DNA of 64,000 nucleotides. It comes from Lewinellaceae bacterium SD302. GTDB taxonomy: Bacteria; Bacteroidota; Bacteroidia; Chitinophagales; Saprospiraceae. The position numbers and the translations under genes are program-made. The notes beneath the pieces are model-generated. The model had not been told where the DNA came from. It worked only from the letters and a program-made list of their open reading frames with translations, and ran no database searches. The stretch covers positions 1 to 64,000 of the forward strand of contig PDLQ01000004.1 in assembly GCA_002591745.1 (NCBI GenBank), read 5' to 3'. Of the stretch, positions 1 through 64,000 are shown in pieces (the first letter of the stretch is position 1; each line of letters begins with the position of its first letter).

Positions 1-19
1 CGGTGAACAACTTACGCAA

Positions 20-108
20 CAAGATGATTCATACCGTAATGGCGTGCTTAAGAAATGAGGTTATGTATGATGAAAATTATGCATAAACACTTGCACAAAC
101 CATAGCAA
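20..108 (+). repeat. 89-bp dispersed repeat, copy A
   Basis: This stretch is repeated in inverted orientation at 25243-25331 with about 5 differences in 89 bases (counted by eye). It contains a tiny open frame, ATG AAA ATT ATG CAT AAA, ending in TAG at the right edge, which is also kept in the other copy with two amino-acid changes. Both copies sit just downstream of a gene. I do not recognise the family. It could be a remnant or end of a mobile element, or an RNA element. Confidence 0.85.
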
Positions 109-180
109 TCCAAAAGCCGAAGGCATCCAAAAGCGGAGCGTCTAAAAGGCCAACGGCCGTCTACCAGCGAAGCGTCCACC
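109..180. repeat. mini-hairpin array downstream of luxE-like gene
   Basis: A run of very short palindromic words such as GCCGAAGGC and GGCCAACGGCC, with imperfect AGCGAAGCGT-type words, is separated by A-rich spacers like CTAAAA. A similar array lies at 29970-30080 and a shorter one near 50430. It ends at the stop codon of the minus-strand gene, so it may help terminate or stabilise that transcript. Confidence 0.5.
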
Positions 181-1197
181 TCAGTAGAGCAGATTGCACC
201 CCCGCGTGTCACTGGCATCCATCCGCCCTAGTACCTCGAAGGCCCCGTCCGGGTAGACCCGCCCCAGGTCGTCGGTGGAGATGAAACTTATGGTATCCAG
301 ATTGGCAAGATCGTGGAGATTCAGCGCACCGGTTTTGCTGTCTTTACGCAGGGTTAGCGGATCACTGGTTTCCCGGGTGAAAGCACGCAGGGTAGGGGCT
401 GGCTGGAAAAAACCGTCCCTGGGCGCATAGGCCTGGCTGAGGAGTTCGGTCATGCCATATTCGGAGTGGATGTAATCGGTCTGAAAGGCAGATTTCAGGA
501 CGTCATGTAGTTCCGTTCTGGTCATTTCGCGGCGACGCCCTTTCATCCCTCCGGTTTCCATGATGATACAGCGGCTGAAATGGCCCGGAAATTTGTCGGC
601 CAGATCGAGCAGGGCGAAACTGACACCGATGAGTAGGGGGGCGGGGCCGGTTTCATTTTGCAGACGACTTAGTTTTTTGTGGAGAGTTTTTTGATCATCC
701 AGGAAAAAGCCTGAGTCGGTGTGGTTAGATTGCTTGATGAAATCATCGGCCATAAAGACGAGGCTGCTGCCACTGCGTTCAAGATAACCAGGGAGTAGAG
801 CCAGAATGGGTCGATTAATCAAAGAACCATACTGAGCTTCGAAAGCACGGCGGGCATTTTGGCGGTACCAGGATTCATTGCGTAACAAGTGACGACTGGT
901 CGTTTGCCCGGTGGTGCCACTGCTGGTGAAGGTGCGGACCGGTGACCATTCACCACCGGAACGGAGATCGTATTTTTTGAAAAGCGCGATGGGCAAACAG
1001 GGAATATCCGCCGCCCGGCCGACGTCGAGAGGATTGACGTGCAACAATTTCAGGAATTCAGCGTAAATAGGATTATGGACTGCCTGATATCGAAACACCT
1101 CCAGGCTGAGGGCCGCGAATGTCGTGGCGTCAACGTTTTCGATGCGGGGCAACAGTTCCGGTCTGCTTAGTGATGCGATACTTAAGAAATTTACCAT
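181..1197 (-). CDS. LuxE/acyl-protein synthetase family protein
   Basis: Predicted acyl-activating enzyme of the LuxE family (phenylacetate-CoA ligase/ANL-like fold), about 338 residues. The nucleotide-binding signature TSSGTTG is visible near residue 93, and a later HSEYGMTEL motif fits the adenylate-forming motif. The longer frame begins at 1275, but its first 26 residues are low-complexity and overlap the divergent gene. The ATG at 1197 is preceded on the minus strand by GGGAGA and starts the recognisable domain. No luxCDAB genes are near, so bioluminescence is not implied. Bacteroidota LuxE-like proteins probably activate an acyl group for another pathway (inference). The start codon shares the CATG tetramer with the divergent lipoprotein gene. 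Confidence 0.85.
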   Translation of the reverse strand: MVNFLSIASLSRPELLPRIENVDATTFAALSLEVFRYQAVHNPIYAEFLKLLHVNPLDVGRAADIPCLPIALFKKYDLRSGGEWSPVRTFTSSGTTGQTTSRHLLRNESWYRQNARRAFEAQYGSLINRPILALLPGYLERSGSSLVFMADDFIKQSNHTDSGFFLDDQKTLHKKLSRLQNETGPAPLLIGVSFALLDLADKFPGHFSRCIIMETGGMKGRRREMTRTELHDVLKSAFQTDYIHSEYGMTELLSQAYAPRDGFFQPAPTLRAFTRETSDPLTLRKDSKTGALNLHDLANLDTISFISTDDLGRVYPDGAFEVLGRMDASDTRGCNLLY

Positions 1198-1705
1198 GAA
1201 TAACCGTTCTCCCTTCCTTTGGTTGATGACCGCCGTGCTACTTACCCTGGGTATTGGCTGCACCGAGGCACCCAATTACCCTGACGAGCCCGTGATTACC
1301 TTCGAGGGCTTGAATAAGGGCCGGGTCTTTCAATTCACGAATGGACCGGTCGATAGCCTGATCCTCACCTTTTCTTTTACCGACGGCGACGGCGACCTGA
1401 GCCTCATTGATAGCGATAGTGTCGACATTTTCCTGACGGACAGTCGGCTCCCCACCGTTCCACAAAATTTCCGGTTCCCGCTCATCGATCAGGAGGGAAC
1501 TGGCTCGGGAATAAGCGGGATAACTACGATCACGGTGATCAATACCGGAAATATCTGCTGCATTTTCGAGGGCGAACTGTGTGCTGCTGACGAAGATTAT
1601 CCCGTTGATACCTTTTCATATGATATCCAGATCGTAGATCGCGCCGGAAATCTGAGTAACGTGATCAACACGGGAGTGATCGAGATCGCTTGCCTGGGAG
1701 AGTAG
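1196..1705 (+). CDS. secreted lipoprotein, Ig-like/DGDGD motif, unknown function
   Basis: A 169-residue lipoprotein. The start at 1196 gives a short basic N-terminus, a hydrophobic stretch and the lipobox LGIGC. The mature part has an acidic DGDGDLSL motif and ends in a strand-rich segment with YDIQIVDRAG, typical of small extracytoplasmic Ig-like or cadherin-like domains in Bacteroidota. It contains a CC pair and other cysteines that could be oxidised. It is divergent from the LuxE-like gene, and the two start codons overlap. The Ate1-like gene follows after 78 bases. Function unknown. Confidence 0.8.
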   Translation: MNNRSPFLWLMTAVLLTLGIGCTEAPNYPDEPVITFEGLNKGRVFQFTNGPVDSLILTFSFTDGDGDLSLIDSDSVDIFLTDSRLPTVPQNFRFPLIDQEGTGSGISGITTITVINTGNICCIFEGELCAADEDYPVDTFSYDIQIVDRAGNLSNVINTGVIEIACLGE

Positions 1706-1783
1706 CATTTTTCTTCAACGGCGCTTTTCTTACCTTGCACCCGCAACTTTTAGCCGCGCTCGTTTATTTGTTTTTACCCGACC

Positions 1784-2845
1784 ATGAGTACCCTGATCCG
1801 CCATCTGAATTACTTGTCTCCCGTAGACTTTGACGAGTACCTTCGTCGGGGCTGGCGGACGACCGGCCAGGCCGTTTATAACTGTAATTTCTTGCGAATA
1901 GATTCGGGTGATATGATCTCGGTGTTGCCACTGAGGCTGAATCTAAACGATTATGTCTTTAGCCGCTCCCTGCGTAAACTGCTCCGTCGCAACCTGTCAC
2001 AATTTCGGGTCACTTATGGTCCCGCCCGGCGGATGGACGAAGAGACCTATAAGGTCAACCAGGCCTACCGGCGGATCCAGCCCGATAAGAGTCTGGATAA
2101 TCTGAATTACCACATTACCGGTAATTACAACCGTCGGGTATTGAATACCTGGGAGACCCGGATATACGCAGGCGATGAGCTGGTAGCCTTCAGTTATTTT
2201 GATCTGGGCCAGCGTTCCGTATACGGCAAAGCAGGTATCTACCATCCCGATTACGCCAGCTATAGCCTCGGCATTTTTACGATGGCCCTTGAAATCGAAT
2301 TCTGCCTGCGCCTGAGGATGGAATTTTATTACCCCGGTTACGTTTCCGACGAAGATACTCTCTTCGATTACAAACACCGGCTGGGAAAAATGGACTTTTA
2401 CGACGTTTTCTCACAGTCATGGCTGCCCCACGGTGAGCATCCGGTTTTACAAAGACCCCTAGCCATTATCCATGATAAACTGACCCTGGTTGCTGCTCGG
2501 TTAAACAAATCAGGTGCACTATTGGCGGATCTTTACAGTTACCCTCACCTGGATGCCCGCTATTCCAGCTTCGGCCACAGTGAGTACCTGGATGTGCCGC
2601 TATTTCTGCTTCTGAAGCAAACGGCCGAAACCCGCTACCATATCTTGGTTTACCAGCCGGAGAAAGATAATTACGCGGTATTAAAAGTCCGTGAGTCCCA
2701 GTACGGGATACTGGAAGGTGGTAAAGGAGGGCAAGACGGGCCACGGCGGTTTGCTTACGCCCTCATCATTGAGAAGCTCTTACTGGAACCAATCCCGGAC
2801 CCTGCGGTCATCGTTAGTAGCTACCTTAACTCATACTGTATATAA
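1784..2845 (+). CDS. arginyl-tRNA--protein transferase (Ate1/Bpt)-like protein
   Basis: A 353-residue protein resembling Ate1/Bpt aminoacyl-tRNA protein transferases (GNAT-like fold), which add an amino acid to protein N-termini and mark them for degradation. Seen in the sequence: a GWRTTGQ N-terminal motif, then VAFSYFDLGQ, the SLGIFTMALEIE stretch and the FYYPGYV motif followed by DYKHRLG, matching the order of the Ate1 C-terminal domain. The classical N-terminal CxxC pair of Ate1 is not evident, so substrate choice is uncertain. A TACCTTGC element at about 1731 could serve as the -7 box. The last 20 bases overlap a convergent small membrane-protein frame. Confidence 0.75.
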   Translation: MSTLIRHLNYLSPVDFDEYLRRGWRTTGQAVYNCNFLRIDSGDMISVLPLRLNLNDYVFSRSLRKLLRRNLSQFRVTYGPARRMDEETYKVNQAYRRIQPDKSLDNLNYHITGNYNRRVLNTWETRIYAGDELVAFSYFDLGQRSVYGKAGIYHPDYASYSLGIFTMALEIEFCLRLRMEFYYPGYVSDEDTLFDYKHRLGKMDFYDVFSQSWLPHGEHPVLQRPLAIIHDKLTLVAARLNKSGALLADLYSYPHLDARYSSFGHSEYLDVPLFLLLKQTAETRYHILVYQPEKDNYAVLKVRESQYGILEGGKGGQDGPRRFAYALIIEKLLLEPIPDPAVIVSSYLNSYCI

Positions 2846-2957
2846 AGTAGAGTAGCGCCAATAAGACCAGAGTAACGGTACCCGCCACGGTCAGGAATTT
2901 ACGGGTGCCTTTACGATCACTTTCGTTTACCTTTTTCTTTCTGGACACTTTAGCCAT
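2826..2957 (-). CDS. 43-residue basic single-pass membrane peptide
   Basis: A short minus-strand frame of 43 codons starts with ATG at 2957 and ends with TAA at 2826. Its N-terminus is very basic (MAKVSRKKK, later RKGTRK), followed by one hydrophobic helix of about 20 residues (LTVAGTVTLVLLALLYFIY) and a three-residue tail. This is the composition of a genuine small membrane protein with the N-terminus inside. It is divergent from fabI, with a 117-base shared upstream region, and overlaps the 3' end of the Ate1-like gene by 20 bases. Function unknown. Confidence 0.6.
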   Translation of the reverse strand: MAKVSRKKKVNESDRKGTRKFLTVAGTVTLVLLALLYFIYSMS

Positions 2958-3002
2958 GGTGTAGAGCAATTTTAATCTCCAATTTATAAAGTTTTCACCA
3001 AA

Positions 3003-3036
3003 TCACATTAGAAAGCGTATTCGCTTTCTAATGTGA
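3003..3036. promoter_or_regulatory. 15-bp-arm palindrome upstream of fabI
   Basis: A perfect inverted repeat with arms TCACATTAGAAAGCG and CGCTTTCTAATGTGA is separated by TATT. It ends about 9 bases before the probable fabI -7 element at 3045-3052, so it covers the -33 zone. There is no T run, so it looks like an operator for a dimeric regulator rather than a terminator (inference). Confidence 0.6.
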
Positions 3037-3044
3037 ATATGCAT

Positions 3045-3052
3045 TACCTTCG
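3045..3052 (+). promoter_or_regulatory. fabI promoter -7 element (TACCTTCG)
   Basis: TACCTTCG differs by one base from the Bacteroidota -7 consensus TAnnTTTG and stands 22 bases before the fabI start codon. Confidence 0.5.
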
Positions 3053-3074
3053 CGACAAAGAATATTGAACTGAT

Positions 3075-3896
3075 ATGCAAGGACAAATCCTCGCCGGAAA
3101 ACGCGGCGTTATCTCCGGAGCCCTCGACCCTGATTCCATCGCCTGGAAAATCGCCGAGCAGTGCGTTGCCCAGGGTGCTAAGATCACGTTGACCAATGCC
3201 CCCGTGGCCTTGCGCTTCGGCCAACTCAAGGAACTCGGCGAACAACTGAATGCCGAAGTTATTCCCGCCGATGCCACCAGTCTCGAAGACATGGAGAATC
3301 TCTTCACCAAGTCTCAGGAAGTACTGGGCGGAAAGCTCGATTTTGTCCTCCACAGTATCGGCATGTCGCTCAATGTGCGGAAGGGCAAAGAGTATACCAA
3401 CCTCAAGCACGACTGGATGCAGAAAACTTTCGACATCAGTGCGATCAGTTTTCATAAGATGATGCAGGTGCTCTACAACGGTGACTATATGTCCGACTGG
3501 GGCAGCATCCTGGGACTTACCTACATCGCTGCTCAGCGGACTTTCCCCGACTATAGCGAAATGGCCGAGTCCAAGGCGTTGCTGGAAAGTTTCGCCCGTA
3601 GCTTTGGCTACCACTTCGGGGTCAAGAACCACGTGCGCGTCAACACCATTAGCCAATCACCAACCATGACCACGGCCGGTAAAGGCGTAAAAGGGTTCAC
3701 AGAATTTTTCGGCTATGCAGACAAGATGTCGCCCCTCGGAAATGCTCCTGCCGACGCCTGCGCTCAGTACGCTGTTTCCTTGTTCAGTGACTTGACGCGT
3801 TACGTGACTATGCAGAATCTCTACCACGACGGCGGCTTCAGCAACATGGGTATGAGCCCGGCTTTGCTGGAGGATAATGATGCGTCCGATAGTTAA
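3075..3896 (+). CDS. fabI: enoyl-[acyl-carrier-protein] reductase (NADH) FabI
   Basis: A 273-residue FabI that reduces trans-2-enoyl-ACP in the last step of each fatty-acid elongation cycle, in the cytoplasm. The divergent SDR nucleotide-binding segment (GKRGVISGALDPDSIAWKIA) is at the N-terminus, HSIGM is near residue 93, and the catalytic Y-x6-K is in DYSEMAESK. The motif SQSPTMTTAGKG replaces the proteobacterial SAGPIRTLA, as is usual for Bacteroidota FabI. The length is normal. It is a single-gene unit with a 15-bp-arm palindrome over its promoter, suggesting repressor control. The spacer after it carries two divergent copies of the CAAAGTAGCA repeat. Confidence 0.95.
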   Translation: MQGQILAGKRGVISGALDPDSIAWKIAEQCVAQGAKITLTNAPVALRFGQLKELGEQLNAEVIPADATSLEDMENLFTKSQEVLGGKLDFVLHSIGMSLNVRKGKEYTNLKHDWMQKTFDISAISFHKMMQVLYNGDYMSDWGSILGLTYIAAQRTFPDYSEMAESKALLESFARSFGYHFGVKNHVRVNTISQSPTMTTAGKGVKGFTEFFGYADKMSPLGNAPADACAQYAVSLFSDLTRYVTMQNLYHDGGFSNMGMSPALLEDNDASDS

Positions 3897-3925
3897 AATA
3901 GACCGTCTTTCAGACTATTTACCAT

Positions 3926-3968
3926 TGCTACTTTGTTAGTCAAAAAGAATATTGGCTTCAAAGTAGCA
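3926..3968. repeat. divergent pair of the CAAAGTAGCA repeat
   Basis: TGCTACTTTGTTAGTCA starts at 3926, and TTGGCTTCAAAGTAGCA ends at 3968. The two copies point away from each other with 23 bases between the 10-mer cores. Both match the extended consensus TTGRCT(N1-2)CAAAGTAGCA. Confidence 0.9.
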
Positions 3969-4005
3969 GTGTTCTAAACGGAACTGAACGCTTTGTGAAG
4001 AATCC

Positions 4006-4091
4006 AGGGTCGAGGACCTCTGGTCGGAGGTAGTCGTTAGAGGTCTCAACGTGATACGCGGGCCAGAGGTCTTCGATTCCGAGCTTCACTT
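4006..4091. repeat. palindromic GGGTCGAGGACCTC repeat
   Basis: An imperfect inverted repeat: GGGTCGAGGACCTCTGGTC on the left is answered by GGCCAGAGGTCTTCGA on the right. The same words occur at 9672-9760, 47702-47862 and 55293-55375, always in spacers next to a CAAAGTAGCA copy. Confidence 0.75.
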
Positions 4092-4125
4092 CTGATGCTG
4101 CCAGAGCGGAAATGTCAAATATTGA

Positions 4126-6111
4126 ATGTTGAATCAGGATTGTTCAATTCTACGCTACTTGCTACTGCTGAGCTTTTTACTGAGCCTTGGCACGGCCCCT
4201 TCCGCTCAGGTTCTCGACCCTGCGGACGCCGGCGTATTGGATCCCGATGATCCTGACTTCGACCCCGACCAAGATCGCCGCCGCCAGCCCCAGGAACAGC
4301 GTCAAGTAGAGTTGGATACTTTCGGGGTTTTCGCCTTCCAGGTCAGTAATCCTAACGAGGAAACAGCTTTCCGGGATTCATTGCTAGACGACTTTCAGGC
4401 TTACGACGAAAGCCGCAAGGTCCCCTTCGATTACGGGACTACCGGTATTGTAGGTGGAGCGGCCTATCCGTTGCTGTACCGCCCCCGCGAAAGGCTGGGA
4501 CTGGACCTGGGCCTTCATCAGTTCGATCTTTACCAGCGCACCGGAAGGACAATGAGTTTTTACCGCCAGCAACGTCCCTACACCAACCTTAAATTCGTAG
4601 AAGGCAGCGAGCAGCGTGACATCATCGTAGGCGCCCAGTTTAGTCGCAACTTTGCCGACGGAGTCAACTTCGTGATGGATTATCACCGGATCAGTCAGCG
4701 GGGGCAGTCAGATCAGTACCCGAACCAGAACCTGCGGAATACCCACGTTAACACGGGTTTTTGGATAGATCACAAAAAGGGGAAATACGACGCTTTCCTG
4801 AGCTTTGCTGCTAACACTTACGAGCAAAATCAGAACGGTGGCCTGTCGGCCTTGCCTAATGTGGGGGGCGATTTCGATACCCCGCTTTCCGCCGAAGTTT
4901 ACCTGGAGGACGGTTTTCTCCGCCAGGCCCATCGCCAGTGGATGATCACCCAGTATCTGCAATTCGGAGGGCGCACGGATTCACTGGGCCGCACCGGCAG
5001 GGCCTACACTCTATCCCACGAGTTTGAGTTGAACAACTTCTACAACCGCCTCACGGTGCCTTTCAACGAAAACGATACGCTGTTTCAGGAGCAGCGCTTT
5101 CCTAATCTGAGTACCGACATCCGCGGCCAACGCAGCGTTTTCGACAACCGAACCATCCAGAACGCCGTCCGTCTCAGTACTTTCCGGCGGGGCAAGAGTG
5201 GCGATCGGGCTACCGTACAAAAAGATGTTTTGGAGTTGGGGCTGATCCACCAAATTCACCGCCTGCGCCAGGAGCCGGGTGATTCCACGATCAATAACCT
5301 GATGGCCACTGCCCGCGTCGGCTTTCGACCAAGCGACCGTTTCCGGGTAGTAGCCGACGGTCGGCTTAACCTGGCCGATCAGCTCGGTGATTTCCAGGTC
5401 AAAGCCGCCGGCCAACTGGACCTGGAACGTTTTGGTAAACTGGAACTGGATTTCTTCACTCAGCTCTCGGAGCCGACGGTGATCGATCAAGTGTATAACC
5501 TCACCGAACTGCCGCTCTACCGGAATGACTTCGATAAAGTACTGGAAACCCGGCTCGCCGGAGCCATTACGCTACCGGTCGTAAACATTCGTACGGGGCT
5601 GGCTTACAACCTGATCACTAATTACATTTACCGGGATACTTCAGGCTTACCCCAGCAGATTGGCGCGGTACAGAATATTCTACAGCTCACGGCAGAGAAG
5701 AATATCAAGATCGGTGTGCTTAACATCAACAACCGTATGAGTTTTCAATTGGCCGACCGCGACGAAATTCGCCTACCCAAGTTTATGGGCGAGCACAGCA
5801 TTTTCTACGGTGGCAAATGGTTCGGCGTACTCAACGTACAGTTTGGCGTGGATCTGCGCTACTTCGATGGTTTCAGACCCTATTACTACAATCCGGTTGT
5901 GCAGCAATTCCAACTTCAGGACGATCAGCAGACGGATTTTTTCCTCCAGGCTGATGCTTTCTTCAGTATGCGGGTTACTCGTTTCCGCTTCTTTTACAAA
6001 TGGGAGCAGGTCAACCAACTCTGGAGCGATGATCTGCTTTACCTGGTGGCGGATAACCCGTTTCCCGACCTGGCCGGGCGGCTGGGCATCAGCTGGCGGT
6101 TAATTGATTAG
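4126..6111 (+). CDS. putative outer-membrane porin (Porin_10-like)
   Basis: A 661-residue secreted outer-membrane protein. The signal peptide ends near APSAQ at about residue 27. A low-complexity acidic stretch rich in DPDD and Q/R follows, then a long beta-strand-rich region with alternating aromatic and polar residues. It closes with NPFPDLAGRLGISWRLID, a typical barrel end. Size and layout match the Bacteroidota putative porin family (Porin_10). Substrate unknown. It is convergent with the following lipoprotein gene, the two stop codons overlapping in TTAG at 6108-6111. Confidence 0.8.
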   Translation: MLNQDCSILRYLLLLSFLLSLGTAPSAQVLDPADAGVLDPDDPDFDPDQDRRRQPQEQRQVELDTFGVFAFQVSNPNEETAFRDSLLDDFQAYDESRKVPFDYGTTGIVGGAAYPLLYRPRERLGLDLGLHQFDLYQRTGRTMSFYRQQRPYTNLKFVEGSEQRDIIVGAQFSRNFADGVNFVMDYHRISQRGQSDQYPNQNLRNTHVNTGFWIDHKKGKYDAFLSFAANTYEQNQNGGLSALPNVGGDFDTPLSAEVYLEDGFLRQAHRQWMITQYLQFGGRTDSLGRTGRAYTLSHEFELNNFYNRLTVPFNENDTLFQEQRFPNLSTDIRGQRSVFDNRTIQNAVRLSTFRRGKSGDRATVQKDVLELGLIHQIHRLRQEPGDSTINNLMATARVGFRPSDRFRVVADGRLNLADQLGDFQVKAAGQLDLERFGKLELDFFTQLSEPTVIDQVYNLTELPLYRNDFDKVLETRLAGAITLPVVNIRTGLAYNLITNYIYRDTSGLPQQIGAVQNILQLTAEKNIKIGVLNINNRMSFQLADRDEIRLPKFMGEHSIFYGGKWFGVLNVQFGVDLRYFDGFRPYYYNPVVQQFQLQDDQQTDFFLQADAFFSMRVTRFRFFYKWEQVNQLWSDDLLYLVADNPFPDLAGRLGISWRLID

Positions 6112-7070
6112 TTCTGCAAGCCTAATTTTTCTCTCAGTACCCGATCTTCGTTTCCATGCTGCCCCCAGTAAGGGCTTTTGATGTGGTGGGTACGTGTTGC
6201 AGTAGTCGTCAAACCGCTTCCGTCCGCTTCCTTCCAGGCCAGGATGGCGTGGGGGAAATCTTTTTGAAAGGTGATCTCCAGACTTCGGTCGATACTTTGG
6301 TATTCGATGCGGTAGCGTTGCAGCGGCTGATCGCCGAAAATCGGGTCGCTGTGATCGGATAAGGTAGCAGTAGCCGTTTCGGCGCGGTGTGGCAAGTGTT
6401 TGAAGCGGAGGAACATGGCGCCGGGAATTATTGACATTTCGCCAGTCGGAAGTGCTTGCGGATTTAGTCGGACGGTAGTCCAGATACCGTCTTCGAGCTG
6501 AGTGCCCGGCAACTCGAAGGTTTGGTCGCCTTCGGCCATGAAATAGGATCGAAGCATCCCGTCGTAGCGACCATTGCGATAGTTGAGCTGATCGTAGGTA
6601 TGACCACACCATTCCTGGGAGCTGGTGGCGGTCTTCAAAGTAGCAACGTTGTAGTTGACCGGACTGAAGACCGAAGTCATCATGGAGTATGGGTAGATTC
6701 CGGTGATGAATTTGCGGGTGGCATTGAGCTTCAGGATGGATTGCACTTTGTCACGGGAACCACCTTCGAACTTCACCTGCTTGTCGGTCAGAAAATCTTC
6801 GGTCACGAAGATCATGACAGCATCCCCCGAGTGTAGCTCGCCGTAGCGGGATTGAGAAAGTTCGTAGCGATTGATCTCCGCCTCACCGGCATACCAGTAA
6901 TCATTAAAGCCCTTGGGGAGGGCAGGGGACTCCACGCCCTCAAACGGGTCAACCTGGCTAACGGAAACCGTAGCCTGTTCCGCATTCTGCCGGCTGACGG
7001 ATTCGGAACAACCACTGGCAAATATTAGACAGGAAACGAAGAGAACGGATACGAGCAGTTTAAGCGGCAT
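6108..7070 (-). CDS. conserved Bacteroidota lipoprotein, often misnamed septum inhibitor Maf
   Basis: A 320-residue lipoprotein. The start at 7070 gives a compact signal peptide with lipobox FASGC; the longer frame from 7100 only adds ten residues. Motifs NDYWYAGEAEINRYELSQSR, VFVTEDFL-like and SSQEWCGHTYDQLN are characteristic of a Bacteroidota lipoprotein family that databases often label septum formation inhibitor Maf (from memory). Nothing here resembles the real Maf nucleotide pyrophosphatase fold. It lies downstream of the TonB receptor gene on the same strand, with a strong hairpin between them. One CAAAGTAGCA copy lies in the coding region at 6636. Confidence 0.75.
   Translation of the reverse strand: MPLKLLVSVLFVSCLIFASGCSESVSRQNAEQATVSVSQVDPFEGVESPALPKGFNDYWYAGEAEINRYELSQSRYGELHSGDAVMIFVTEDFLTDKQVKFEGGSRDKVQSILKLNATRKFITGIYPYSMMTSVFSPVNYNVATLKTATSSQEWCGHTYDQLNYRNGRYDGMLRSYFMAEGDQTFELPGTQLEDGIWTTVRLNPQALPTGEMSIIPGAMFLRFKHLPHRAETATATLSDHSDPIFGDQPLQRYRIEYQSIDRSLEITFQKDFPHAILAWKEADGSGLTTTATRTHHIKSPYWGQHGNEDRVLREKLGLQN
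6636..6645 (-). repeat. CAAAGTAGCA repeat inside lipoprotein gene
   Basis: The sense strand of the gene reads GCTACTTTGAAGAC, encoding ATLKT. Exact 10-mer within coding sequence. Confidence 0.85.
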
Positions 7071-7138
7071 AGTAGAATGAATTGGTGATTTTTTAACCAA
7101 TATCCGAGCCGATAGTTTTAGGGGAGAGATCCGGCCAG

Positions 7139-7186
7139 CGACCTCCCGGTCGCTCTAGAATACATGTCAGAGCGACCGGGAGGTCG
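7139..7186. terminator. strong hairpin after TonB receptor gene
   Basis: A perfect 18-bp inverted repeat (CGACCTCCCGGTCGCTCT, 12-base loop, complementary arm) starts 10 bases past the receptor stop codon. No T run follows, so it could be a transcript 3' stabiliser or a member of the palindromic repeat family rather than a classical terminator. Confidence 0.6.
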
Positions 7187-7195
7187 TTAGCCATA

Positions 7196-9565
7196 CTAGA
7201 AACGTCTCCGCTGCCCGCTGTACTCCATCGTATCACCTTTGCCGAAGCCGTAGCTGAGACCGAGGGTAACGAATGTACCACGCTGGGAGAAACTGTAGGT
7301 TTCGAATTCCGGCTGGAAAGTGTTGCTTTCGCGGATGCGGGTGGCAAAAACATCGCGCACGGCAAAGCTGACGGCTCCCCGCCCCCCGAAGAGCTTTTTG
7401 CGGGCGCCCAAATCCAGGAAGTAATTATCCGAAACCGTACCCTGTACTGTTTCAACGGAAGAGCGGTACTGACCAGTCAGTTCGAAATCCAGATCGTAAG
7501 GCAGACCAAATTTAGTATTCAATTTACCGCTGTACTGGTCGGCACTGAAATCGAATATAATCTCGTCGAATTGCCCCTCCCGGCTAAATGCGTTGTAGTT
7601 GGCGTCACCGTTGATGGTCAGCCATTTGGTGACCGTGTATTTCATGTTGAATTCCAGCCCGGTCGTGTTCTGCGTACCGATGTTGAAGGGGCTGCTGATG
7701 GTCACGTTATCTTCAAACCGGGAAATATTTTCTACGACTTCGGTGGTGTAGCGGTGGTAAACCCCGAAGTTAAAGGACGCTTTACTCGTAATGAAGATGC
7801 TGTTCACCTCGTAACTGTCGGTAAACTCAGGCAGCAAATTCGGGTTGCCGGTACGAATGTTGAAGTTGTTGCGAATATTGAAGAAAGGATTCAAACGCCA
7901 AAGGTTAGGCCGGTTGATCCGACGAGAGTAGCCTGCCTGTACGGATACCGCATCACTGAATTTGTAACTGATGAAACCGCTGGGGAATAGATTCGTGAAA
8001 TTCTGGTTGTTCTCTTCTCCGGTGGTCACCAACTCGGTGCTCAGGTCGGTATTTTCCACCCGAACGCCAGCCTTGAAACCCCAGGCCCCCAGTTCATAGG
8101 CCGCGCTACCGTAGACACCCAAAACGTTTTGCTGGTATTCAAAAACATTGGTGAAGTCGAGGTTAGGTACAAATTCATTGTTGATGAAATCGCTGACGGC
8201 AAAATCATTCTCTACGTCTTTCAGAACGTACTGTGCCCCGGTTTCAATACTGAACTTGTCGTTGAACGGCTTGGTGTAATCCAGTTTGAAAGTAGTTTGC
8301 TGGTCACCGAATTCAGTGCGGGTCAATTGACGGGCGTCGCGCTCGGCTCCGGCAATGGTCTCGTTCATGAACTCACTTTCCTGGTCCTTGCTGAATAGTG
8401 TACCGATAGCGCTGAAGATCAGGTCATGATCCTTGTCGTCTTCGAAATCACGCTTGTAGGTCACTTCGAACTGGTACTTGGGGTTAGTGGCTTCGGTAAC
8501 TTCAGTACGTTGCCATTCACTGCTGATACTGCCGTCGGCCTCTTGGAAACGAAAGTTGGTTTCACTTGGCTGATCTTCGATTTCGTAAGCGAAATTACCG
8601 GACACGGTGATGATGTTATTCGGGTTGATCTCGTAATCCGTACCCAGCACCAGGTTGTAGAACTGTTCGTTCCGAAACTCCTGCCCCTCGCTAAACAGGG
8701 TCGTACCGTTAACCAGGTCGCGGTTCACGTTTTCCCGGTCGCTGGGGATTTCGCGATAGCCCACGCCAAGCTGGCTGAACAGGTTGAATTTCTCCGTACG
8801 ACGGTTCAGGCTAAGACCAACGCTGTGGTTGTGGGGCGTACCGGTGTTTACCGAAACTGCACCGTTGAAGCCTTTGCGCTCATCCTTCTTAATGATGATG
8901 TTGATAATGCCGGCCGTACCCTCAGCTTCGTATTTAGCGGAAGGATTAGTCACTACTTCAATGCTCTCGATCATGTCGGCCGTTATGGTACCCAGGGCGC
9001 CGCTGCCTTCATCGGCCAGTACGCTGGGCTTGCCGTTGATCAGGATCTGCACCCCGGTAGCTCCCCGGAGGCTTACCTGCCCCTCGATGTCTACGTTTAC
9101 ACTCGGCACGTTATTCAGTACCTCCAGGGCACTTGCTCCGGTGCTGCTGAGGTCTTTGCCTACGTTGAAAATCCGTTTGTCGAGCTTAAATTCAGTTTGA
9201 GATTTTTCGGCGCGAACCGTCACTTCCTCAAGCAGGGTAGACTGCTCGCCCAGGATGATCTCGCCCAGTTCAACCGTGGGGCCATTTATACTGATGTCAT
9301 CGATTCGTACGCTTTCGTAGCCCAGAAAACTGACTTCTACGTAAAAGTCACGGCCATCCACGTCCAGAGAGAAGTTGCCTTCCGGATCGGTATTCGTACC
9401 GCCCAGGGCGCTGCCGTCAGCTTTATTGGCAATCAATACGCTGGCAAATTCAACGGGCTCGCCGCTATTCCCGTCGAGCACGGTACCACTGACGCTCAGG
9501 GTTTCCTGAGCCATTATGCTCGTGAGGGTAAAGAAGAGTAAAAAGAGAGTATAGATATTTTTCAT
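7196..9565 (-). CDS. TonB-dependent receptor, carboxypeptidase-regulatory-like N-terminus, OMP_b-brl_3 barrel
   Basis: A 789-residue outer-membrane receptor. It has a signal peptide ending in IMAQ, then a carboxypeptidase regulatory-like domain at about 24-105 (VSGTVLDGNSGEPVEFASVL), a plug at about 115-225 (LEVLNNVPSVNVDIEGQVSLRG, then IEVVTNPSAKYEAEGTAGII), and a 22-strand-type barrel of the OMP_b-brl_3 family to the end. No SusD partner is adjacent, and the plug type suggests a peptide, siderophore or unknown ligand rather than a glycan (inference). A CAAAGTAGCA repeat lies 25 bases upstream of the start. Confidence 0.9.
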   Translation of the reverse strand: MKNIYTLFLLFFTLTSIMAQETLSVSGTVLDGNSGEPVEFASVLIANKADGSALGGTNTDPEGNFSLDVDGRDFYVEVSFLGYESVRIDDISINGPTVELGEIILGEQSTLLEEVTVRAEKSQTEFKLDKRIFNVGKDLSSTGASALEVLNNVPSVNVDIEGQVSLRGATGVQILINGKPSVLADEGSGALGTITADMIESIEVVTNPSAKYEAEGTAGIINIIIKKDERKGFNGAVSVNTGTPHNHSVGLSLNRRTEKFNLFSQLGVGYREIPSDRENVNRDLVNGTTLFSEGQEFRNEQFYNLVLGTDYEINPNNIITVSGNFAYEIEDQPSETNFRFQEADGSISSEWQRTEVTEATNPKYQFEVTYKRDFEDDKDHDLIFSAIGTLFSKDQESEFMNETIAGAERDARQLTRTEFGDQQTTFKLDYTKPFNDKFSIETGAQYVLKDVENDFAVSDFINNEFVPNLDFTNVFEYQQNVLGVYGSAAYELGAWGFKAGVRVENTDLSTELVTTGEENNQNFTNLFPSGFISYKFSDAVSVQAGYSRRINRPNLWRLNPFFNIRNNFNIRTGNPNLLPEFTDSYEVNSIFITSKASFNFGVYHRYTTEVVENISRFEDNVTISSPFNIGTQNTTGLEFNMKYTVTKWLTINGDANYNAFSREGQFDEIIFDFSADQYSGKLNTKFGLPYDLDFELTGQYRSSVETVQGTVSDNYFLDLGARKKLFGGRGAVSFAVRDVFATRIRESNTFQPEFETYSFSQRGTFVTLGLSYGFGKGDTMEYSGQRRRF

Positions 9566-9589
9566 TTGCGGGGTGTGTTTTTTGGCTTC

Positions 9590-9760
9590 AAAGTAGCAGA
9601 GTTTCGGGGAAACGCCGCTTCAATTTCACCGGGGGGTGAACCTTGACGAAATTGAAGCGGTATCAAAAAGCATCAGTAGAGACCCAGGGTCGATCCCGAT
9701 ACGTATCGGGACGGTCCGAGGTACTCGTTAGAGCGGCCATCGCGAGACTCTATCAGTATT
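9590..9760. repeat. one-ended palindromic spacer element
   Basis: It begins with a CAAAGTAGCA copy (9590-9599, in TTTTTGGCTTCAAAGTAGCA). An inverted repeat CCGCTTCAATTTC (9615-9627) / GAAATTGAAGCGG (9648-9660) follows, then the GGGTCGATCCCGATACGTATCGGGAC palindrome with GGTCCGAGGTACTCGTTAGAG. No opposing 10-mer was found before 10003, so the right end is missing or never existed. Confidence 0.7.
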
Positions 9761-9785
9761 TTGATCCTCAATTGCTGAAAAATCA

Positions 9786-9956
9786 GTCGTCAGTACCCCT
9801 CCTGCGTCGAGCGTACTGACGACAATTATTCTTTACAGGCAATACTACGGCAAACCAGACATCAAGTTCACCACCAATACCCAGAAACCGGTGAACGACC
9901 AAACTTATCCGCCGAACGACCGGGCGGTTATTCAGCGGGTGTAGTTTGTCGTTCAC
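9786..9956. promoter_or_regulatory. inverted repeats upstream of the LytS/LytTR operon
   Basis: Two inverted repeats precede lytS-like. The first is GTCGTCAGTAC (9786-9796) with GTACTGACGAC (9813-9823). The second is GGTGAACGAC (9890-9899) with GTCGTTCAC (9948-9956), and a third GAACGAC lies between at 9914. The CGTTCA core resembles LytTR-type binding sites, so autoregulation by the operon's own regulator is a reasonable guess. Confidence 0.45.
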
Positions 9957-9964
9957 GGAGTAGG

Positions 9965-9997
9965 GTTTGTTGAAGAAGGCCAGACAGTCTTAATTTG
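9965..9997 (+). promoter_or_regulatory. promoter of the LytS/LytTR operon
   Basis: TTTG at 9965-9968 and TAATTTG at 9991-9997 form a Bacteroidota-type -33/-7 pair with a 22-base spacer. The -7 box has one variable base instead of two. The start codon follows only five bases later, so the transcript would be nearly leaderless. Confidence 0.5.
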
Positions 9998-10002
9998 CCC
10001 GA

Positions 10003-11040
10003 ATGGACCGTATCGACCCTGTATCTAAGGACCGCTTGTTGGAATTTTTATTTCAAATCGTATTGCACGGGCTGGTCTTGATCTTCTTTGCCGTAAGTCG
10101 CAGCCACCCTGAGATCAGTGCTGCGGAGTGGGCCTATTTTGCGCTCTACGCATTGGGTTGTCTGGCCATCAGCTACTTTCTTTTACCCAGATATTTATAC
10201 CGCAGACGTTATTTGCTTTTTGGCATGGGGCTGATGTTGATCGTCGGTATTTTCATTTTGGTTGAAGAGTTAATTCTGGAACCGATTTACTACCCTAAAC
10301 GGGCCGGGCGTTTTCCCGGAATTTTTATGAGTCTGTTAGAAATCTTACCCGTAGTGACTGCCTTGGTAGCCACCAAATTTGCCTGGGATGCTCATAAAGC
10401 CCAGGGCAGGGTGATGGAACTGGAATCCGCTATCGTAGCCAGCGAGTTACAATTGTTGAGGTCGCAGATCGATCCTCACTTTCTGTTCAATAACCTGAAT
10501 AATCTGTACGCCTACGCCATTGAAGGGTCCCCAAAAACTCCTCAGATCATTCTGGAACTTTCCTCGGTACTGCGCTACGTACTTTACGATTGCCGGGAAA
10601 AATTCGTTCCGCTCAATCAGGAGTTATTGCAACTGGAAAACTACCTGCACCTGAATGAATTACAGATTGAGGAAAGGGGAGTAGTTGAATACCACAACGA
10701 AGCTGGAAACACCAATTTCGTGATTGCTCCGCTGATCCTCAGTGTATTTGTGGAGAATGCATTCAAACACGGCCAGTCGAACCAATCATCGGCCATCAGA
10801 ATACACGTACATTGCTACTTTGAAGCCAAAAACCGACTCATCTTTGAATGTAAGAATAACTTTGTTCCAAAATCAGCCTCCGGCAAATTGGATGAATCAA
10901 CCAGTGGAATCGGTTTACCCAACGTGCGTAAACGCTTAGAGTTGCTTTATCCAAACCGCCACGAACTGACACTCGGGGTAGTAGGAACAGAGTTTCACGT
11001 CCGTTTGGCCCTGGACCTAAAAACTAATGAAGTGGGATGA
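10003..11040 (+). CDS. LytS-type sensor histidine kinase
   Basis: A 345-residue inner-membrane sensor kinase. Four hydrophobic helices fill about residues 10-125. A short coiled linker leads to the His_kinase domain with SQIDPHFLFNNLNNLY, putting the phosphorylated histidine at residue 159. The ATPase part has VFVENAFKHG (N box) and GIGLPNVRKRLELLYP (G box). It overlaps the response regulator gene by ATGA, so the two are translationally coupled. No extracellular sensor domain is present, so the signal is probably sensed in the membrane (inference). An exact TGCTACTTTG repeat lies at 10813-10822, coding for CYFEA. Confidence 0.92.
   Translation: MDRIDPVSKDRLLEFLFQIVLHGLVLIFFAVSRSHPEISAAEWAYFALYALGCLAISYFLLPRYLYRRRYLLFGMGLMLIVGIFILVEELILEPIYYPKRAGRFPGIFMSLLEILPVVTALVATKFAWDAHKAQGRVMELESAIVASELQLLRSQIDPHFLFNNLNNLYAYAIEGSPKTPQIILELSSVLRYVLYDCREKFVPLNQELLQLENYLHLNELQIEERGVVEYHNEAGNTNFVIAPLILSVFVENAFKHGQSNQSSAIRIHVHCYFEAKNRLIFECKNNFVPKSASGKLDESTSGIGLPNVRKRLELLYPNRHELTLGVVGTEFHVRLALDLKTNEVG
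10813..10822 (+). repeat. CAAAGTAGCA repeat inside the sensor kinase gene
   Basis: The sense strand reads ATTGCTACTTTGAAGCCAAA, identical over 20 bases to the spacer copy at 17779-17798. It falls within the ATPase domain. Confidence 0.9.
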
Positions 11041-11729
11041 AATGCATAATTGTTGAAGACCAGCCACCTGCCCAACGTATTCTCAAAAAGTACATCGCCG
11101 ATCACGGCCGGCTTGAACTATTAGCCACCTTTGCGGATCCCTTACTAGCCCTGGAATATTTAGAAGTTAATTCGGTGGACCTGATGTTTCTGGACATAAA
11201 TTTGCCCAAGCTTTCCGGGATGGAATTGCTGCGTAGCATGCGTCGGCCGGTAAAAGTGATCCTGACCACGGCCTATTCTGAATACGCCCTGGAGAGCTAC
11301 GACCTGGACGTGGTTGATTACCTGTTGAAGCCTTTTTCCTTCGCTCGTTTCGTGCGCGCAGTTAACAAGGCACAATCGGCTACCAAAGATGTAGATAAGG
11401 AAAGCAATTACCCCAAGGAATTATTTGTGAAATCCGGCTACGAACACCACCGAATCGCTACCGGAGATATTATCTACATCCACGCCGAGGCGGATTATAC
11501 CGAGTTGGTGATGACCAAGGGTGCGAAGTTTTTATCTACCGAATCGCTCCGGCACTGGACGGAAACATTGGACCCGAATTGCTTCGCTCAGGTTCACCGG
11601 AGCTACGTGGTAAACGCCGACTATTTGAGCCGGGTAAGCAGGAGCAAAATCTACTTACAGGGGATAGAAAAACCGGTTCCGCTGGGGCGGGTATACAAGG
11701 ATGGATTTATGGACCGTTTCGTAGAATAG
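11037..11729 (+). CDS. LytTR-family response regulator
   Basis: A 230-residue two-component regulator. The receiver domain spans about residues 1-120, with acidic pair E7/D8, phosphoacceptor D53 in FLDINLPK, and the LLKPF lysine motif. The LytTR DNA-binding domain spans about 130-230 (FVKSGYEHHRIATGDIIYIHAEADYTEL, then FAQVHRSYVVNADYLS). It is coupled to the upstream LytS kinase by a 4-base overlap. A strong terminator follows directly. Likely targets include its own promoter and possibly neighbouring surface-protein genes (inference). Confidence 0.93.
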   Translation: MKCIIVEDQPPAQRILKKYIADHGRLELLATFADPLLALEYLEVNSVDLMFLDINLPKLSGMELLRSMRRPVKVILTTAYSEYALESYDLDVVDYLLKPFSFARFVRAVNKAQSATKDVDKESNYPKELFVKSGYEHHRIATGDIIYIHAEADYTELVMTKGAKFLSTESLRHWTETLDPNCFAQVHRSYVVNADYLSRVSRSKIYLQGIEKPVPLGRVYKDGFMDRFVE

Positions 11730-11734
11730 AATGA

Positions 11735-11768
11735 AAAAAGCCAGCAATCAAATGACTGCTGGCTTTTT
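11735..11768. terminator. bidirectional rho-independent terminator
   Basis: AAAAAGCCAGCA (11735-11746) pairs with TGCTGGCTTTTT (11757-11768) around a 10-base loop, giving a T run on both strands. It lies between the two-component operon and the convergent giant T9SS substrate gene, and can serve both. Confidence 0.9.
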
Positions 11769-11791
11769 GAATTCGGCGATAATCGATCCGA

Positions 11792-14700
11792 CTAGCGAAG
11801 AATCGTAATGTCTCCCCGAATAATATCACCCTCACCGAGGTCAAGGCGTAAAATGTAGTAGTAGGTGCCTTCCGGCAACTCGTTACCACTCTGGTTGCGG
11901 CCGTCCCAGTCGTTGTTGTAAGGAGCAGCTTCGTAGAGAATATCTCCCCAGCGATTGAAAATGATCAGGCTGTTATCCGGGAAGTCCTCGGCCTGGAAAT
12001 CCAGAAGATCGAAGATGAGGAATTCGTTCAGTCCGTCACCGTTCGGAGTGATGGTATTGTAGACCGGTGGGCGTTGGCCGTCGGCATCGATCCGGAAGCT
12101 GATCGCGGCGGTATCGCAGACACCACAGCTTTCGCTACAGATTTCGTAATTGACCGTGAACTCTCCACTCACGCCCTGGCCGGCATCGAAGGTCAATTCT
12201 CCGTTGAGGAGCGAGATGACCTCACCGAAGGGGAAGCTGTCGAGGATTGCTACGGTTACCGGCCCATTCTGTTGGTCGTTTTCCAGTAAGTTCAGGGTGC
12301 CGACACCGTCGTTACCAAGGATCACAAACTCATCGTCGTTAGCCACGGGCGCCAGCGCGCGGGAAATCGTGATGGTATCGGAGCTATAGTCCTCACAGCC
12401 GTTGGCACTCAGGGTGTAGGCCAGGGTAACGGGGGCATCGAGGCGAATGATGGTAGCCAGCGTATCCTCGAAGGTAATTACGGCTCCACCGTCATTCAGG
12501 ATCTCCCAGCTGCCAAAGGTGCCGGCGGGCAGGTTACCCGCTACGGTGGTAGAGTCATCACAGACCGAGAAGTCGAATGGCAGCATGGCCGGCTCCTGAC
12601 CAATGAGGGTAATGACGATGGTGTCCCGATCCTCACAAAGATTCTGGAGGTTAGTTACCAGCAGTTCGTAGGTGCCGATGCCGGAAACAACGGCGTTCGG
12701 CGTATCCTGACCAGTCACGATGGTGCCGCCTTGAAGCGACGTCCAGGTGTAGGAGAAAATTTCCTGGGCCGGGGCATCCGCCATGTTTTCCAGTAGCGGC
12801 ATTTCGCCACATTCGATCTCGAAATCTTCGCCGAGGTCGGCAACCGGGGTGTCGTTGGCTGCTTCCACGACGATGGTGTCGCTGTTGGTACACTCGGCGC
12901 CAGTACTCAGGGTGAGTACGTAGCTGCCCGGCCCGTCTACGGAAACGATCAGGCTGCCGTTAGCCGGGGTGATGGTGTTGCCGTCCAGACTCTCCCAGCT
13001 GATGTCAATTTCATCTACGAGTTCAGTGCTGGCGGAGGCGTCGATGGTGACCTCACCGGAACTACAGCTGAAGGAATCCACCGGCTCGAATACGATGTTG
13101 TCGATGCCTTCGTCATCCAGGAACAGATCGTAGCCAACCTGGGTAATACAGCTGCTCGCTTGATCGACCACTACGGCGATGTAAGAACCTTCGTCCTCAA
13201 CGTCGATGGTCAGAACATTGGTGGCGATCAAGGAAACGGGCGGATCACCAACCGGAGGACCGAACCACTGAATAAACAGACCACTGGTGTCGGCAATACT
13301 AATGGAGAGTGTCGTCGAAGTGTTCTCACAGTCGATCGGTGCGTAGGGCAGCGTATCTACCTGTGGGAAGGAACGGCCGTCCTGAATCAATACGGTATCG
13401 TAGGACTCACACATGGTTTCGGTATTGATCACCGTGAGTTCGTAGAGTCCGGGAGTGCTGACTACCAAAGTATCAGTGCCCTGGAATTGAGCGCCGGGTA
13501 CTTCTCCGCCCTGAACATTGTCCCACATATAAGTGAAGTTGGGACCGCTGGAAGATTGCGTGGCGCTGATAGTGGCCGTCGGCTCTACACAAGTGAGCGT
13601 CTGAATACCTACGTTAACGGCGGCGAAAGGCGGAACGATCTCACTGCCGTCCACCAGGAACATGAAGTCTGCGGAACAGCCGTTGACCTGATTTTCAACC
13701 GTCAGGACGTATTGGCCCGGTTCGAAGACCGTTACCGTAGTGGCATCGGCAGTTGGAGCGCCCGGGCCGCTGATGGACAGGGTTACCTGATCATCGCCAC
13801 CATCGGCCATTGGGTCGATGACGAGGCTGCCGTTGGCACAGGTCAGTCCGAACACGGTATCGGGTAACATGACCGTCGGGAAGCCGATGGCCGGTAAAAC
13901 TTCGATGGTATCGAAAGCGCGACACTGAGTATTCAGATCCAGTACTTCGATAATGTATTCACCGGGTTGATCTACGATGAGGGTGTTATTTGTTTCTCCG
14001 TCGATGGTGTCACCCAGAGTATACCATAGGTAGGTGGCGTTGTCGCTTTGACTACCGCTACCATCGATGGTGAAGGTTTGACCACACTCGATGTTCATGT
14101 CCTCTCCGGCGTCGGCGATCGGCAGTACCGGCTCAACGACCTGTATAGTGGCCGTGCTGCTACAACCCGAGTCGTCGACAACGAGGGTATAAGTGCCCTG
14201 GCCGATGACCAATGGGTTGGCGTCATCTTGCTGTCCTACTACAAATGCACCGTCCATGGTCGTCCAGCTGTAAGTCTGACTGCCGCTGACGTTATCGAAA
14301 TTCGGCATCAGCTGGATGGTGTCGCTGTTACAATTTAGCGGTTGATCCAGCGTATCATTAATGATGGGGTTGCCCTGGCTCTCGATGATCTCGATATCTA
14401 AGGTCGTAACACACTGGTTGGTAGTATCGGTGACCGTAAGCATGATAAAACCAAGGTTGCTGGTGGTATAAGTTGGAGTGACGCTCAGGGGCGGTCCACC
14501 ACCGGCGGGTTCGTATAGGTAGGTGAAGTCCTCTTGCAGTGGTCCGGCATCGATAAAGGCAGGACTACCGTCACAACCCAGCGTAAAGGTGGTTGGAATA
14601 TCAATATTCGGTGGCGCCGTATCATCGCTGACCACAATGATGTCGCTGGTAGAACACTGGCTCTGCGGGAAGGTCACCGTAAGGCGGTAGCGGCCGGCCA

Positions 14701-17674
14701 TGGTGATGGTGGCGTCCATGGTGTTGCTGATCGTCATGATCGGATCGTTCATAACGTCGATCTGTTCCCAGAGGTAGTTCACTACGCCTTCGGTGGAAGA
14801 CCCCATGCCATCGAGCATCAGCGTCGGATTTTCACAGGTCAGCGTAGCCGTTTCGGGGCCGGCTTCGGCAACTGGAATGATCGGATCGGAAACAATGACT
14901 GTATCGCGGGCAGTACAGCCGTTTTCGTTGGTGACGATCAGGATATAAGTACCCCCGGCAGTGATGTTGGTGTTGAAAGTGTTGCCGGCAATGACGCCAT
15001 TTGTAATGAAAGTCTCCACGCCTCCGTTGAGACGGAATAAATCCCAGGTGTCTCCTTCATTATTGTTGCCGGAGATGAGTACACCGCCAGTGTTACAGCT
15101 CAGGGATACGTCGTCTCCCGCATCCGCCATGGCGGCAAGAGAAGCATCCACCTCGATCATAATGCTGTCGATGGCGAACAGCTCACCGTCACCGGTGAAC
15201 AACTCGAAGTAATTCATGCCGGGGCATAAGTTGCGGATGGTGTCACCGGAGAATACCACGGAACCAAGGCCAGTCCGGCGGATAAATACATCCTGGTCTT
15301 CTTCTCCGGTGATGGTTTCGAATACGGCCATTCCCTCACACTCGTCGGCACATGGAGTAGGAATACTGATTTTATCCAGCACCACAATGCGGTTTTCCAC
15401 GCAAATCTCTCCGTCGGTAAAGACGATGCTGCCGTCTCCGGCGGTAGTGGTGGCAGAGGGGGAAACCTGAGAACTGGCGTCCAGGTTGAAGCAGCCGATG
15501 TTGTCCAATACGTTGAAGCACATTTCAAAGACCACTGAACCATCCGGAATGGCAACGGGCCCTACGGCGGAAGACCAACTAACGGTGATTAATCCAATAC
15601 CCGCGTTTGAATCATCAAAGTCGGTTACCTCGAGGTCCGTCCAGCTGCCATCCAGGAAAACTCCCTGGTACTCCAGGTCGGATGGAGAAAAGTTGAACTG
15701 AAATTCGGCACCCGTGATGTTGTCGAAACTCACTACTTCGATCGGCAGACAAACAGTTGTCAGGATCTCAGCCGTTACGTCTGGAACTATCAGCCCGAAA
15801 CCTTCCGGGAAGAGTACACAGGCTTCGCCGGGGTTGGAGACGATGCCCTGGATGGTAGCATCTTCGCTCATCGCAGTTGGTACAAGCGGGAAAGGTACGA
15901 TCGAGACGGAACTACATGTATCGGGAACGGCATCGGCCGTAGCTTGAATGCAGAGTTCGAAGAGCAGATCTCCGTCGGGGATCGTCACCGCAGCTCCGCT
16001 ATATTGGAAGGTAAAGAGACCAGAACCCACGGGAGTGACTGTTGCCCCGGGCAGCGCGTTGCTGATGAGGTTGACGAAATCAAAACTCATACCGGCCGCA
16101 TCGTCAAATTGCATCGTGAAACTGATGTCGGTGATGTTGTCGAAATTCGATACGGTAACGGGTAAACAAGCTGCTCCGTCACTACCTGCGTCTACGTCAC
16201 CGATGTTCATGATGACCTGGGTGGGTTGTACGATATCTACCGCACAGTTGGTAGGGTCGATGCCGATGATCAGATCAGGAGAACTTTCGTTCACGGTAGA
16301 AGGATCGGAGATGGTAATGGGTGTACTGGGTGAGTAGCCGATCACGTCGAAACAGGCTTCGTAGATAACGTCTCCCGGAGCTGCTGAAAGTGGAACAAAG
16401 GGTGTGTGGTCTATGTCTATGCCTAAAACACCATTGCTGACGTTATCGGTATCAAAATCACTATTAGCGTTAATTGCAGCGTCAGTAAGGAAATTCTGCA
16501 AGCCAGTAAATTCCAGAATCGTTTCATCAAAAAGAAATAGGTACTCGTAAGAGTTGATCATGGAGTAGTTGTCCCCGGCTTGCACTTCAATACAGATATT
16601 ATTTCCAACATTCACCGGTCCGGGGCACTCGACGATCACGTCCAGACCAAACTGGTTACAATTGTCGATCCGCAGACGGTCAGATTCGGTGACTACAGGC
16701 AGGGTCTGGATGGTACTGTTGGTGGCCTCGGTCTGGGCACCGTTACAGGAAGCCGAGACTTCAATGTCGGTTTGGTCGCTACAGTCACCGGTAATGGTAA
16801 AGCAGGCGGCGGCAAAGACAGTACCGTCATCCAGGGTGACCCCTTGCGTATCATTGGTAAACGACCAGGAAACGGAGAAACAGTTGTTCGCTTGGTCGAC
16901 GTTGTAAATGAAACTGATGTTATTCGGGATGTCGGTGTTGGGTTGCACGCTTTCCACTTGCAGGATGCTCTGGTCCCAGTCCAGGCCAAATTGCAGGCCC
17001 TGCATATTGTTGAAACCGGAAGTAGCTACGATGTCTACGCAGATCAGGTCACCGGGCTGGAAGTTGCCGTCGGGAACGTCGGTGGTGAGGATCAGGGGCA
17101 CTACACCCTCTACGATACAGCCGTTCTCAGTGAAGAAGGGAACATTGGTAGTTCCACAACCGCCGGAGCCGTATTTATTGGCAACTAAAGGTTGAGGAGA
17201 GCCAAAAAACTCAATTGGATAAAGAGCACCATAACCTCCAGTACCCAGTACTTCGAAACAGATTTCAAATAAGACCGCATCATCCGGAAGGTCTAGTCCT
17301 TCACTAAGATCGTCACAGACACCACCACTCGGCCACGCTTCCCAGTAGGCAGTTAAGCCCCCAGCGCTAGTCAGGCCAGTATTGATGCCTCGCATATTAT
17401 CAAAGGGAGGAGTTGCATCGTTGAATACACTAAAATCATTTAATGCTGGGTTGATGTTTTGGATATTAACAAAAGCAAGATCGTTCTCGTCCCAAGTGAT
17501 TGAGAAACCTAGCTGTACGAAGTCGCTAAAATCAGCCACAGTAATTGGCACACAAATAGTTTCTCCAGGATCACCGTCAACGCAGGGAATGGAAACGGTC
17601 GCCGATTGCCCAAACAGGGAGCCCGTGAACAACGACAAACAAAGGATGAAAAGGGTAGACTGCTTACTCAGCAT
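11792..17674 (-). CDS. giant cohesin-like, repeat-rich T9SS substrate with gliding-type C-terminal domain
   Basis: A 1960-residue secreted surface protein. The signal peptide ends near FGQS. Residues about 24-775 hold five cohesin-like domains, recognised by repeated GETICVPITVADF-like openings, hydrophobic strands such as FSITWDENDL, and DG(S/T)VFEMCF-type endings. About ten Ig/PKD-like repeats of 85-90 residues follow, each opening with L.C and an ADAG-type phrase and closing with GTYxLxVxN. The last 85 residues are a gliding-associated type B sorting domain (TPNGDGLNEFLIF, FNRWGDILYE, DWDGRNQSGNELPEGTYYY). It should cross the outer membrane by the type IX system and stay on the surface or be released. 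The PorP/SprF gene immediately upstream on the same strand probably encodes its partner. Confidence 0.93.
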   Translation of the reverse strand: MLSKQSTLFILCLSLFTGSLFGQSATVSIPCVDGDPGETICVPITVADFSDFVQLGFSITWDENDLAFVNIQNINPALNDFSVFNDATPPFDNMRGINTGLTSAGGLTAYWEAWPSGGVCDDLSEGLDLPDDAVLFEICFEVLGTGGYGALYPIEFFGSPQPLVANKYGSGGCGTTNVPFFTENGCIVEGVVPLILTTDVPDGNFQPGDLICVDIVATSGFNNMQGLQFGLDWDQSILQVESVQPNTDIPNNISFIYNVDQANNCFSVSWSFTNDTQGVTLDDGTVFAAACFTITGDCSDQTDIEVSASCNGAQTEATNSTIQTLPVVTESDRLRIDNCNQFGLDVIVECPGPVNVGNNICIEVQAGDNYSMINSYEYLFLFDETILEFTGLQNFLTDAAINANSDFDTDNVSNGVLGIDIDHTPFVPLSAAPGDVIYEACFDVIGYSPSTPITISDPSTVNESSPDLIIGIDPTNCAVDIVQPTQVIMNIGDVDAGSDGAACLPVTVSNFDNITDISFTMQFDDAAGMSFDFVNLISNALPGATVTPVGSGLFTFQYSGAAVTIPDGDLLFELCIQATADAVPDTCSSVSIVPFPLVPTAMSEDATIQGIVSNPGEACVLFPEGFGLIVPDVTAEILTTVCLPIEVVSFDNITGAEFQFNFSPSDLEYQGVFLDGSWTDLEVTDFDDSNAGIGLITVSWSSAVGPVAIPDGSVVFEMCFNVLDNIGCFNLDASSQVSPSATTTAGDGSIVFTDGEICVENRIVVLDKISIPTPCADECEGMAVFETITGEEDQDVFIRRTGLGSVVFSGDTIRNLCPGMNYFELFTGDGELFAIDSIMIEVDASLAAMADAGDDVSLSCNTGGVLISGNNNEGDTWDLFRLNGGVETFITNGVIAGNTFNTNITAGGTYILIVTNENGCTARDTVIVSDPIIPVAEAGPETATLTCENPTLMLDGMGSSTEGVVNYLWEQIDVMNDPIMTISNTMDATITMAGRYRLTVTFPQSQCSTSDIIVVSDDTAPPNIDIPTTFTLGCDGSPAFIDAGPLQEDFTYLYEPAGGGPPLSVTPTYTTSNLGFIMLTVTDTTNQCVTTLDIEIIESQGNPIINDTLDQPLNCNSDTIQLMPNFDNVSGSQTYSWTTMDGAFVVGQQDDANPLVIGQGTYTLVVDDSGCSSTATIQVVEPVLPIADAGEDMNIECGQTFTIDGSGSQSDNATYLWYTLGDTIDGETNNTLIVDQPGEYIIEVLDLNTQCRAFDTIEVLPAIGFPTVMLPDTVFGLTCANGSLVIDPMADGGDDQVTLSISGPGAPTADATTVTVFEPGQYVLTVENQVNGCSADFMFLVDGSEIVPPFAAVNVGIQTLTCVEPTATISATQSSSGPNFTYMWDNVQGGEVPGAQFQGTDTLVVSTPGLYELTVINTETMCESYDTVLIQDGRSFPQVDTLPYAPIDCENTSTTLSISIADTSGLFIQWFGPPVGDPPVSLIATNVLTIDVEDEGSYIAVVVDQASSCITQVGYDLFLDDEGIDNIVFEPVDSFSCSSGEVTIDASASTELVDEIDISWESLDGNTITPANGSLIVSVDGPGSYVLTLSTGAECTNSDTIVVEAANDTPVADLGEDFEIECGEMPLLENMADAPAQEIFSYTWTSLQGGTIVTGQDTPNAVVSGIGTYELLVTNLQNLCEDRDTIVITLIGQEPAMLPFDFSVCDDSTTVAGNLPAGTFGSWEILNDGGAVITFEDTLATIIRLDAPVTLAYTLSANGCEDYSSDTITISRALAPVANDDEFVILGNDGVGTLNLLENDQQNGPVTVAILDSFPFGEVISLLNGELTFDAGQGVSGEFTVNYEICSESCGVCDTAAISFRIDADGQRPPVYNTITPNGDGLNEFLIFDLLDFQAEDFPDNSLIIFNRWGDILYEAAPYNNDWDGRNQSGNELPEGTYYYILRLDLGEGDIIRGDITILR

Positions 17675-17780
17675 GTGGGAATAATTGTTGATGGGAAAAT
17701 TCTAAAGCTCGGATTGGTAGATTTCGCCGTCCCGACTAGCCGAGGATTGGTAAAATACGCCAACTGAGACCTGATCGCAT

Positions 17781-17790
17781 TGCTACTTTG
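17781..17790. repeat. CAAAGTAGCA repeat between porP/sprF-like and the T9SS substrate gene
   Basis: The copy ATTGCTACTTTGAAGCCAAA lies in the 132-base spacer, 16 bases past the porP/sprF-like stop codon. Confidence 0.85.
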
Positions 17791-17806
17791 AAGCCAAAAC
17801 AGCTAA

Positions 17807-18760
17807 CTAGCGATCAATAGAGAAAGAAGCTTGCAATTCGTGAGTGCTGCCTACACTGGGGCCGAAGCTCGAGAAGCTGTAGTTGAGGCCATAGCCGATG
17901 CGGACGATGTTGTCCAGCCCGACGTTATCACCCAAAGTGACCCCCGCTTCGACCTGGGCGTTGCCGGCCGTGGAGATACCACCACCCAGCCAAAGGGCCG
18001 AGGGGGTTTGGTAGCGCAGGTTGAAATCGGCGTTGAAGGGAGCGTTTTTGACGTATTTGCCCCAGGCGCTGAGTTCCAGAATGCCGTCGTTGCCGAACAG
18101 GAAGTGATAGCCGGTCATGGCGTAGGCGTGCTGGAGGCGCTGGACGCTGTATTCGCCCTCTTCGTCCTGGAAGGTAACGTCGAAGCCCAGTACCTGCGGC
18201 ACGGAGAGCCCGGCGTAGAACATGTTGTCGTTATAATCCATGGCGTAGTAGTAGATACCAAAGCCCACGTCGGGGTGGCTCTGCGACTGGTTCACCATAC
18301 CGATCACGTCGCCCTCGTCCCGTAGCCGGATTTCGGAGGCCCTTACCGCGTAGCTGACGTAGCCGGCGCTGATGGCCAGGCTCAGGCCACTGTATTCGGG
18401 ATCTCCGCCGATGACGGCACCGATACGTCCGTAGACACCGGTATAACCCGTGGGGCCGGTCTGGTCGTTGATCACGTAACCACCGGCGAGCAGACTGGCG
18501 CCGCCCCCGTTCTTGTTGACGTAGGAAGCGCGTACGGCCTGGGTTTCCGGGCTGCCGGAAATGCCGGCCCACTGCTTACGGTAACTGGCCCCGAAAGTGA
18601 GGTTGTAACCGTAGGACAGGAAATCCGTTTCCATGGCCGCCGGGTTGATCAGCGTCGCATTCTCGCGGTATTGGGTAAAGAGGGAAAGCTGTTGGGCGGT
18701 TGCCACATTGAGGCTGCCGAGCAGGAGGCCCGCCAGCATAAGACGTCGAAATAACGGCAT
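17807..18760 (-). CDS. PorP/SprF family type IX secretion system membrane protein
   Basis: A 317-residue outer-membrane barrel of the PorP/SprF family. The signal peptide ends near ATAQQ. Family hallmarks are LFTQYRENATLINPAAMETDF at the mature N-terminus, SYRKQWAGISGSPET, and the closing strands GYGLNYSFSSFGPSVGSTHELQASFSI. Such proteins help deliver or anchor particular T9SS substrates; SprF is needed for SprB in Flavobacterium johnsoniae. The substrate gene follows 132 bases downstream on the same strand, so a dedicated pair is likely. It may be co-transcribed with that gene, since no terminator is visible between them. Confidence 0.92.
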   Translation of the reverse strand: MPLFRRLMLAGLLLGSLNVATAQQLSLFTQYRENATLINPAAMETDFLSYGYNLTFGASYRKQWAGISGSPETQAVRASYVNKNGGGASLLAGGYVINDQTGPTGYTGVYGRIGAVIGGDPEYSGLSLAISAGYVSYAVRASEIRLRDEGDVIGMVNQSQSHPDVGFGIYYYAMDYNDNMFYAGLSVPQVLGFDVTFQDEEGEYSVQRLQHAYAMTGYHFLFGNDGILELSAWGKYVKNAPFNADFNLRYQTPSALWLGGGISTAGNAQVEAGVTLGDNVGLDNIVRIGYGLNYSFSSFGPSVGSTHELQASFSIDR

Positions 18761-18969
18761 GTATTAGTTTTTAGGACACGGGATTCATGGGTAAAAGCGC
18801 GATCAACTTCGGAAAGGGCGAAAGAAGACCGATGATTTGCGTAATACAGTATTAGGTGGCCCGCAATTTTGAAAGCGGAACTTAAGAGTTTGCAAAGTTA
18901 CCATTTTCAACGGAGAGCAAAGGGTCGGGGGGCAGTATTTTAGTGAGTGGTAGGTGTTAAGGGATAAAC

Positions 18970-19029
18970 GGTCTGATAGTCTCACGGTCTTACGGAGCCG
19001 TGCATGCATTAGAGCGGCTCCGTCAGACC
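18970..19029. terminator. hairpin after the caspase operon
   Basis: GGTCTGA (18970-18976) pairs with TCAGACC (19023-19029), and the inner ACGGAGCCG (18992-19000) pairs with CGGCTCCGT (19015-19023). The hairpin starts 8 bases past the minus-strand stop codon at 19037. There is no clear T run. Confidence 0.55.
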
Positions 19030-19036
19030 TTCAGAC

Positions 19037-19483
19037 TTATCTCCGACACCGATTTCGTTTCATATCCCAGCAGCTATCCTTCTTGTTCCAGTAAATGCTG
19101 TAGCAACGGCCACGATTGAGGTAGTATTCCTTACGAACGACCCGGTCTTCACTGTAGGTAGTGGTGACTTCAAAGTAGCAGCCGGCCTGGTTCTGAAGTG
19201 AGAAGATACTGGAATAGAGCGCTCCGAGACCATAACTCCCCCAGGCCTGACGATCGAAACTCAGTTTGAAACTGATATCGGAAGTCGGGAATTGATTGGT
19301 GACCAGGATACCTTGTTGTAACAGCAGATCACCGGGATCCAGCGCGGTGACGTTCGGGTCGGTCAGCATACTGTCCGTTGCCGGGAAGTAGGTGAGACGC
19401 ACGGGTTGGCTCGCCAACCCACTACTCCCTACGATGAGTGCAAGGAGAAGTGTGAAGATGTATGTTTTGAGTCTTGTAGACAT
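19037..19483 (-). CDS. small secreted protein, third gene of the caspase operon
   Basis: A 148-residue protein with a signal peptide (KTYIFTLLLALIVGSSGLASQ) and a compact mature domain of about 120 residues. It ends in a basic, cysteine-containing tail (RGRCYSIYWNKKDSCWDMKRNRC). I do not recognise the family. It lies 38 bases past the small membrane protein gene in the same direction as the caspase gene, so the three are probably one transcript. Its size, cysteines and secretion would fit a periplasmic partner or substrate of the caspase (inference). A CAAAGTAGCA copy lies in frame at 19171 (CYFEVT). Confidence 0.65.
   Translation of the reverse strand: MSTRLKTYIFTLLLALIVGSSGLASQPVRLTYFPATDSMLTDPNVTALDPGDLLLQQGILVTNQFPTSDISFKLSFDRQAWGSYGLGALYSSIFSLQNQAGCYFEVTTTYSEDRVVRKEYYLNRGRCYSIYWNKKDSCWDMKRNRCRR
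19171..19180 (-). repeat. CAAAGTAGCA repeat inside the small secreted protein gene
   Basis: The sense strand reads TGCTACTTTGAAGTC, coding for CYFEV. Exact 10-mer. Confidence 0.85.
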
Positions 19484-19521
19484 TTTACGTTGGTTTGGGC
19501 CGGGGAAAGGCCTCCTGAAAT

Positions 19522-19995
19522 TTAAGCCGCCCCGTTCCTCGATCTGCCCATCAGGTAACCGGCAATGGTACCCATGAGGCCGATGATCGGAGCGATTTGT
19601 TCGTTGCCGTAGCCGGCCGTCACCAGGAAGAGACCGCCGACGATGATGACGAGTACCACAGGGTACTTGATAATGTCGATGAGCTGATCCAGGCTGCTTT
19701 CCTTGGTACGCCGGGCGATAAAAAACAAGAGAGCCAGGGTTACCACCGCCCCGAAAACGAGTACAGCGATAGAGAGACTCAGTTCCAGCTGGGTCTTGGT
19801 GGGTACGGCCTGTGGGTCAAAGGGCGGAGTGTTCACCGGGGCGTTGCCGGCGGAGAAGTCTTCGTCTACGCCTACGGCTGGCGGAGGCGGTACGTTGGTC
19901 TGGGTGGGCTGGGGAGCTGGCGGCGGGTTGTCCTGGGTGTTGAGGGCCAGGCCGGCGGTCAGTAAGAGTATCAGTAAGATCAGAATACGGTGCAT
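19522..19995 (-). CDS. proline-rich small membrane protein, second gene of the caspase operon
   Basis: A 157-residue protein. The start at 19995 removes an eight-residue extension that would overlap the caspase gene. It has a signal peptide or anchor (ILILLILLLTAGLAL), then a proline-rich linker (about residues 22-70), a membrane helix (SIAVLVFGAVVTLALLFFIA), a basic turn with RRTKESSLDQL, then two more hydrophobic helices ending in GYLMGRSRNG. The linker would face the periplasm. I do not recognise a family. Its position between a secreted caspase and a small secreted protein suggests a membrane anchor, channel or cleavage target for the caspase (inference). Confidence 0.65.
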   Translation of the reverse strand: MHRILILLILLLTAGLALNTQDNPPPAPQPTQTNVPPPPAVGVDEDFSAGNAPVNTPPFDPQAVPTKTQLELSLSIAVLVFGAVVTLALLFFIARRTKESSLDQLIDIIKYPVVLVIIVGGLFLVTAGYGNEQIAPIIGLMGTIAGYLMGRSRNGAA

Positions 19996-20009
19996 GGTCA
20001 GCGTTTGAG

Positions 20010-21119
20010 TTATCGGCAACCTACGAGGCTGCGCTGGTAGTTTTGTAAATGGGTGAGCCGCAAATTCGCTTTTTCTTGCTTTTGGCGGGCTACCAGCAGT
20101 GATTTTTGTTGGCGGTAATCACCAATGGACCGGCTCAGACCATTAACCTGGTTGCGGTGGTAGCGGCGCAATTCCTTCATTTCGCGTTTTTGTTCCCGCC
20201 GTACTGTACGGGCGATCCGCCGACATTCGCTGGGGCTCAGCGGTTCTTCCTCCACTTCCACGGTAGCTGAAATGAAGAGCTCGAAACGGCAAAAAGGTTG
20301 CTGGGTCAACTGCCGTTCCTGGCTGCGGTAATTGGTACGGCGCACGATGTTGTTGCAGACTTCGTTCCAGTCGCGAAAGTTGCCACCGGCGAATATTTCG
20401 TGGAAGGTGTAAAGCAACTCGGAAAAGAAAATCCCTCCGTCCCGGGAAATGAAGGTGAAGTTCTCGCGATCAGAGCTAAACAGGTCCACGACTTTGGTGT
20501 AGCCCGGCGAATCGATGAAAAGGTGGTGCCATGAATTGACCAGGGCGCGGGAACTGCGAGTTGTGGCGGGAGGGTACAGGGAAGCTACGGGTGGCGGATT
20601 GCCATCGGTGGGTGCCGGCGGCGGGGCGCTCAGGTCATATTGAGTTACGTTGCAGGCCACCACGATATTGATCAGCAGGCTCGGGTTCTTTTGCAGAAGT
20701 GCCAGCCGCAGGTCTTCCATTTCCAGCCCATCGCCGTAACTGTTGAAGTACAGTTTCGGGTAGACGCTCGTGCTGCCCGGCATGCGGTAACCGTGGCCGG
20801 CGTAGACCAGCAGGATGATGTCACGTTCCTGGTAGGACAGCTCGTATTCCATCACTTCATTCAGTTTGTCGCGGGTGAAGTTGGAGCCGGATATCTGGTA
20901 GTAATGAACGGTGGAGATGCCCAGTTGCTGACGAATTTGCTCCACTTTGCGGTCGATGCCGTAATCGATACTGCGGGCTCCCTCGGAGACGATGTAGTTC
21001 TCACTGTTGTCATCCAGCATCTTGATAACGTGGATGTGACGGGTTTCTGCTAACAAAGTAGCAGTGCTAATTGCAAAGACGGCTAAGGCCGTCAGGAGGG
21101 GTTTAATTAAACTCTGCAT
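20010..21119 (-). CDS. secreted caspase-family (C14) protease
   Basis: A 369-residue protein with a signal peptide (start at 21119, cleavage near TLLA-ETR) and a caspase-like p20 domain at about residues 27-160. The catalytic histidine is H109 in VYAGHGYR, and the cysteine is C156 in VVACNVTQ. After a proline-rich insert comes a p10-like part, then a basic coiled-coil C-terminus (about 285-365) rich in RREQKREMKELRRY. Export of a caspase homologue is unusual; the domain should act in the periplasm or at the surface. It heads a three-gene operon with a small membrane protein 14 bases downstream and a small secreted protein. The longer start at 21170 is possible but places a hydrophilic stretch before the signal peptide. 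A CAAAGTAGCA copy falls in the signal-peptide codons. Confidence 0.8.
   Translation of the reverse strand: MQSLIKPLLTALAVFAISTATLLAETRHIHVIKMLDDNSENYIVSEGARSIDYGIDRKVEQIRQQLGISTVHYYQISGSNFTRDKLNEVMEYELSYQERDIILLVYAGHGYRMPGSTSVYPKLYFNSYGDGLEMEDLRLALLQKNPSLLINIVVACNVTQYDLSAPPPAPTDGNPPPVASLYPPATTRSSRALVNSWHHLFIDSPGYTKVVDLFSSDRENFTFISRDGGIFFSELLYTFHEIFAGGNFRDWNEVCNNIVRRTNYRSQERQLTQQPFCRFELFISATVEVEEEPLSPSECRRIARTVRREQKREMKELRRYHRNQVNGLSRSIGDYRQQKSLLVARQKQEKANLRLTHLQNYQRSLVGCR
21054..21063 (-). repeat. CAAAGTAGCA repeat in caspase signal-peptide codons
   Basis: The sense strand reads ACTGCTACTTTGTTAGCA, coding for TATLLA at the signal cleavage region. Exact 10-mer. Confidence 0.85.
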
Positions 21120-21170
21120 GAACACGGATTTGGGAAAAGGTAGAAGACAGTAGCAGAGTGTTCGAATCAA

Positions 21171-21549
21171 AAGTGCCGATAGTGCATAAAATACTTCATA
21201 CTAACGGCGGGTGTTAAATGGATAGTATGGATGGAAAGTTGCCGACCCTTGGTTTAGGGAAATTTTAATATTTGGTGAAGGGAGACCATCAGTACACAAG
21301 GGGGCACAGGATTTTGTGTGTTAAGGTCAATAGTCAATAGTCAATAGTCAATAGTCAACAGTCAACAGTCGGTAGTGCCTGGGGGGCTGAACTGTTACGG
21401 ACTAAGGCACCAAGTGAAAACGTACATCCACCAGCAAATGACCGAAGTTCCTTAAATGCGTTTATACCATACTGAAATACTCAGTCCTTCCAGACTCGTG
21501 TCAATTTTTGCTCCTTAGTGCCCTTGTGTTTTTACCTGAAAACTCAAGC
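21171..21549. repeat. 379-base spacer with AGTCNNN heptad repeat (21326-21374)
   Basis: Four GTCAATA units are followed by two GTCAACA and one GTCGGTA, head to tail without gaps. The rest of the spacer shows no convincing gene. It holds the upstream region of the caspase operon and the 3' flank of the next minus-strand gene. Related heptads reappear at 23979-24006 and 24100-24274. Confidence 0.85.
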
Positions 21550-22173
21550 TCAAAAGACCAGCCCCAGTCCAAGCCCGTCCCCGTTCATCAATAAATTCAA
21601 ACCCTCATTGCGGCCGCTACCGATGAAGTAGTTCACCAGGTCGAAAGCAAATAAAAAGCCGCCCTGGAGCATGATCGCCTGGCCGAAACCCTTTAGCTGG
21701 TCTGATTTTTCGGGATCATCCGGGGTAAAACGTCGGGCACGTTCGGTCAGGTAAAGCCCGCCCATGATGTAGCCTACGTCCAGCCCGGCGTTGAAAAGCA
21801 GGATGTTTTGAAAACCATAATGCTTGCCGGCCGACTGGAAAAGATCGTAAGCTTCCGGTTGTTCGCGGGCGACGGAGAGGTAACCCAGTCCGGCAATGCC
21901 CAGGTTGACGATGTTCCAATAGGCGTTCATCCGATGAAAGTATTTATTACTTCCACTCCGCTGATTCGATAGATAGGCCCCGCCGGCAATATTCGAAACC
22001 GCCCAGCCGCCGAGCACTAACATGGCCGTCCTTTGGTGGTCGATGCGGCCCAGATTAAAGTCTAATAGTTCCGGGCTAGGGGAGAGGCCGCCCTGAGCGT
22101 GGAGGTTGGAGAGAAATAAGAGCAAAGCGATAACGTTAAGGCTTCGCCAACAGATTATATTACGTTCGATCAT
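21550..22173 (-). CDS. conserved membrane protein of unknown function
   Basis: A 207-residue protein with a signal peptide (IALLLFLSNLHAQG) and four or five hydrophobic segments. Recognisable phrases are RTAMLVLGGWAVSNIAGGAY, YFHRMNAYWNIVNLGIAGLGY and FLFAFDLVNYFIGSG. The same arrangement (ML.LG.WA..NI, FH.MN..WN..N) recurs in uncharacterised Bacteroidota membrane proteins that I recall, but I cannot assign a function. It is transcribed alone, divergent from the CotH-like gene, with 154 bases between the starts. Confidence 0.7.
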   Translation of the reverse strand: MIERNIICWRSLNVIALLLFLSNLHAQGGLSPSPELLDFNLGRIDHQRTAMLVLGGWAVSNIAGGAYLSNQRSGSNKYFHRMNAYWNIVNLGIAGLGYLSVAREQPEAYDLFQSAGKHYGFQNILLFNAGLDVGYIMGGLYLTERARRFTPDDPEKSDQLKGFGQAIMLQGGFLFAFDLVNYFIGSGRNEGLNLLMNGDGLGLGLVF

Positions 22174-22299
22174 ACAACTCTTTAGGATTGGAAATAGTCA
22201 TTCCGTGCATTATGTTCTTTAAAACCTCTAATGATCTAATGGTAAACCATTTGAGTTTCTTGTGCCCTTGTTGGTTTCCTTTCCTCCCGAGCTTTATTG

Positions 22300-22307
22300 T
22301 ATTTTAG
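22300..22307 (+). promoter_or_regulatory. cotH-like gene -7 element (TATTTTAG)
   Basis: TATTTTAG matches TAnnTTTG at all fixed positions but one and lies 20 bases before the ATG at 22328. It supports that start over the upstream frame extension at 22262. Confidence 0.4.
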
Positions 22308-22327
22308 CGCCGCTTCAAATCCCCATC

Positions 22328-23971
22328 ATGACTTTACGCCTTATAATGGTCGTCCGGCCGATCTGTTCATTCCGCTGGCCGGTTCCCCTTGCTACTTTGT
22401 TAGCCACCCTCCTGACCATATCTCTGAGCGCCCAGGAAGCTCCGCCTTTATACGATATCGAGAACATCACCGAAGTGAATGTCATGATGATCGACTCGGC
22501 CTGGGAAGCCAAACTGATTGCCTATAAGGATGCTAACGTTAAAAAACGGGTGCTGGCCAGCCTGGAAGTGAATGGCATGAGTTTTGACAGCGTGGGCGTG
22601 CGGTTCAAAGGGAACAGTTCTTACTTCCGTAGCCGACAGGATGGCACCACCAAGCTTCCGCTGAACATCAAACTTAGCTATACCGACGAGGACCAGGTTT
22701 ACCCGGGCGGTTACCGTACCCTGAAGTTGAGTAACGTTTTCCGTGACCCCAGTTTCGTACGCGAAGCCCTGGCCTATCACGTAGCCCGCACCTACGTGCC
22801 CGCCCCAAAAGCCAATTTTGCCAAAGTAACTGTAAACGGAAAATACTGGGGACTGTACACCCTCACACAGAGTATCGACGAGCAGTTTCAAAAAGAACAT
22901 TATGGCAGTCGTAAAGGGGTACTGTTCAAGTGTGACCCTGACCGTAAAGTGGACAAAGGTACCGCCTGCGCCGAAGGTGAACTGGCCAGCCTGGAGTACC
23001 TCGGTCCGGACCAGGCCTGCTACCAGGATCGCTATGAGATCAAGCGCAGCAAAGCCGGTTACGACGACATCATCGAATTGATCCGGCTGCTCAATACCGA
23101 CCTGGACGCCTTCGCCCAGATTTTCGATATCGATGGTGCCCTGTGGATGCACGCTTTCAACAACGTGATGGTGAATCTGGACAGCTATACCGGCCTGTTC
23201 TGCCACAATTATTACCTCTACCAGGACAAGAAAAAAATCTGGCATCCGCTGCTCTGGGATATGAATATGGCCCTCGGTGGCTTCCGTTTTACCGGCATCA
23301 AGGGCAATCCGAAACTTAGCAACGAGCAAATGGGGGAACTGTCCATTTTTATGCACTTGCGTGACCGTAGTACCAATCGGCCGCTCATCACCGAACTGCT
23401 CTCCATCCCCCTCTATCGCAAGATGTACGTGGCACATTGCAAGACGATCTTCGAGGACTTTATCGCCCAGGACCAGTACCGTGAAGTAGCCGAAAGCTAC
23501 CGCGAAATGATTCGCCCGCTGGTGAAGGAAGATCCCGAAAAACTCTATTCTTTCGAGCAATTTGAAAAGAACTATACGGAAACCGTCACCATTGAAGGCA
23601 GCTTTGACGTTGTTGGCGTTACCGAGCTCATGGACGGTCGTAAAAAATACTTCTCCGATCACGTCTTAATGACGACCGAGGCGCCCGAAATTTTGGCTAA
23701 CAAAGTAGCTATGCAAGGGGCGGACAGTAAAGTAACCGCCACCCTGGCCGAGGCAGACGAAGACAGTAAAATGCACGTCTGGTTCCGCACAGTAGAAAAC
23801 GGCCCCTGGAAGCTGCGCCAAATGGAAACCGACCCGGATACGGAGAATGGCTTCTTTGTTTTACTGCCCGGCGAAATTCATTCCTACTACCTGGTCGCTG
23901 AGAACAAAGTGGTCGCCTCAGTATTGCCCGAGCGGAGTGCGAAGGAGTGGTTCGAGGTGGAGGGGAGTTAG
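22328..23971 (+). CDS. secreted CotH kinase-family protein
   Basis: A 547-residue exported protein. A signal peptide ends near LSAQE. The CotH domain follows: VGVRFKGNSS, TLKLSNVFRDPSFVREALAYHVAR, VNGKYWGLYTLTQSIDEQFQKEHY, GVLFKCDPD, then WHPLLWDMNMALGGF carrying the metal-binding D in the usual spot. CotH proteins are atypical protein kinases in spore coats and are also common as surface proteins in Bacteroidota. The C-terminal 100 residues form a separate strand-rich domain. The spacers on both sides carry AGTCNNN heptad repeats, and the signal-peptide codons contain an exact CAAAGTAGCA copy. Confidence 0.85.
   Translation: MTLRLIMVVRPICSFRWPVPLATLLATLLTISLSAQEAPPLYDIENITEVNVMMIDSAWEAKLIAYKDANVKKRVLASLEVNGMSFDSVGVRFKGNSSYFRSRQDGTTKLPLNIKLSYTDEDQVYPGGYRTLKLSNVFRDPSFVREALAYHVARTYVPAPKANFAKVTVNGKYWGLYTLTQSIDEQFQKEHYGSRKGVLFKCDPDRKVDKGTACAEGELASLEYLGPDQACYQDRYEIKRSKAGYDDIIELIRLLNTDLDAFAQIFDIDGALWMHAFNNVMVNLDSYTGLFCHNYYLYQDKKKIWHPLLWDMNMALGGFRFTGIKGNPKLSNEQMGELSIFMHLRDRSTNRPLITELLSIPLYRKMYVAHCKTIFEDFIAQDQYREVAESYREMIRPLVKEDPEKLYSFEQFEKNYTETVTIEGSFDVVGVTELMDGRKKYFSDHVLMTTEAPEILANKVAMQGADSKVTATLAEADEDSKMHVWFRTVENGPWKLRQMETDPDTENGFFVLLPGEIHSYYLVAENKVVASVLPERSAKEWFEVEGS
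22390..22399 (+). repeat. CAAAGTAGCA repeat in CotH signal-peptide codons
   Basis: The sense strand reads CTTGCTACTTTGTTAGCCA, coding for LATLLA. It is the same peptide and orientation as the copy in the caspase signal peptide. Confidence 0.85.
23701..23710 (+). repeat. CAAAGTAGCT, one-mismatch copy inside cotH-like gene
   Basis: The plus strand reads TTTTGGCTAACAAAGTAGCT, coding for LANKVA. The flank TTGGCTAA matches the extended consensus. Confidence 0.7.
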
Positions 23972-23978
23972 TTTAGCA

Positions 23979-24274
23979 GTCAACAGTCAACAGTCAACAG
24001 TCAACAGTTTTGCAGTCAGATAGTCTGATGCCTTACGGTCATCACCACAGCACGGCGTTGGATATTAAGACTAAAAGAATGTTAACTACAACACTCCCAC
24101 TAAACCCCTCCCGACTAATATACTCCTGACTCCCGACTAAATCACTCCTGACTATCGGCCGAAAGACTCCTGACTCCCGACCAAACCCCTCCCGACTAGT
24201 ATACTCCTGACTCCTGACTAAACCACTCCCGACTCCTGACTAAACCACTCCCGACTAAAAATTCCCGACTAACC
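23979..24274. repeat. AGTCNNN heptad repeat tract before the YheT-like gene
   Basis: Four perfect GTCAACA units (23979-24006) are followed, after a short interruption, by about 13 copies of TCCYGACT between roughly 24100 and 24274. On the minus strand these read as AGTCGGG and AGTCAGG heptads. The tract runs to three bases before the next start codon and fills essentially the whole 306-base spacer. No gene is seen in it. Confidence 0.85.
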
Positions 24275-24277
24275 CCC

Positions 24278-25222
24278 ATGAAGTATCCCGGCCCACCCCG
24301 CCACCAGTTCAACGGACATCTGCAAACCATCTTACCTGCCTTCCGCAAGATCGTAGTCGATTACGTCAGGGAGCGGATTGCTACGCCCGACGGTGACTTT
24401 TTGGATTTGGATTGGCTGCGCAAGCCGGAGCACCGCAGACTGGTCATTCTTTCTCACGGTCTGGAAGGAAATAGTTCGAGGCCCTACATAACCGCCCCGG
24501 CCAGGTACTTCTTCGAGCGCGATTGGGATGCCCTGGCCTGGAATTGCCGTTCCTGTTCAGGAGAAATGAACCTGACCCAAAAACTTTACAGCCACGGACA
24601 AAGTGAAGACCTGGCCACCGTTGTAAATCATGCTGCGGGCGATTATGAGCAGATCATCCTCATTGGATATAGCATGGGTGGTAATCTCACCCTGAAATAT
24701 CTGGGGACTATGGCCGGCAAGCAACCGGCTGCGATCAGTCACGGTATCGCCTTTTCGTCACCCTGCCACATTCAGCACAGCGTAGCGGCTTTGGAATATC
24801 CCGGTAATTGGTTGTACAAACGCAAATTCTTTCGCTCACTCAGTGCCAAAATGCGGGCCAAAGAAGCCCAATTTCCCGGGCTTATGGATTTATCCAAACT
24901 GGACCAGGTTAAAAGCTGGCGGGATTTTGATGCGTGGTTCAGTGCTCCCCTCAATGGGTTCTCCGGCCCGGATGAATTCTACCGCTACGCTTCGGCAGCC
25001 AATTTTATGGGCGAAACAAAAGTGCCGGTGTTGTTGGTTAACGCGCTCAACGACCCCATCATTCCCCGGGCCTGTACTCCGCATGAGCTGAAAAACTATC
25101 GAATGATCACCATTGAAGAGCCCCGGCGCGGTGGTCACGTCGGCTTTCATTTGAGGAGGAATAAACTGTGGAGCTGGATGGAAGAAAGGGCGGAGCGATT
25201 CGTATTTGAAAGAACGGTTTAG
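24278..25222 (+). CDS. YheT-family alpha/beta hydrolase
   Basis: A 314-residue cytoplasmic alpha/beta hydrolase of the YheT (UPF0017) type. Family openings HQFNGHLQTILPAF and the oxyanion-region ILSHGLEGNSSRPYI are visible. The nucleophile is the serine in GYSMGGN at about residue 130, the acid is probably the D in VNALNDPIIP, and the histidine is in RGGHVGF. The length is normal. The substrate is unknown; family members hydrolyse short-chain or lipid esters. The start codon follows the heptad repeat tract directly, so the 5' untranslated region is repetitive. Confidence 0.88.
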   Translation: MKYPGPPRHQFNGHLQTILPAFRKIVVDYVRERIATPDGDFLDLDWLRKPEHRRLVILSHGLEGNSSRPYITAPARYFFERDWDALAWNCRSCSGEMNLTQKLYSHGQSEDLATVVNHAAGDYEQIILIGYSMGGNLTLKYLGTMAGKQPAAISHGIAFSSPCHIQHSVAALEYPGNWLYKRKFFRSLSAKMRAKEAQFPGLMDLSKLDQVKSWRDFDAWFSAPLNGFSGPDEFYRYASAANFMGETKVPVLLVNALNDPIIPRACTPHELKNYRMITIEEPRRGGHVGFHLRRNKLWSWMEERAERFVFERTV

Positions 25223-25242
25223 TAAGATCATCAGCTTGTAGG

Positions 25243-25331
25243 TTGCTATGGTTTGTGCAAGTATTTATGCATAGTTTTCATTATAAATAACCTCATTTCT
25301 TAAGCACGCCATTTCGGTATGAATCATCTTG
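25243..25331 (-). repeat. 89-bp dispersed repeat, copy B
   Basis: The reverse complement matches 20-108 at about 84 of 89 positions. It lies 20 bases past the YheT-like stop codon. Confidence 0.85.
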
Positions 25332-25395
25332 CTGGCGATAAGGTTCTTCATCTGGAAATGTAACCTAGAGTGCTATCCTTATATTTGATCAGATT

Positions 25396-25520
25396 ACTGG
25401 ACACGAGGTCACTTTTTTGAATCCAGATTTATATCGACCTTTATAGATGCCGGCAAAAAAGACAGCATTTATTTACTGTATTTATTTTAATGCGATGCCG
25501 AGCTGTCTCTCATGTCCAGT
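25396..25520. mobile_element. 125-bp element with ACTGGACAYGAG terminal inverted repeats
   Basis: The left end ACTGGACACGAG and the reverse complement of the right end, ACTGGACATGAG, form a 12-bp terminal inverted repeat with one mismatch. There is no coding capacity inside and no clear target duplication. It looks like a small non-autonomous element or an IS remnant. Confidence 0.5.
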
Positions 25521-25576
25521 AGTCTGGTATTTGATACACCGCCCCTAAAAGGCGATAGAGTATCGTATTGATTTAA

Positions 25577-25731
25577 GAGCTTGTTTGGATTTCTATTTCC
25601 TGAAAAACAAGCATTTATGAACCTGGCGTCACCAAAAATAGATCGCTTGACCTGCCAAGCTCACAATTTTATGGTATAGTCAGAACCTTAAATCATTGTT
25701 TTTCAGTTCATAGCTTGTCCCAAACAAGCTC
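25577..25731 (+). mobile_element. 155-bp MITE, copy 1 (TAA target duplication)
   Basis: Terminal inverted repeats GAGCTTGTTTGG / CCAAACAAGCTC are flanked on both sides by TAA. A second copy of identical length lies inverted at 30578-30732, differing at only about six positions. There is no open frame. The ends and the 3-bp duplication resemble IS5-family (IS1031-group) transposons, which may supply the transposase in trans (inference). Confidence 0.9.
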
Positions 25732-25764
25732 TAAGTTGTCATAAGGCCTGCTTATGGAGCCTGA

Positions 25765-26499
25765 CTAGCCGGGAAGGTTTACAAAGCTTCGAATTAAAGT
25801 AACTAAGCCTATTCCTAAAATAAGCAGCAGGGCAAAACTCTTGAACGTACGTTCGGATAAGTAATGCAACACTTTCTTGCCTAGCCAGCTTCCTATGAAA
25901 CCGATTACCAAAAGGTAAGGCAGATACCTTAATGCCGTTTCATCGATGTATCCATTTTGATAGTACACCAGTGTACGTGTGAAGTCAACGGCCAGGTCGA
26001 TAGCTGCCGAAGTAGCGATGAATTTCTTTTTGTCCAGATTAAAGGCGGCCATGGTTATCCCACGGATAGCGCCTCCGGAGCCCAGCAGTCCCGCCGTGAA
26101 ACCAGATAATGAACCACCTACGATAGAATTTCTCAGGGATGGCTTAATTGAAAAATTACTCCTGACGATTAGAAATATGCTTAGTACTACCAAGAATACT
26201 CCGAAAAGGATCTCCAGGTACAGAGCACTGAATTTACTACTCAGTAATCCTCCAAGAATAACGAAGATTACTGAAGGCAAGCCCAGGTTAAGGATCAGTT
26301 GCCGATCTATTCCGGCTCGGAAAAGTGAAAGTTTACTGATGTTGCTGGACAAGTGAAAAACGGCTACCATACCAAGTACCGTTTTGAAATCGAAATAAAA
26401 ACCAGCCAGTGGGACAAAGTAAACGGATGATCCGAATCCACCTACGGTACCGAGAACTTCCGCTAATAATGCCAGGATCAGAAACCAGAAATAGATCAT
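25765..26499 (-). CDS. TSUP-family (TauE/SafE) membrane transporter
   Basis: A 244-residue integral membrane protein with about eight helices and the usual TSUP repeat: an N-terminal half with GTVGGFGSSVYFVPLAGFYFDFKTVLGMVA and a second half with GSLSGFTAGLLGSGGAIRGITMAAFNLDKKKFIATSA. Such proteins export or import sulfite, sulfoacetate or similar small organic or sulfur anions. The substrate cannot be told from sequence. It is a single gene with a well-formed promoter 138 bases upstream. Its 3' side abuts a cluster of mobile-element remnants. Confidence 0.9.
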   Translation of the reverse strand: MIYFWFLILALLAEVLGTVGGFGSSVYFVPLAGFYFDFKTVLGMVAVFHLSSNISKLSLFRAGIDRQLILNLGLPSVIFVILGGLLSSKFSALYLEILFGVFLVVLSIFLIVRSNFSIKPSLRNSIVGGSLSGFTAGLLGSGGAIRGITMAAFNLDKKKFIATSAAIDLAVDFTRTLVYYQNGYIDETALRYLPYLLVIGFIGSWLGKKVLHYLSERTFKSFALLLILGIGLVTLIRSFVNLPG

Positions 26500-26874
26500 C
26501 CGTAGTTGTTAAGGGCTGAATTTGTGAAGGCCATACCCTTAAACTACCGACCGTCATTCATTTGGAAAAGGACAGCAATCGGCAGATTTCTTCCGTACCG
26601 GGCCTAATGTAGGTTTCGGTCGAACGCAAGTGGCGCAAAGGTATGGTAAATCATATTGATACTCTACAAAGTTGAGTCAACCTTACCGTCAATCCATTGA
26701 TAAATTACCCCTCGCCGGATGATAAAGATCACGAATTTTAAAGCTGTCGCCATCCCGGTCATTAGAGTTCACTCCGTCAGACAGAATAAGCGATACACGT
26801 ATAATCTTTAAATGTCTTAGGCGAAAAAGAACGATCTGGGATTATCTGGTATTCTTTAGTCCCGGGATGCGGAC
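26500..26874 (-). promoter_or_regulatory. spacer with TSUP gene promoter (-33 at 26667-26670, -7 at 26636-26643)
   Basis: Read on the minus strand, TTTG (26670-26667), a 23-base spacer and TACCTTTG (26643-26636) form a Bacteroidota promoter that would leave a leader of about 130 bases. No gene, repeat or terminator was recognised in the remaining spacer. Confidence 0.65.
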
Positions 26875-27174
26875 TTACCCTCCGAATCCAGCTCCCCTGA
26901 TCCGTTCCGCAATTCCTTTGGGGTCGTTTAATGTCCAAAATATGAGGCGTTTGGGGTAGTCCTCTTTGTGGTGGTGAATGCGAATGCCTTTGCCGATCAC
27001 GGGTAAAAAGCGTATCACTTCTACTTCGTCGATATCTTCGGGACGGAAACGAAAGCGACCGATCAGCTTAACGCGTAGCCGCAACTCTTTTTTACTCATT
27101 GTCAGGCGGGCAAATGGCCAGGATGCATTCTTGAGGCCTACGCGGGCGCCACCGACTTCTTCGAGCAATTTCAT
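26875..27174 (-). CDS. small cytoplasmic protein, possibly PH-like
   Basis: A 99-residue protein without signal peptide or membrane segment. The order of strands (ASWPFARLTMSKKELRLRVKLIGRFRFRPEDIDEVEVIR) followed by a C-terminal helix resembles bacterial PH-like domains, but this is only a structural impression. It sits 17 bases downstream of the anti-sigma factor gene on the same strand and could be co-transcribed. Function unknown. Confidence 0.55.
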   Translation of the reverse strand: MKLLEEVGGARVGLKNASWPFARLTMSKKELRLRVKLIGRFRFRPEDIDEVEVIRFLPVIGKGIRIHHHKEDYPKRLIFWTLNDPKGIAERIRGAGFGG

Positions 27175-27191
27175 GCTCGCAATATAGGAAA

Positions 27192-27977
27192 TTATCCTAC
27201 GTTTCCGATGAGGTAAAGCTGTTCCAGGTTAGGGGTAGGGCGGCCACCTTCATCTTCCAGCGTGACGGCAAAAGCACCGGTTCCGACGGGGAAATCTACC
27301 TCGATCAGGCCAGCCACTACGGCAGCGGGGTCGAAGATGCCGAGGTCAACTGGCTGGCCGTCAACCAGAGCCCAGAGCTGGTAATCCTTGCCCGCCGGGG
27401 GAGGCGGTAAATTAGCTACGGCCAGGTAAGCGACGTTTTCGTTAGGGTTGAATAAAACCTGTGCTTCGGACTCCGGAGAAAGGTCGGAACCTGCCAGGTC
27501 CACCAACCGGGTGCCAGGTTGACGATAGGCATTCAGTTGGGCCAGTAAACTGGTATTGATCACGTCTTTTTCATCGCAGTCATTCCGGAGGCGTTCGATC
27601 TCGGTCTCCAGTTCTTCTACCTGGCCTTCCGTCTTCAGGTAGCGGGTAAGGAAAAGGATGGCTAACAAAGTAGCAATGCCAAAGCCTGCCCAGGGCAACC
27701 AATTCATCGCTGACGAAGTGCTGATGGAACCAGCCGAACCGGCGGTATTGCTTAATCCCCGGATCCGGCCTAAAATAGCGGAAAGAATTCCGCTCGGCGG
27801 AGCTACCCGGTTGAGGTGATCGAAACGCTCCAGGTCAATTTCGATCTGTTCTAACTCAGCTTTTACTTCCGGGTACTCGGCCGCAACGGCCAGCACGTCT
27901 GCTTCCTCTTCGGAAGACAGTTTGCCGAGCACGTATAGCTCGAGAATACCGGATGCTATGTAAGCCTTTACGTCCAA
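27192..27977 (-). CDS. RskA-type anti-sigma factor
   Basis: A 261-residue single-pass inner-membrane protein. The cytoplasmic N-terminus (about 1-90) contains YIASGILELYVLGKLSSEEEADV, the anti-sigma helix motif of this group. One membrane helix follows (GFGIATLLAILFLTRYL), then a short coiled coil and a periplasmic RskA C-terminal domain (YLAVANLPPPPAGKDYQLWALVDGQPVDLGIF). It should bind the ECF sigma factor encoded just upstream until a membrane signal releases it. The genes overlap by 10 bases, giving translational coupling. A CAAAGTAGCA copy lies in the membrane-helix codons at 27666. Confidence 0.9.
   Translation of the reverse strand: MDVKAYIASGILELYVLGKLSSEEEADVLAVAAEYPEVKAELEQIEIDLERFDHLNRVAPPSGILSAILGRIRGLSNTAGSAGSISTSSAMNWLPWAGFGIATLLAILFLTRYLKTEGQVEELETEIERLRNDCDEKDVINTSLLAQLNAYRQPGTRLVDLAGSDLSPESEAQVLFNPNENVAYLAVANLPPPPAGKDYQLWALVDGQPVDLGIFDPAAVVAGLIEVDFPVGTGAFAVTLEDEGGRPTPNLEQLYLIGNVG
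27666..27675 (-). repeat. CAAAGTAGCA repeat in anti-sigma membrane-helix codons
   Basis: The sense strand reads GGCATTGCTACTTTGTTAGCC, coding for GIATLLA. Exact 10-mer. Confidence 0.85.
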
Positions 27978-28600
27978 GCCTGGAAAATGATTTTTAGTGA
28001 TTTAGAAATTAGTTCGCATAGGGCAACCAGGACCAGCAGTGGGCTGCGGATCTCACTTTGTAATATCTGGCGCAATTCCTGCATGGCTTTACGCGCCCTG
28101 GTCTTGACGGTACCGAGTGGAATATCCAGCGCTTTGGATGCTTCCGACTGTGTGTATTCCCGGAAGTACAGGAATTCTATCAGTTCACGGTATTTGGGAT
28201 CCAGCTGATCAACAACCTTTCCCAGGCCGATAGCGTCGACGAATTGCTCTTCGGCCAATCGGCTGTGATTAGTTACGTAATCGGGTAAACCATCGGTTTT
28301 TTCATTGCGCTTTGAGCGGGCGGAACGTAGATGATCAATGGCCCGGTTGCGGGCAATACGGGCCATCCAGGTGTACGGACGGCCCGTATTGCGATCGTAA
28401 GAATCGATGTTTTGCCAGATCTTTACGAAAACATCCTGCAGCAGCTCGCTGGCTTCTTCTTCCCGCGGCACCAGTTTGTAGACCTGACCGTAGAGGCTGG
28501 AAGAGTAATCGGCGTAGAGTTCACCCATAGCGGTTTCGCTACCTGATCGAAGTTGCTCGAAGAGGTGGAAAATCCGCTCGTTTGTTTGGGTGTTCTGCAT
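27968..28600 (-). CDS. ECF RNA polymerase sigma factor
   Basis: A 210-residue sigma-70 family ECF factor. Region 2 is at about residues 20-95 (LYADYSSSLYGQVYKLVPREEEASELLQDVFVKIWQNIDSYD, then PYTWMARIARNRAIDHLRS). Region 4 is at about 130-190 (FLYFREYTQSEASKALDIPLGTVKTRARKAMQELRQIL). The C-terminal 20 residues are hydrophobic. I prefer the ATG at 28600 over the GTG at 28609 because a TACCTTGG promoter box lies at 28617-28610. It overlaps the anti-sigma gene by 10 bases and diverges from the symporter gene, whose promoter shares the same 57-base spacer. Confidence 0.92.
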   Translation of the reverse strand: MQNTQTNERIFHLFEQLRSGSETAMGELYADYSSSLYGQVYKLVPREEEASELLQDVFVKIWQNIDSYDRNTGRPYTWMARIARNRAIDHLRSARSKRNEKTDGLPDYVTNHSRLAEEQFVDAIGLGKVVDQLDPKYRELIEFLYFREYTQSEASKALDIPLGTVKTRARKAMQELRQILQSEIRSPLLVLVALCELISKSLKIIFQAWT

Positions 28601-28609
28601 TATCACCAC

Positions 28610-28617
28610 CCAAGGTA
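28610..28617 (-). promoter_or_regulatory. sigma factor -7 element (TACCTTGG)
   Basis: The minus strand reads TTTTTACCTTGG, nine bases before the ATG at 28600, so the leader is very short. It is a plausible autoregulated promoter in the divergent spacer with the symporter gene. Confidence 0.45.
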
Positions 28618-28657
28618 AAAAAATAGATTACTTTAGCCCACCTAACCAGCTAAACTT

Positions 28658-29965
28658 ATGCGCAAACTAGCACTTCATTGGCAGATATTGATCGGTATGG
28701 CCGCCGGGGTTTTATTTGGGGTCGTAGCTTCTCAGATAGGAGGAGCAGATTTTGTAAAAGACTGGATCAAACCTTTCGGTACCATTTTCATCAATTCTCT
28801 GAAACTTATTGCCGTTCCATTGATCTTTGCTTCCCTGGTCAAAGGAATCAGTGATTTAAAGGACATCAGCAAATTGTCTAAAATGGGCGGCCGGACAATC
28901 CTGATCTATTTGGGTACTACGTTGACTGCCGTCCTGGTTGGACTTTTGTTGGTCAATATCATCGGTCCGGGCAAAGGTTTGGAAGAGAGTACTCGCGACA
29001 AATTGATGGCGGACTTCGCCGGAGACGCCGGAGAAAAAATCAAAGCCGCTACCGCCCAGACCGAAGCGGGGCCATTACAGGCCCTCATTGACCTGGTGCC
29101 TAGTAACCTGTTTCACTCGCTGACTGATAATGGAAGCATGCTGCAGGTGATCTTTTTTGCCATTTTCTTCGCCATCGGTCTTATCCTGATCGACCCGAAG
29201 AAGGCCAAGCCTGTAAAAGACTTTTTTGATGGAGCCAACGAGGTCATTCTCAAACTGATCGATCTGATCATGCTGGCTGCTCCCTACGGAGTATTCGCCT
29301 TGCTGGCGGCCCTGGTAGTGGAATCGCCCAGTGCAGATCTGTTTTTCGCACTCATCAAGTACAGTCTTTGTGTGCTGCTAGGTCTGTCGATTCTCATCTT
29401 TGGCATTTATCCGTTACTGGTTAAAAGCTATACTGGATTTAGCTATTCCAGATTTTTTCAAGGAATCAGCCCGGCCCAGTTGCTGGCCTTCAGCACAAGT
29501 TCCAGTGCTGCTACTTTGCCAGTCACCATGGAAAGGGTAGAGGAACATCTGGGCGTTGATGAGGAAGTAACCAGTTTCGTACTGCCCATTGGCGCTACCA
29601 TTAATATGGACGGTACCAGTCTTTACCAGGCTATGGCGGCAGTTTTCATTGCCCAGGCCTTCGGCATGGACCTGACGCTTGGCCAGCAGGTCGGGATCGT
29701 ATCCACTGCCACACTGGCCAGTATTGGAGCAGCGGCAGTTCCCGGAGCGGGTATGGTGATGCTGGTGATCGTACTAGGCCAGGCCGGAATACCCGAAGCG
29801 GGTCTGGCCCTCATTTTTGCCGTAGATCGTCCGCTCGATATGTGCCGCACGGTAGCTAACGTTACCGGCGACGCCACGGTAGCCATGCTGGTAGGGAAGT
29901 CCGTGGATAAACTACACGAGCCCCGTGAGCGGAAGCTGGATGATTATTATAAGCCGGAGGAGTAG
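28658..29965 (+). CDS. dicarboxylate/amino acid:cation symporter (DAACS, GltP/DctA type)
   Basis: A 435-residue inner-membrane symporter moving glutamate, aspartate or C4-dicarboxylates with Na+ or H+. Family signatures are visible: the serine-rich hairpin STSSSAATLPVTM at about residue 283, GATINMDGTSLY, and IGAAAVPGAGMVML followed by DRPLDMCRTVANVTGD. A roughly 35-residue insert (GKGLEESTRDKLMADFAGDAGEKIKAATAQ) enlarges an extracellular loop, as in many Bacteroidota members. It is divergent from the ECF sigma factor gene. An exact TGCTACTTTG repeat encodes ATL of the conserved serine-rich motif. Confidence 0.95.
   Translation: MRKLALHWQILIGMAAGVLFGVVASQIGGADFVKDWIKPFGTIFINSLKLIAVPLIFASLVKGISDLKDISKLSKMGGRTILIYLGTTLTAVLVGLLLVNIIGPGKGLEESTRDKLMADFAGDAGEKIKAATAQTEAGPLQALIDLVPSNLFHSLTDNGSMLQVIFFAIFFAIGLILIDPKKAKPVKDFFDGANEVILKLIDLIMLAAPYGVFALLAALVVESPSADLFFALIKYSLCVLLGLSILIFGIYPLLVKSYTGFSYSRFFQGISPAQLLAFSTSSSAATLPVTMERVEEHLGVDEEVTSFVLPIGATINMDGTSLYQAMAAVFIAQAFGMDLTLGQQVGIVSTATLASIGAAAVPGAGMVMLVIVLGQAGIPEAGLALIFAVDRPLDMCRTVANVTGDATVAMLVGKSVDKLHEPRERKLDDYYKPEE
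29509..29518 (+). repeat. CAAAGTAGCA repeat in the conserved symporter motif
   Basis: The sense strand reads TGCTGCTACTTTGCCAGTCA, coding for AATLPVT in the substrate-binding hairpin. The flank CCAGTC matches the spacer copies at 41676 and 63734. Confidence 0.85.
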
Positions 29966-30080
29966 GATGCTGCGCTTCAGGACGCTGCGCTTTAGGGCTG
30001 CTCTAGCAGACTAAAGCGCAGCGTTCTAAAGCCACTAGCCGGTCTAAAGGCGTTTACGCCCTACTAAAAAAGCCACCGCC
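29966..30080. repeat. mini-hairpin array between symporter and Dabb genes
   Basis: Short palindromic words (GCTGCGCTTTAG / CTAAAGCGCAGC, GCTCTAGC, GGCGTTTACGCC) are strung together by CTAAA linkers. They separate convergent genes, so the array could terminate both transcripts. The words match those at 109-180. Confidence 0.6.
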
Positions 30081-30083
30081 GCT

Positions 30084-30515
30084 CTAAAGCTTCACGTTAT
30101 CCCTGACCACCACTTTTGTCCAGAGATCCTGTAGTTCTACGAATTCCAGGTGAGTCGGATGAGTCTGATAGGTGTCCTGACCGGCTTGATCTTTAAACCA
30201 GAGCTGGAGGGAATAATCGAAGGAGTTATCGACCACGTCACGATTTTCCGTGTTGGCGGGACGGCCGAGGAACATGCGTTCTACGGTCTCCACGGTTTCC
30301 AGGCTTTTGAGGCCGGCGATGAAACGTTTGGTTTCTGCTTCTGTGATGTCCTCTTTGAGCCAGAAATAGACATTGTGAATTAGCCCGGGTTCCATATCAG
30401 GATCGATTTCTTTTTCGATGATGATCTCTTTTTCTTCTTTGATCTCCCGTTCCTGACAGGAGCCTAGTGCTACGAGCAGTACGCCCAGAAGCAGGATTAG
30501 GTTGGTGTATTTCAT
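30084..30515 (-). CDS. Dabb (stress-responsive A/B barrel) domain lipoprotein
   Basis: A 143-residue lipoprotein. Its signal peptide ends at lipobox VALGSC. A charged linker rich in E and K leads to a Dabb domain of about 95 residues: IHNVYFWLKEDITEAETKRFIAGLKSLETV, RPANTENRDVVDNSFDYSLQLWFKDQAGQDTYQTHPTHLEFV. Dabb proteins form dimeric ferredoxin-like barrels; export as a lipoprotein is common in Bacteroidota, but the role is unknown. It is convergent with the symporter gene, and a 155-bp MITE lies 62 bases upstream of its start. Confidence 0.85.
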   Translation of the reverse strand: MKYTNLILLLGVLLVALGSCQEREIKEEKEIIIEKEIDPDMEPGLIHNVYFWLKEDITEAETKRFIAGLKSLETVETVERMFLGRPANTENRDVVDNSFDYSLQLWFKDQAGQDTYQTHPTHLEFVELQDLWTKVVVRDNVKL

Positions 30516-30577
30516 TGTTTTGTTACTTTACCTTCAGTGATCGTCGCGTGGCAAAATTGCTCTCGTGACAAAATTAA

Positions 30578-30732
30578 GAGCTTGTTTGGGAATTGCTATG
30601 AACTGAAAAACAATGATTTATGGTTCTGACTATACCATAAAATTGTGAGCTTGGCGGGTCAAGCGATCTATTTTTGGTGACGCCAGGTTCATAAATGCTT
30701 GTTTTTCAGGAAATAGAAATCCAAACAAGCTC
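30578..30732 (-). mobile_element. 155-bp MITE, copy 2 (TAA target duplication)
   Basis: Inverted relative to copy 1 at 25577-25731, same length and nearly identical. TAA flanks both ends. The right duplication is followed within four bases by a CAAAGTAGCA repeat (30739-30748), so the insertion is immediately beside that sequence. Confidence 0.9.
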
Positions 30733-30738
30733 TAACAT

Positions 30739-30748
30739 TGCTACTTTG
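30739..30748. repeat. CAAAGTAGCA repeat downstream of the DUF2911 gene
   Basis: ATTGCTACTTTGTTAGTCAA lies 32 bases past the minus-strand DUF2911 stop codon and directly beside MITE copy 2. Confidence 0.85.
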
Positions 30749-30779
30749 TTAGTCAATAAAACGAAGGATGATCTAATTG

Positions 30780-31442
30780 CTATTCGGAGGTTGCAGCCAT
30801 TACCTGAACGGGGATGACGAGATCACCCCAGTGCAGTTCCACACCATCATCGCTTAGTGTAAAATCCATCCGTTCGCTGAAGTCGTCCTCGGTACGGGAG
30901 GTGGTGGTGACCCGGGCAACGTCAGCAGCTTCGGAGTAGTCGTATGCGCCCCACTGATCGGCTTCTTTGTTGAAGATGATGGTCCAATTGTCGCGGTCGG
31001 CAGGAATGGTAAACAAGCCGTATGAGCCAGCGGGAACGGTTTTGCCTTCTTTACCAAATTTGAGGGGGGCGGAAGTGGTGATGCGCACTGCTTCGTTGGC
31101 CCCGGTACGCCAGACTTTGCCGTAGGGAACCAGCCCACCGTAAAGCTCTCGGCCGTTGACTGCGGGAGAACCGTAATTGATCGTGATGTCAGCTCCGGCG
31201 AGGGAGCCACGTAGTTCCTTGCGGGGACTTTTGATAGAATCGTTGATGACGACGATCTCGTAATTGTCACCCTGCATGGCTACACCAGAGGTTTGGGGTA
31301 ATACGGTTTCCGGCTCGGGTGCAACGGTATCTTCGGTGCCGGCATCGGTAACGGTACCTCCATCCGTCTGGGTGGTGTTGCAGGAAACGCTGAAAATGAG
31401 CAGGCCGGCGAGGACCAGGAGCTGGGTTAATTGCTTACGCAT
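30780..31442 (-). CDS. DUF2911 domain lipoprotein
   Basis: A 220-residue lipoprotein with lipobox FSVSC, a Thr/Val-rich linker of about 45 residues, and a DUF2911 domain: ADITINYGSPAVNGRELYGGLVPYGKVWRTGANEAVRITTSAPLKFG, then PAGSYGLFTIPADRDNWTIIFNKEADQWGAYDY. The family is widespread in Bacteroidota and its biochemical role is unknown. It is a single gene, divergent from the Fpg-like glycosylase gene, with 102 bases between the starts. Confidence 0.88.
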   Translation of the reverse strand: MRKQLTQLLVLAGLLIFSVSCNTTQTDGGTVTDAGTEDTVAPEPETVLPQTSGVAMQGDNYEIVVINDSIKSPRKELRGSLAGADITINYGSPAVNGRELYGGLVPYGKVWRTGANEAVRITTSAPLKFGKEGKTVPAGSYGLFTIPADRDNWTIIFNKEADQWGAYDYSEAADVARVTTTSRTEDDFSERMDFTLSDDGVELHWGDLVIPVQVMAATSE

Positions 31443-31544
31443 AGTGGTGGGTTGTTTAAATCAGAACACGATAATAATCAAAAAGTGTAAACCCATACTG
31501 GCGGCTAAGGTTGTAACTGACAAATACTTCTTAACGCCACCCTT

Positions 31545-32333
31545 ATGCCCGAGTTACCCGAAGTCAATAATTTCAAGCGCTACTTTAATGAGACCAGCCT
31601 GGGGAAAACGATTGAAAACGTGGACGTACACGACGACAAAATCATCCGCAACATGCCTGGCCCGGCCTTTGCCGATGCCCTTAAAGGCCGTAAGATCGTG
31701 AGTAGTCTCCGACGGGGTAAATATCTTTTTGCGCGGCTGGATAACGGACACGATCTGTTGTTGCACTTCGGGATGACGGGTGACCTGAACTATTACTCGG
31801 CTCCGGAAGACAAGGGGCGCTACGAACGTTTCGTCCTCAACTTTACCGACGGAGATAAACTGGGCTTCGAAGATCCGCGCAAGTTCGCCCGCATCCTTTA
31901 CCTGGAAGACCGGGACGCTTACATTAAAGAGATCAAACTCGGCCCGGATGCACTGGATATAGATGGGGATTACCTGGTACAAAAAATGACTGGCAAGAAG
32001 GGCTCGATAAAGGGTTTTTTACTGAACCAGCAAATTTTGTCCGGCGTCGGTAACCTGTACGCCGACGAGATTTGTTACCGTTGCCGCCTTTCCCCTGCTC
32101 TGCGGCTGAACGAACTGACCGAAGACGAAAAATGCCTTCTGGCAAAGCAGACCATCGAGGTAATGACTGGCGCGGCGGCCAATGCCCCCTATTACAAGGA
32201 CTATCCGGAGAACTGGTACTGGCACGTTTGGCGGACGGAAGGAAAGTCCGGCCCGGAAGGAATTGGCGAGGTGGTGGTTACCAAAGTAGCAGGGCGTACG
32301 ACTTATTTTGTAAAGGGTTGGCAGCGGGAGTAG
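31545..32333 (+). CDS. zincless Fpg/Nei-family DNA glycosylase
   Basis: A 262-residue base-excision repair glycosylase/AP lyase. The N-terminal MPELPEV supplies the catalytic proline and glutamate, the lysine in LRRGKYL matches the conserved beta-turn lysine, and SGVGNLYADE is the helix-two-turn-helix motif. The C-terminal beta-hairpin keeps the DNA-binding arginine in VAGRTTYF, but all four zinc cysteines are missing: KSGPEGIG and FVKGWQ replace the usual CxxC pairs. This fits a zincless finger, as known for NEIL1 and some viral Nei proteins. It probably removes oxidised bases; substrate range cannot be inferred. An antisense CAAAGTAGCA copy lies at 32282. Confidence 0.87.
   Translation: MPELPEVNNFKRYFNETSLGKTIENVDVHDDKIIRNMPGPAFADALKGRKIVSSLRRGKYLFARLDNGHDLLLHFGMTGDLNYYSAPEDKGRYERFVLNFTDGDKLGFEDPRKFARILYLEDRDAYIKEIKLGPDALDIDGDYLVQKMTGKKGSIKGFLLNQQILSGVGNLYADEICYRCRLSPALRLNELTEDEKCLLAKQTIEVMTGAAANAPYYKDYPENWYWHVWRTEGKSGPEGIGEVVVTKVAGRTTYFVKGWQRE
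32282..32291 (+). repeat. CAAAGTAGCA repeat inside the Fpg-like gene
   Basis: The plus strand reads ACCAAAGTAGCAGGG, coding for TKVAG just before the conserved R of the finger hairpin. The core is exact but the flank does not match the extended consensus. Confidence 0.6.
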
Positions 32334-32681
32334 AAAGCAGCGCCAGAACACAGGCCCGAACCACAGTGGAATCAACCCGAGTAAAAAAACCGGGGAGGGG
32401 GACAGGGGCTGCTTCCCGGGTTGCTGTAAAAAGATGATCCTGTTTGTCCAACTGACAATTCCAGGCAGAAATTGAAAACTCTCGGGCGGAGATGGAAGAA
32501 ATTATTATAAAAAATCCCTTTTCCACTAACGCCGACCAAAAGCATTCCGTCTTGGAAGATGAACAACAATTGTTCTTCCCTACAAAGCACCCTTTCTCAA
32601 TAACTTAGAGATCGTTGTGGTTTCGGGTTGGCGCAGTTATGCCAAAACTTGAATTCGCAGCAAGCTCTTAACTCAGATCCA
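32334..32681. other. 348-base spacer without a confident gene
   Basis: The only open frame of note is a 38-codon plus-strand frame starting with ATGGAAGAAATT near 32491, too short and featureless to call. No repeat of the types found elsewhere in the window was seen. It should hold the promoter of the four-gene operon that follows. Confidence 0.5.
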
Positions 32682-34040
32682 ATGAAAACATTCAAATCCC
32701 TCTTCTCACTGCTGCTCCTGGCTATCGTATTCAGCGGCTGCATTGAAGAAAAATGCGAAAGCGAACTGACTTACACCGTTTACAAGCCGGTCTACCTGGA
32801 AGAATCCCAGTTCCGGGTAAACATTGAGGCCGAAGCCGCTCGCGAACTCTGCCGTACCGGCGCTTTTTACGTCTACGGCGATTATCTCTTTATCACCGAG
32901 CAGGAAGAAGGTATGCACATCTTCGATAATGCCAATCCGGAAAACCCGGTAGCCATCAGCTTTCTACCCGTAGGTGGAATCGTTGGTCTGGCCGTCCGCA
33001 ACGACATTCTCTACGTCAACAACTACTACGATCTGGTGACTTTCTCTCTGGATGACCCGACCGCCCCCGACATGTTGCACCGCACCGAGTATGCTTTTGA
33101 TACCTACGGTGTGTTCAATGCTTCGGGCCTGAATAACCGGGTCGTCACCGAATACATCGAAACGGACGAGACGGTTACCATCAGTTGTAGCGATGCCCGC
33201 TGGGGCCGTGGCTGCTTCGTCGATGCTACTACTAATGCGTTCTTCGCTGCCGATTGTGATATCCGCCGGCAAAGTTCATTCGGAATTGCCGATGCTGCTT
33301 TCGCTAATGGAAGCATTGGCGAGAGTAGTAGTAACAGCGGAGCCAGCGCCGGTGGCCAGGATCAGGTATTAGGCTTCGGCGGTAGTCTTGCCCGTTTCAC
33401 TTTCACAAACAATACACTTTACGTGGTAAACGAGAGTCAGCTGGAAGCTTTTGACCTCAGCGATCCGGCCCGGCCTCAGGAAGCGGGTGTCGTTCAACTT
33501 AACTGGGGAGTGGAAACCATTTTTCCCGCCGGCGACGAACTCTACATCGGTACCACCACGGGGATGCACATCATGGATGCTTCCGACCCGCTCAATCCCG
33601 AATTGCTCAGTACTATGGAGCACGTTCGCTCTTGTGATCCCGTGGTGGTCAGTGGTGATCGTGCCTACGTTACGCTAAGGGGCGGTACGAACTGCGGTGG
33701 CTTCACCAATCAACTGGAGGTGGTCGACATCACCGACAAGCGAAATCCGGAACGGGTACAGATCGTTCAAATGAATGGCCCCGTGGGCCTGTCAGTCGGC
33801 AACGATAAACTCTTCGTTTGTGAGCCCGGCCGCGGGATGAGTATTTTCGAACTCGACGAAGAAGGCATGCCGATGGAATCCGTTACCTTGGTCGAAGAAC
33901 TTGACGACGCCCGCGACGTAATCGGCCTCCACGCCGATCGTCATCTGATCACTATTGGTGAGTTGGGTGCTGAGCAAGTTCGTTACTCCGATACCAATGA
34001 GATCACCTACCTGAGTTCGTTGGAAATCTGCAACGACTAA
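32682..34040 (+). CDS. LVIVD-repeat beta-propeller lipoprotein
   Basis: A 452-residue lipoprotein; the ATG at 32682 gives a signal peptide with lipobox VFSGC. The mature protein has repeated blades of the LVIVD type, for example GDYLFITEQEEGMHIFDNANPENPVAI, NDILYVNNYYDLVTFSLDDPTAP and DELYIGTTTGMHIMDASDPLNPELL. This is typical of surface or periplasmic propellers without known enzyme activity. It is the first gene of an operon with an outer-membrane barrel, an ECF sigma factor and a barrel-fused probable anti-sigma protein, so it may be a sensor component or a target (inference). Confidence 0.85.
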   Translation: MKTFKSLFSLLLLAIVFSGCIEEKCESELTYTVYKPVYLEESQFRVNIEAEAARELCRTGAFYVYGDYLFITEQEEGMHIFDNANPENPVAISFLPVGGIVGLAVRNDILYVNNYYDLVTFSLDDPTAPDMLHRTEYAFDTYGVFNASGLNNRVVTEYIETDETVTISCSDARWGRGCFVDATTNAFFAADCDIRRQSSFGIADAAFANGSIGESSSNSGASAGGQDQVLGFGGSLARFTFTNNTLYVVNESQLEAFDLSDPARPQEAGVVQLNWGVETIFPAGDELYIGTTTGMHIMDASDPLNPELLSTMEHVRSCDPVVVSGDRAYVTLRGGTNCGGFTNQLEVVDITDKRNPERVQIVQMNGPVGLSVGNDKLFVCEPGRGMSIFELDEEGMPMESVTLVEELDDARDVIGLHADRHLITIGELGAEQVRYSDTNEITYLSSLEICND

Positions 34041-34059
34041 TCCACCCAATCCTAACCTT

Positions 34060-34905
34060 ATGCGCTTCCCGATCATCCTGTGTCTGCTTTTTTTGGCTCC
34101 ATTATTTCTTGTCGCTCAAGAGCAGGAGGAGTTGGAGATGTACGACATCGTTGAAACGATGACCGGGGAGCGCCACGAGGGTAATATCGTGCATTACGAA
34201 TACGGTAAAATACTGACAATTGCACTCCGCGACGGGAGTGAATTGACCCTGGCTTCCAATGAAATACGACGAGTACGCTACGCCCGTGAGCGCAAAGCAT
34301 CACGGTCGGGCCGGAATACGCAAGGTGATGGGTCGTCTGCCGATACTGAATCTTACGTAGATGACTGGCGCAACGAATTGACCGTCCGCTCGGTTCGACG
34401 TAAAATTCGCCCCAGTTTGGCACTCATGGTACACGGTGGTAAGCAATCGGATAACATCAATGGGTTTTTCTTTAATGAAGCCCGCACCTTTGGTTATTCT
34501 TTGGAAGGTCTGATAAATTACCGTGTGATGCGCTGGCTGGACCTTGGGGTGGGCGCGGCCTTCGATCGCTTCAATACCAGTTTGGGCGAGTCGACCCTTT
34601 CCTGGTTAGGGGCCGTACAGATTTTACCTTCTCCTGAAAAAAACATCGCACCATACCTTCGTCTCGCAGCCGGTTATGGTAGCCCGGTCAAGACGGAACG
34701 AAATTCTTTTTCAGCTAAGGAAGGCGGTTTGTTGATCCACCCTGGAATCGGTATGCGCATCGGCCAGGCGGAGGAAATTTTCTATACCCTTGATATCGGC
34801 TACCGAATCCTGCAAACGAAATACAACATCGAGACCTTCCAGGGGGAGGAAAAAAGAACCAATAATTACCGTCGGTTGAGCCTGAGGCTCGGCGCTACTT
34901 TCTAA
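34060..34905 (+). CDS. outer-membrane beta-barrel protein
   Basis: A 281-residue exported protein with a signal peptide ending near LVAQEQ. A short beta-rich segment of about 50 residues (YDIVETMTGERHEGNIVHYEYGKILTI) resembles the small N-terminal domain found before barrels, and is followed by a basic linker. The last 160 residues form an eight-strand-type barrel closing with RRLSLRLGATF. It lies 19 bases after the LVIVD lipoprotein gene, and its stop codon overlaps the sigma factor start (TAATG). It is probably part of the same envelope-sensing unit. Confidence 0.8.
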   Translation: MRFPIILCLLFLAPLFLVAQEQEELEMYDIVETMTGERHEGNIVHYEYGKILTIALRDGSELTLASNEIRRVRYARERKASRSGRNTQGDGSSADTESYVDDWRNELTVRSVRRKIRPSLALMVHGGKQSDNINGFFFNEARTFGYSLEGLINYRVMRWLDLGVGAAFDRFNTSLGESTLSWLGAVQILPSPEKNIAPYLRLAAGYGSPVKTERNSFSAKEGGLLIHPGIGMRIGQAEEIFYTLDIGYRILQTKYNIETFQGEEKRTNNYRRLSLRLGATF

Positions 34906-35471
34906 TGAAGCGGAAGAATACAGGCACGGACGAAGACCGCGATCTGGTCAAAGGCTGCATCCGCAACGAGCGGGCAGCGCAGTCGGCTTTCTACCGGAAG
35001 TACGCTCCGGCGGCCCTCAGGGTCTGCCGCCGCTACGCCCACGGAAAGGAAGAAGCGATGGAACTGCTCAATAGTGGCATGCTCAAAGTCTTCCAAAAGC
35101 TGGACACCTTCAAGTGGGAAGGTTCCCTGGAAGGATGGATAAAAAGACTGGTCTTTCGGGTAGTGGCCGATCATTTTCGATCTCGCCGCCAGCCCCATAC
35201 CCTGGAAATTGCCGACTGGGACCAACCGGTTTCCGCCGGCATCACTCACCAGCTCTACGCCGAAGATATCTGCCGCATCATCGAGACCCTGCCTGGCGTT
35301 AGCAAGGAAGTTTTCTGGCTCCACGCTATCGAAGGTTACACCCACGCCGAGATCGGTAATCGCCTGGAACTGACCGAAGGGGCCAGTCGCTGGCACCTGA
35401 ACAAAGCCCGTAATCTCCTCAAAGAATTATTAGAAAGCCGCCACCTCAAAAATAACCGTTATGCCGGATAA
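34905..35471 (+). CDS. ECF RNA polymerase sigma factor
   Basis: A 188-residue sigma factor. Region 2 (about 15-90) reads AQSAFYRKYAPAALRVCRRYAHGKEEAMELLNSGMLKVFQKLDTF with the VADHFRSRR end. Region 4 (about 120-180) reads LPGVSKEVFWLHAIEGYTHAEIGNRLELTEGASRWHLNKARNLLKELL. It overlaps the barrel gene upstream (TAATG) and the following gene by 11 bases, so the three are translationally coupled. The downstream gene product, with a cytoplasmic head and a membrane helix, is the likely anti-sigma factor. Confidence 0.92.
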   Translation: MKRKNTGTDEDRDLVKGCIRNERAAQSAFYRKYAPAALRVCRRYAHGKEEAMELLNSGMLKVFQKLDTFKWEGSLEGWIKRLVFRVVADHFRSRRQPHTLEIADWDQPVSAGITHQLYAEDICRIIETLPGVSKEVFWLHAIEGYTHAEIGNRLELTEGASRWHLNKARNLLKELLESRHLKNNRYAG

Positions 35472-36960
35472 TACGCCCCACGACTGGAATGCCGATGAGC
35501 AGTTCTGGGCTGAGGCCTGGAAAGATATGGAAGGGCGACTCGACCGGAAGATGCCCGTGGAAAAACGCCGTCGGGGAATAGCCTTCTGGCTAATTGGAAG
35601 CCTCTTCCCCTTACTGGCCTTCGCCTGGGTGACTTTATTTACCCCCGTCAAACCAGCGGATAGTCTTTCCCCCACGGATACTCCCTTTGTGCCGGTTCCT
35701 ACGGCTCCGATTACCCCTAAGGTCTCCGCCGAGGGGGATGTGCCGTTGGCGTCTTCCAGCCCCGCTTTCGCAAAGCAGGATGAGCAGGAGGGAACGTTAG
35801 CTGAGAACTCCGGGGGAGACCTTCAATCAGAACGCCAGTCAGTTCTTGATGGCTATCAAATGCCTGCCCGGCCTGATGAAGTCGGACGTGGTAGCCATGT
35901 AGTAGAGGTTAATGATGGTAAAGAGCCAGCGAGTATCGCCGAGGTTATGGGAGCAAAGCTGGATGACCAGCAGGCCGTAGAATTTCCCGCCTTGGCCGAG
36001 TCCACTCGATCTTCCAATAGCGACATACTTGTTCCCCAAAGTAGTAACCAGCTGGCCGTAACGCCCGAAGCTATCGGACAAACGCTGATTACAATTAAAT
36101 CAAACAATCAGGCATCAAGCCTTTATAGTAATTCCGAGATCGTAGCCCCAATCCCCACTTACGCATCTGAGCTGGAAAATGTGGTCCGGATGGAGGGCGA
36201 TGATGCAGTTACACCTGGCTATGAGACCGTGCAAGCAAATACTTCACTAACGCAAAGAATTACACCAGCACGTCTTGGGCCAACTTACCAGCCACAACTT
36301 TATGTCGGTGGCAGTCTTGGTACTCAAATGCCCGGCCTCGGCTATTTGGGTGGGGTTGGCCTGAGCCGGAAAATCGGGTCGAAAGGGCGTCTAACGGCCA
36401 CACTGGGCTATCGCGTTCAGCAGGAATCTATTCAGATCGGTGCCCGGGCATCGGATGAAAGCGCTTTCCCGACACCCGTAACGATGGATACTTCCGAAGA
36501 AATCCTGATTGCGGAATTCAACGGAGCGCTGGATAGTAATACCGATGTTTTCTTGAGAGGACAGTACGTACGACTCGGCCTGAGCTACGCCAGGAATCTT
36601 GGCAACAAATTCTACCTGGCCGCAGGTGGCGGTATCAACCTGTTGACCAGAGCCGACCTGTCTACCAGTCAAATGAACGACGCTTCACTGGCGAACTTCG
36701 CTCAACGAGATTTCGATTTCGTCAACATCACCTCAGGCAATTTCTTATCGGGTAATTCAGCAGTCAGTGGAGAGAGCCTGGAAGGTTACCTGGGGCTGCG
36801 CCGCCTGCGTTACGACCTGGATTTAATGGCCGGCTACCGGTTGAATCAGCATTTTTCCTTAGAAGCCGGCGTGAAACACTACGTCTCTCCTGTACTGAAT
36901 ACCGATAACTTTAACACGGATCGCTGGCGCGGGGAGGTGAAGCTGCTGTATCGATTCTAA
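35461..36960 (+). CDS. trans-envelope protein: cytoplasmic head, membrane helix, linker, outer-membrane barrel
   Basis: A 499-residue protein with unusual architecture. Residues 1-38 are soluble and acidic/basic (DEQFWAEAWKDMEGRLD). Residues about 39-60 form one membrane helix (GIAFWLIGSLFPLLAFAWVTLF). A 220-residue disordered linker rich in P, S, E and Q follows. From about residue 280 a strand-rich region (PQLYVGGSLGTQMPGLGYLGGVGLSRKIG) runs to a typical outer-membrane end, WRGEVKLLYRF. It could join the inner and outer membranes and act as the anti-sigma factor of the sigma gene it overlaps (inference). No signal peptidase site is seen. Confidence 0.7.
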   Translation: MPDNTPHDWNADEQFWAEAWKDMEGRLDRKMPVEKRRRGIAFWLIGSLFPLLAFAWVTLFTPVKPADSLSPTDTPFVPVPTAPITPKVSAEGDVPLASSSPAFAKQDEQEGTLAENSGGDLQSERQSVLDGYQMPARPDEVGRGSHVVEVNDGKEPASIAEVMGAKLDDQQAVEFPALAESTRSSNSDILVPQSSNQLAVTPEAIGQTLITIKSNNQASSLYSNSEIVAPIPTYASELENVVRMEGDDAVTPGYETVQANTSLTQRITPARLGPTYQPQLYVGGSLGTQMPGLGYLGGVGLSRKIGSKGRLTATLGYRVQQESIQIGARASDESAFPTPVTMDTSEEILIAEFNGALDSNTDVFLRGQYVRLGLSYARNLGNKFYLAAGGGINLLTRADLSTSQMNDASLANFAQRDFDFVNITSGNFLSGNSAVSGESLEGYLGLRRLRYDLDLMAGYRLNQHFSLEAGVKHYVSPVLNTDNFNTDRWRGEVKLLYRF

Positions 36961-36992
36961 GGCTGGATTAGCGGAAATGTTTTCATAAACAT

Positions 36993-37002
36993 TGCTACTT
37001 TG
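36993..37002. repeat. CAAAGTAGCA repeat before the PLP-dependent enzyme gene
   Basis: ATTGCTACTTTGTTAGCCATAATAAA shares its downstream flank with the copy at 55417. It lies 26 bases before the TTG start. Confidence 0.85.
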
Positions 37003-37028
37003 TTAGCCATAATAAAAGCTAACTAGCC

Positions 37029-38195
37029 TTGACGATCGCTTCCAAAGAAAAACCACTCAGTTGCCAGCGCCACCTCTTCTCCCTACCGGAAGACAATGCC
37101 TTTTTGAACGGTGCCTACATGTCGCCTCAACTTAAATCGGTTTACGCAGCCGGTACCCACGCACTCCTACAAAAGAACGACCCGACGGTGGTACGGCCGG
37201 AACATTTTTTCTCTACACTGGAACGGGTAAAAATGCAATTTGCCCGCTTGATCGATACCGCTGAAAGTGAACGAGTTGCGCTGATCCCGTCGGTCAGTTA
37301 CGGGGTGGCCACGGTTGCTAACAATCTGAATCTGAGAGCAGGGCAAAACGTGGTGATCGCTGCTGCTCAGTTTCCTTCCAATTACTATTCCTGGGCTGAA
37401 AAATGTGCCGCCAGTGGTGCGGAATTACGGGTTGTCGAGCGTCCGCCAGATAATTCTTCAACCAGTTGGTCCGAGGCCCTGTACGCCGCGATCGATGAAA
37501 ATACAGCCTTGTTGGCCCTGAGTGCTTTACACTGGGCCGATGGCAGCTTATGGGACCTGCCCAGGCTGCGCACCAGAACACGAGATGTAGGTGCCTGGCT
37601 ATTGATTGACGGCACCCAATCGGTAGGTGCGTTGCCGTTTTCGGTTAATGAGGTCGAGCCGGATGCCCTGATCGTAGCGGGCTATAAATGGATGTTGGGT
37701 CCCTATTCTACCGGTTATGCCTACTATGGTCCAGCTATGGACAACGGAAAGCCGATTGAGGAAAACTGGATCAACCGGGCCGGAAGCGAGGATTTTAAGA
37801 ATCTGGTGAATTATCGCGCCGACTACCGCCCCGGTGCTGCCCGCTATTCGGTTGGCCAGCAAAGTAACTTTTTGCTGATGCCGATGCTGGAAGCTGCACT
37901 GCAACAACTCAACGCCTGGGGCGTAACGCGCATCCAGCGGTATTGCGAAGGACTTTGGGAAGGAATTTTGCCAGGACTGGAAGAATTGGGTATTCAGCTG
38001 GCCGAAAACCGGGCGCATCATCTGGTAGGACTAAGGCTGCCGGAACACTTGAATGCCGAGCGTTTGCCGGAGGAACTTACCCGCCGTAATCTGACGGTTT
38101 CTTTCCGGGGCGATGCCATCAGGGTAGCACCGAATGTGTATAATCGACCGGGTGAAATGCAATTATTGCTGGAGGCTTTGCGGGCCATCGCCTGA
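37029..38195 (+). CDS. PLP-dependent aminotransferase class V-fold enzyme
   Basis: A 388-residue enzyme of the class V aminotransferase / cysteine desulfurase / isopenicillin epimerase group. The PLP lysine is in VAGYKWMLGPYSTG, the aspartate pairing with the pyridine nitrogen is in LLIDGTQSVGALPF, and SVSYGVATVANNL fits the phosphate-binding region. The start is TTG at 37029; no in-frame ATG precedes the conserved NGAYMSPQL segment, and a TAG lies just upstream. The reaction is uncertain; family members include kynureninase-like and selenocysteine-lyase-like enzymes. It is followed by a small membrane protein gene. Confidence 0.82.
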   Translation: MTIASKEKPLSCQRHLFSLPEDNAFLNGAYMSPQLKSVYAAGTHALLQKNDPTVVRPEHFFSTLERVKMQFARLIDTAESERVALIPSVSYGVATVANNLNLRAGQNVVIAAAQFPSNYYSWAEKCAASGAELRVVERPPDNSSTSWSEALYAAIDENTALLALSALHWADGSLWDLPRLRTRTRDVGAWLLIDGTQSVGALPFSVNEVEPDALIVAGYKWMLGPYSTGYAYYGPAMDNGKPIEENWINRAGSEDFKNLVNYRADYRPGAARYSVGQQSNFLLMPMLEAALQQLNAWGVTRIQRYCEGLWEGILPGLEELGIQLAENRAHHLVGLRLPEHLNAERLPEELTRRNLTVSFRGDAIRVAPNVYNRPGEMQLLLEALRAIA

Positions 38196-38228
38196 CAACT
38201 AAATGACTGACCCGGGCGTTTGAGAAAT

Positions 38229-38513
38229 ATGAGTTCGCTTTACGTTTACGGCTACATACTATTTACATCGGCGATCATATTCGTGATCTATTTGATCAGC
38301 AAGCAGCTGCTGGCTACCCGCCGTCATATTGAAGAGGAAAATCTGGAAGATTTCTGGAACGGTCGCCTGCGCAACCGCAGTGAGGACGAATACCGCCGGG
38401 TGGTCAATCACTTGGGCGTTTGTGATGAATGCCAGGCGCGTCTGGATGACATTACCCAGAACAATAAGGCCCGCCACAACGTGGATGAAGGCATCATTAC
38501 GCGCCGCTTTTAG
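38229..38513 (+). CDS. small membrane protein with HxxxCxxC motif
   Basis: A 94-residue protein with one N-terminal membrane helix (YGYILFTSAIIFVIYLISKQLL) and a charged cytoplasmic tail. The tail carries HLGVCDEC, an H-x3-C-x2-C arrangement like that of zinc-binding anti-sigma (ZAS) domains. In classical ZAS proteins the zinc domain precedes the helix; here it follows. The ATG at 38229 is preferred over TTG at 38220. No sigma gene is adjacent, so the anti-sigma idea is weak. Its stop codon overlaps that of the convergent methyltransferase gene. Confidence 0.65.
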   Translation: MSSLYVYGYILFTSAIIFVIYLISKQLLATRRHIEEENLEDFWNGRLRNRSEDEYRRVVNHLGVCDECQARLDDITQNNKARHNVDEGIITRRF

Positions 38514-39289
38514 CCAACTTTAGTCCAGACCATACATTCGCAATTCCAGTGTACGGCGTTGCCCCTGCGGTCTAGGGGTTCCACTAAGGACAGGGTGGGG
38601 TGGCGCACTACTGTCCACTGCTCACCGGCCAATTCGGCTATAAATTTTTCGGGTTCGTCGTAACGTTCCCAAATGGCATTGCTAAGCCAGTTCAGAGGGG
38701 AGGCAAGTAGTACTCTTCCACCGCTTTGCAACACGCGATACCATTCCTGCATGACGGTTTCCGGGCTAGCCACTCGGTCAATCAGGAAACTGGAAACAAT
38801 GGTGCCTGCACTGGCGTCAGGAAGAGGTAAGTTTGCTGCCCGCGCCAGGCCGAAGTACAGATTTTGAATACTTCTTCGGGCGGGTAAGGAGAATTTTCCC
38901 GGAAAACCGCCGGGTGCCAGCCACGCAATATTCTTCGCATCGATCCAGTAATCGGTTGCGGCTTTCAGCAACTGATAGGAAAAGTCAAAACCATAGCAAG
39001 GCCGATCTGGAAAAGCTTCGGCCATGGCCGCCGTAAGTTTGCCACAACCGCAACCTACTTCCACAATGGGTGACTGCTCATCCCTTAGATTTGCTAAGAA
39101 CCAGTGTTCCAGTTCTTGCCAGGGGTAGGCGTTCTCTCCGGCCAACTCACCCAAATGAAGGGTCAACTGGCGGATGACCTGGCCGGCAAAATCCTCGTAA
39201 GCGTCTGCCCGAAATTGGGCTGGTGATTTCTCGAGGTGGAAAGGGACGTTTTTGCGGTAGTGGAGTGGGGGTGTGAGGATGTTTATCAT
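38510..39289 (-). CDS. class I SAM-dependent methyltransferase
   Basis: A 259-residue cytoplasmic methyltransferase. The SAM-binding motif I is VEVGCGCGKLTAAMAE at about residue 76, followed by CYGFDFSYQLL for the ribose-binding acidic residue and a motif with SGGRVLLASPLNWLSN. The substrate is unknown. It overlaps the upstream EreA/ChaN-like gene by ATGA, so they are translationally coupled. The stop codon overlaps the convergent small membrane-protein gene at TTAG. Confidence 0.85.
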   Translation of the reverse strand: MINILTPPLHYRKNVPFHLEKSPAQFRADAYEDFAGQVIRQLTLHLGELAGENAYPWQELEHWFLANLRDEQSPIVEVGCGCGKLTAAMAEAFPDRPCYGFDFSYQLLKAATDYWIDAKNIAWLAPGGFPGKFSLPARRSIQNLYFGLARAANLPLPDASAGTIVSSFLIDRVASPETVMQEWYRVLQSGGRVLLASPLNWLSNAIWERYDEPEKFIAELAGEQWTVVRHPTLSLVEPLDRRGNAVHWNCECMVWTKVG

Positions 39290-40644
39290 TCGGGGAATGA
39301 ATATTGAAATCCGTCACCATTCCTTGTAATCAATTCGATCCGGTAATGCCCGAGCGGCAAGCCGATCTCCGGTAGATGATCCGGATGGTCAATTTGACTA
39401 CTGACGATTGGCGTAGCAACCGAACTCTCGTGGCTGGGCGTGATTCTCAATAGGGCAGGATAATCAAGTGTTGAGAACCATGGCTGTTCACTAATTTTAA
39501 AGGCCATCTCCCCTTCGTGGGGCGGGCGGTCATTTAATATCTTTCTGGGCGGGTCGACTGTCAGAATATCAAAGGGCGTTCCTTCGCCGGGGCCTCGCCA
39601 GACCTGCCCTTCTTGATCTACTGGAACCATCGTTTGCCGGAATTTTGGTTTAGTATTCAGCAGATGGTCGTAGTAGGGGCTATTCGCCACGGCCTCGGCT
39701 AGTTTTTCGTTCAGGGCATCCTGGTAAATCGTCAGCGGGTCGTCTCCGGTCAATTGTTTGTAATAGCGGGCCATCCAGTATTGATCCGGTCCTTTTTCCT
39801 GGTCACTTTCAATGGCGTGGTACCAACCACCGTGACAAACGATCTTGCCTTCCGGATGAGCGGCGCGGTAGGCCAGTATGTGCTCGGTCATTTGCAGGTC
39901 GCGTTCACTATCGCTGCTGCCGTTGCGCTCGTAGCCGAAAATGTTGAAACCCAGCTTTGCTGCCTCCCGCACCAAATTTCCGAATTCCGGTTCCGCAGCG
40001 TAGGGGCCGCTGAATCCGTTGGCCAGTGGATATCCGCGTTCCACCATCATCGAGTCGAAGAGATGACCGTCGCCCCTGCCGAACATCGGCAGCAGGTTTT
40101 CAAGTCCCAGGTGGCGGTAACCGGCATCGTAGAGCCCCGCCAGAAGACTGCGGGTAAAACGCCGGTGCTCCGGCCGGTAGTGGGATTCTGCGATGATGAG
40201 CATTTCGTGAGTTCTGGCTCGTTTTATTACGTAATCTACGGCCGGAACGAGTTCGTAGTTATCAAGCTTTTTAAGCGATTCTGCGTCGGCGCTGTCCAGT
40301 CCCCACGATAATTCCAGCTCTCCGAGCGCAACGGCCGAGCCATTCTGGCCGATCATATTTAAATGATGTTTCGCCCTGGACTCAGGAAGTTCACCAGCAT
40401 GGTATATTTTCAGGACAGTCTCTTTGAATAGCAAAGGCTGATTGTCAAGGCTCGGTGGAATGGAAGCCGTGGTAATGGTATCCAAAGGACCGGGGGTACG
40501 AATGACCTTGGCATTATTCGCGGAAGGTTGACAGCCCGTCATCAGGAAATAAAAGAGGGTGTAGTAGTAGAGAAAGCGCAAAGTGATTGATTTAAGGTCA
40601 GGCGAACAATCGACCAGATTAACCGTAAAGTAATAGTTAATCAT
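39286..40644 (-). CDS. lipoprotein with EreA/ChaN-like fold
   Basis: A lipoprotein of about 452 residues (430 if started at the TTG at 40581). The lipobox is LMTGC. The domain has the motif pairs of the EreA/ChaN/TIKI superfamily: IIAESHYRPEHRRF, YRHLGLENLLP and VCHGGWYHA, giving E/H residues for a metal-type active site. It could be a heme or metal-linked hydrolase, but function is not assignable. The ATG at 40644 leaves only 13 bases to the divergent SDR start, while TTG at 40581 leaves room for a promoter and gives an ideal signal peptide; I list the longer form but consider TTG plausible. It is coupled to the methyltransferase gene. Confidence 0.7.
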   Translation of the reverse strand: MINYYFTVNLVDCSPDLKSITLRFLYYYTLFYFLMTGCQPSANNAKVIRTPGPLDTITTASIPPSLDNQPLLFKETVLKIYHAGELPESRAKHHLNMIGQNGSAVALGELELSWGLDSADAESLKKLDNYELVPAVDYVIKRARTHEMLIIAESHYRPEHRRFTRSLLAGLYDAGYRHLGLENLLPMFGRGDGHLFDSMMVERGYPLANGFSGPYAAEPEFGNLVREAAKLGFNIFGYERNGSSDSERDLQMTEHILAYRAAHPEGKIVCHGGWYHAIESDQEKGPDQYWMARYYKQLTGDDPLTIYQDALNEKLAEAVANSPYYDHLLNTKPKFRQTMVPVDQEGQVWRGPGEGTPFDILTVDPPRKILNDRPPHEGEMAFKISEQPWFSTLDYPALLRITPSHESSVATPIVSSQIDHPDHLPEIGLPLGHYRIELITRNGDGFQYSFPE

Positions 40645-40657
40645 CAATCGAACAATT

Positions 40658-41434
40658 ATGCAACAGACCGGACTCATTACCGGCGCCAGTTCCGGCATTG
40701 GCCGCGCCCTGGCCCACGAACACGCAGGGCGTAAACGTGACGTCATCATCGTCGCCCGTCGCGAAGAAGAATTGAAAGAGCTGGCCACCGAACTGGAAAA
40801 CCGGTACGGGGTAACCGTAAAAGTGATCGCCAAGGACCTGACCGCCGAGAACGCCTGCCAGGAAATTTACGACGAGGTAAAAACAGCCGGTATTGAAGTC
40901 GACTACCTGTTCAATAACGCCGGTTACGGTGGATACGGGAAATTCCACGAGCGTAAGTTGGGTGCAGACCTGAATATGATCGACCTGAACGTCAAATCAC
41001 TGGTGGAACTCACCCATTTGTTTCTCAACGATATGGTGCGCCGTAACCGGGGTAAGATCCTCAATACTTCCAGTACGGCCGGTTACATGCCCGGACCATT
41101 TCAGGCGACCTACTTTGCTACCAAGGCTTTCGTCAACAGTTTTACCTGGGCCGTGGCCGAAGAAGTGAGCGATACCAACGTCACCCTCACGACCCTCAAC
41201 CCCGGGGCGGTGAAAACGGAATTTGCCGAAGAAGCAGACATGGAGGACTCGGAGCTGTTCAAAGACGCCAAAACACCCGAATACACCGCCAAACGCGGCT
41301 ACGAAGCCATGGAAGCGGGCCAACTTGATGAGATCACCGAAACCCGGTTGAAAATCATGATTAAAGGTGGGCTGGCCATCACGCCGATGAAAACGCAGTT
41401 GAAAATGATCCGGGGCATGCAGGAGAAGAAGTAA
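40658..41434 (+). CDS. short-chain dehydrogenase/reductase (SDR)
   Basis: A 258-residue classical SDR. The cofactor motif TGASSGIGRALA is at residues 8-19, NNAGYGG at about 88, and the catalytic serine and Y-x3-K in NTSSTAGYMPGPFQATYFATK. The RR after the second strand (VARREEE) suggests NADP(H) preference (inference). The C-terminal 30 residues are basic and lack the usual loop, like DltE/YqjQ-type SDRs. It is monocistronic and diverges from the EreA/ChaN-like gene. Confidence 0.9.
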   Translation: MQQTGLITGASSGIGRALAHEHAGRKRDVIIVARREEELKELATELENRYGVTVKVIAKDLTAENACQEIYDEVKTAGIEVDYLFNNAGYGGYGKFHERKLGADLNMIDLNVKSLVELTHLFLNDMVRRNRGKILNTSSTAGYMPGPFQATYFATKAFVNSFTWAVAEEVSDTNVTLTTLNPGAVKTEFAEEADMEDSELFKDAKTPEYTAKRGYEAMEAGQLDEITETRLKIMIKGGLAITPMKTQLKMIRGMQEKK

Positions 41435-41520
41435 CTGATTTCGCCAGAACGAGAAACTGACGGTAGGAGGTTTTGGGTCTGCAGCATGTAGATTAGTATC
41501 CTTTTCTGCTGGATTTTTTG

Positions 41521-41692
41521 GGCTTCAAAGTAGCAGTGTTTGATGCCTGACTCGTCGGCCGAAGCGGACGTTTACGGCCTGATTCGTCCGCCGAGTATGT
41601 TATTTCTTTTTTTTGAATTTGCTCGGCCGATGAATCAGGCCCTGCGGTCCGCTTCGGCGGGCGAGCTCAAAGCATTGCTACTTTGCCAGTCC
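41521..41692. repeat. 172-bp inverted-repeat spacer element bounded by CAAAGTAGCA copies
   Basis: Left end TTTTTTGGGCTTCAAAGTAGCA and right end TGCTACTTTGCCAGTCCAAAA face inwards as terminal inverted repeats. Inside, two arms of about 40 bases (around 41549-41590 and 41630-41668) sharing GCCGAAGCGGAC and GGCCTGATTC pair into a long hairpin separated by a T-rich centre. No coding capacity. The remaining 313-base spacer shows no gene. Confidence 0.85.
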
Positions 41693-41747
41693 AAAAAACT
41701 ATTCCAGTAGCAGGGAGTTTGCATAGTACACCCACCTCACTCCGACT

Positions 41748-42290
41748 ATGATCACCGTAATTTCCGGGACCAACCGACCGAATAGTCTCACGGCGGCTTT
41801 TTCCCGGCAGGTAGTAACGGAACTCAAGAGCCAGACTGATGAAGAAATTCAGCTCATCGACCTGGCCGAATTGCCCCACGATTATTTTCATTCGGGCATG
41901 TACGATCCAGAAAAGACGCCGACTGCTTTCCGGGCCTTGCACGAAGAGAAATTGTTGCCGGCCCAAAAGCTGGTGGTACTCAGTCCGGAGTACAACGGAA
42001 GTTTCGCCGGGGCAATCAAAGTGTTTTTTGACGCAGTATCCGTCCACGAATACGCCCTAAATTTTAAGCAGAAGCCGATTTTACTGATCGGTGTTTCCAC
42101 GGGCCGGGCCGGAAACCTTCGGGGGCTGGATCATCTGTCGCACATTCTCGAACATATGGGTGGATACCTGATCGGGGGAAAGCTGCCGATCTCCTTAGCC
42201 GGTGCGCTGGTAAACGACGACCGGGAAGTAGTGGATTCAGCGACCAAAGCGACAATTGCCAAACAAATCACCCACCTGATTAGTATATAA
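41748..42290 (+). CDS. NADPH-dependent FMN reductase-like oxidoreductase
   Basis: A 180-residue flavodoxin-fold protein of the NADPH-dependent FMN reductase family. The phosphate-binding loop is ISGTNRPNSLT at the N-terminus, and SPEYNGSFAGAIKVFFD is the characteristic FMN/ring-binding motif. It probably reduces FMN or quinone-type substrates. The topA promoter lies between this gene and topA, 18 bases downstream, so the two may be both co-transcribed and separately expressed. Confidence 0.88.
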   Translation: MITVISGTNRPNSLTAAFSRQVVTELKSQTDEEIQLIDLAELPHDYFHSGMYDPEKTPTAFRALHEEKLLPAQKLVVLSPEYNGSFAGAIKVFFDAVSVHEYALNFKQKPILLIGVSTGRAGNLRGLDHLSHILEHMGGYLIGGKLPISLAGALVNDDREVVDSATKATIAKQITHLISI

Positions 42291-42294
42291 GGAG

Positions 42295-42302
42295 TACATT
42301 TG
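42295..42302 (+). promoter_or_regulatory. topA -7 element (TACATTTG)
   Basis: TACATTTG matches TAnnTTTG exactly and is six bases before the topA ATG at 42309, implying a leader of only a few bases. Confidence 0.6.
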
Positions 42303-42308
42303 CCGCCT

Positions 42309-44873
42309 ATGCCTAAGAATTTACTGATCGTAGAGTCGCCCGCCAAAGCGAAAACCATTGAGAAAATCCTGGGAAAGGATTATACCGTTAAGTCCAGCTA
42401 CGGCCACGTCCGGGACCTGGAAAAAAGTGGTAATGCGGTGAATGTAGAGGATAATTTCAAGCCTCGTTACATCGTCACCCCAGACAAGCGCAAGACCGTT
42501 AAAGACCTCAAGGAATGGGTCCGTAAGGTCGACGAAGTCTGGCTCGCAACGGATGAAGACCGCGAAGGAGAAGCCATCAGCTGGCACCTTTGCGAAGTAC
42601 TGAACCTGCCCGTTGAAACCACTAAAAGGATTGTTTTCCGTGAGATCACGCCCACGGCCATCAAGAAAGCTATTCTGTCGCCGCGAACGGTAGACGTTAA
42701 CCTGGTGAACGCCCAGCAGGCGCGCCGGGTGCTGGATCGTTTGGTCGGTTATGAACTCAGCGGCGTACTCTGGAAAAAAGTAAAAGGCGGTCTCAGCGCC
42801 GGCCGTGTTCAATCCGTAACGGTAAAACTGGTTGTGGAACGCGAACGGGAGATCATGGGCTTCGAGGCGACGCCTTTCTTTCGTGTCAACGCCATCTTCG
42901 CAGTGCGCAACGAGCAGGGGAAGACGGTCATGCTGAAAGCCGAAAGCCCCCAGCGGTTCGACGAAGAAACCGGTGCCCGCGCCTTCCTGGAGAAAAGCAT
43001 CGGAGCCGACTTTCCAATCGAAAGTATTGAAGTGAAACCGGCCAAGCGCCGGCCCGCACCTCCCTTTACGACCTCCACGCTTCAGCAGGAGGCCAGTCGT
43101 AAACTCTATATGGGAGTGAAGAAGACGATGAGTGTGGCCCAGCGCCTTTACGAAGCCGGTCTGATCACCTATATGCGTACGGACAGCGTGAGCCTTTCAG
43201 AAACGGCCCTGGGTGCCATAGAGCAGGAAGTCAAGTCCGCTTTCGGAGACCGCTACAGCAAAGTACGCCGCTTCAAAAGCAAGAAGAAGGATGCTCAGGA
43301 GGCACACGAGGCCATTCGGCCCACCTACATCGAAAAGCATACTGCACCCACCGGGGACCGCGACGAAAAGCGACTCTATGAACTGATCTGGAAGCGGACC
43401 ATCGCCAGTCAGATGGCGGACGCCGAGTTGGAAAAGACAACCGTCAATATCGGCATTTCTACCCAGCCCGATGCCCGCCTGAAGGCCCAGGGTGAGGTAC
43501 TTAAATTCGATGGTTTCCTAAAGGTTTACCTGGAAAGTAAGGACGACGACGAGGAAGACGAAAATACCGACGGTATCCTGCCTCCGCTGAATGAAGGTCA
43601 ACTGCTTAACCTCAGTGAAATGACGGCCGTGGAACGCTTTACCCGCCCGCCGAGCCGCTATACCGAGGCCAGCCTGGTAAAGAAACTGGAAGAACTCGGC
43701 ATCGGTCGTCCCTCCACCTATGCACCGACCGTCTCCAAAATCATGGACCCCGCACGGGGTTACGTGACCAAGGAAGAACGTGATGGTGTAGAACGCAAAT
43801 ACCAGTTCCTGACCTTGAAAGACGGACAGATCAAAGCTGAGACCAAAAGCGAAAATACCGGTGCGGTAAAGAACCGCCTTTTCGCTTCCGACATCGGCAT
43901 GGCTGTCTCAGACTTCCTCGATCAGCACTTTGAAGACATCATGGATTACCGCTTTACGGCGGACATTGAAGATAAGTTCGACGATATTAGCCAGGGACAA
44001 ATTTCCTGGACCCAAATGCTGACGGATTTTTACGGTCCCTTCCACGAAACGGTGGAGAATACCGTCGAAAATGCGGAACGGGTTACCGGCGAGCGCATTC
44101 TGGGCACTGACCCGGATACCGGCCGCAGTGTACTTGTACGCCTCAGCCGTAACGGCCCCGTCATTCAGATCGGTACACCCGATGAACTGATTGAAGGCGA
44201 AAAGCCACGTTACGCCAATTTCCCCCCCGGTGTCAGCATGGAGGAGATTGAATTGGAAGAAGCCCTCAAGCTTTTCGTGTTTCCCAAGATATTGGGTGAG
44301 ATCGATGGAAAGGAAGTAGCTGTGGGACAAGGCCGCTACGGTCCCTACGTCCGCTGGAATGAGGGTTACATCTCCCTGAACAAAGGAGAAGACCCCCATA
44401 GCGTAGACATGGCCCGCGCAACTGAACTGGTAAACGCCAAGAAGAAAGCTGACGAGCCGGTGGGTACTTACAAGGGACTACCGATCACCCAGGGGAAAGG
44501 ACGTTTTGGTCCTTTCCTGAAATGGAACGGAATGTTCGCGAACATCCCCAAGCGCTACGACCCCGAGAACCTGAGCCAGGACGAAATCCTCGAATTGGTT
44601 CAGGCCAAGGAAGAGAAGGAAGCCAATCGCTATATCCAACGCTGGGACAAACCACCGATCGACATCGAAAATGGACGCTGGGGGCCCTTCGTGCGTTACA
44701 AGAAAAAATCCTACAAAATTCCCAAGAAGGAAGACGGTACCCGTATCACCTCCGAAGAAGCCAGGGAAATTACGCTTGAACAGGCAAAAGCCTACATCGA
44801 AGCTGAGTTGCCCGGAGCTTTCGCAGAGAAAAAGAAGCGGAAGCCGGCAGCTAAGAAGAAGACAAAGAAATAG
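42309..44873 (+). CDS. topA: DNA topoisomerase I (type IA)
   Basis: An 854-residue type IA topoisomerase that relaxes negative supercoils. The toprim domain begins LLIVESPAKAKTIEKILG and includes LATDEDREGEAISWHL. The catalytic tyrosine is in GLITYMRTDS, with GIGRPSTYAPTVSKIM further on. The C-terminus lacks zinc-finger cysteines and instead has three or more Toprim_Crpt repeats (GRYGPYVRWNEGYISL, GRFGPFLKWNGMF, GRWGPFVRYKKKSYKIP) and a lysine-rich tail. The start at 42309 is favoured over TTG at 42300 because the latter sits in the -7 box. Housekeeping gene. Confidence 0.95.
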   Translation: MPKNLLIVESPAKAKTIEKILGKDYTVKSSYGHVRDLEKSGNAVNVEDNFKPRYIVTPDKRKTVKDLKEWVRKVDEVWLATDEDREGEAISWHLCEVLNLPVETTKRIVFREITPTAIKKAILSPRTVDVNLVNAQQARRVLDRLVGYELSGVLWKKVKGGLSAGRVQSVTVKLVVEREREIMGFEATPFFRVNAIFAVRNEQGKTVMLKAESPQRFDEETGARAFLEKSIGADFPIESIEVKPAKRRPAPPFTTSTLQQEASRKLYMGVKKTMSVAQRLYEAGLITYMRTDSVSLSETALGAIEQEVKSAFGDRYSKVRRFKSKKKDAQEAHEAIRPTYIEKHTAPTGDRDEKRLYELIWKRTIASQMADAELEKTTVNIGISTQPDARLKAQGEVLKFDGFLKVYLESKDDDEEDENTDGILPPLNEGQLLNLSEMTAVERFTRPPSRYTEASLVKKLEELGIGRPSTYAPTVSKIMDPARGYVTKEERDGVERKYQFLTLKDGQIKAETKSENTGAVKNRLFASDIGMAVSDFLDQHFEDIMDYRFTADIEDKFDDISQGQISWTQMLTDFYGPFHETVENTVENAERVTGERILGTDPDTGRSVLVRLSRNGPVIQIGTPDELIEGEKPRYANFPPGVSMEEIELEEALKLFVFPKILGEIDGKEVAVGQGRYGPYVRWNEGYISLNKGEDPHSVDMARATELVNAKKKADEPVGTYKGLPITQGKGRFGPFLKWNGMFANIPKRYDPENLSQDEILELVQAKEEKEANRYIQRWDKPPIDIENGRWGPFVRYKKKSYKIPKKEDGTRITSEEAREITLEQAKAYIEAELPGAFAEKKKRKPAAKKKTKK

Positions 44874-44992
44874 TTTAATAGTAAATGGTAGTCTTATGGT
44901 ATGGTAGCAGCCGCTCTAACGCGTACTACCATATTAACACCACTACTGCACTATCAGACTGCCATACTACAACTACTATCATACTAAAAAAC
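44874..44992. repeat. inverted-repeat spacer between topA and DUF3467 gene
   Basis: TATGGTAG and CTACCATA (about 44902-44930) form a hairpin. Further ACTAC/CATAC words are repeated up to the next start codon, in a tract almost free of runs of G on the plus strand. It may include the topA terminator; no T run is present. Confidence 0.4.
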
Positions 44993-45325
44993 ATGGCCGA
45001 AGAAAAAAAAGCCCCCAAGAACAACCTTAACATCGAGCTCTCAGAAGAAGTGGCCGAAGGTGTATACAGCAACCTGGCGATCATTGCCCACAGCAATGGT
45101 GAATTCATCCTCGATTTTGTCAGAATCGTGCCCAACAGCCCTAAAGCAAAGGTGAAGAGTCGCGTGATCGTTACTCCTCAGCACGCCAAGCGACTGTTGC
45201 GTGCGCTGGCGGACAATGTCAAGAAGTTTGAAAAGCAATTCGGTCCCATCCAGGAGCCTAAAGCCGGTGGAGATAAGGGCCCGCAATTTCCGCCGATGAG
45301 CTTTACGCCGACGGCAGAAGCTTAG
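44993..45325 (+). CDS. DUF3467 family protein
   Basis: A 110-residue cytoplasmic protein, start at 44993. It matches the DUF3467 core: IELSEEVAEGVYSNLAIIAHSNGEFILDFVRIVPNSPKAKVKSRVIVTPQHAKRLLRALADNV. The C-terminal 25 residues are P/G-rich and probably disordered. The family is common in Bacteroidota and some Proteobacteria and has no known role. A clear terminator follows 30 bases downstream. Confidence 0.9.
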   Translation: MAEEKKAPKNNLNIELSEEVAEGVYSNLAIIAHSNGEFILDFVRIVPNSPKAKVKSRVIVTPQHAKRLLRALADNVKKFEKQFGPIQEPKAGGDKGPQFPPMSFTPTAEA

Positions 45326-45354
45326 GTTAGACCGGCGTACATCTGTATAAATAT

Positions 45355-45386
45355 GAGGGCATAGGCTTTGATTAGTCTATGCCCTC
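45355..45386. terminator. rho-independent terminator after DUF3467 gene
   Basis: GAGGGCATAG (45355-45364) pairs with CTATGCCCTC (45377-45386) around a 12-base loop, followed by TCTTTC. It lies before the convergent ribH stop codon. Confidence 0.75.
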
Positions 45387-45503
45387 TCTTTCGTTAGAAG
45401 CATTACAGGAAGTCCGGCTGGTGCCCTGATGATAGATAATCAGGCTTTAGCGTGTTATCTCGAAAAAATTTTGTGCTTTTCAGTACAACACATGGCTCTC
45501 TCC

Positions 45504-46028
45504 TTAGCGCCCGAATCCAATCGCTCCCTTACTCCCCACCTTACCGGCCTTTGCGATCGCTGCCATCCGAATGGCGGTAATGGCGGCTTCAACACCCTTG
45601 TTGCCATATTTGCCTCCGGCCCGGTCTACGGCTTGCTCGTGGGTGTTGGGCGTTAATACACCGAAAATGTAGGGCTTGCCGCTCGCGATGCTAAGATTTA
45701 CCAATCCCTGAGCGACGGCCGAATTGATGTACTTGTCGTGATCGGTTTCCCCTTTGATCACGCAGCCCAGGCAGATAACGGCATCAAGCTTTTCCTGGCC
45801 GGAAAGAATGCGTGCACCGCTGGGCAACTCGAAAGTGCCGGGCACCTGTAAAGTCTTGATCTTCTCTTCCCGGGCACCGTGCTTAACTAGCGCTTCGTAG
45901 CACCCTTCGTAAAGAGTGTGGGTGATGTCTTTGTTCCAGTCGGAGACCACGATACCGAAGCTCAGTTCACTGGCGTCGGGCACGTTATTGTCGTCGTATT
46001 CGCTGAGGTTTTTCAGGGCAGAGGCCAT
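45504..46028 (-). CDS. ribH: 6,7-dimethyl-8-ribityllumazine synthase
   Basis: A 174-residue lumazine synthase that condenses 5-amino-6-ribitylaminouracil with dihydroxybutanone phosphate in riboflavin synthesis. Recognised by SFGIVVSDWNKDITHTLYEG, QVPGTFELPSGARIL, the catalytic histidine in CVIKGETDHDKYI and FGVLTPNTHEQAVDRAGGKYGNKGVEAA. The N-terminal 20-residue extension and A/K-rich tail are usual in Bacteroidota. Other rib genes are not in the window. It lies 45 bases downstream of the alpha/beta hydrolase gene on the same strand. Confidence 0.95.
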   Translation of the reverse strand: MASALKNLSEYDDNNVPDASELSFGIVVSDWNKDITHTLYEGCYEALVKHGAREEKIKTLQVPGTFELPSGARILSGQEKLDAVICLGCVIKGETDHDKYINSAVAQGLVNLSIASGKPYIFGVLTPNTHEQAVDRAGGKYGNKGVEAAITAIRMAAIAKAGKVGSKGAIGFGR

Positions 46029-46073
46029 GGGCTATTTCTTTCTCAAGAATACAAGCCAGGGCAAAATTTGTTC

Positions 46074-47480
46074 TTATTGCTTGTTGATCCAGTCAGCCAT
46101 GATCCGCATTGCCATCGGGCTGAAAGTTTCTTCGATCGTACCGTACTCATGGGGGGCACCCGTGGTGGCGGTTTGCATCAGATGATTAAGACCGGGCAGG
46201 CTAACTGTGGTGAAATCACGTAATTCTTCCTCCTGGTTCATTCCCCGGGCGATCCCGCTCAGGTTCAATTCGGCGGGAACCTGCATATCCAGCTCACCAT
46301 TCATGGCCAGTACGGGAATTTTAATTTGCTCCAGGTAAGGTTGCGGGTCATAAGAGATAAAGTAACGAAACCAGGGATTGGCCAGGGTCCCCACCTGTTG
46401 ACGGGCAAAAGCATCTTTATCCGAGATGGAACGTTGCAGGGGCTCAGGCAAATCTGAAATAGAGGCTTTAAAAACTTCCACCAGACTGTCTTTCAGTATT
46501 TTATCGCTTAGTTCGGGGTGTTGTCGGATGGTATAATAAGCTTTACGCAATGGCTTCAGATTACGTTCCACCAACTGGGGAGGGGCACCCATGCTTTGTT
46601 GAACGAGCCGCGATTGCTCCATCATCAGCGTATCCGTAGGAACGCCAGGGGCAGCAATCATTACCAGGAAGTCGAGTTCTTCGTTTTCCGCCGCTACGAT
46701 CTGTCCGATCATGCCGCCTTCGCTGTGGCCGGCCAGCCCGACTTTTGCTTTTTTGGTCAGCTTATGGTTAGCGAGAAACTCAACGGCAGCGCTGGCGTCT
46801 TCGGCAAAATCACGGGAAGTGGCATCAGCAAAATTGCCCGTTGACGCACCGATCCCACGGTCATCGTACCGCAAGACGGCAATGCCCTGGCGCGTCAGGT
46901 AATCACTCAATACGAGGAAGGGGCGATGATTGATGGCCTCACCCAGTTCAGAATTGCGGTCCTGGCCACCGGAGCCAGACACCAGAACGAGGGCTCGCTT
47001 GATCTTGCCATCAGCCGGGTAAGTCAGTTCTCCGGCCATGCTTACACCGTCTGCGCCGCCGGGGAAAGAAACCGCAAGCCTTTCGTAGGGGAAATCCCTC
47101 GGTTCCTGCTCCCGCATCTTACGGCCGGAGGCTACCGGAGGGGTATGATCCAGTTCAAGCGGAAAATCAAAGCCAGCCTGGGTCCAGTCGCCCGCAAGCC
47201 CACGCTCGCTCAGTGTACCTTTGTAACTGCCCTGGATGGCAGGTACGGAAAAGGTAAACTGGTTGCCAATCAGGAGTAAGTTGCTCATCTCGATGCCGTA
47301 TGCACCCTGACTGGGGCTATCCATCGAGCCTTTTAAGCCATCATCCGGCCCGCTAACGTGAATAATCAATGGTAGCTTAGTCCCCATTGCATCGAGGGTG
47401 CCGTACCAGTCGCCCTGAATTTTCTGGGCGGAAAGTTGTAGAGTGATCAGACTGATCAGGAGTAGTAAAAAGTTTCTCAT
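46074..47480 (-). CDS. secreted alpha/beta hydrolase with N-terminal beta domain
   Basis: A 468-residue exported hydrolase. The signal peptide ends in QLSAQ. Residues about 20-115 form a strand-rich domain (IQGDWYGTLDAMGTKLPLIIHV) often attached to these esterases. The catalytic part has VSGSGGQDRNSE for the oxyanion hole, nucleophile in GLAGHSEGGMIG, acid in MNGELDMQVP and histidine in LPGLNHLMQ. It is similar to Bacteroidota proteins annotated as alpha/beta hydrolase or serine aminopeptidase-like. It is upstream of ribH without a clear functional link. Confidence 0.88.
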   Translation of the reverse strand: MRNFLLLLISLITLQLSAQKIQGDWYGTLDAMGTKLPLIIHVSGPDDGLKGSMDSPSQGAYGIEMSNLLLIGNQFTFSVPAIQGSYKGTLSERGLAGDWTQAGFDFPLELDHTPPVASGRKMREQEPRDFPYERLAVSFPGGADGVSMAGELTYPADGKIKRALVLVSGSGGQDRNSELGEAINHRPFLVLSDYLTRQGIAVLRYDDRGIGASTGNFADATSRDFAEDASAAVEFLANHKLTKKAKVGLAGHSEGGMIGQIVAAENEELDFLVMIAAPGVPTDTLMMEQSRLVQQSMGAPPQLVERNLKPLRKAYYTIRQHPELSDKILKDSLVEVFKASISDLPEPLQRSISDKDAFARQQVGTLANPWFRYFISYDPQPYLEQIKIPVLAMNGELDMQVPAELNLSGIARGMNQEEELRDFTTVSLPGLNHLMQTATTGAPHEYGTIEETFSPMAMRIMADWINKQ

Positions 47481-47581
47481 TGTACGTGATTAGACTTACT
47501 GTTATATAGAGCGGTCACTTTAATAATGCAGCAGCCAACAAAACGTTTGTTTTTGCCCAACATAATTATACCTTTGGCTGG

Positions 47582-47904
47582 CAAAGTAGCAGAGATTATG
47601 GAAAACGTTGCCTCAGCTTAATGCTTTCGGACGAAGCGAAAAACCCCGGTGTTCCGACCTGATTGAGGATTAAGCAGTGATTCGAAAGTTTCGGCAAGAA
47701 TACTGGGTCGAGGACCTCCGGTCCGAGGTACTCGTTGAATCAGTAATCCAAAAGCTCGATTAAGAAAAATGGGGTCGATCCCGATTGTATCGGGACGGTC
47801 CGAGTGTCATATTAGTCGCTCTAGCGAGTACCTCGGACCAGAGGTCCTCGACCCATTCTTCGTTAGGATCTTTGAAGTTGTGATCTGAAAATATTGCTAC
47901 TTTG
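47582..47904. repeat. 323-bp palindromic spacer element bounded by CAAAGTAGCA copies
   Basis: The ends are GGCTGGCAAAGTAGCA (10-mer 47582-47591) and TGCTACTTTGAAGCC (10-mer 47895-47904), facing inwards. The interior holds GGGTCGAGGACCTCCGGTCCGAGGTACTCG (about 47703) and its complement CGAGTACCTCGGACCAGAGGTCCTCGACCC (about 47827), which can pair into a large hairpin, plus the GGGTCGATCCCGATTGTATCGGGAC palindrome nested within. The 464-base spacer holds no gene. Confidence 0.85.
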
Positions 47905-47944
47905 AAGCCAAAAAATGAACACCTACACATCTAACATCTAAGAA

Positions 47945-48862
47945 ATGGCTAAACTCAGAAGAAACCACCAAGCTAAAGGCACCGCTGCCAGTACCGGCTC
48001 TCTGGCCAGGATAGGTATACTGGGTGCCATCATCGCCGCGCTGGCCTGGGGATTCAACAGCTACCTGGGGGACGGGGGCGGAGGAGGACAAGAACCTGAA
48101 CCGGACCGCATCGATTACGCAGGCGCTGAATTTTTCTACCCCACCGGGGGTAAAGGAGAATTGATCGAACACGCCGGATTCGCCCTTTCTTATCTGGAAG
48201 ATTGGGAACAGGCCGAGTGGACTGCCCATATCCTGACCCGTGAAAATCTGGAGAAAGACTGGAATAAACGCAGCAATAATTTTCGCCCGGATCCCTTCGT
48301 GCAAAGTCGGACGGCCATCGACGATGATTACCGTGGCAGTGGTTACGACCGTGGTCACCTGGTTCCTTCGGCTGATCTGGCCTGGAACGCCGAGTGGGCA
48401 GACGAGTCTTTCATGTTCTCCAACATCAGCCCCCAGGCCCGGCAATTCAACCAGGGGATCTGGCGGGAACTGGAAGAAACGACCCGCGATTGGGCCAAGA
48501 AATTCAAACGACTTTACGTAATAACTGGCCCGATCACTACCCAGGCTCCGAAGGGGACCATCGGCCGCCGTAACCGGGTAGCAATTCCGGTAGCTTACTT
48601 TAAAGTACTGCTGGACCTGGACGATCCGGAGCGTAAGGGTATTGGCTTTCTGATTCCCAACCAGGTGAGTTTTGAGCCGCTGTACGATTACGCCTATTCG
48701 ATCGACGAAATTGAAGAGGTCAGCGGACTGAATTTTTTTTCCGACCTTATGCCGCCGGCGCTGGAAGCCAAGATCGAGGCCGATGGGAACATTGACCTGT
48801 GGCCCTTCAACCAGCGCAAATACCAAACACGAATTAACGACTGGAACAATGTCAGCAACTGA
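47945..48862 (+). CDS. membrane-anchored DNA/RNA non-specific endonuclease (NUC1 family)
   Basis: A 305-residue nuclease. One helix (IGILGAIIAALAWGFNSYL) after a basic N-terminus anchors or exports it; a Gly-rich linker follows. The NUC1 domain has the catalytic DRGH in GSGYDRGHLVPSADL, FSNISPQARQFNQGIW with the metal-binding asparagine, and FKRLYVITGPI. It should cut DNA or RNA on the periplasmic side for nutrient scavenging or defence of the envelope (inference). The stop region overlaps the HerA-like ATPase start by 14 bases. Confidence 0.9.
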   Translation: MAKLRRNHQAKGTAASTGSLARIGILGAIIAALAWGFNSYLGDGGGGGQEPEPDRIDYAGAEFFYPTGGKGELIEHAGFALSYLEDWEQAEWTAHILTRENLEKDWNKRSNNFRPDPFVQSRTAIDDDYRGSGYDRGHLVPSADLAWNAEWADESFMFSNISPQARQFNQGIWRELEETTRDWAKKFKRLYVITGPITTQAPKGTIGRRNRVAIPVAYFKVLLDLDDPERKGIGFLIPNQVSFEPLYDYAYSIDEIEEVSGLNFFSDLMPPALEAKIEADGNIDLWPFNQRKYQTRINDWNNVSN

Positions 48863-50411
48863 TAACACCCAAGCTTTTCGCGACGCCATTGAAACGGGCT
48901 ATACTTTCAAGGGAGACCATTTTGTGTTGGGCGGAGCCATGCTGGATGGGGTAGCCATGACCGACTCCCTGGTCAAAATTCCAATGATGACCCTGAACCG
49001 CCACGGGCTGATTGCCGGTGCGACGGGCACGGGTAAGACCAAGACCTTGCAGATCATCGCCGAACAGCTGTCGGCCAAGGGCGTGCCTTCCTTATTGATG
49101 GACATTAAAGGCGACCTGAGTGGAATTGCCCAGCCGAGTGGCGGACACCCGAAGATCGACGAGCGCCACGCCCAGATCGGGATTCCCTTCGAAGCCGGTA
49201 GTTCCCCGGTGGAACTGCTGAGTCTGAGTGACGAACCGGGTGTTCGGTTACGGGCTACGGTAAGTGAGTTCGGTCCGGTGCTTTTCAGCAAAATGCTGGA
49301 CCTGAATGAGACTCAGGCGGGCATCACGGCGGTAGCTTTCAAGTACGCCGATGATGAGAAACTGCCCTTGTTGGATCTTAAGGATTTCCGCAAGATCTTG
49401 CAGTACCTGGCCAACGAGGGCAAGAAAGAAGTAGAAAAGGAATACGGGCGTATCTCTACCGTCAGTATCGGCGCAATTGTGCGTAAGCTGGTGGAACTGG
49501 AGCAGCAGGGAGCAGATACATTTTTCGGGGAACCGAGTTTCGACGTCGATGACCTTTTACGCATCGACGAATTGGGTCGGGGAATCGTCTCCATTCTGCG
49601 ACTTACCGACATCCAAGACCGGCCGAAGCTGTTCAGTACCTTCATGTTGCAATTACTGGCCGAGATTTACGCCAGCTTCCCCGAGGAGGGCGATCTTGAA
49701 CAACCGAAACTGGTAATCTTTATCGACGAGGCCCATTTGGTCTTTGACGAAGCCACCGACGCACTGCTGGATCAGCTGGAAGCCATCATCAAACTGATCC
49801 GTTCCAAAGGGGTCGGAATCTTCTTCGTTACCCAGAATCCGGCGGACATTCCAGAGGATATTCTGGGGCAGTTGGGACTGAAAGTACAGCATGCGCTACG
49901 GGCCTTTACGGCCAAAGACCGCAAGGCGATTAAACTGGCCGCCCAGAACTATCCGTTGACCGACTTCTACGACGTTGAGCAATTATTGACCGAGCTGGGA
50001 ACGGGAGAGGCGATCGTCACCGCTCTGGATCACAAAGGACGCCCTTCACCCCTGGCCCATACTTTGCTGCGTGCACCACAGAGCCGGATGGATATTCTGA
50101 CCAAGCGGGAGATCAAAGCGATTGTAGATAATTCCCGGCTGGTAGCGGAGTACAATAAAGAGGTCGACCGTGAAAGCGCTTACGAACTGCTGAATAAGAA
50201 GATCGAGATAGCCGCCGCCAAAGAGCACCAGGAGGAACTGGAAAAACAACGGGAAAAGGGTCGTAAGTCCACTTCCGGTCGCCGGCGTAAAGAGAAGAGC
50301 CTTTTCGAAAAAATCGTGAACAGTACGACGACCCGGCAAATTGGTCGTACCGTGGCACGGGAGTTTACCCGCGGCTTGCTGGGAGCTTTGGGACTAAAAC
50401 AAACACGCTAG
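48849..50411 (+). CDS. HerA/DUF853-type ATPase
   Basis: A 520-residue cytoplasmic ATPase of the DUF853 (HerA-like) family. Walker A is GATGTGKTKTLQ at about residues 57-68, Walker B is LVIFIDEAHLVF at about 288, and FFVTQNPADIPEDILGQLGLKVQHALRAFTAKD is the sensor/arginine-finger region. A charged coiled tail (EKQREKGRKSTSGRRRKEK) ends the protein. The family is widespread and possibly involved in DNA translocation, but poorly studied. Its ATG lies 14 bases inside the upstream nuclease gene, so it is translationally coupled. The nuclease is exported, which argues against a direct complex. Confidence 0.9.
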   Translation: MSATDNTQAFRDAIETGYTFKGDHFVLGGAMLDGVAMTDSLVKIPMMTLNRHGLIAGATGTGKTKTLQIIAEQLSAKGVPSLLMDIKGDLSGIAQPSGGHPKIDERHAQIGIPFEAGSSPVELLSLSDEPGVRLRATVSEFGPVLFSKMLDLNETQAGITAVAFKYADDEKLPLLDLKDFRKILQYLANEGKKEVEKEYGRISTVSIGAIVRKLVELEQQGADTFFGEPSFDVDDLLRIDELGRGIVSILRLTDIQDRPKLFSTFMLQLLAEIYASFPEEGDLEQPKLVIFIDEAHLVFDEATDALLDQLEAIIKLIRSKGVGIFFVTQNPADIPEDILGQLGLKVQHALRAFTAKDRKAIKLAAQNYPLTDFYDVEQLLTELGTGEAIVTALDHKGRPSPLAHTLLRAPQSRMDILTKREIKAIVDNSRLVAEYNKEVDRESAYELLNKKIEIAAAKEHQEELEKQREKGRKSTSGRRRKEKSLFEKIVNSTTTRQIGRTVAREFTRGLLGALGLKQTR

Positions 50412-50419
50412 AGGTAGTT

Positions 50420-50480
50420 GTTATTACGCCTTTGGCGTTAGCGTGCTTTGCTCCAATGCTCTTCGCCTTAGTGGGCATAG
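50420..50480. repeat. short mini-hairpin words after the HerA-like gene
   Basis: ACGCCTTTGGCGT and neighbouring GCGTGCTTTGCTCC-like words resemble the mini-hairpin arrays at 109-180 and 29966-30080. A 3' end function is possible. Confidence 0.35.
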
Positions 50481-50534
50481 ATTTTTCTGAATGTTTAGGT
50501 AGGAATTTTCATATTTGCGACTGAATTGGCCTCT

Positions 50535-50570
50535 CCCCCCGCCCTCTCCTCCGGAGGAGAGGGCGGGGGG
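50535..50570. repeat. 36-bp perfect palindrome upstream of ctlX
   Basis: CCCCCCGCCCTCTCCTCC is followed directly by its reverse complement with no loop, and flanked by GGCCT / AAAGGCC. It ends 23 bases before the ctlX start codon. It could terminate upstream transcripts, bind a dimeric regulator or control translation. Confidence 0.8.
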
Positions 50571-50593
50571 AAAGGCCCAAACAACTAGCAATT

Positions 50594-51556
50594 ATGTCCT
50601 TTACTCAGCCTGACCAGATAATCTCCGCCCAAACCACCAATCAGATCATGATGGTGCGGCCCCGTAACTTCGGTTTTAACCCGGAGACGGCCGAAGACAA
50701 TGTCTTTCAGACGCCGGTGGCGAAAAAGGATCTGAAGGCCGTGGCCGTAGCGGGTATTGAGGAATTTGATGCTTTCGTGGAGAAGCTAAGGGCAGCTGGT
50801 GTAGATGTGCACGTCATCCAGGATTCCGATCAGCCTGAGAAGCGGGATGCGATTTACCCCAATAACTGGATCACTACCCACGCTGACGGGCTCATCGTTA
50901 CTTATCCCATGTTGTCGGAAAGCCGTCGTCTGGAGCGCCGGCCGGAAATCATCAATTATTTAGAGGAAAACTTCCAGGTATCACGCCGTCTGACGCTGGA
51001 AAGCTGGGAAGAGCAAGACCTCATCCTGGAAGGTACCGGCAGTATGATTCTGGACCGGGAGAACCGGATTGTTTATTGCAGCCTCAGTCAGCGGGCTGAC
51101 GAGCCGGCTTTGCGCGATTGGGCCGAAGCGATGCGCTACGAAGTTTGTGCCTTTCACAGCGAGGGGGAATCGGGAAAGCCGATCTATCACACCAATGTAC
51201 TGATGGCCCTGGGTACTACTCACGCGGTGATCTGCCTGGACGTCATCCCCAACCCGCTGGAACGCCGCGCAGTAGTGGAAAAGCTGGAGTCGACCGGAAA
51301 AAAGATAGTGGAGATCAGCAACGCGCAGGTTGATCAGTTTGCGGGTAATATGCTGGAGGTAGTGGGAACGGACGGGCCGATTTGGTCCATGTCATCCTCT
51401 GCTTTTAATGCGCTGACTCCAGACCAAAGGGAGGAGTTAAGCAATGGTGGAAAAACGCAGTTGCTGCACAGTGATCTCTCTACGATCGAGCAACACGGTG
51501 GTGGAAGCGCCCGCTGTATGATGGCCGAGCTTTTTCTGCCGGAGAACCAGAGTTAG
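50594..51556 (+). CDS. ctlX: CtlX-like amidinotransferase / citrulline-utilisation hydrolase
   Basis: A 320-residue guanidino-modifying enzyme superfamily protein of the CtlX type. Visible motifs are MMVRPRNFGFNPETAEDN at the start, YPNNWITTHADG, LEGTGSMILD (active-site acid), YHTNVLMALG (active-site histidine) and the C-terminal nucleophile cysteine in GGGSARCMMAE. CtlX is thought to hydrolyse citrulline or related amidino compounds. The 36-bp palindrome before the start may control expression. It is a single gene. Confidence 0.85.
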   Translation: MSFTQPDQIISAQTTNQIMMVRPRNFGFNPETAEDNVFQTPVAKKDLKAVAVAGIEEFDAFVEKLRAAGVDVHVIQDSDQPEKRDAIYPNNWITTHADGLIVTYPMLSESRRLERRPEIINYLEENFQVSRRLTLESWEEQDLILEGTGSMILDRENRIVYCSLSQRADEPALRDWAEAMRYEVCAFHSEGESGKPIYHTNVLMALGTTHAVICLDVIPNPLERRAVVEKLESTGKKIVEISNAQVDQFAGNMLEVVGTDGPIWSMSSSAFNALTPDQREELSNGGKTQLLHSDLSTIEQHGGGSARCMMAELFLPENQS

Positions 51557-51724
51557 CTGATACCACACTAAGTTGATTTGTGCTGCCTCGACTTATTTCT
51601 GGCGTATTGGGTGAATGAAGTATGTCCGGACCCAAACAAAATTATGGTCGAATTTACCAGGCCGTAAGCGTCAGCAAAATCTACGGAAGGGCTATATTGG
51701 GACCTAAGCAATTTCAGTTCCTTC

Positions 51725-54700
51725 ATGCACTTACCTCAATTACGGTATGCCACCTGGGTGGTTTTCATCGCAGCGGCTTTTAGCCTGCTTTTTTCTTCCT
51801 GTAACGAAAAGCAGGGCGATTATCTCAACGTTCTCGTCTTTTCCAAAACCGCCGGTTACCGTCACGCATCGATCGATGATGGAAAGGCGATGTTTGAAAA
51901 AATGGCGGAGGATCACCAATTTAAGGTCGAGTTTTCCGAAGATGCGAAAATTTTTAATCGCCAAAACCTGAGCCGGTTCAACGTTATCGTTTTTCTGAGC
52001 ACGACCGGAGATATCCTGGAAAAGCGGGAGCAACAGGCACTGGAGGCCTTTGTTAAAGCCGGCGGTGGCTGGATGGGAATTCACGCTGCTGCGGACACCG
52101 AATACGACTGGCCCTGGTACAACCGCCTAGTGGGCGCCTATTTCGAAAGTCACCCGAATGACCCTAATGTACGCGATGCCGATATCCTGGTGCTCGACAA
52201 GGAACACCCCGCCACGGCTCATTTACCGGATACCTGGGAACGTTCTGACGAATGGTACAACTACAAAGACATCCAGAACTTCGAACCACTATTGCGTCTG
52301 GACGAAACTTCCTACGAAGGCGGCACGAACGGTGACAACCACCCGATCAGCTGGTACAATGAGTTCGACGGTGGCAGGATGTTCTACACCGGTTTGGGAC
52401 ACACCAAAGAGTCTTTCGTGGAAGACAATTTTGTTCAGCACGTCTGGGGAGGCTTACAGTACGTAGCCGGGCCCAAGCGTAAACTCGACTTTTCCAAAGT
52501 CGCCTTCGCTCCCGAAGATAATCGATTTAATGTGGAGGCTATGGTAACCGGCATGTTCGAGCCCATGGAAATGGAGTTACTGCCCGACGGCCGTCCACTC
52601 TGGATTCAGCGACGGGGGGAGATCATGGTCTATGATTTCGACATCGAAGGCAAGATGGAAGTTAACAAACTCGATGTATGGACGAAGCACGAAGACGGTA
52701 TGCTTGGGGTAGCCTTAGATCCTGATTTTGAGGATAATAACTGGTTCTACCTCTACTATAGCCCGAATATTGAAGAATCTATCAACCGCCTCAGCCGCTT
52801 CAAATGGAACGGAGATGGCATTGATCTAGAGACCGAGCAAATTATTCTGGACGTACCCGTAGATCGCAACGAATGCTGCCATAGCGGTGGTAGTCTGGAG
52901 TTTGGCCCAAATGGCTACCTCCATCTCAGTATCGGCGATAATACCAATCCCTTTGACAGCGAAGGCTTTGCGCCCATCGATGACAGTAAGGAAAAAGGTA
53001 ACTGGGATGCCCGGCGTAGCGCCAGTAATACCATGGATCTACGCGGTAAAATCTTACGCATCAAGGTTGAGGAAGACGGTAGTTATACAACCCCCGCCGA
53101 TAACTTGTTTCCCGATGGCAAGGGCGGACGCCCCGAGATCTACGTTATGGGCTGTCGCAATCCTTTCCGCATCAGCGTAGACCAGCAGACCGGGACGGTT
53201 TACTGGGGTGACGTTGGTCCGGACGCAGGTAAAGACAGTACGGTTTTCGGTCCCCGTGGCCATTGCGAAGTTAACTACGCACCTACCGCCGGCTATTACG
53301 GCTGGCCACTGTTCGTTGCTGACAACAAAGCCTATAAGCAACGCGATTTCACCAACGATACCGGCGGCGAAGCTTTTGACCCCATGAAGCCAATTAATGA
53401 CAGCCGTTATAACACTGGTGCCCGCGAACTGCCTCCGGCCAGACCCGCCATGGTATTCTATCCCTACGCGCCCAGCGAAGAGTTTCCCCAGGTCGGTGAA
53501 GGGGGACGTAACCCGATGGCCGGGCCAATATTTCACCGCGAAGATTACCCGGACAGTGAACACGTCTTCCCGGAATACTACGATGGCAAGTTCTTTTTCT
53601 ACGAATGGATGCGCGACTGGGTAATGGCCGCCGAACTGGACGAGGAAGGCAAGGTCACCAGTTTCGAGCGCTTTATGCCGGATCAGGAATTACGTCACCC
53701 CATGGATATGTTGATGGGGCCGGATGGCAGCCTTTACATCCTGGAATACGGCCCGCTCTGGTTTAAGGAAAACAAGGACGCCCGTTTACTAAGGATTCGT
53801 TACAACGCCGGGAATCGCCCACCCGTACCCGCCATGGCCGTGACCAACAGCATCGGCGGTACACCCTTCAAAATACAGGCTAACATTGGAGATTCCGAAG
53901 ACTACGATGGTGACGAGTTAAAAGTCATGTGGATGCTGGATGGCGTAAACATTGGCGAAGAACCCGAACTGGATTACGAAACCAGCGAAAAGGGCGTACG
54001 GACCCTGACGATGCAACTGGACGACGGACAAGGCAACCTGGTCACCGAAAGCCGCGAACTGGTGATCGGTAATAACGTTCCAGACCTGAATATTGACGTA
54101 ACCGGAAATCGCTCTTTTTATTTCGCTGAAGCCGGGCTGAATTACGCCGTAAAGGTTAATGACGCCGAAGACGGCAATCTGGAAAACGGCATCGACCCCG
54201 AGGCCGTAACCGTCAGCCTGGATTATGTAGAAGGGGAAGACCTGATCGCCGTGGAATACGGCCACCAGACTTCCACCGAAGCTACCCAATTCGGGCTGGG
54301 CAAAAATCTGATTGCCGACAGCGACTGCGCCAGTTGCCACCAGGAAAAAGTGGATAACATCGGTCCTTCCTACGAAGCAGTCGCCAAAAAATACCGCAGC
54401 AAGCCCGATGCGGTGGCTTACCTCTCCAATAAGATCATTAATGGCGGCGGCGGCGTCTGGGGAGAACAGGCGATGGCCGCTCACCCCCAGCTCAGTGATA
54501 ACGAAGCCAGCCAAATGGCCGAGTATATCCTGAGTCTTGCCGGGCCACCTGCCGACGGTAAAAAGTCATTGCCACTCGTTGCGAAGAGAAAGCTGGACCA
54601 ACATCGTGACGGCATCCCCGGTCGTTATTATTTCAAGGCCAGTTACACCGACAAGGGAGCCGCCGGTGACCTGCCCCGGCTGACCACGCGGGAAACCATC

Positions 54701-55168
54701 GTATTACGCTCTCCCCGCATCCCCGCCGTTAATTATACGGCAAGCGAAAAAGTACTGGCTTTCACACTGGAAGGTGATCAAAACCCAATGGGTGAGGGTA
54801 GCGTCGAGTTACTTATCCCTTCCCATGAAGGCTGGGTGACCTACGGAGATCTCGACCTCACTGGCATCGGTAATCTGGAAATCAGCATGATGCTGGACCC
54901 GGAGCGTACCGAAGGGGGCACCATCGAACTCCGCAGTGGTAACCCTGCTGACGGCGAGCTGATCGGATCGGTCACCATCGAACACAAGCCGGAAAATTTT
55001 GGCTTCAACCTCCTTAACCTGGAGTTGGACGAAAGCAAAATCCCCGCCGGGGTGCAACCCGTCTACTTGAGTTTCAAAGCCAGTAGTGGCCGCAGCGAAG
55101 GCATGTTGGGAGCACTCATCAATCTGGAATTCAAGCCGCAACCCAACTTATTGAGTATGGGTAAGTAA
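51725..55168 (+). CDS. multidomain lipoprotein: ThuA - glucose/sorbosone dehydrogenase - PKD-like - cytochrome c - CBM6-like
   Basis: An 1147-residue surface or periplasmic lipoprotein (lipobox LFSSC). Domains in order: ThuA-like (about 35-245, VLVFSKTAGYRHASIDDGKAMF and GWMGIHAAADTEYDW); PQQ-type glucose/sorbosone dehydrogenase propeller (about 270-690, GMLGVALDPDFEDNNWFYLYYSP, CHSGGSLEFGPNGYLHLSIGD, GCRNPFRI); PKD-like (about 690-850); cytochrome c with heme motif CASCH near residue 868; and a C-terminal CBM6-like domain. It probably oxidises sugars on the cell surface and passes electrons to its own heme (inference). A TATATTGG box about 30 bases upstream may be the promoter. Confidence 0.9.
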   Translation: MHLPQLRYATWVVFIAAAFSLLFSSCNEKQGDYLNVLVFSKTAGYRHASIDDGKAMFEKMAEDHQFKVEFSEDAKIFNRQNLSRFNVIVFLSTTGDILEKREQQALEAFVKAGGGWMGIHAAADTEYDWPWYNRLVGAYFESHPNDPNVRDADILVLDKEHPATAHLPDTWERSDEWYNYKDIQNFEPLLRLDETSYEGGTNGDNHPISWYNEFDGGRMFYTGLGHTKESFVEDNFVQHVWGGLQYVAGPKRKLDFSKVAFAPEDNRFNVEAMVTGMFEPMEMELLPDGRPLWIQRRGEIMVYDFDIEGKMEVNKLDVWTKHEDGMLGVALDPDFEDNNWFYLYYSPNIEESINRLSRFKWNGDGIDLETEQIILDVPVDRNECCHSGGSLEFGPNGYLHLSIGDNTNPFDSEGFAPIDDSKEKGNWDARRSASNTMDLRGKILRIKVEEDGSYTTPADNLFPDGKGGRPEIYVMGCRNPFRISVDQQTGTVYWGDVGPDAGKDSTVFGPRGHCEVNYAPTAGYYGWPLFVADNKAYKQRDFTNDTGGEAFDPMKPINDSRYNTGARELPPARPAMVFYPYAPSEEFPQVGEGGRNPMAGPIFHREDYPDSEHVFPEYYDGKFFFYEWMRDWVMAAELDEEGKVTSFERFMPDQELRHPMDMLMGPDGSLYILEYGPLWFKENKDARLLRIRYNAGNRPPVPAMAVTNSIGGTPFKIQANIGDSEDYDGDELKVMWMLDGVNIGEEPELDYETSEKGVRTLTMQLDDGQGNLVTESRELVIGNNVPDLNIDVTGNRSFYFAEAGLNYAVKVNDAEDGNLENGIDPEAVTVSLDYVEGEDLIAVEYGHQTSTEATQFGLGKNLIADSDCASCHQEKVDNIGPSYEAVAKKYRSKPDAVAYLSNKIINGGGGVWGEQAMAAHPQLSDNEASQMAEYILSLAGPPADGKKSLPLVAKRKLDQHRDGIPGRYYFKASYTDKGAAGDLPRLTTRETIVLRSPRIPAVNYTASEKVLAFTLEGDQNPMGEGSVELLIPSHEGWVTYGDLDLTGIGNLEISMMLDPERTEGGTIELRSGNPADGELIGSVTIEHKPENFGFNLLNLELDESKIPAGVQPVYLSFKASSGRSEGMLGALINLEFKPQPNLLSMGK

Positions 55169-55176
55169 GGGGACTT

Positions 55177-55426
55177 CAAAGTAGCCAAGTTTTGAAAGCC
55201 CCTAACGTCGTCGAGTGTATTGACAAAGTCGCTTCGTCCGAAAGTCGTTCGTTTTCAATAATTGGCCCGAAACTGAAAGCATGTTACTATTTAGGGTCGA
55301 GGACCTCTGGTCCGAGGTACTCGTAAAAGCGGCAAGTTCCGTTGCTAAAGCGACACTCTGACCAGGTTTTCTCGATCCATTCTTTCCTCAAATCATTGTC
55401 GGTTCCCTATTTACTCTGCTACTTTG
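55177..55426. repeat. 250-bp palindromic spacer element bounded by CAAAGTAGCA-type copies
   Basis: The left end GACTTCAAAGTAGCC (one mismatch) and the right end TGCTACTTTGTTAGCC face inwards. Inside lies GGGTCGAGGACCTCTGGTCCGAGGTACTCG with a degraded complement CTGACCAGGTTTTCTCGATCC. TCGCTTCGTCCGAAAG is the complement of a word in the 47582-47904 element. The 390-base spacer holds no gene besides the smc promoter. Confidence 0.8.
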
Positions 55427-55458
55427 TTAGCCATAATAAACCGTCTTAGCTATATTTG
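55417..55458 (+). promoter_or_regulatory. smc promoter; -33 TTTG lies inside the CAAAGTAGCA repeat
   Basis: TATATTTG (55451-55458) is an exact TAnnTTTG box. The TTTG of the preceding repeat (55423-55426) is 24 bases upstream and could act as the -33 element. The leader would be about 95 bases. Confidence 0.5.
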
Positions 55459-55558
55459 TTCTCCGGCCCATAGCCGCTTACCACACTGATACCACGTCAC
55501 ACTACCGAAACTAAGCCTACCGATTCCGGATAAAATTCCGGATCGAGCAATACCGCCT

Positions 55559-58500
55559 ATGCGTTTAAAATCACTGGAAATCAAGGGATTCAAGAGTTTT
55601 GCGAACCAGACGGTCGTGAACTTTTCGGAAGACGTAATCGGGATCGTGGGTCCGAACGGCTCGGGCAAATCCAACATCGTGGATGCTATTCGGTGGGTAT
55701 TGGGTGAGCAAAAGGGCCGGGAATTGCGGCTGGATAAGATGAGTAGCGTCATTTTCAACGGCACCAAGAAACGGAAAGCCGGCAACGTAGCCTCGGTTTC
55801 CCTGACTTTTGAGAATACGAAAAACCTGCTGCCGACGGACTATAATATGGTCACCATCACCCGGATGCTGTACCGGAGTGGGGAAAGTGAATACCGGTTA
55901 AATGGAGTGACTTGCCGCCTCAAAGACATTAAGGGACTACTACTGGATACGGGAATTGGCTCGAACTCTTACGCCATTATTGCCCTGGGCATGGTAGACG
56001 ATATCCTGGCGGATAAGGACAACAGTCGCCGCCGTATGTTCGAACAGGCTGCCGGGGTAAGCAAGTACAAGGCCCGCAAGCGGGAGACCCTGAATAAACT
56101 GAAGAATACGGAGGGCGATCTGGACCGTATCGAAGATTTGTTGCACGAGATCAACAACAACCTCGTAAGCCTGGAAAAACAGGCTAAGCGGGCGCGGCGT
56201 TACCGGGAGATCAAGGCTCAGTACAAAGAATTGAGTGTACAGCTGGCGGCGATGAAAGTTACCCAGTTGCGTACCCGTTACCGGGAACTGAACAAGGAGA
56301 TCACCGCCGCCGAGGGGGGCTACCGAGCCACCGACGCCAGCATCAAGCAGCTGGAGAGCAAACTGGAAGAAGCCCGTAAGGAGAACCTGGACCAGGAAAA
56401 AATACTGGGCGAACGCCAGCGGCAGCTCAACGAAATGGTGAATAAGCTACGGCAACAGGAAAACCGTAAGCAGATGCTGGCCCAGCGGCTGGAATTCATC
56501 ACTCGTAACCGGGCGGAGCTGGAACAGCAAATCAAAAACTCCGGAGCTTTGCTGGAGGAAGTGGCTAAGGAGTCCACGAGTCTGACGGCAAGAATTAGCC
56601 AGGAACAGACGGCCCAGACTGAACTTAAAACGGCCCTGGAGGCAGCCGAAGCGGCGCTACAGGAAATCCGGGGTGGCCACGCGGGGATCAAATCACAGTT
56701 GGACGCCGGAATACAGGAACAGCAACAGCTGGAACGCAGCATTTTCGAACTGGAAAAACGGCGGGCGATCAACAGCAACCAGATCGATAACTTTAATTTC
56801 CAGAGAGAGCGCAATAGCGGCGAGATGGAAGATCGCCGCGGCGAACTGGATGCCTTGAGCGGACGGCTGACCGAACTGGAAAAGAAAGAAAAAGAACAAC
56901 TGCTGGCCATCGAAAAGCTGGAAACGGCCGAAGAAGAAAGACGACTGGCCCTGGAGGCCGGGGAGGAAGCACTGGACAAGCTCAAAAATGAACTCAACCG
57001 CATCAACCGTAATCTGGATGCCAAACGGAACGAGTTCAAGTTGACCAAAAGTATGGTGGAAAACCTGGAGGGCTTCCCCGAGAGTATCCGGTTTCTGAGC
57101 CAGAACGAAGATTGGTCGAAAAAGGCCCAACTACTTTCCGATCTGCTGTTGGTGGACGAAGGCTATCGCGTAGCCATTGAAAACTACCTGGAAAGCTACC
57201 TGAACTACTATGTGGTGAGCGATATGGACGCCGCCCGCGAAGCTATACAGATGTTGAGCCGTGGACAGAAAGGGAAGGCCAATTTCTTCCTGCTCGACGC
57301 CATTGACCAGCCGCCAGCTTCTCCGGCCTTACTACCCGCCGGAACCCGGCCGGCGGCCGATGTCGTACAGGTAGACCCTGAATACCGCGACCTGGTGGGT
57401 TATCTGCTGGGTAACGTACTGGTTACGGAGAGCGATGAATTTCCCGCTTCAGACACTGGTGGACAGACCATTTTGGCAAAAAGCGGTCGTTTCATTCGCC
57501 GTCCAAACAGTATCAGTGGCGGTTCCGTGGGGCTATTCGAAGGCAAGAAAATTGGCCGGAAGAAGAACCTGGAGCAGCTGGAAAAAGCCATTGAAAAGGG
57601 AGAAGCTGATGCCAGTAAACTGAATAAAAAACTCTACGAAGCCCGGACTAAAGTAGAACAGTTGAAGGGCCGCCGGATCACTCAGGATATTCAACAGCAG
57701 CAACGTGAGCTGAACAAGAGCCAGCAGCAACGTGCTGCCCTGCGCGCACGGGTGGAAAATTTTGAGAAATATTTTACCGAAACCAACGCCAAGAATGACC
57801 AGCTGGCCAAACAGGTCACGGAGCTGGAAAAGACCAACCTGCAATCCGAAAAGGACCTGACTACTCAGCAGCAAAAGATCGGAACGCTGCGGGAGACCCT
57901 GGCGGGAACGGATGGCAATTACCGCAAGTTAAGCGAGCAACTCAGCCAGGCCAACGCCGATTATAATGCCCAGAATATCAACTTTATCCGCCAGCAAAAT
58001 CTAGTGGAAAGCTTGCAAAAGGAGTTGGACTTCAAAGTAGCAAGGCAGGTAGAGATCGAAGCACAGACTGGAAAAAATCGTGAACAGTTACAGCAACTGG
58101 CCAAGGAACTGGAATCGATCCACGACGAGCAGATCAGTCTGCAAAAGGAACTGGAAGGAAAATACCAGGAAAAGCAGGAATTTGAGAAATCCCTGAATGA
58201 TACCGAGCAAGGCTATTTCACCGCCCGCTCCACCATCAATGCCCTGGAAGATGAGTTGCGCAAGACCAATCGTAAACGACAGGACACCCAGGTACTGGTC
58301 AATCAGCTGAAGGAGAAATTCACGGACGTCAAGTTCAAGATATCTTCGATGAGTGAACGACTACGGATCGAGTTCGATGTCGACATCAAGAATATTGTTG
58401 ATGAGGCAGAAACGGATGTGGAAGCGAACCAAAACAACCATCCGGAGGAAGGTGATGCTGAACCGCAGACGCAACAGTCCGGAGAACCGGAAATCAAGAA

Positions 58501-59203
58501 CCAGATCACCAGTAAATTCAACGCCGACGAGCTGGAGTTAAAAGTCGATCGTCTGCGCAGCCGGATTGCCAACTACGGGGAGATCAACCCCATGGCCGTG
58601 GAAGCTTACGATGAAATGAAGGAGCGCCACGATAGCATCACCAAACAGCGGGACGATATTCTGGAAGCCAAGGAGTCTTTGCTGGAAACGATCAATGAGA
58701 TCGAGGAAACGGCTACGGTACAGTTCCTGGAGGCCTTCGAGAAAGCGCGGCTCTACTTTATCGACGTATTCCGCTCCTTGTTTACCGAAGATGACAATTG
58801 TGACCTGATCCTGCTGGATCCGGAAAATCCGTTAGAGTCCGGAATCGAGATCGTGGCCAAGCCCAAGGGGAAACGTCCGCAAACGATCAGTCAGTTGAGT
58901 GGGGGAGAGAAGACGTTGACGGCTACGGCCCTGCTCTTTGCACTTTATCTGCTGAAGCCCGCCCCCTTCTGTATTTTCGATGAGGTGGATGCTCCGCTGG
59001 ACGATGCCAACATTACCAAATTTAACCGCATCATCAAGAAGTTCAGCAAGGATAGTCAGTTCATCATCGTAACCCACAACAAACTGACCATGGCGGCGGT
59101 GGATACTATTTATGGGGTACACATGGCCGAACAGGGTGTGAGTGCAGTGACTCCGGTAGATTTCCGGGAGTTTGATGGAAAGACCACTTTTGCGGCGGTA
59201 TAA
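55559..59203 (+). CDS. smc: chromosome segregation protein SMC
   Basis: A 1214-residue SMC ATPase that organises and condenses the chromosome. The N-terminal Walker A is VGPNGSGKSNIVDAIRWVLGEQ at about 31. Two long coiled coils flank a hinge at about 505-680 (GFPESIRFLSQNEDWSKKAQLLSDLLLVDEGYRVAIENYL). The C-terminal head has the LSGGEKTLTATALLFALY signature and FCIFDEVDAPLDD Walker B. A short acidic, Q/N-rich insert lies near residue 955. The length is standard. No scpA/scpB is adjacent. An antisense CAAAGTAGCA copy lies in the second coiled coil at 58033. Confidence 0.97.
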   Translation: MRLKSLEIKGFKSFANQTVVNFSEDVIGIVGPNGSGKSNIVDAIRWVLGEQKGRELRLDKMSSVIFNGTKKRKAGNVASVSLTFENTKNLLPTDYNMVTITRMLYRSGESEYRLNGVTCRLKDIKGLLLDTGIGSNSYAIIALGMVDDILADKDNSRRRMFEQAAGVSKYKARKRETLNKLKNTEGDLDRIEDLLHEINNNLVSLEKQAKRARRYREIKAQYKELSVQLAAMKVTQLRTRYRELNKEITAAEGGYRATDASIKQLESKLEEARKENLDQEKILGERQRQLNEMVNKLRQQENRKQMLAQRLEFITRNRAELEQQIKNSGALLEEVAKESTSLTARISQEQTAQTELKTALEAAEAALQEIRGGHAGIKSQLDAGIQEQQQLERSIFELEKRRAINSNQIDNFNFQRERNSGEMEDRRGELDALSGRLTELEKKEKEQLLAIEKLETAEEERRLALEAGEEALDKLKNELNRINRNLDAKRNEFKLTKSMVENLEGFPESIRFLSQNEDWSKKAQLLSDLLLVDEGYRVAIENYLESYLNYYVVSDMDAAREAIQMLSRGQKGKANFFLLDAIDQPPASPALLPAGTRPAADVVQVDPEYRDLVGYLLGNVLVTESDEFPASDTGGQTILAKSGRFIRRPNSISGGSVGLFEGKKIGRKKNLEQLEKAIEKGEADASKLNKKLYEARTKVEQLKGRRITQDIQQQQRELNKSQQQRAALRARVENFEKYFTETNAKNDQLAKQVTELEKTNLQSEKDLTTQQQKIGTLRETLAGTDGNYRKLSEQLSQANADYNAQNINFIRQQNLVESLQKELDFKVARQVEIEAQTGKNREQLQQLAKELESIHDEQISLQKELEGKYQEKQEFEKSLNDTEQGYFTARSTINALEDELRKTNRKRQDTQVLVNQLKEKFTDVKFKISSMSERLRIEFDVDIKNIVDEAETDVEANQNNHPEEGDAEPQTQQSGEPEIKNQITSKFNADELELKVDRLRSRIANYGEINPMAVEAYDEMKERHDSITKQRDDILEAKESLLETINEIEETATVQFLEAFEKARLYFIDVFRSLFTEDDNCDLILLDPENPLESGIEIVAKPKGKRPQTISQLSGGEKTLTATALLFALYLLKPAPFCIFDEVDAPLDDANITKFNRIIKKFSKDSQFIIVTHNKLTMAAVDTIYGVHMAEQGVSAVTPVDFREFDGKTTFAAV
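58033..58042 (+). repeat. CAAAGTAGCA repeat inside smc
   Basis: The plus strand reads GGACTTCAAAGTAGCAAGG, coding for DFKVAR in the coiled coil. Exact 10-mer. Confidence 0.85.
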
Positions 59204-59206
59204 GTT

Positions 59207-59214
59207 TACCTTTG
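59207..59214 (+). promoter_or_regulatory. gldC -7 element (TACCTTTG)
   Basis: Exact TAnnTTTG match 18 bases before the gldC start codon and only four bases after the smc stop codon. Confidence 0.55.
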
Positions 59215-59232
59215 CGGTAAATTAGTAATGCG

Positions 59233-59598
59233 ATGAATTCCAAAGTCAAAAAAACCAGCGAGATCACCATCAAAGTAGGTCTCGACGAGAATAATATGCC
59301 CATCGCTATGGACTGGGCAGCCAGCGATAATCCGGCTGGGAAGACGCCACAGGCAGTGAAGGGAATGTTACTCTCGCTCTTCTCCGAACGCCAGAAAGAA
59401 ACACTGAAAATTGACCTGTGGACCAAGGATATGCAGGTGCAGGAAATGGATCGATTTGTATATCAGACTTTACGGGGTATGGCCGATACTTACTTCAAGG
59501 CCACCCAGAATAAAGAAATGGCCAATGCCTTGCAGCAATTTGTTTTCTACTTCGGGCAACAGACAAACATAATTCCCAAACAAGAAGACGTAAAATAG
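59233..59598 (+). CDS. gldC: gliding motility protein GldC
   Basis: A 121-residue small cytoplasmic protein matching GldC: KKTSEITIKVGLDENNMP, then the conserved centre ETLKIDLWTKDMQVQEMDRFVYQTLRGMADTYFKATQ. GldC supports gliding in Flavobacterium but is not strictly required. In Bacteroidota it is found with gldB elsewhere; here it follows smc with its own promoter box. Its presence together with the T9SS substrate supports a gliding, T9SS-positive cell. Confidence 0.88.
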   Translation: MNSKVKKTSEITIKVGLDENNMPIAMDWAASDNPAGKTPQAVKGMLLSLFSERQKETLKIDLWTKDMQVQEMDRFVYQTLRGMADTYFKATQNKEMANALQQFVFYFGQQTNIIPKQEDVK

Positions 59599-59612
59599 GT
59601 CTGAATCGGATA

Positions 59613-59620
59613 TAAATTTG
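59613..59620 (+). promoter_or_regulatory. GMC oxidoreductase operon -7 element (TAAATTTG)
   Basis: Exact TAnnTTTG match, 35 bases before the TTG start of the GMC gene. No good TTTG was seen at the -33 position. Confidence 0.45.
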
Positions 59621-59655
59621 CGATATTGGCGGTATAACCTATCAGTATATCGCAA

Positions 59656-61374
59656 TTGCAAATTAAGAAACCAACGAAGGAATATGACGCGGTGATCGTC
59701 GGTTCCGGGGCGGGTGGTGGCATGACCGCTAAAATACTCGCCGAAAGCGGCCTTAGCGTCGCTATTGTGGAAGCCGGGCCGTTTTTCGACCCCGCCGACC
59801 CAGCTACGAAAACTCAGATGCGCTGGTCGCACGAAAGTCCCCGCCGGGGTGCCGCAACGGTGCGCCCGTTCGGTGATTTCGACACCGCTTACGGCGGCTG
59901 GGAGATTGAAGGAGAGCCCTACACCAATGAGGAGGGTTCCGAATTCAGCTGGTTCCGCTCGCGGATGCTGGGTGGGCGTACCAATCACTGGGGGCGTATT
60001 TCTTTACGCTTCGGGCCGGATGATTTTCACCGTAAGGATATTGACGGACTGGGCGCCAATTGGCCCATCACTTACGAAGACGTTAGCCCTTACTACGATA
60101 AGGTTGATAAACTGATCGGGGTATTTGGGACTAATGAAGGCCTGCCCAACGATCCCGACGGGTACTTCCTGCCGCCACCCAAACCACGGCTGCACGAGTT
60201 ATACAGTATCAAAGGTGCCCGGGCCAGTGGCGTGCCGGTTTATCCGAGCCGGATGTCGATGCTCACTAAGCGGATCAACGAAGATCGGGGAGTGTGCTTT
60301 TACTGTGGGCAGTGTTCCCGCTCGTGTGCGGTTTACGCCGATTTCAGCGCGGGAAGTTGTCTGATCTTTCCAGCCCAGAAAAACGGTGGGCAAATCGACC
60401 TATTCGTTAATTGTATGGCCAAGTCGGTAGAAACGGATGGTCAAGGAAAAGCTACGGCTGTCAGCTATGTCAATAAAGAGGATCGTCGGGAATACCAGAT
60501 TCGGGGCAAAGTAATCGTATTGGCGGCTTCGGCTTGTTCCACTGCTCGGATTCTCTTGAACTCCAATGAAAAGGACTCCGGCGGCCTTGGCAACAGTAGC
60601 GGAGTAATCGGTCGTTACGTCCACGATTCTACGGGAGCCGGTATGATGGGCTTCATTCCCGCCTTGATGGACAGAGACAAGTACAACGAAGACGGCGTCG
60701 GCGGTCTGCACGTCTACTCACCCTGGTGGGGCGATAACAAAAAGCTCGATTTCCCCCGTGGCTATCACATCGAATACTGGGGAGGTATGGGGATGCCGAG
60801 CTACGGCTTTGGATTTGGCCATACGGCCATCCAGCGAGAACTGGGTATCAGGCCGGGAGGCTACGGCAAGAAGCTGAAAGACGAGGCCCGGCGCATGTAC
60901 GGGGCGGTGGTCGGTATGGCTGGTCGCGGAGAGTCCGTGGCGATGTACGATAATTATTGTGAGATTGATCCGCATCAGGTAGATGAATGGGGTATTCCGG
61001 TGCTGCGCTTTAATTATACCTGGTCGGATTACGAGCGCCGTCAGGCCAGTCACATGCAGGATACCTTCGAGGAGATACTGACCAACATGGGGGCGACCAT
61101 CCTCAGCAAAAAGGGAACCGCTGAGAACGATTACGGCCTTTTAGCTCCCGGTAAAATCATCCACGAGGTAGGAACGGTAAGGATGGGTGATGACCCGAAA
61201 ACCTCGGCTACTAATTCGTTCGGTCGAATGCATGAGGTCAAGAACCTCTACGTCACCGACGCCGGCACCTTCCCGGCACAGGCCGATAAAAATCCGACCT
61301 GGACGATCATGGCCCTGGCCTGGCGCACGAGTGATCACATCGTTTCCGAACTCAAAAAAATGAATATCCGCTGA
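59656..61374 (+). CDS. GMC-family FAD oxidoreductase with cysteine cluster
   Basis: A 572-residue GMC flavoprotein with FAD-binding VIVGSGAGGGMTAKILAESGLSVAIVEAG at the N-terminus and the C-terminal GMC part with HEVGTVRMGDDP and NPTWTIMALAWRTSD. It carries CFYCGQCSRSC near residue 217, a Cx2Cx2Cx3C array that may hold an iron-sulfur cluster, as in FAD-dependent glucose and related dehydrogenases (inference). The start is TTG at 59656. The next gene encodes the gluconate 2-dehydrogenase subunit 3-like partner; a DoxX-like gene follows. The complex probably oxidises a sugar or polyol at the membrane. Confidence 0.9.
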   Translation: MQIKKPTKEYDAVIVGSGAGGGMTAKILAESGLSVAIVEAGPFFDPADPATKTQMRWSHESPRRGAATVRPFGDFDTAYGGWEIEGEPYTNEEGSEFSWFRSRMLGGRTNHWGRISLRFGPDDFHRKDIDGLGANWPITYEDVSPYYDKVDKLIGVFGTNEGLPNDPDGYFLPPPKPRLHELYSIKGARASGVPVYPSRMSMLTKRINEDRGVCFYCGQCSRSCAVYADFSAGSCLIFPAQKNGGQIDLFVNCMAKSVETDGQGKATAVSYVNKEDRREYQIRGKVIVLAASACSTARILLNSNEKDSGGLGNSSGVIGRYVHDSTGAGMMGFIPALMDRDKYNEDGVGGLHVYSPWWGDNKKLDFPRGYHIEYWGGMGMPSYGFGFGHTAIQRELGIRPGGYGKKLKDEARRMYGAVVGMAGRGESVAMYDNYCEIDPHQVDEWGIPVLRFNYTWSDYERRQASHMQDTFEEILTNMGATILSKKGTAENDYGLLAPGKIIHEVGTVRMGDDPKTSATNSFGRMHEVKNLYVTDAGTFPAQADKNPTWTIMALAWRTSDHIVSELKKMNIR

Positions 61375-61407
61375 TCCACGGAAGTGATCAGCGTTCAATA
61401 GACAAAT

Positions 61408-62136
61408 ATGGATCGTAGAGAAAGTCTTAAGAACCTACTCATTGGAGCTGCGGCCACCGGAGCCCTCTTTAAAGCTACCGGCTGTGAAGACCCTGCAGTG
61501 ATTAGTGGCGATCAGCCGGATACCGCCCTGAAGTCATACGCTTTCGAAGGTACCCGGACGGACTGGGAGAAGCAACGTGACGCCCGAATGCACGCCGTCG
61601 ATTTCTTCAACGACGGAGAACGTAAAACGCTGGACGTACTGGCTGATCTCATCCTGCCCGAAGACGAAGGTGGCCCAGCCGCCTCAACGACCGGAACAAC
61701 GGAATTTATTGAGTTCATGGCCAACGATTACCCCGCCTTTCAGTTGCCGCTACGGGGCGGCTTGAGCTGGTTGAGCGGAGAATCGCTGGATCGTTTCGGT
61801 AACAACGATTTTACCCAATTGACCGCTCCCCAACAAACGGCCATCCTGGACGACATTGCTTATTTGCCGGATGATAAAGAGGAAATCCTGAGCGCCCCCG
61901 TAGCTTTCTTCGATCTGCTAAGGAAACTGGTGCAAACGGGTTACTTTACCAGTAAAGAAGGCATCAAGGATCTTGGCTATCAGGGCAATCAGCCCAATCT
62001 CTGGGACGGTGTGCCCGAAGAGGTATTGGCCAAACACGACGTAGACTACGACCCGGAGTGGCTCGCCAAATGCATCGATCACGAAACCCGCGATGAAGTA
62101 GCCCGCTGGGATGACAACATGAACCTACTCAATTGA
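61408..62136 (+). CDS. gluconate 2-dehydrogenase subunit 3-like lipoprotein (Tat-type)
   Basis: A 242-residue small subunit. The N-terminus MDRRESLKNLLIGAAATGALF has twin arginines and a hydrophobic stretch, ending in a lipobox-like ATGC, so it may be a Tat-exported lipoprotein that carries the FAD subunit across. The Gluconate_2-dh3 domain follows (LDVLADLILPEDEGGPAAS, FFDLLRKLVQTGYFTSKEGIKDLGYQGN, then WDGVP). It lies 33 bases after the GMC gene, and its TGA overlaps the next ATG by one base. Confidence 0.9.
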   Translation: MDRRESLKNLLIGAAATGALFKATGCEDPAVISGDQPDTALKSYAFEGTRTDWEKQRDARMHAVDFFNDGERKTLDVLADLILPEDEGGPAASTTGTTEFIEFMANDYPAFQLPLRGGLSWLSGESLDRFGNNDFTQLTAPQQTAILDDIAYLPDDKEEILSAPVAFFDLLRKLVQTGYFTSKEGIKDLGYQGNQPNLWDGVPEEVLAKHDVDYDPEWLAKCIDHETRDEVARWDDNMNLLN

Positions 62137-62480
62137 TGGGCGCAATCGTTTTCGGAATCATTCTTCTGGCGGCGGGTGTTTACCATTTCGTCAACCCCGC
62201 CTTTTACGATCCTTTCATGCCCGATTGGTTCCCTAAACCTCTGGCCAACGCAGCCGGAGGTTTGGCGGAATTGATTATTGGAGCCTTATTGCTCATCCCA
62301 GCCTACCGTAATCTAGGCTTGTGGTTGGCGCTGGCCCTGATGGTCATTTTCCTGCCGCTTCACGTCATTGATCTGCTACGGGAGCGGCCGGTGATCGGCT
62401 CTAAGCTGATCGCAACTGCTAGACTAGTCATTCAGTTTGTGCTGATCGGCTGGCTATGGTGGCTGGCGAAGGGTAGGTAG
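62136..62480 (+). CDS. DoxX/MauE-like small membrane protein
   Basis: A 114-residue protein with four membrane helices: IVFGIILLAAGVYHFV, AAGGLAELIIGALLLIPAY, LGLWLALALMVIFLPLHVIDLL and LVIQFVLIGWLWWLA. The pattern HF.NP.FY.PFMPDWFP after helix one is typical of DoxX-like proteins. Its start codon overlaps the stop of the Gluconate_2-dh3 gene (TGATG). It may assist quinone reduction or membrane docking of the dehydrogenase (inference). Confidence 0.82.
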   Translation: MGAIVFGIILLAAGVYHFVNPAFYDPFMPDWFPKPLANAAGGLAELIIGALLLIPAYRNLGLWLALALMVIFLPLHVIDLLRERPVIGSKLIATARLVIQFVLIGWLWWLAKGR

Positions 62481-62485
62481 TTCCC

Positions 62486-62553
62486 GGAATACGCCGTTCT
62501 CCGAGCGGCCATAATCAGTAATACTAGTATCCGCTCGGAGTGCGGCGTATTCC
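62486..62553. terminator. long hairpin after the GMC operon
   Basis: GGAATACGCCG (62486-62496) with CGGCGTATTCC (62543-62553), and inner CTCCGAGCGG (62499-62508) with CCGCTCGGAG (62531-62540), form a 23-base arm with a small bulge. It is near the operon stop and between convergent transcripts. No strong T run. Confidence 0.65.
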
Positions 62554-62661
62554 ATTTGCTTAGTGACCAAGCCACCATAGTAAGAGAACAGGTAGAATAA
62601 TTCTCATTGGTGGTATTTTGCCACCAAGGTAATAAATGGTTACAATGAATCTAATTTATTG

Positions 62662-63372
62662 CTAGCGGTACTCCGGATTCGCGAAGCCCCAGCGACTACC
62701 ACTGTCCCATGCTTCTCTGGAGTTACCGTAAGCGGGAAAACCGCCTTCCGCTTTCAGCAGACGGGCCAGGTGCAGTAGGTTATAGGTCAGGAAAGTCGTA
62801 TTGCGGTTGGTGAAATCATTTTCTTTGGCATTGGCCTCTTCATCCAGGTAACTCGGGCCGGGGCCCACTTCGCCAATCCAGCCGGCGTCTGCTTGGGGCG
62901 GTATACTGAACCCTAAATGCTGCAAAGCATAAAGCATCCCCATGGCACAGTGTTTCACTCCGTCTTCATTGCCGGTGATGATACAACCGCCCACTTTGCC
63001 ATAGTAAATGTATTGCCCCTTATCATTGGTCTTACCACTCATGGCGTAAAGTCGCTCGATCAGTTTGGAAGCTTCACTGGAGCGTTCGCCTAACCAAATT
63101 GGAGTGCCGATCATCAGAATGTCGGCGTTCATGATCTTGTCGTAGATGCCCGGCCACTCATCTTTTGCGTAGCCATGCTCCGTCATGTCTGGCTGTACAC
63201 CCGGAGGAATTTCGTGATCTACGAATCGGACGTGCTGAACGGTCACTCCTTCCGAAACCATGATGTTGGCCGCTACGTCCATCAGCCCACGGGTATGGCT
63301 CTGGCGCGGTGACTTTTTGAGGGTACAGTTCACGAAAACGGCGGAGAGGTTGGAAAAGTCTGGCTTGGACAA
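62662..63372 (-). CDS. flavodoxin-fold NAD(P)H-dependent oxidoreductase
   Basis: A 236-residue protein of the NADPH-dependent FMN reductase / flavodoxin-like group. AVFVNCTLKKSPRQSHTRGLMD is the phosphate-binding loop, ADILMIGTPIWLGERSSEASKLIERL the flavin-contact loop, and YGKVGGCIITGNEDGVKHCAMGMLYALQHLGFSIPPQA the continuation typical for the group. The substrate is unknown. It is on the minus strand, 41 bases downstream of a small membrane-protein frame, and convergent with the GMC operon. Confidence 0.85.
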   Translation of the reverse strand: MSKPDFSNLSAVFVNCTLKKSPRQSHTRGLMDVAANIMVSEGVTVQHVRFVDHEIPPGVQPDMTEHGYAKDEWPGIYDKIMNADILMIGTPIWLGERSSEASKLIERLYAMSGKTNDKGQYIYYGKVGGCIITGNEDGVKHCAMGMLYALQHLGFSIPPQADAGWIGEVGPGPSYLDEEANAKENDFTNRNTTFLTYNLLHLARLLKAEGGFPAYGNSREAWDSGSRWGFANPEYR

Positions 63373-63413
63373 GTTGAATGATTAGGTCGGATTGCCAAAG
63401 CAAACCGAAGTGA

Positions 63414-63635
63414 TTAAATGCTGTCAGGGTAGAAATGCCGCTTGGTCATTAACAGTGGTAGCCCGATCAGGGCTAAGGCTACCAAGTTAATGATAAGTAC
63501 ATTATGAATAGCCCCGTAAAAGATCGAAATGCCGCTATCTACCAAACACCAACTGATCATTCCCACCCACATGGCTTGATAAGCCCAAGGTTCCCGCCTT
63601 TCGAAAGCATTCTCTGAAATGAAGATCATAAGCAA
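63414..63635 (-). CDS. small membrane protein, 5' end uncertain
   Basis: A hydrophobic protein of about 73 residues if begun at TTG 63635, or 71 from ATG 63629. Helices WYQAMWVGMISW-like, ISIFYGAIHNVLIINLVALALIGLPLLM are clear. The same frame stays open and membrane-like upstream to 63674 (LFGIIGGTIIGFHLL), where a TAG occurs, and the only upstream ATG (63699) is in another frame that stops at once. So either a non-standard start is used or the 5' end was damaged near the CAAAGTAGCA pair at 63706-63743. I do not recognise the family. Confidence 0.5.
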   Translation of the reverse strand: MLMIFISENAFERREPWAYQAMWVGMISWCLVDSGISIFYGAIHNVLIINLVALALIGLPLLMTKRHFYPDSI

Positions 63636-63705
63636 GTGGAAGCCGATGATGGTGCCACCGATAATTCCGAAAAGCTATTTAATTTATTGGACTGGTCATG
63701 GCTGA

Positions 63706-63743
63706 CAAAGTAGCAAAGGTTCCCGGTAAACACTGCTACTTTG
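63706..63743. repeat. close inverted pair of CAAAGTAGCA
   Basis: GGCTGACAAAGTAGCA and TGCTACTTTGCCAGTC face inwards with only 18 bases between the 10-mer cores, giving a hairpin. This is the tightest pair in the window and lies between two minus-strand genes, where it could act as a terminator. Confidence 0.9.
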
Positions 63744-63808
63744 CCAGTCTAAACCAGGCAATCTTACTGCTGCCCCTGTATCCTCTGACTTAGCCCCTGC
63801 TCTAACTT

Positions 63809-64000
63809 CTAAACCAACGTTTCGGCTTTCCTGCTTTCGATCTGAGCACGCACCGCGTTCGCTTTTTCCTCCGTCAGGTCGTAGGACCACATGATTAAAA
63901 TGGCGGCAATGGTGCCGGACATGGGGAAGAAGCAGAAGAAAGCGTGGAGGCCGTCAACCGCTCCTTGTTGCTCCGTAGTAGCGAGGGCGGAATCGAAGCC
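63809..64000 (-). CDS. MFS transporter, GPH-like, C-terminal fragment
   Basis: An open frame running in from the right window edge codes for the last 63 residues of a membrane protein and stops at TAG (63809-63811). It reads GFDSALATTEQQGAVDGLHAF, one membrane helix (FPMSGTIAAILIMWSYDL) and LTEEKANAVRAQIESRK. The LTEEKA.. tail after the last helix is typical of glycoside-pentoside-hexuronide:cation symporters. The gene continues beyond the window, so only the family guess is possible. Confidence 0.7.
   Translation of the reverse strand, partial: GFDSALATTEQQGAVDGLHAFFCFFPMSGTIAAILIMWSYDLTEEKANAVRAQIESRKAETLV

Follow-up and report, generated by a model that had tools for sequence, protein, structure and literature searches.

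We find that the genome of Lewinellaceae bacterium SD302 carries a short word, CAAAGTAGCA, in great excess on both strands, a feature of the uptake sequences of Neisseriaceae (DUS) and Pasteurellaceae (USS), and that each strand holds its own near-regular array of copies on the stretches measured. We read the motif as a directional, uptake-sequence-like recognition signal, with a probability of about one half. Throughout the 5.48 Mb genome, CAAAGTAGCA occurs 1,344 times (669 forward, 675 reverse), compared with 16 occurrences (7 and 9) of our control, the same word read backwards. An earlier note on the window, by which we mean the whole 64-kb stretch analysed, had claimed a density far above chance and near-balanced strands, and both claims hold genome-wide.

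The core is sharp and lies in a soft flank, giving a motif of ~25 bp, TTTTGRCT-(T or RR)-CAAAGTAGCA-RTGYT, in which a T-rich stretch is followed by GRCT, a spacer, the core and RTGYT; conservation drops off ~16 bp out from the core. In agreement with the flank proposed earlier (TTGRCT and a spacer of one or two bases), the spacer is T in 33 of 121 copies and two purines in 61, the other 27 belonging to neither class. Among one-mismatch copies that pass the flank test, the changed base is at core position 4 or 10 in 26 of 27. The USS likewise has a sharp core in a soft, T/A-rich flank. It also shares with this motif a presence on both strands and an intergenic excess, as described for Pasteurellaceae (PMC1939737).

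Within the window we count 22 exact cores, 11 on each strand, at the places listed in the earlier note except that its 9590 becomes 9589, and a further five cores with one mismatch; 2.94 copies at up to one mismatch are expected in a shuffled window. Flanks were scored, at a threshold of 14, with a matrix built from exact copies that included those of the window. Both mismatched copies listed previously (23701 and 55177) have the motif flank, but the total had been put at two rather than five. A third mismatched core, at 13466, also exceeds the threshold, and those at 28663 and 36037 score below it. The exact copies and the three mismatched copies above the threshold are:

3926..3935, minus strand: exact core, intergenic, inverted pair with 3959; flank score 35.5
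3959..3968, plus strand: exact core, intergenic, inverted pair with 3926; flank score 35.0
6636..6645, plus strand: exact core; flank score 25.7
9589..9598, plus strand: exact core, divergent intergenic; flank score 37.1
10813..10822, minus strand: exact core within a histidine-kinase-like ORF; flank score 35.6
13466..13475, plus strand: one-mismatch core with motif flank, large CHU_C/T9SS-signal ORF; flank score 20.7
17781..17790, minus strand: exact core, intergenic; flank score 33.0
19171..19180, plus strand: exact core; flank score 24.6
21054..21063, plus strand: exact core; flank score 30.5
22390..22399, minus strand: exact core close to the start of a CotH-kinase ORF; flank score 27.3
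23701..23710, plus strand: core with changed last base and motif flank; flank score 27.7
27666..27675, plus strand: exact core within an RskA-like ORF; flank score 32.5
29509..29518, minus strand: exact core within an SDF symporter ORF; flank score 24.9
30739..30748, minus strand: exact core, intergenic; flank score 36.5
32282..32291, plus strand: exact core within a MutM/Fpg ORF; flank score 23.1
36993..37002, minus strand: exact core, intergenic; flank score 37.9
41526..41535, plus strand: exact core, intergenic, inverted copy 41676 at 150 bp; flank score 39.7
41676..41685, minus strand: exact core, intergenic; flank score 36.6
47582..47591, plus strand: exact core, intergenic; flank score 28.7
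47895..47904, minus strand: exact core overlapping an ORF end; flank score 32.5
55177..55186, plus strand: core with changed last base and motif flank; flank score 25.9
55417..55426, minus strand: exact core upstream of SMC (start 55559); flank score 34.4
58033..58042, plus strand: exact core within the SMC gene, no gap versus 11 relatives; flank score 33.7
63706..63715, plus strand: exact core, inverted pair with 63734; flank score 30.0
63734..63743, minus strand: exact core, inverted pair with 63706; flank score 31.4

Spacing in SD302 was measured strand by strand on one 360 kb stretch of a single contig (C1). The mean step is 6.6 kb on one strand and 5.5 kb on the other, with coefficients of variation of 0.44 and 0.42 versus 0.97 for random placement. 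Overall, within-strand spacing lies at 5.5-9 kb. Exact copies ≤2 kb apart, summed over three species, form 4 same-strand and 68 opposite-strand pairs. Shuffling the strand labels abolishes the regularity in SD302 and in G116 (0/5,000 for both); in G200 the regularity is reduced rather than lost (P 0.015). No such per-strand spacing was found for the 613 other 7-mers that served as a null, in place of an 8-mer null whose three words seemed to be pieces of the motif.

For comparison we examined Pasteurellaceae-type and Neisseria-type proviral fragments, which are not complete chromosomes. The USS-type fragments show no same-strand exclusion at 60-2000 bp (59 same, 24 opposite) and the DUS-type fragments at most a weak one at 60-1000 bp (58 same, 93 opposite), whereas exclusion is strong for the motif of the SD302 genus. 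Strand-by-strand spacing exceeds what plain USS or DUS shows. As these controls lack strong exclusion and USS uptake by H. influenzae is reported to be independent of orientation (PMC1939737), uptake sequences are not known to be spaced in this per-strand manner, a point against the uptake reading. The motif otherwise resembles the DUS as described in PMC3630211 and PMC2397512, with a ~10 bp core present in many copies on either strand, inside genes and between them, with close inverted pairs and with dialects among related species. It differs from the DUS in its phylum and in its average copy spacing, ~4 kb on SD302 contig C1 compared with a scale of ~1.1 kb in Neisseria, where spacing is reported to match the size of conversion fragments (PMC2397512). 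From the strand-wise spacing we predict a polar process with a reach of several kb.

The main rival of the uptake reading is a directional self-mark inside the cell, a motif that in one orientation would stop or switch a helicase-nuclease, as Chi does RecBCD. A self-mark should work in an orientation-specific way, give strand-independent coverage and keep gaps limited, all of which match the data, and it needs no pilus-type ATPase. Chi sites likewise occur as many short copies, and Chi is orientation-dependent. However, over 250 kb of the E. coli K-12 genome the 8 bp Chi site favours one strand (51:12), and its spacing on that major strand is random (CV 0.95). The motif is balanced (39:50) on the 360 kb stretch of C1, which would represent one replichore and whose GC skew is positive in 11 of its 12 bins, and no strand bias of Chi/KOPS type was found along it. 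On strand balance and the E. coli control we rejected Chi or KOPS as such. Moreover, known Chi sites are far shorter than this species-specific 25 bp word, and changes of dialect or near-loss within a genus would presumably be costly if the mark guarded the chromosome. We consider a self-mark possible, though unlikely.

Copies are densest between genes, 51 of 121 lying on 9.7% of the bases. This fits the uptake reading and would also suit a scattered small mobile element or its ends, or a promoter or terminator element. Copies were not found to keep one orientation or position with respect to genes, as those of a promoter or terminator would: genic copies are sense in 32 cases and antisense in 38, and tandem gaps are split 18 versus 16. 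In divergent gaps, 11 of 14 copies (11:3) are opposite to the nearer gene; this bias, which comes only in part from inverted pairs, speaks against the uptake reading and for an element of that kind. The reverse complement contains TACTTTG, near the Bacteroidota -7 box TANNTTTG, but the letters misfit, and we rejected the promoter reading on this ground and for the lack of orientation bias in tandem gaps and genes. The terminator reading was rejected as well: of the 49 intergenic copies classified in the SD302 sample, just 1 lies in a convergent gap. Close USS pairs, by comparison, are described as usually lying at gene ends and acting as terminators (PMC7811141). The earlier note had likened the motif's mixture of features to that of USS and DUS; the density, use of both strands, genic and intergenic copies and close inverted pairs agree with this, but its pairs near gene ends, read as terminator pairs, are not supported. 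In G193, 3 of 17 copies are convergent, so avoidance of convergent gaps is not general.

A few genic copies coincide with alignment gaps, as a mobile element would predict and as counts against the uptake reading: among 17 with orthologues, 8 show no gap, 6 a gap versus some relatives and 3 a gap versus all compared. In SMC the copy takes the place of codons, with no gap against 11 relatives and with lysine in SD302 where 11/11 have arginine. Such replacement, and the loss of conservation so close to the core, tell against the transposable-element ends raised in the earlier note. We regard the mobile-element, promoter and terminator explanations as very improbable indeed.

Beyond the window, CAAAGTAGCA is strongly enriched in SD302 alone of 199 family genomes, with no comparable enrichment in the other 198 (largest 52 vs 15). 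Congeners use CGCAGGTGCA in a similar frame (three species have 1,098, 1,134 and 1,193 copies), and these different words in sister species are dialects of one motif, as known from uptake sequences. As for conservation at orthologous positions, suggested earlier as a check, the two dialects occupy one aligned place in comEC, which supports the uptake reading. None of the relatives compared has a counterpart of the SD302 copies inside the DprA and SMC genes, which counts against it. Upstream of SMC, the congeners G116, G193 and G006 also carry an oppositely oriented copy in their dialect. By a looser motif pattern nine species are labelled strong, eight of which (G116, G193, G200, G201 and G210-G213) group together on a single branch in the tree of ComEC (92/98, fork drawn open). 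G203 and G207 keep ComEC and DprA yet show no enrichment by this pattern, again counting against uptake, though 60 kb of G203 hold 7 copies of CGCGGGTGCC versus 0.42 expected. In some congeners the word has changed, degenerated or almost vanished, which fits a non-essential, self-spreading signal. If the motif instead bound a nucleoid, replication or repair-strand protein and had nothing to do with gene transfer, the regular spacing and between-gene positions would fit. This reading leaves the different words of sister species and the unenriched species unexplained, and there is no clear strand bias on C1; we judge it rather improbable.

We also scanned 17 relatives for dispersed words (20-80 kb each, judged by eye). 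Among the 14 outside the genus no clear dialect was found except TTGCGCAGCGA in G061, which occurs genome-wide 313 times versus 0 for its control, compared with 37 vs 1 in G015 and 24 vs 0 in G154, of the same genus as G061. As there are close same-strand copies among the matches listed, we do not count TTGCGCAGCGA as the same phenomenon. Repeats in other scanned relatives were set aside as a longer element (G098), tandem repeats (G001 and two in G193) or a one-strand repeat (G029).

Judged on ComEC and DprA alone, the genus has competence machinery: ComEC is present in 21/21 genomes and DprA in 20/21, the exception being a genome 55% complete. PF00437, the profile of pilus, T2SS and Tad-type ATPases, gives 42 matches in 20/21 genomes, each covering at most 84 of the profile's 370 positions; its curated cut-off is barely reached in 11/21 (24.9-25.5 bits vs 24.9), which counts against a pilus-free reading. 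Uptake sequences are regarded as established in Pasteurellaceae and Neisseriaceae, where the receptors named are pilins (PMC1939737, PMC7811141); for the USS, a minor pilin has been proposed (PMC12616744). Judged by PF00437, of which just partial matches were found in the 21 genus genomes, neither a type IV pilus nor the ComP-like pilin receptor (ComP/ComN type) envisaged earlier is supported. Unlike the DUS-bearing Neisseriaceae, the genus has just partial pilus-type ATPase matches, and on these profile hits pili of the sort employed by known uptake-word systems seem to be absent from it. As the PF00437 matches are only short and partial, the receptor would be of a different, unfamiliar kind, other than a retractable type IV pilus.

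A signal on the donor side, such as a pac-like packaging site or an oriT-like nicking site exporting one strand or direction of the chromosome for recombination into relatives, would likewise yield per-strand arrays if polar transfer reached a few kb, and CGCAGGTGCA with its full flank is found in 33 viral-contig stretches, several with 2 copies. In a search limited to PF05065, however, the HK97-type capsid was found in 4/21 congeners and not in SD302, G116 or G193. An HK97-type GTA was rejected on this basis, and we consider a donor-side signal distinctly improbable.

For the uptake reading, we infer DNA uptake as the process, together with its polarity and reach. A DNA-binding receptor of the competence pathway would recognise the motif on outside DNA and so favour import of same-species DNA, and copies would persist because imported DNA bearing them recombines back into the chromosome. 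A bound copy may license import or integration of a few kb on one side, or of one strand. As it would act directionally, a nearby second copy in the same orientation would add nothing and decay, and one in the opposite orientation would serve separately. For Riemerella columbina, of another Bacteroidota family, a preference for its own DNA has been reported (PMC7965970). A bolder reading, somewhat less likely than not, is a categorically new class of genome-wide directional signal, in which polar, pilus-free import would maintain a species-specific word as independent, near-regular arrays on the two strands and so give each strand a licence for exchange within a few kb everywhere.

The dialects of sister species and the presence of ComEC and DprA go past the evidence of the earlier note. 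The strand-wise spacing, which the USS control does not show and the DUS control shows weakly at most, provides a quantitative clue to mechanism. If the uptake reading is true, self-recognition in DNA exchange would have arisen again in another phylum, using another receptor.

The 10-mer CAAAGTAGCA occurs in the window in 22 exact copies, the number counted in the earlier note, with 11 per strand, and in five one-mismatch copies rather than the two reported there (expectation for at most one mismatch, 2.94). With a scoring matrix that included the window's own exact copies, 25 of these 27 places scored above threshold for the full motif. The strand balance extends to the whole source genome (5,478,864 bases, 147 contigs), which contains 1,344 copies (669 + 675) compared with 16 (7 + 9) of the word read backwards. 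Derived from 121 copies in 464 kb (the window and 400 kb more), the motif consists of a T-rich stretch, GRCT, a spacer, CAAAGTAGCA and RTGYT, with conservation fading past about -16 and +15. The spacer is T in 33 copies, two purines in 61 and neither in 27, in agreement with the flank proposed earlier (TTGRCT plus 1-2 variable bases). One-mismatch copies that passed a flank test differed at core position 4 (14 copies), position 10 (12) or elsewhere (1); reversed sequence gave 1 such copy. The window also encodes a T9SS signal domain, and its SMC is closest, among named matches, to one from Saprospiraceae; both fit Bacteroidota.

Sites are both genic and intergenic: by simple ORF calls, 70 of the 121 copies lie in genes or on their edges, and the other 51 in intergenic space that makes up 9.7% of bases. 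Genic copies are sense in 32 cases and antisense in 38, and 51 of the 70 lie in phase 2 (24 sense, 27 antisense). Copies in tandem-gene gaps show little preference (opposite 18, same 16), those in divergent gaps are mostly opposite to the nearer gene (11, same 3), and convergent gaps, 14% of intergenic bases, hold 1 of 49 classified intergenic copies (P 0.012). On a 360 kb stretch where GC skew is positive in 11 of 12 bins, the strands carry 39 and 50 copies.

We analyzed spacing separately for each strand, an arrangement illustrated by one strand of the window.

Minus strand, starts of the motif copies in the window: 3926, 10813, 17781, 22390, 29509, 30739, 36993, 41676, 47895, 55417, 63734

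Exact positions were used for contig C1 of the source genome (91 sites) and for two congeners with another word (see below), G116 (99 sites, five contigs) and G200 (C1, 50 sites). Same-strand and opposite-strand pairs numbered 1 and 45 below 1 kb, 3 and 23 at 1-2 kb, 32 and 50 at 2-4 kb, and 113 and 113 at 4-8 kb, so that of the 72 pairs closer than 2 kb, 4 are same-strand (P 5e-16, assuming pair independence). Including degenerate copies (matrix with 160 hits in 464 kb and 6 in reversed sequence) softened this exclusion in the own sample (within 2 kb, same 9, opposite 59); with them, gaps on C1 averaged 6.6 kb on the plus strand (n=54, CV 0.44) and 5.5 kb on the minus strand (n=65, CV 0.42), compared with a random CV of 0.97-0.98 and with 0 of 5,000 simulations as regular per strand. 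Exact copies alone gave CVs of 0.52 and 0.53 in the own genome, 0.64 and 0.61 in G116 (87 sites, three contigs; P 0.0014, 0.0016), and 0.70 and 0.61 in G200 (P 0.040, 0.010). Shuffling strand labels at fixed positions abolished the regularity in the own genome and G116 (0/5,000; same 87 sites) and weakened it in G200 (P 0.015). Among 613 7-mers of similar count in own DNA, the mean CV was 1.02 and the minimum 0.77, compared with 0.54. Pooled neighbouring pairs are mostly +- below 2 kb (43, with 25 -+) and mostly -+ at 3-9 kb (44, with 28 +-; Fisher P 0.004, with bins picked post hoc and 2-3 kb, 9:9, omitted), which may indicate the side served by each copy.

Because there is one array per strand, we infer a process that reads the motif in a single orientation, with a reach of several kb. 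A Chi-like mark of self DNA would account for this spacing equally well, although Chi itself, in 250 kb of E. coli, is skewed between strands (51 and 12) and irregular (major-strand CV 0.95). Uptake words were compared in viral-contig fragments retrieved through an inverted pair, with hosts inferred from the word; after pairs below 60 bp and fragments with fewer than three remaining sites were removed and repeated pairs counted once, USS gave 59 same-strand and 24 opposite pairs (37 of 79 Pasteurellaceae-type fragments, 60-2000 bp) and DUS gave 58 and 93 (74 of 120 Neisseria-type fragments, 60-1000 bp). Therefore, neither has strong same-strand exclusion.

Counting in related genomes showed that the word itself is local and that congeners use another. 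CAAAGTAGCA is comparably enriched in none of 198 other family genomes (199 with the own, 112 genera, taken out of a larger group), the top count being 52 in G127 (control 15). A second dispersed word, CGCAGGTGCA, in the frame ttttGGGCGcGG(c/a)-core-ARGGAAGG, emerged when k-mers were counted in 100 kb from the congener G193. This word occurs 1,193 times in G193 (control 4), 1,098 in G116 (7), 1,134 in G200 (2) and 213 in G006 (9); the own genome has 11 copies (control 11). A looser pattern showed enrichment graded between species across the 21 genus genomes, and none in G203 (131/135) or G207 (131/139).

Looser pattern in the most enriched genomes tabulated (copies/control)
G000 (own genome): 1,411/120
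G193: 1,271/155
G200: 1,223/178
G116: 1,184/170

A weight matrix applied to congener stretches, G201, G205, G210, G211 and G213 excepted, gave more hits (the word or degenerate CGC[AG]GG[TA]GC[ACG]) than its reversed control in most, including G203 (8 vs 4), and not in G207 (2 vs 3) or G215 (3 vs 6); it gave 1 vs 2 in 120 kb of the own genome and zero matches in two genomes of other genera. This ease of word change or loss among congeners is left unexplained by a Chi-like mark, which we regard as the main rival reading, at rather low probability.

Other words and repeats were also observed. A 60 kb sample of G203 contains CGCGGGTGCC 7 times (0.42 expected), possibly its own dialect. In G061, from another genus of the family, the 11-mer TTGCGCAGCGA occurs 313 times genome-wide (control 0), with 37 copies in G015 and 24 in G154; this second uptake-like word of the family has close same-strand copies. 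Viral contigs (e.g., IMGVR_UViG_3300012037_000001) carry the CGCAGGTGCA dialect with full flank in 33 stretches, several with two copies, and the own dialect in 18, one copy each, about chance by a rough estimate. A longer REP-like repeat with ATAGCGGCAC and CGCAGCGCTA blocks (six copies each) is dispersed in 40 kb of G098, and G193 has tandem arrays with AATCGAGAAT (C1 21633-22646) and GACAACCCGA units at several places.

Conservation at orthologous positions, raised in the earlier note, held at some loci and failed at others. In a 21-species codon alignment of comEC, the own gene has TTTTTTGGCTGG-CAAAGTAGCA where 10 relatives have a CGC[AG]GGTGC[ACG] form, most with a GGGCG-type flank; at this place the form is missing from G201 and from the other main branch (nine species). 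One genic copy is common to G193 and G116 at an aligned place, and upstream of SMC an oppositely oriented copy, each in its own dialect, is present in the own genome, G116, G193 and G006 (distances differ; orthology putative). For the source genome's copies within DprA and SMC, the relatives compared (19 for DprA) show no counterpart. The SMC copy replaces codons with no gap against 11 relatives, giving lysine where all 11 have arginine. Among 17 genic copies with orthologues (9 own, 8 of relatives; identity at least 35%), 8 align gap-free, 6 have a gap against some relatives and 3 against all compared. Substitution therefore fits some copies and insertion may explain others; the notion that all copies are transposon ends is not supported by the gap-free cases, and the three full-gap copies would be compatible with insertion.

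Each of the 21 genus genomes encodes ComEC (PF03772) in one open frame, and DprA (PF02481) is found in 20, the exception being 55% complete. A ComP-like receptor, one of the binders suggested earlier for testing, was not supported: PF00437, which covers pilus, T2SS and Tad ATPases, gave 42 matches in 20 of 21 genomes, each over at most 84 of 370 profile positions; the cut-off was passed in 11 genomes (24.9-25.5 bits vs 24.9). About half of the matches lie within ORFs of some 900-1,070 aa, possibly UvrA. HK97 capsid occurs in 4 of 21 genomes, and is absent in G000, G116 and G193. In the ComEC tree, eight of nine species labeled "strong" from the looser pattern (G116, G193, G200, G201, G210-G213) group together (support 92/98) at a fork that the program drew open; the ninth, G214, lies on the other main branch, and own ComEC forms a long lone branch of unsure placement.

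According to PMC7965970, Riemerella columbina favours its own DNA, and A-rich 10-mers such as AAAAATAAAA were proposed as putative uptake sequences, function open, in three Flavobacteriaceae; published work has therefore already looked for words of this kind in Bacteroidota, with none established. Open-licence literature, most hits being judged by listing, yielded neither an established Bacteroidota uptake sequence nor this motif (for uptake sequences, see also PMC1939737, PMC7811141, PMC3630211, PMC2397512 and PMC12616744).

Judged from sequence, the motif matches uptake sequences in its dialects, strand balance, excess and placement. We do not class the motif as a DUS or USS, because it is known here from genomic data only and departs from them in spacing and apparently in pilus component. 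The best single account, with a probability of about one half, is uptake or integration via ComEC, which would be directional and would involve a receptor of a non-pilus kind.
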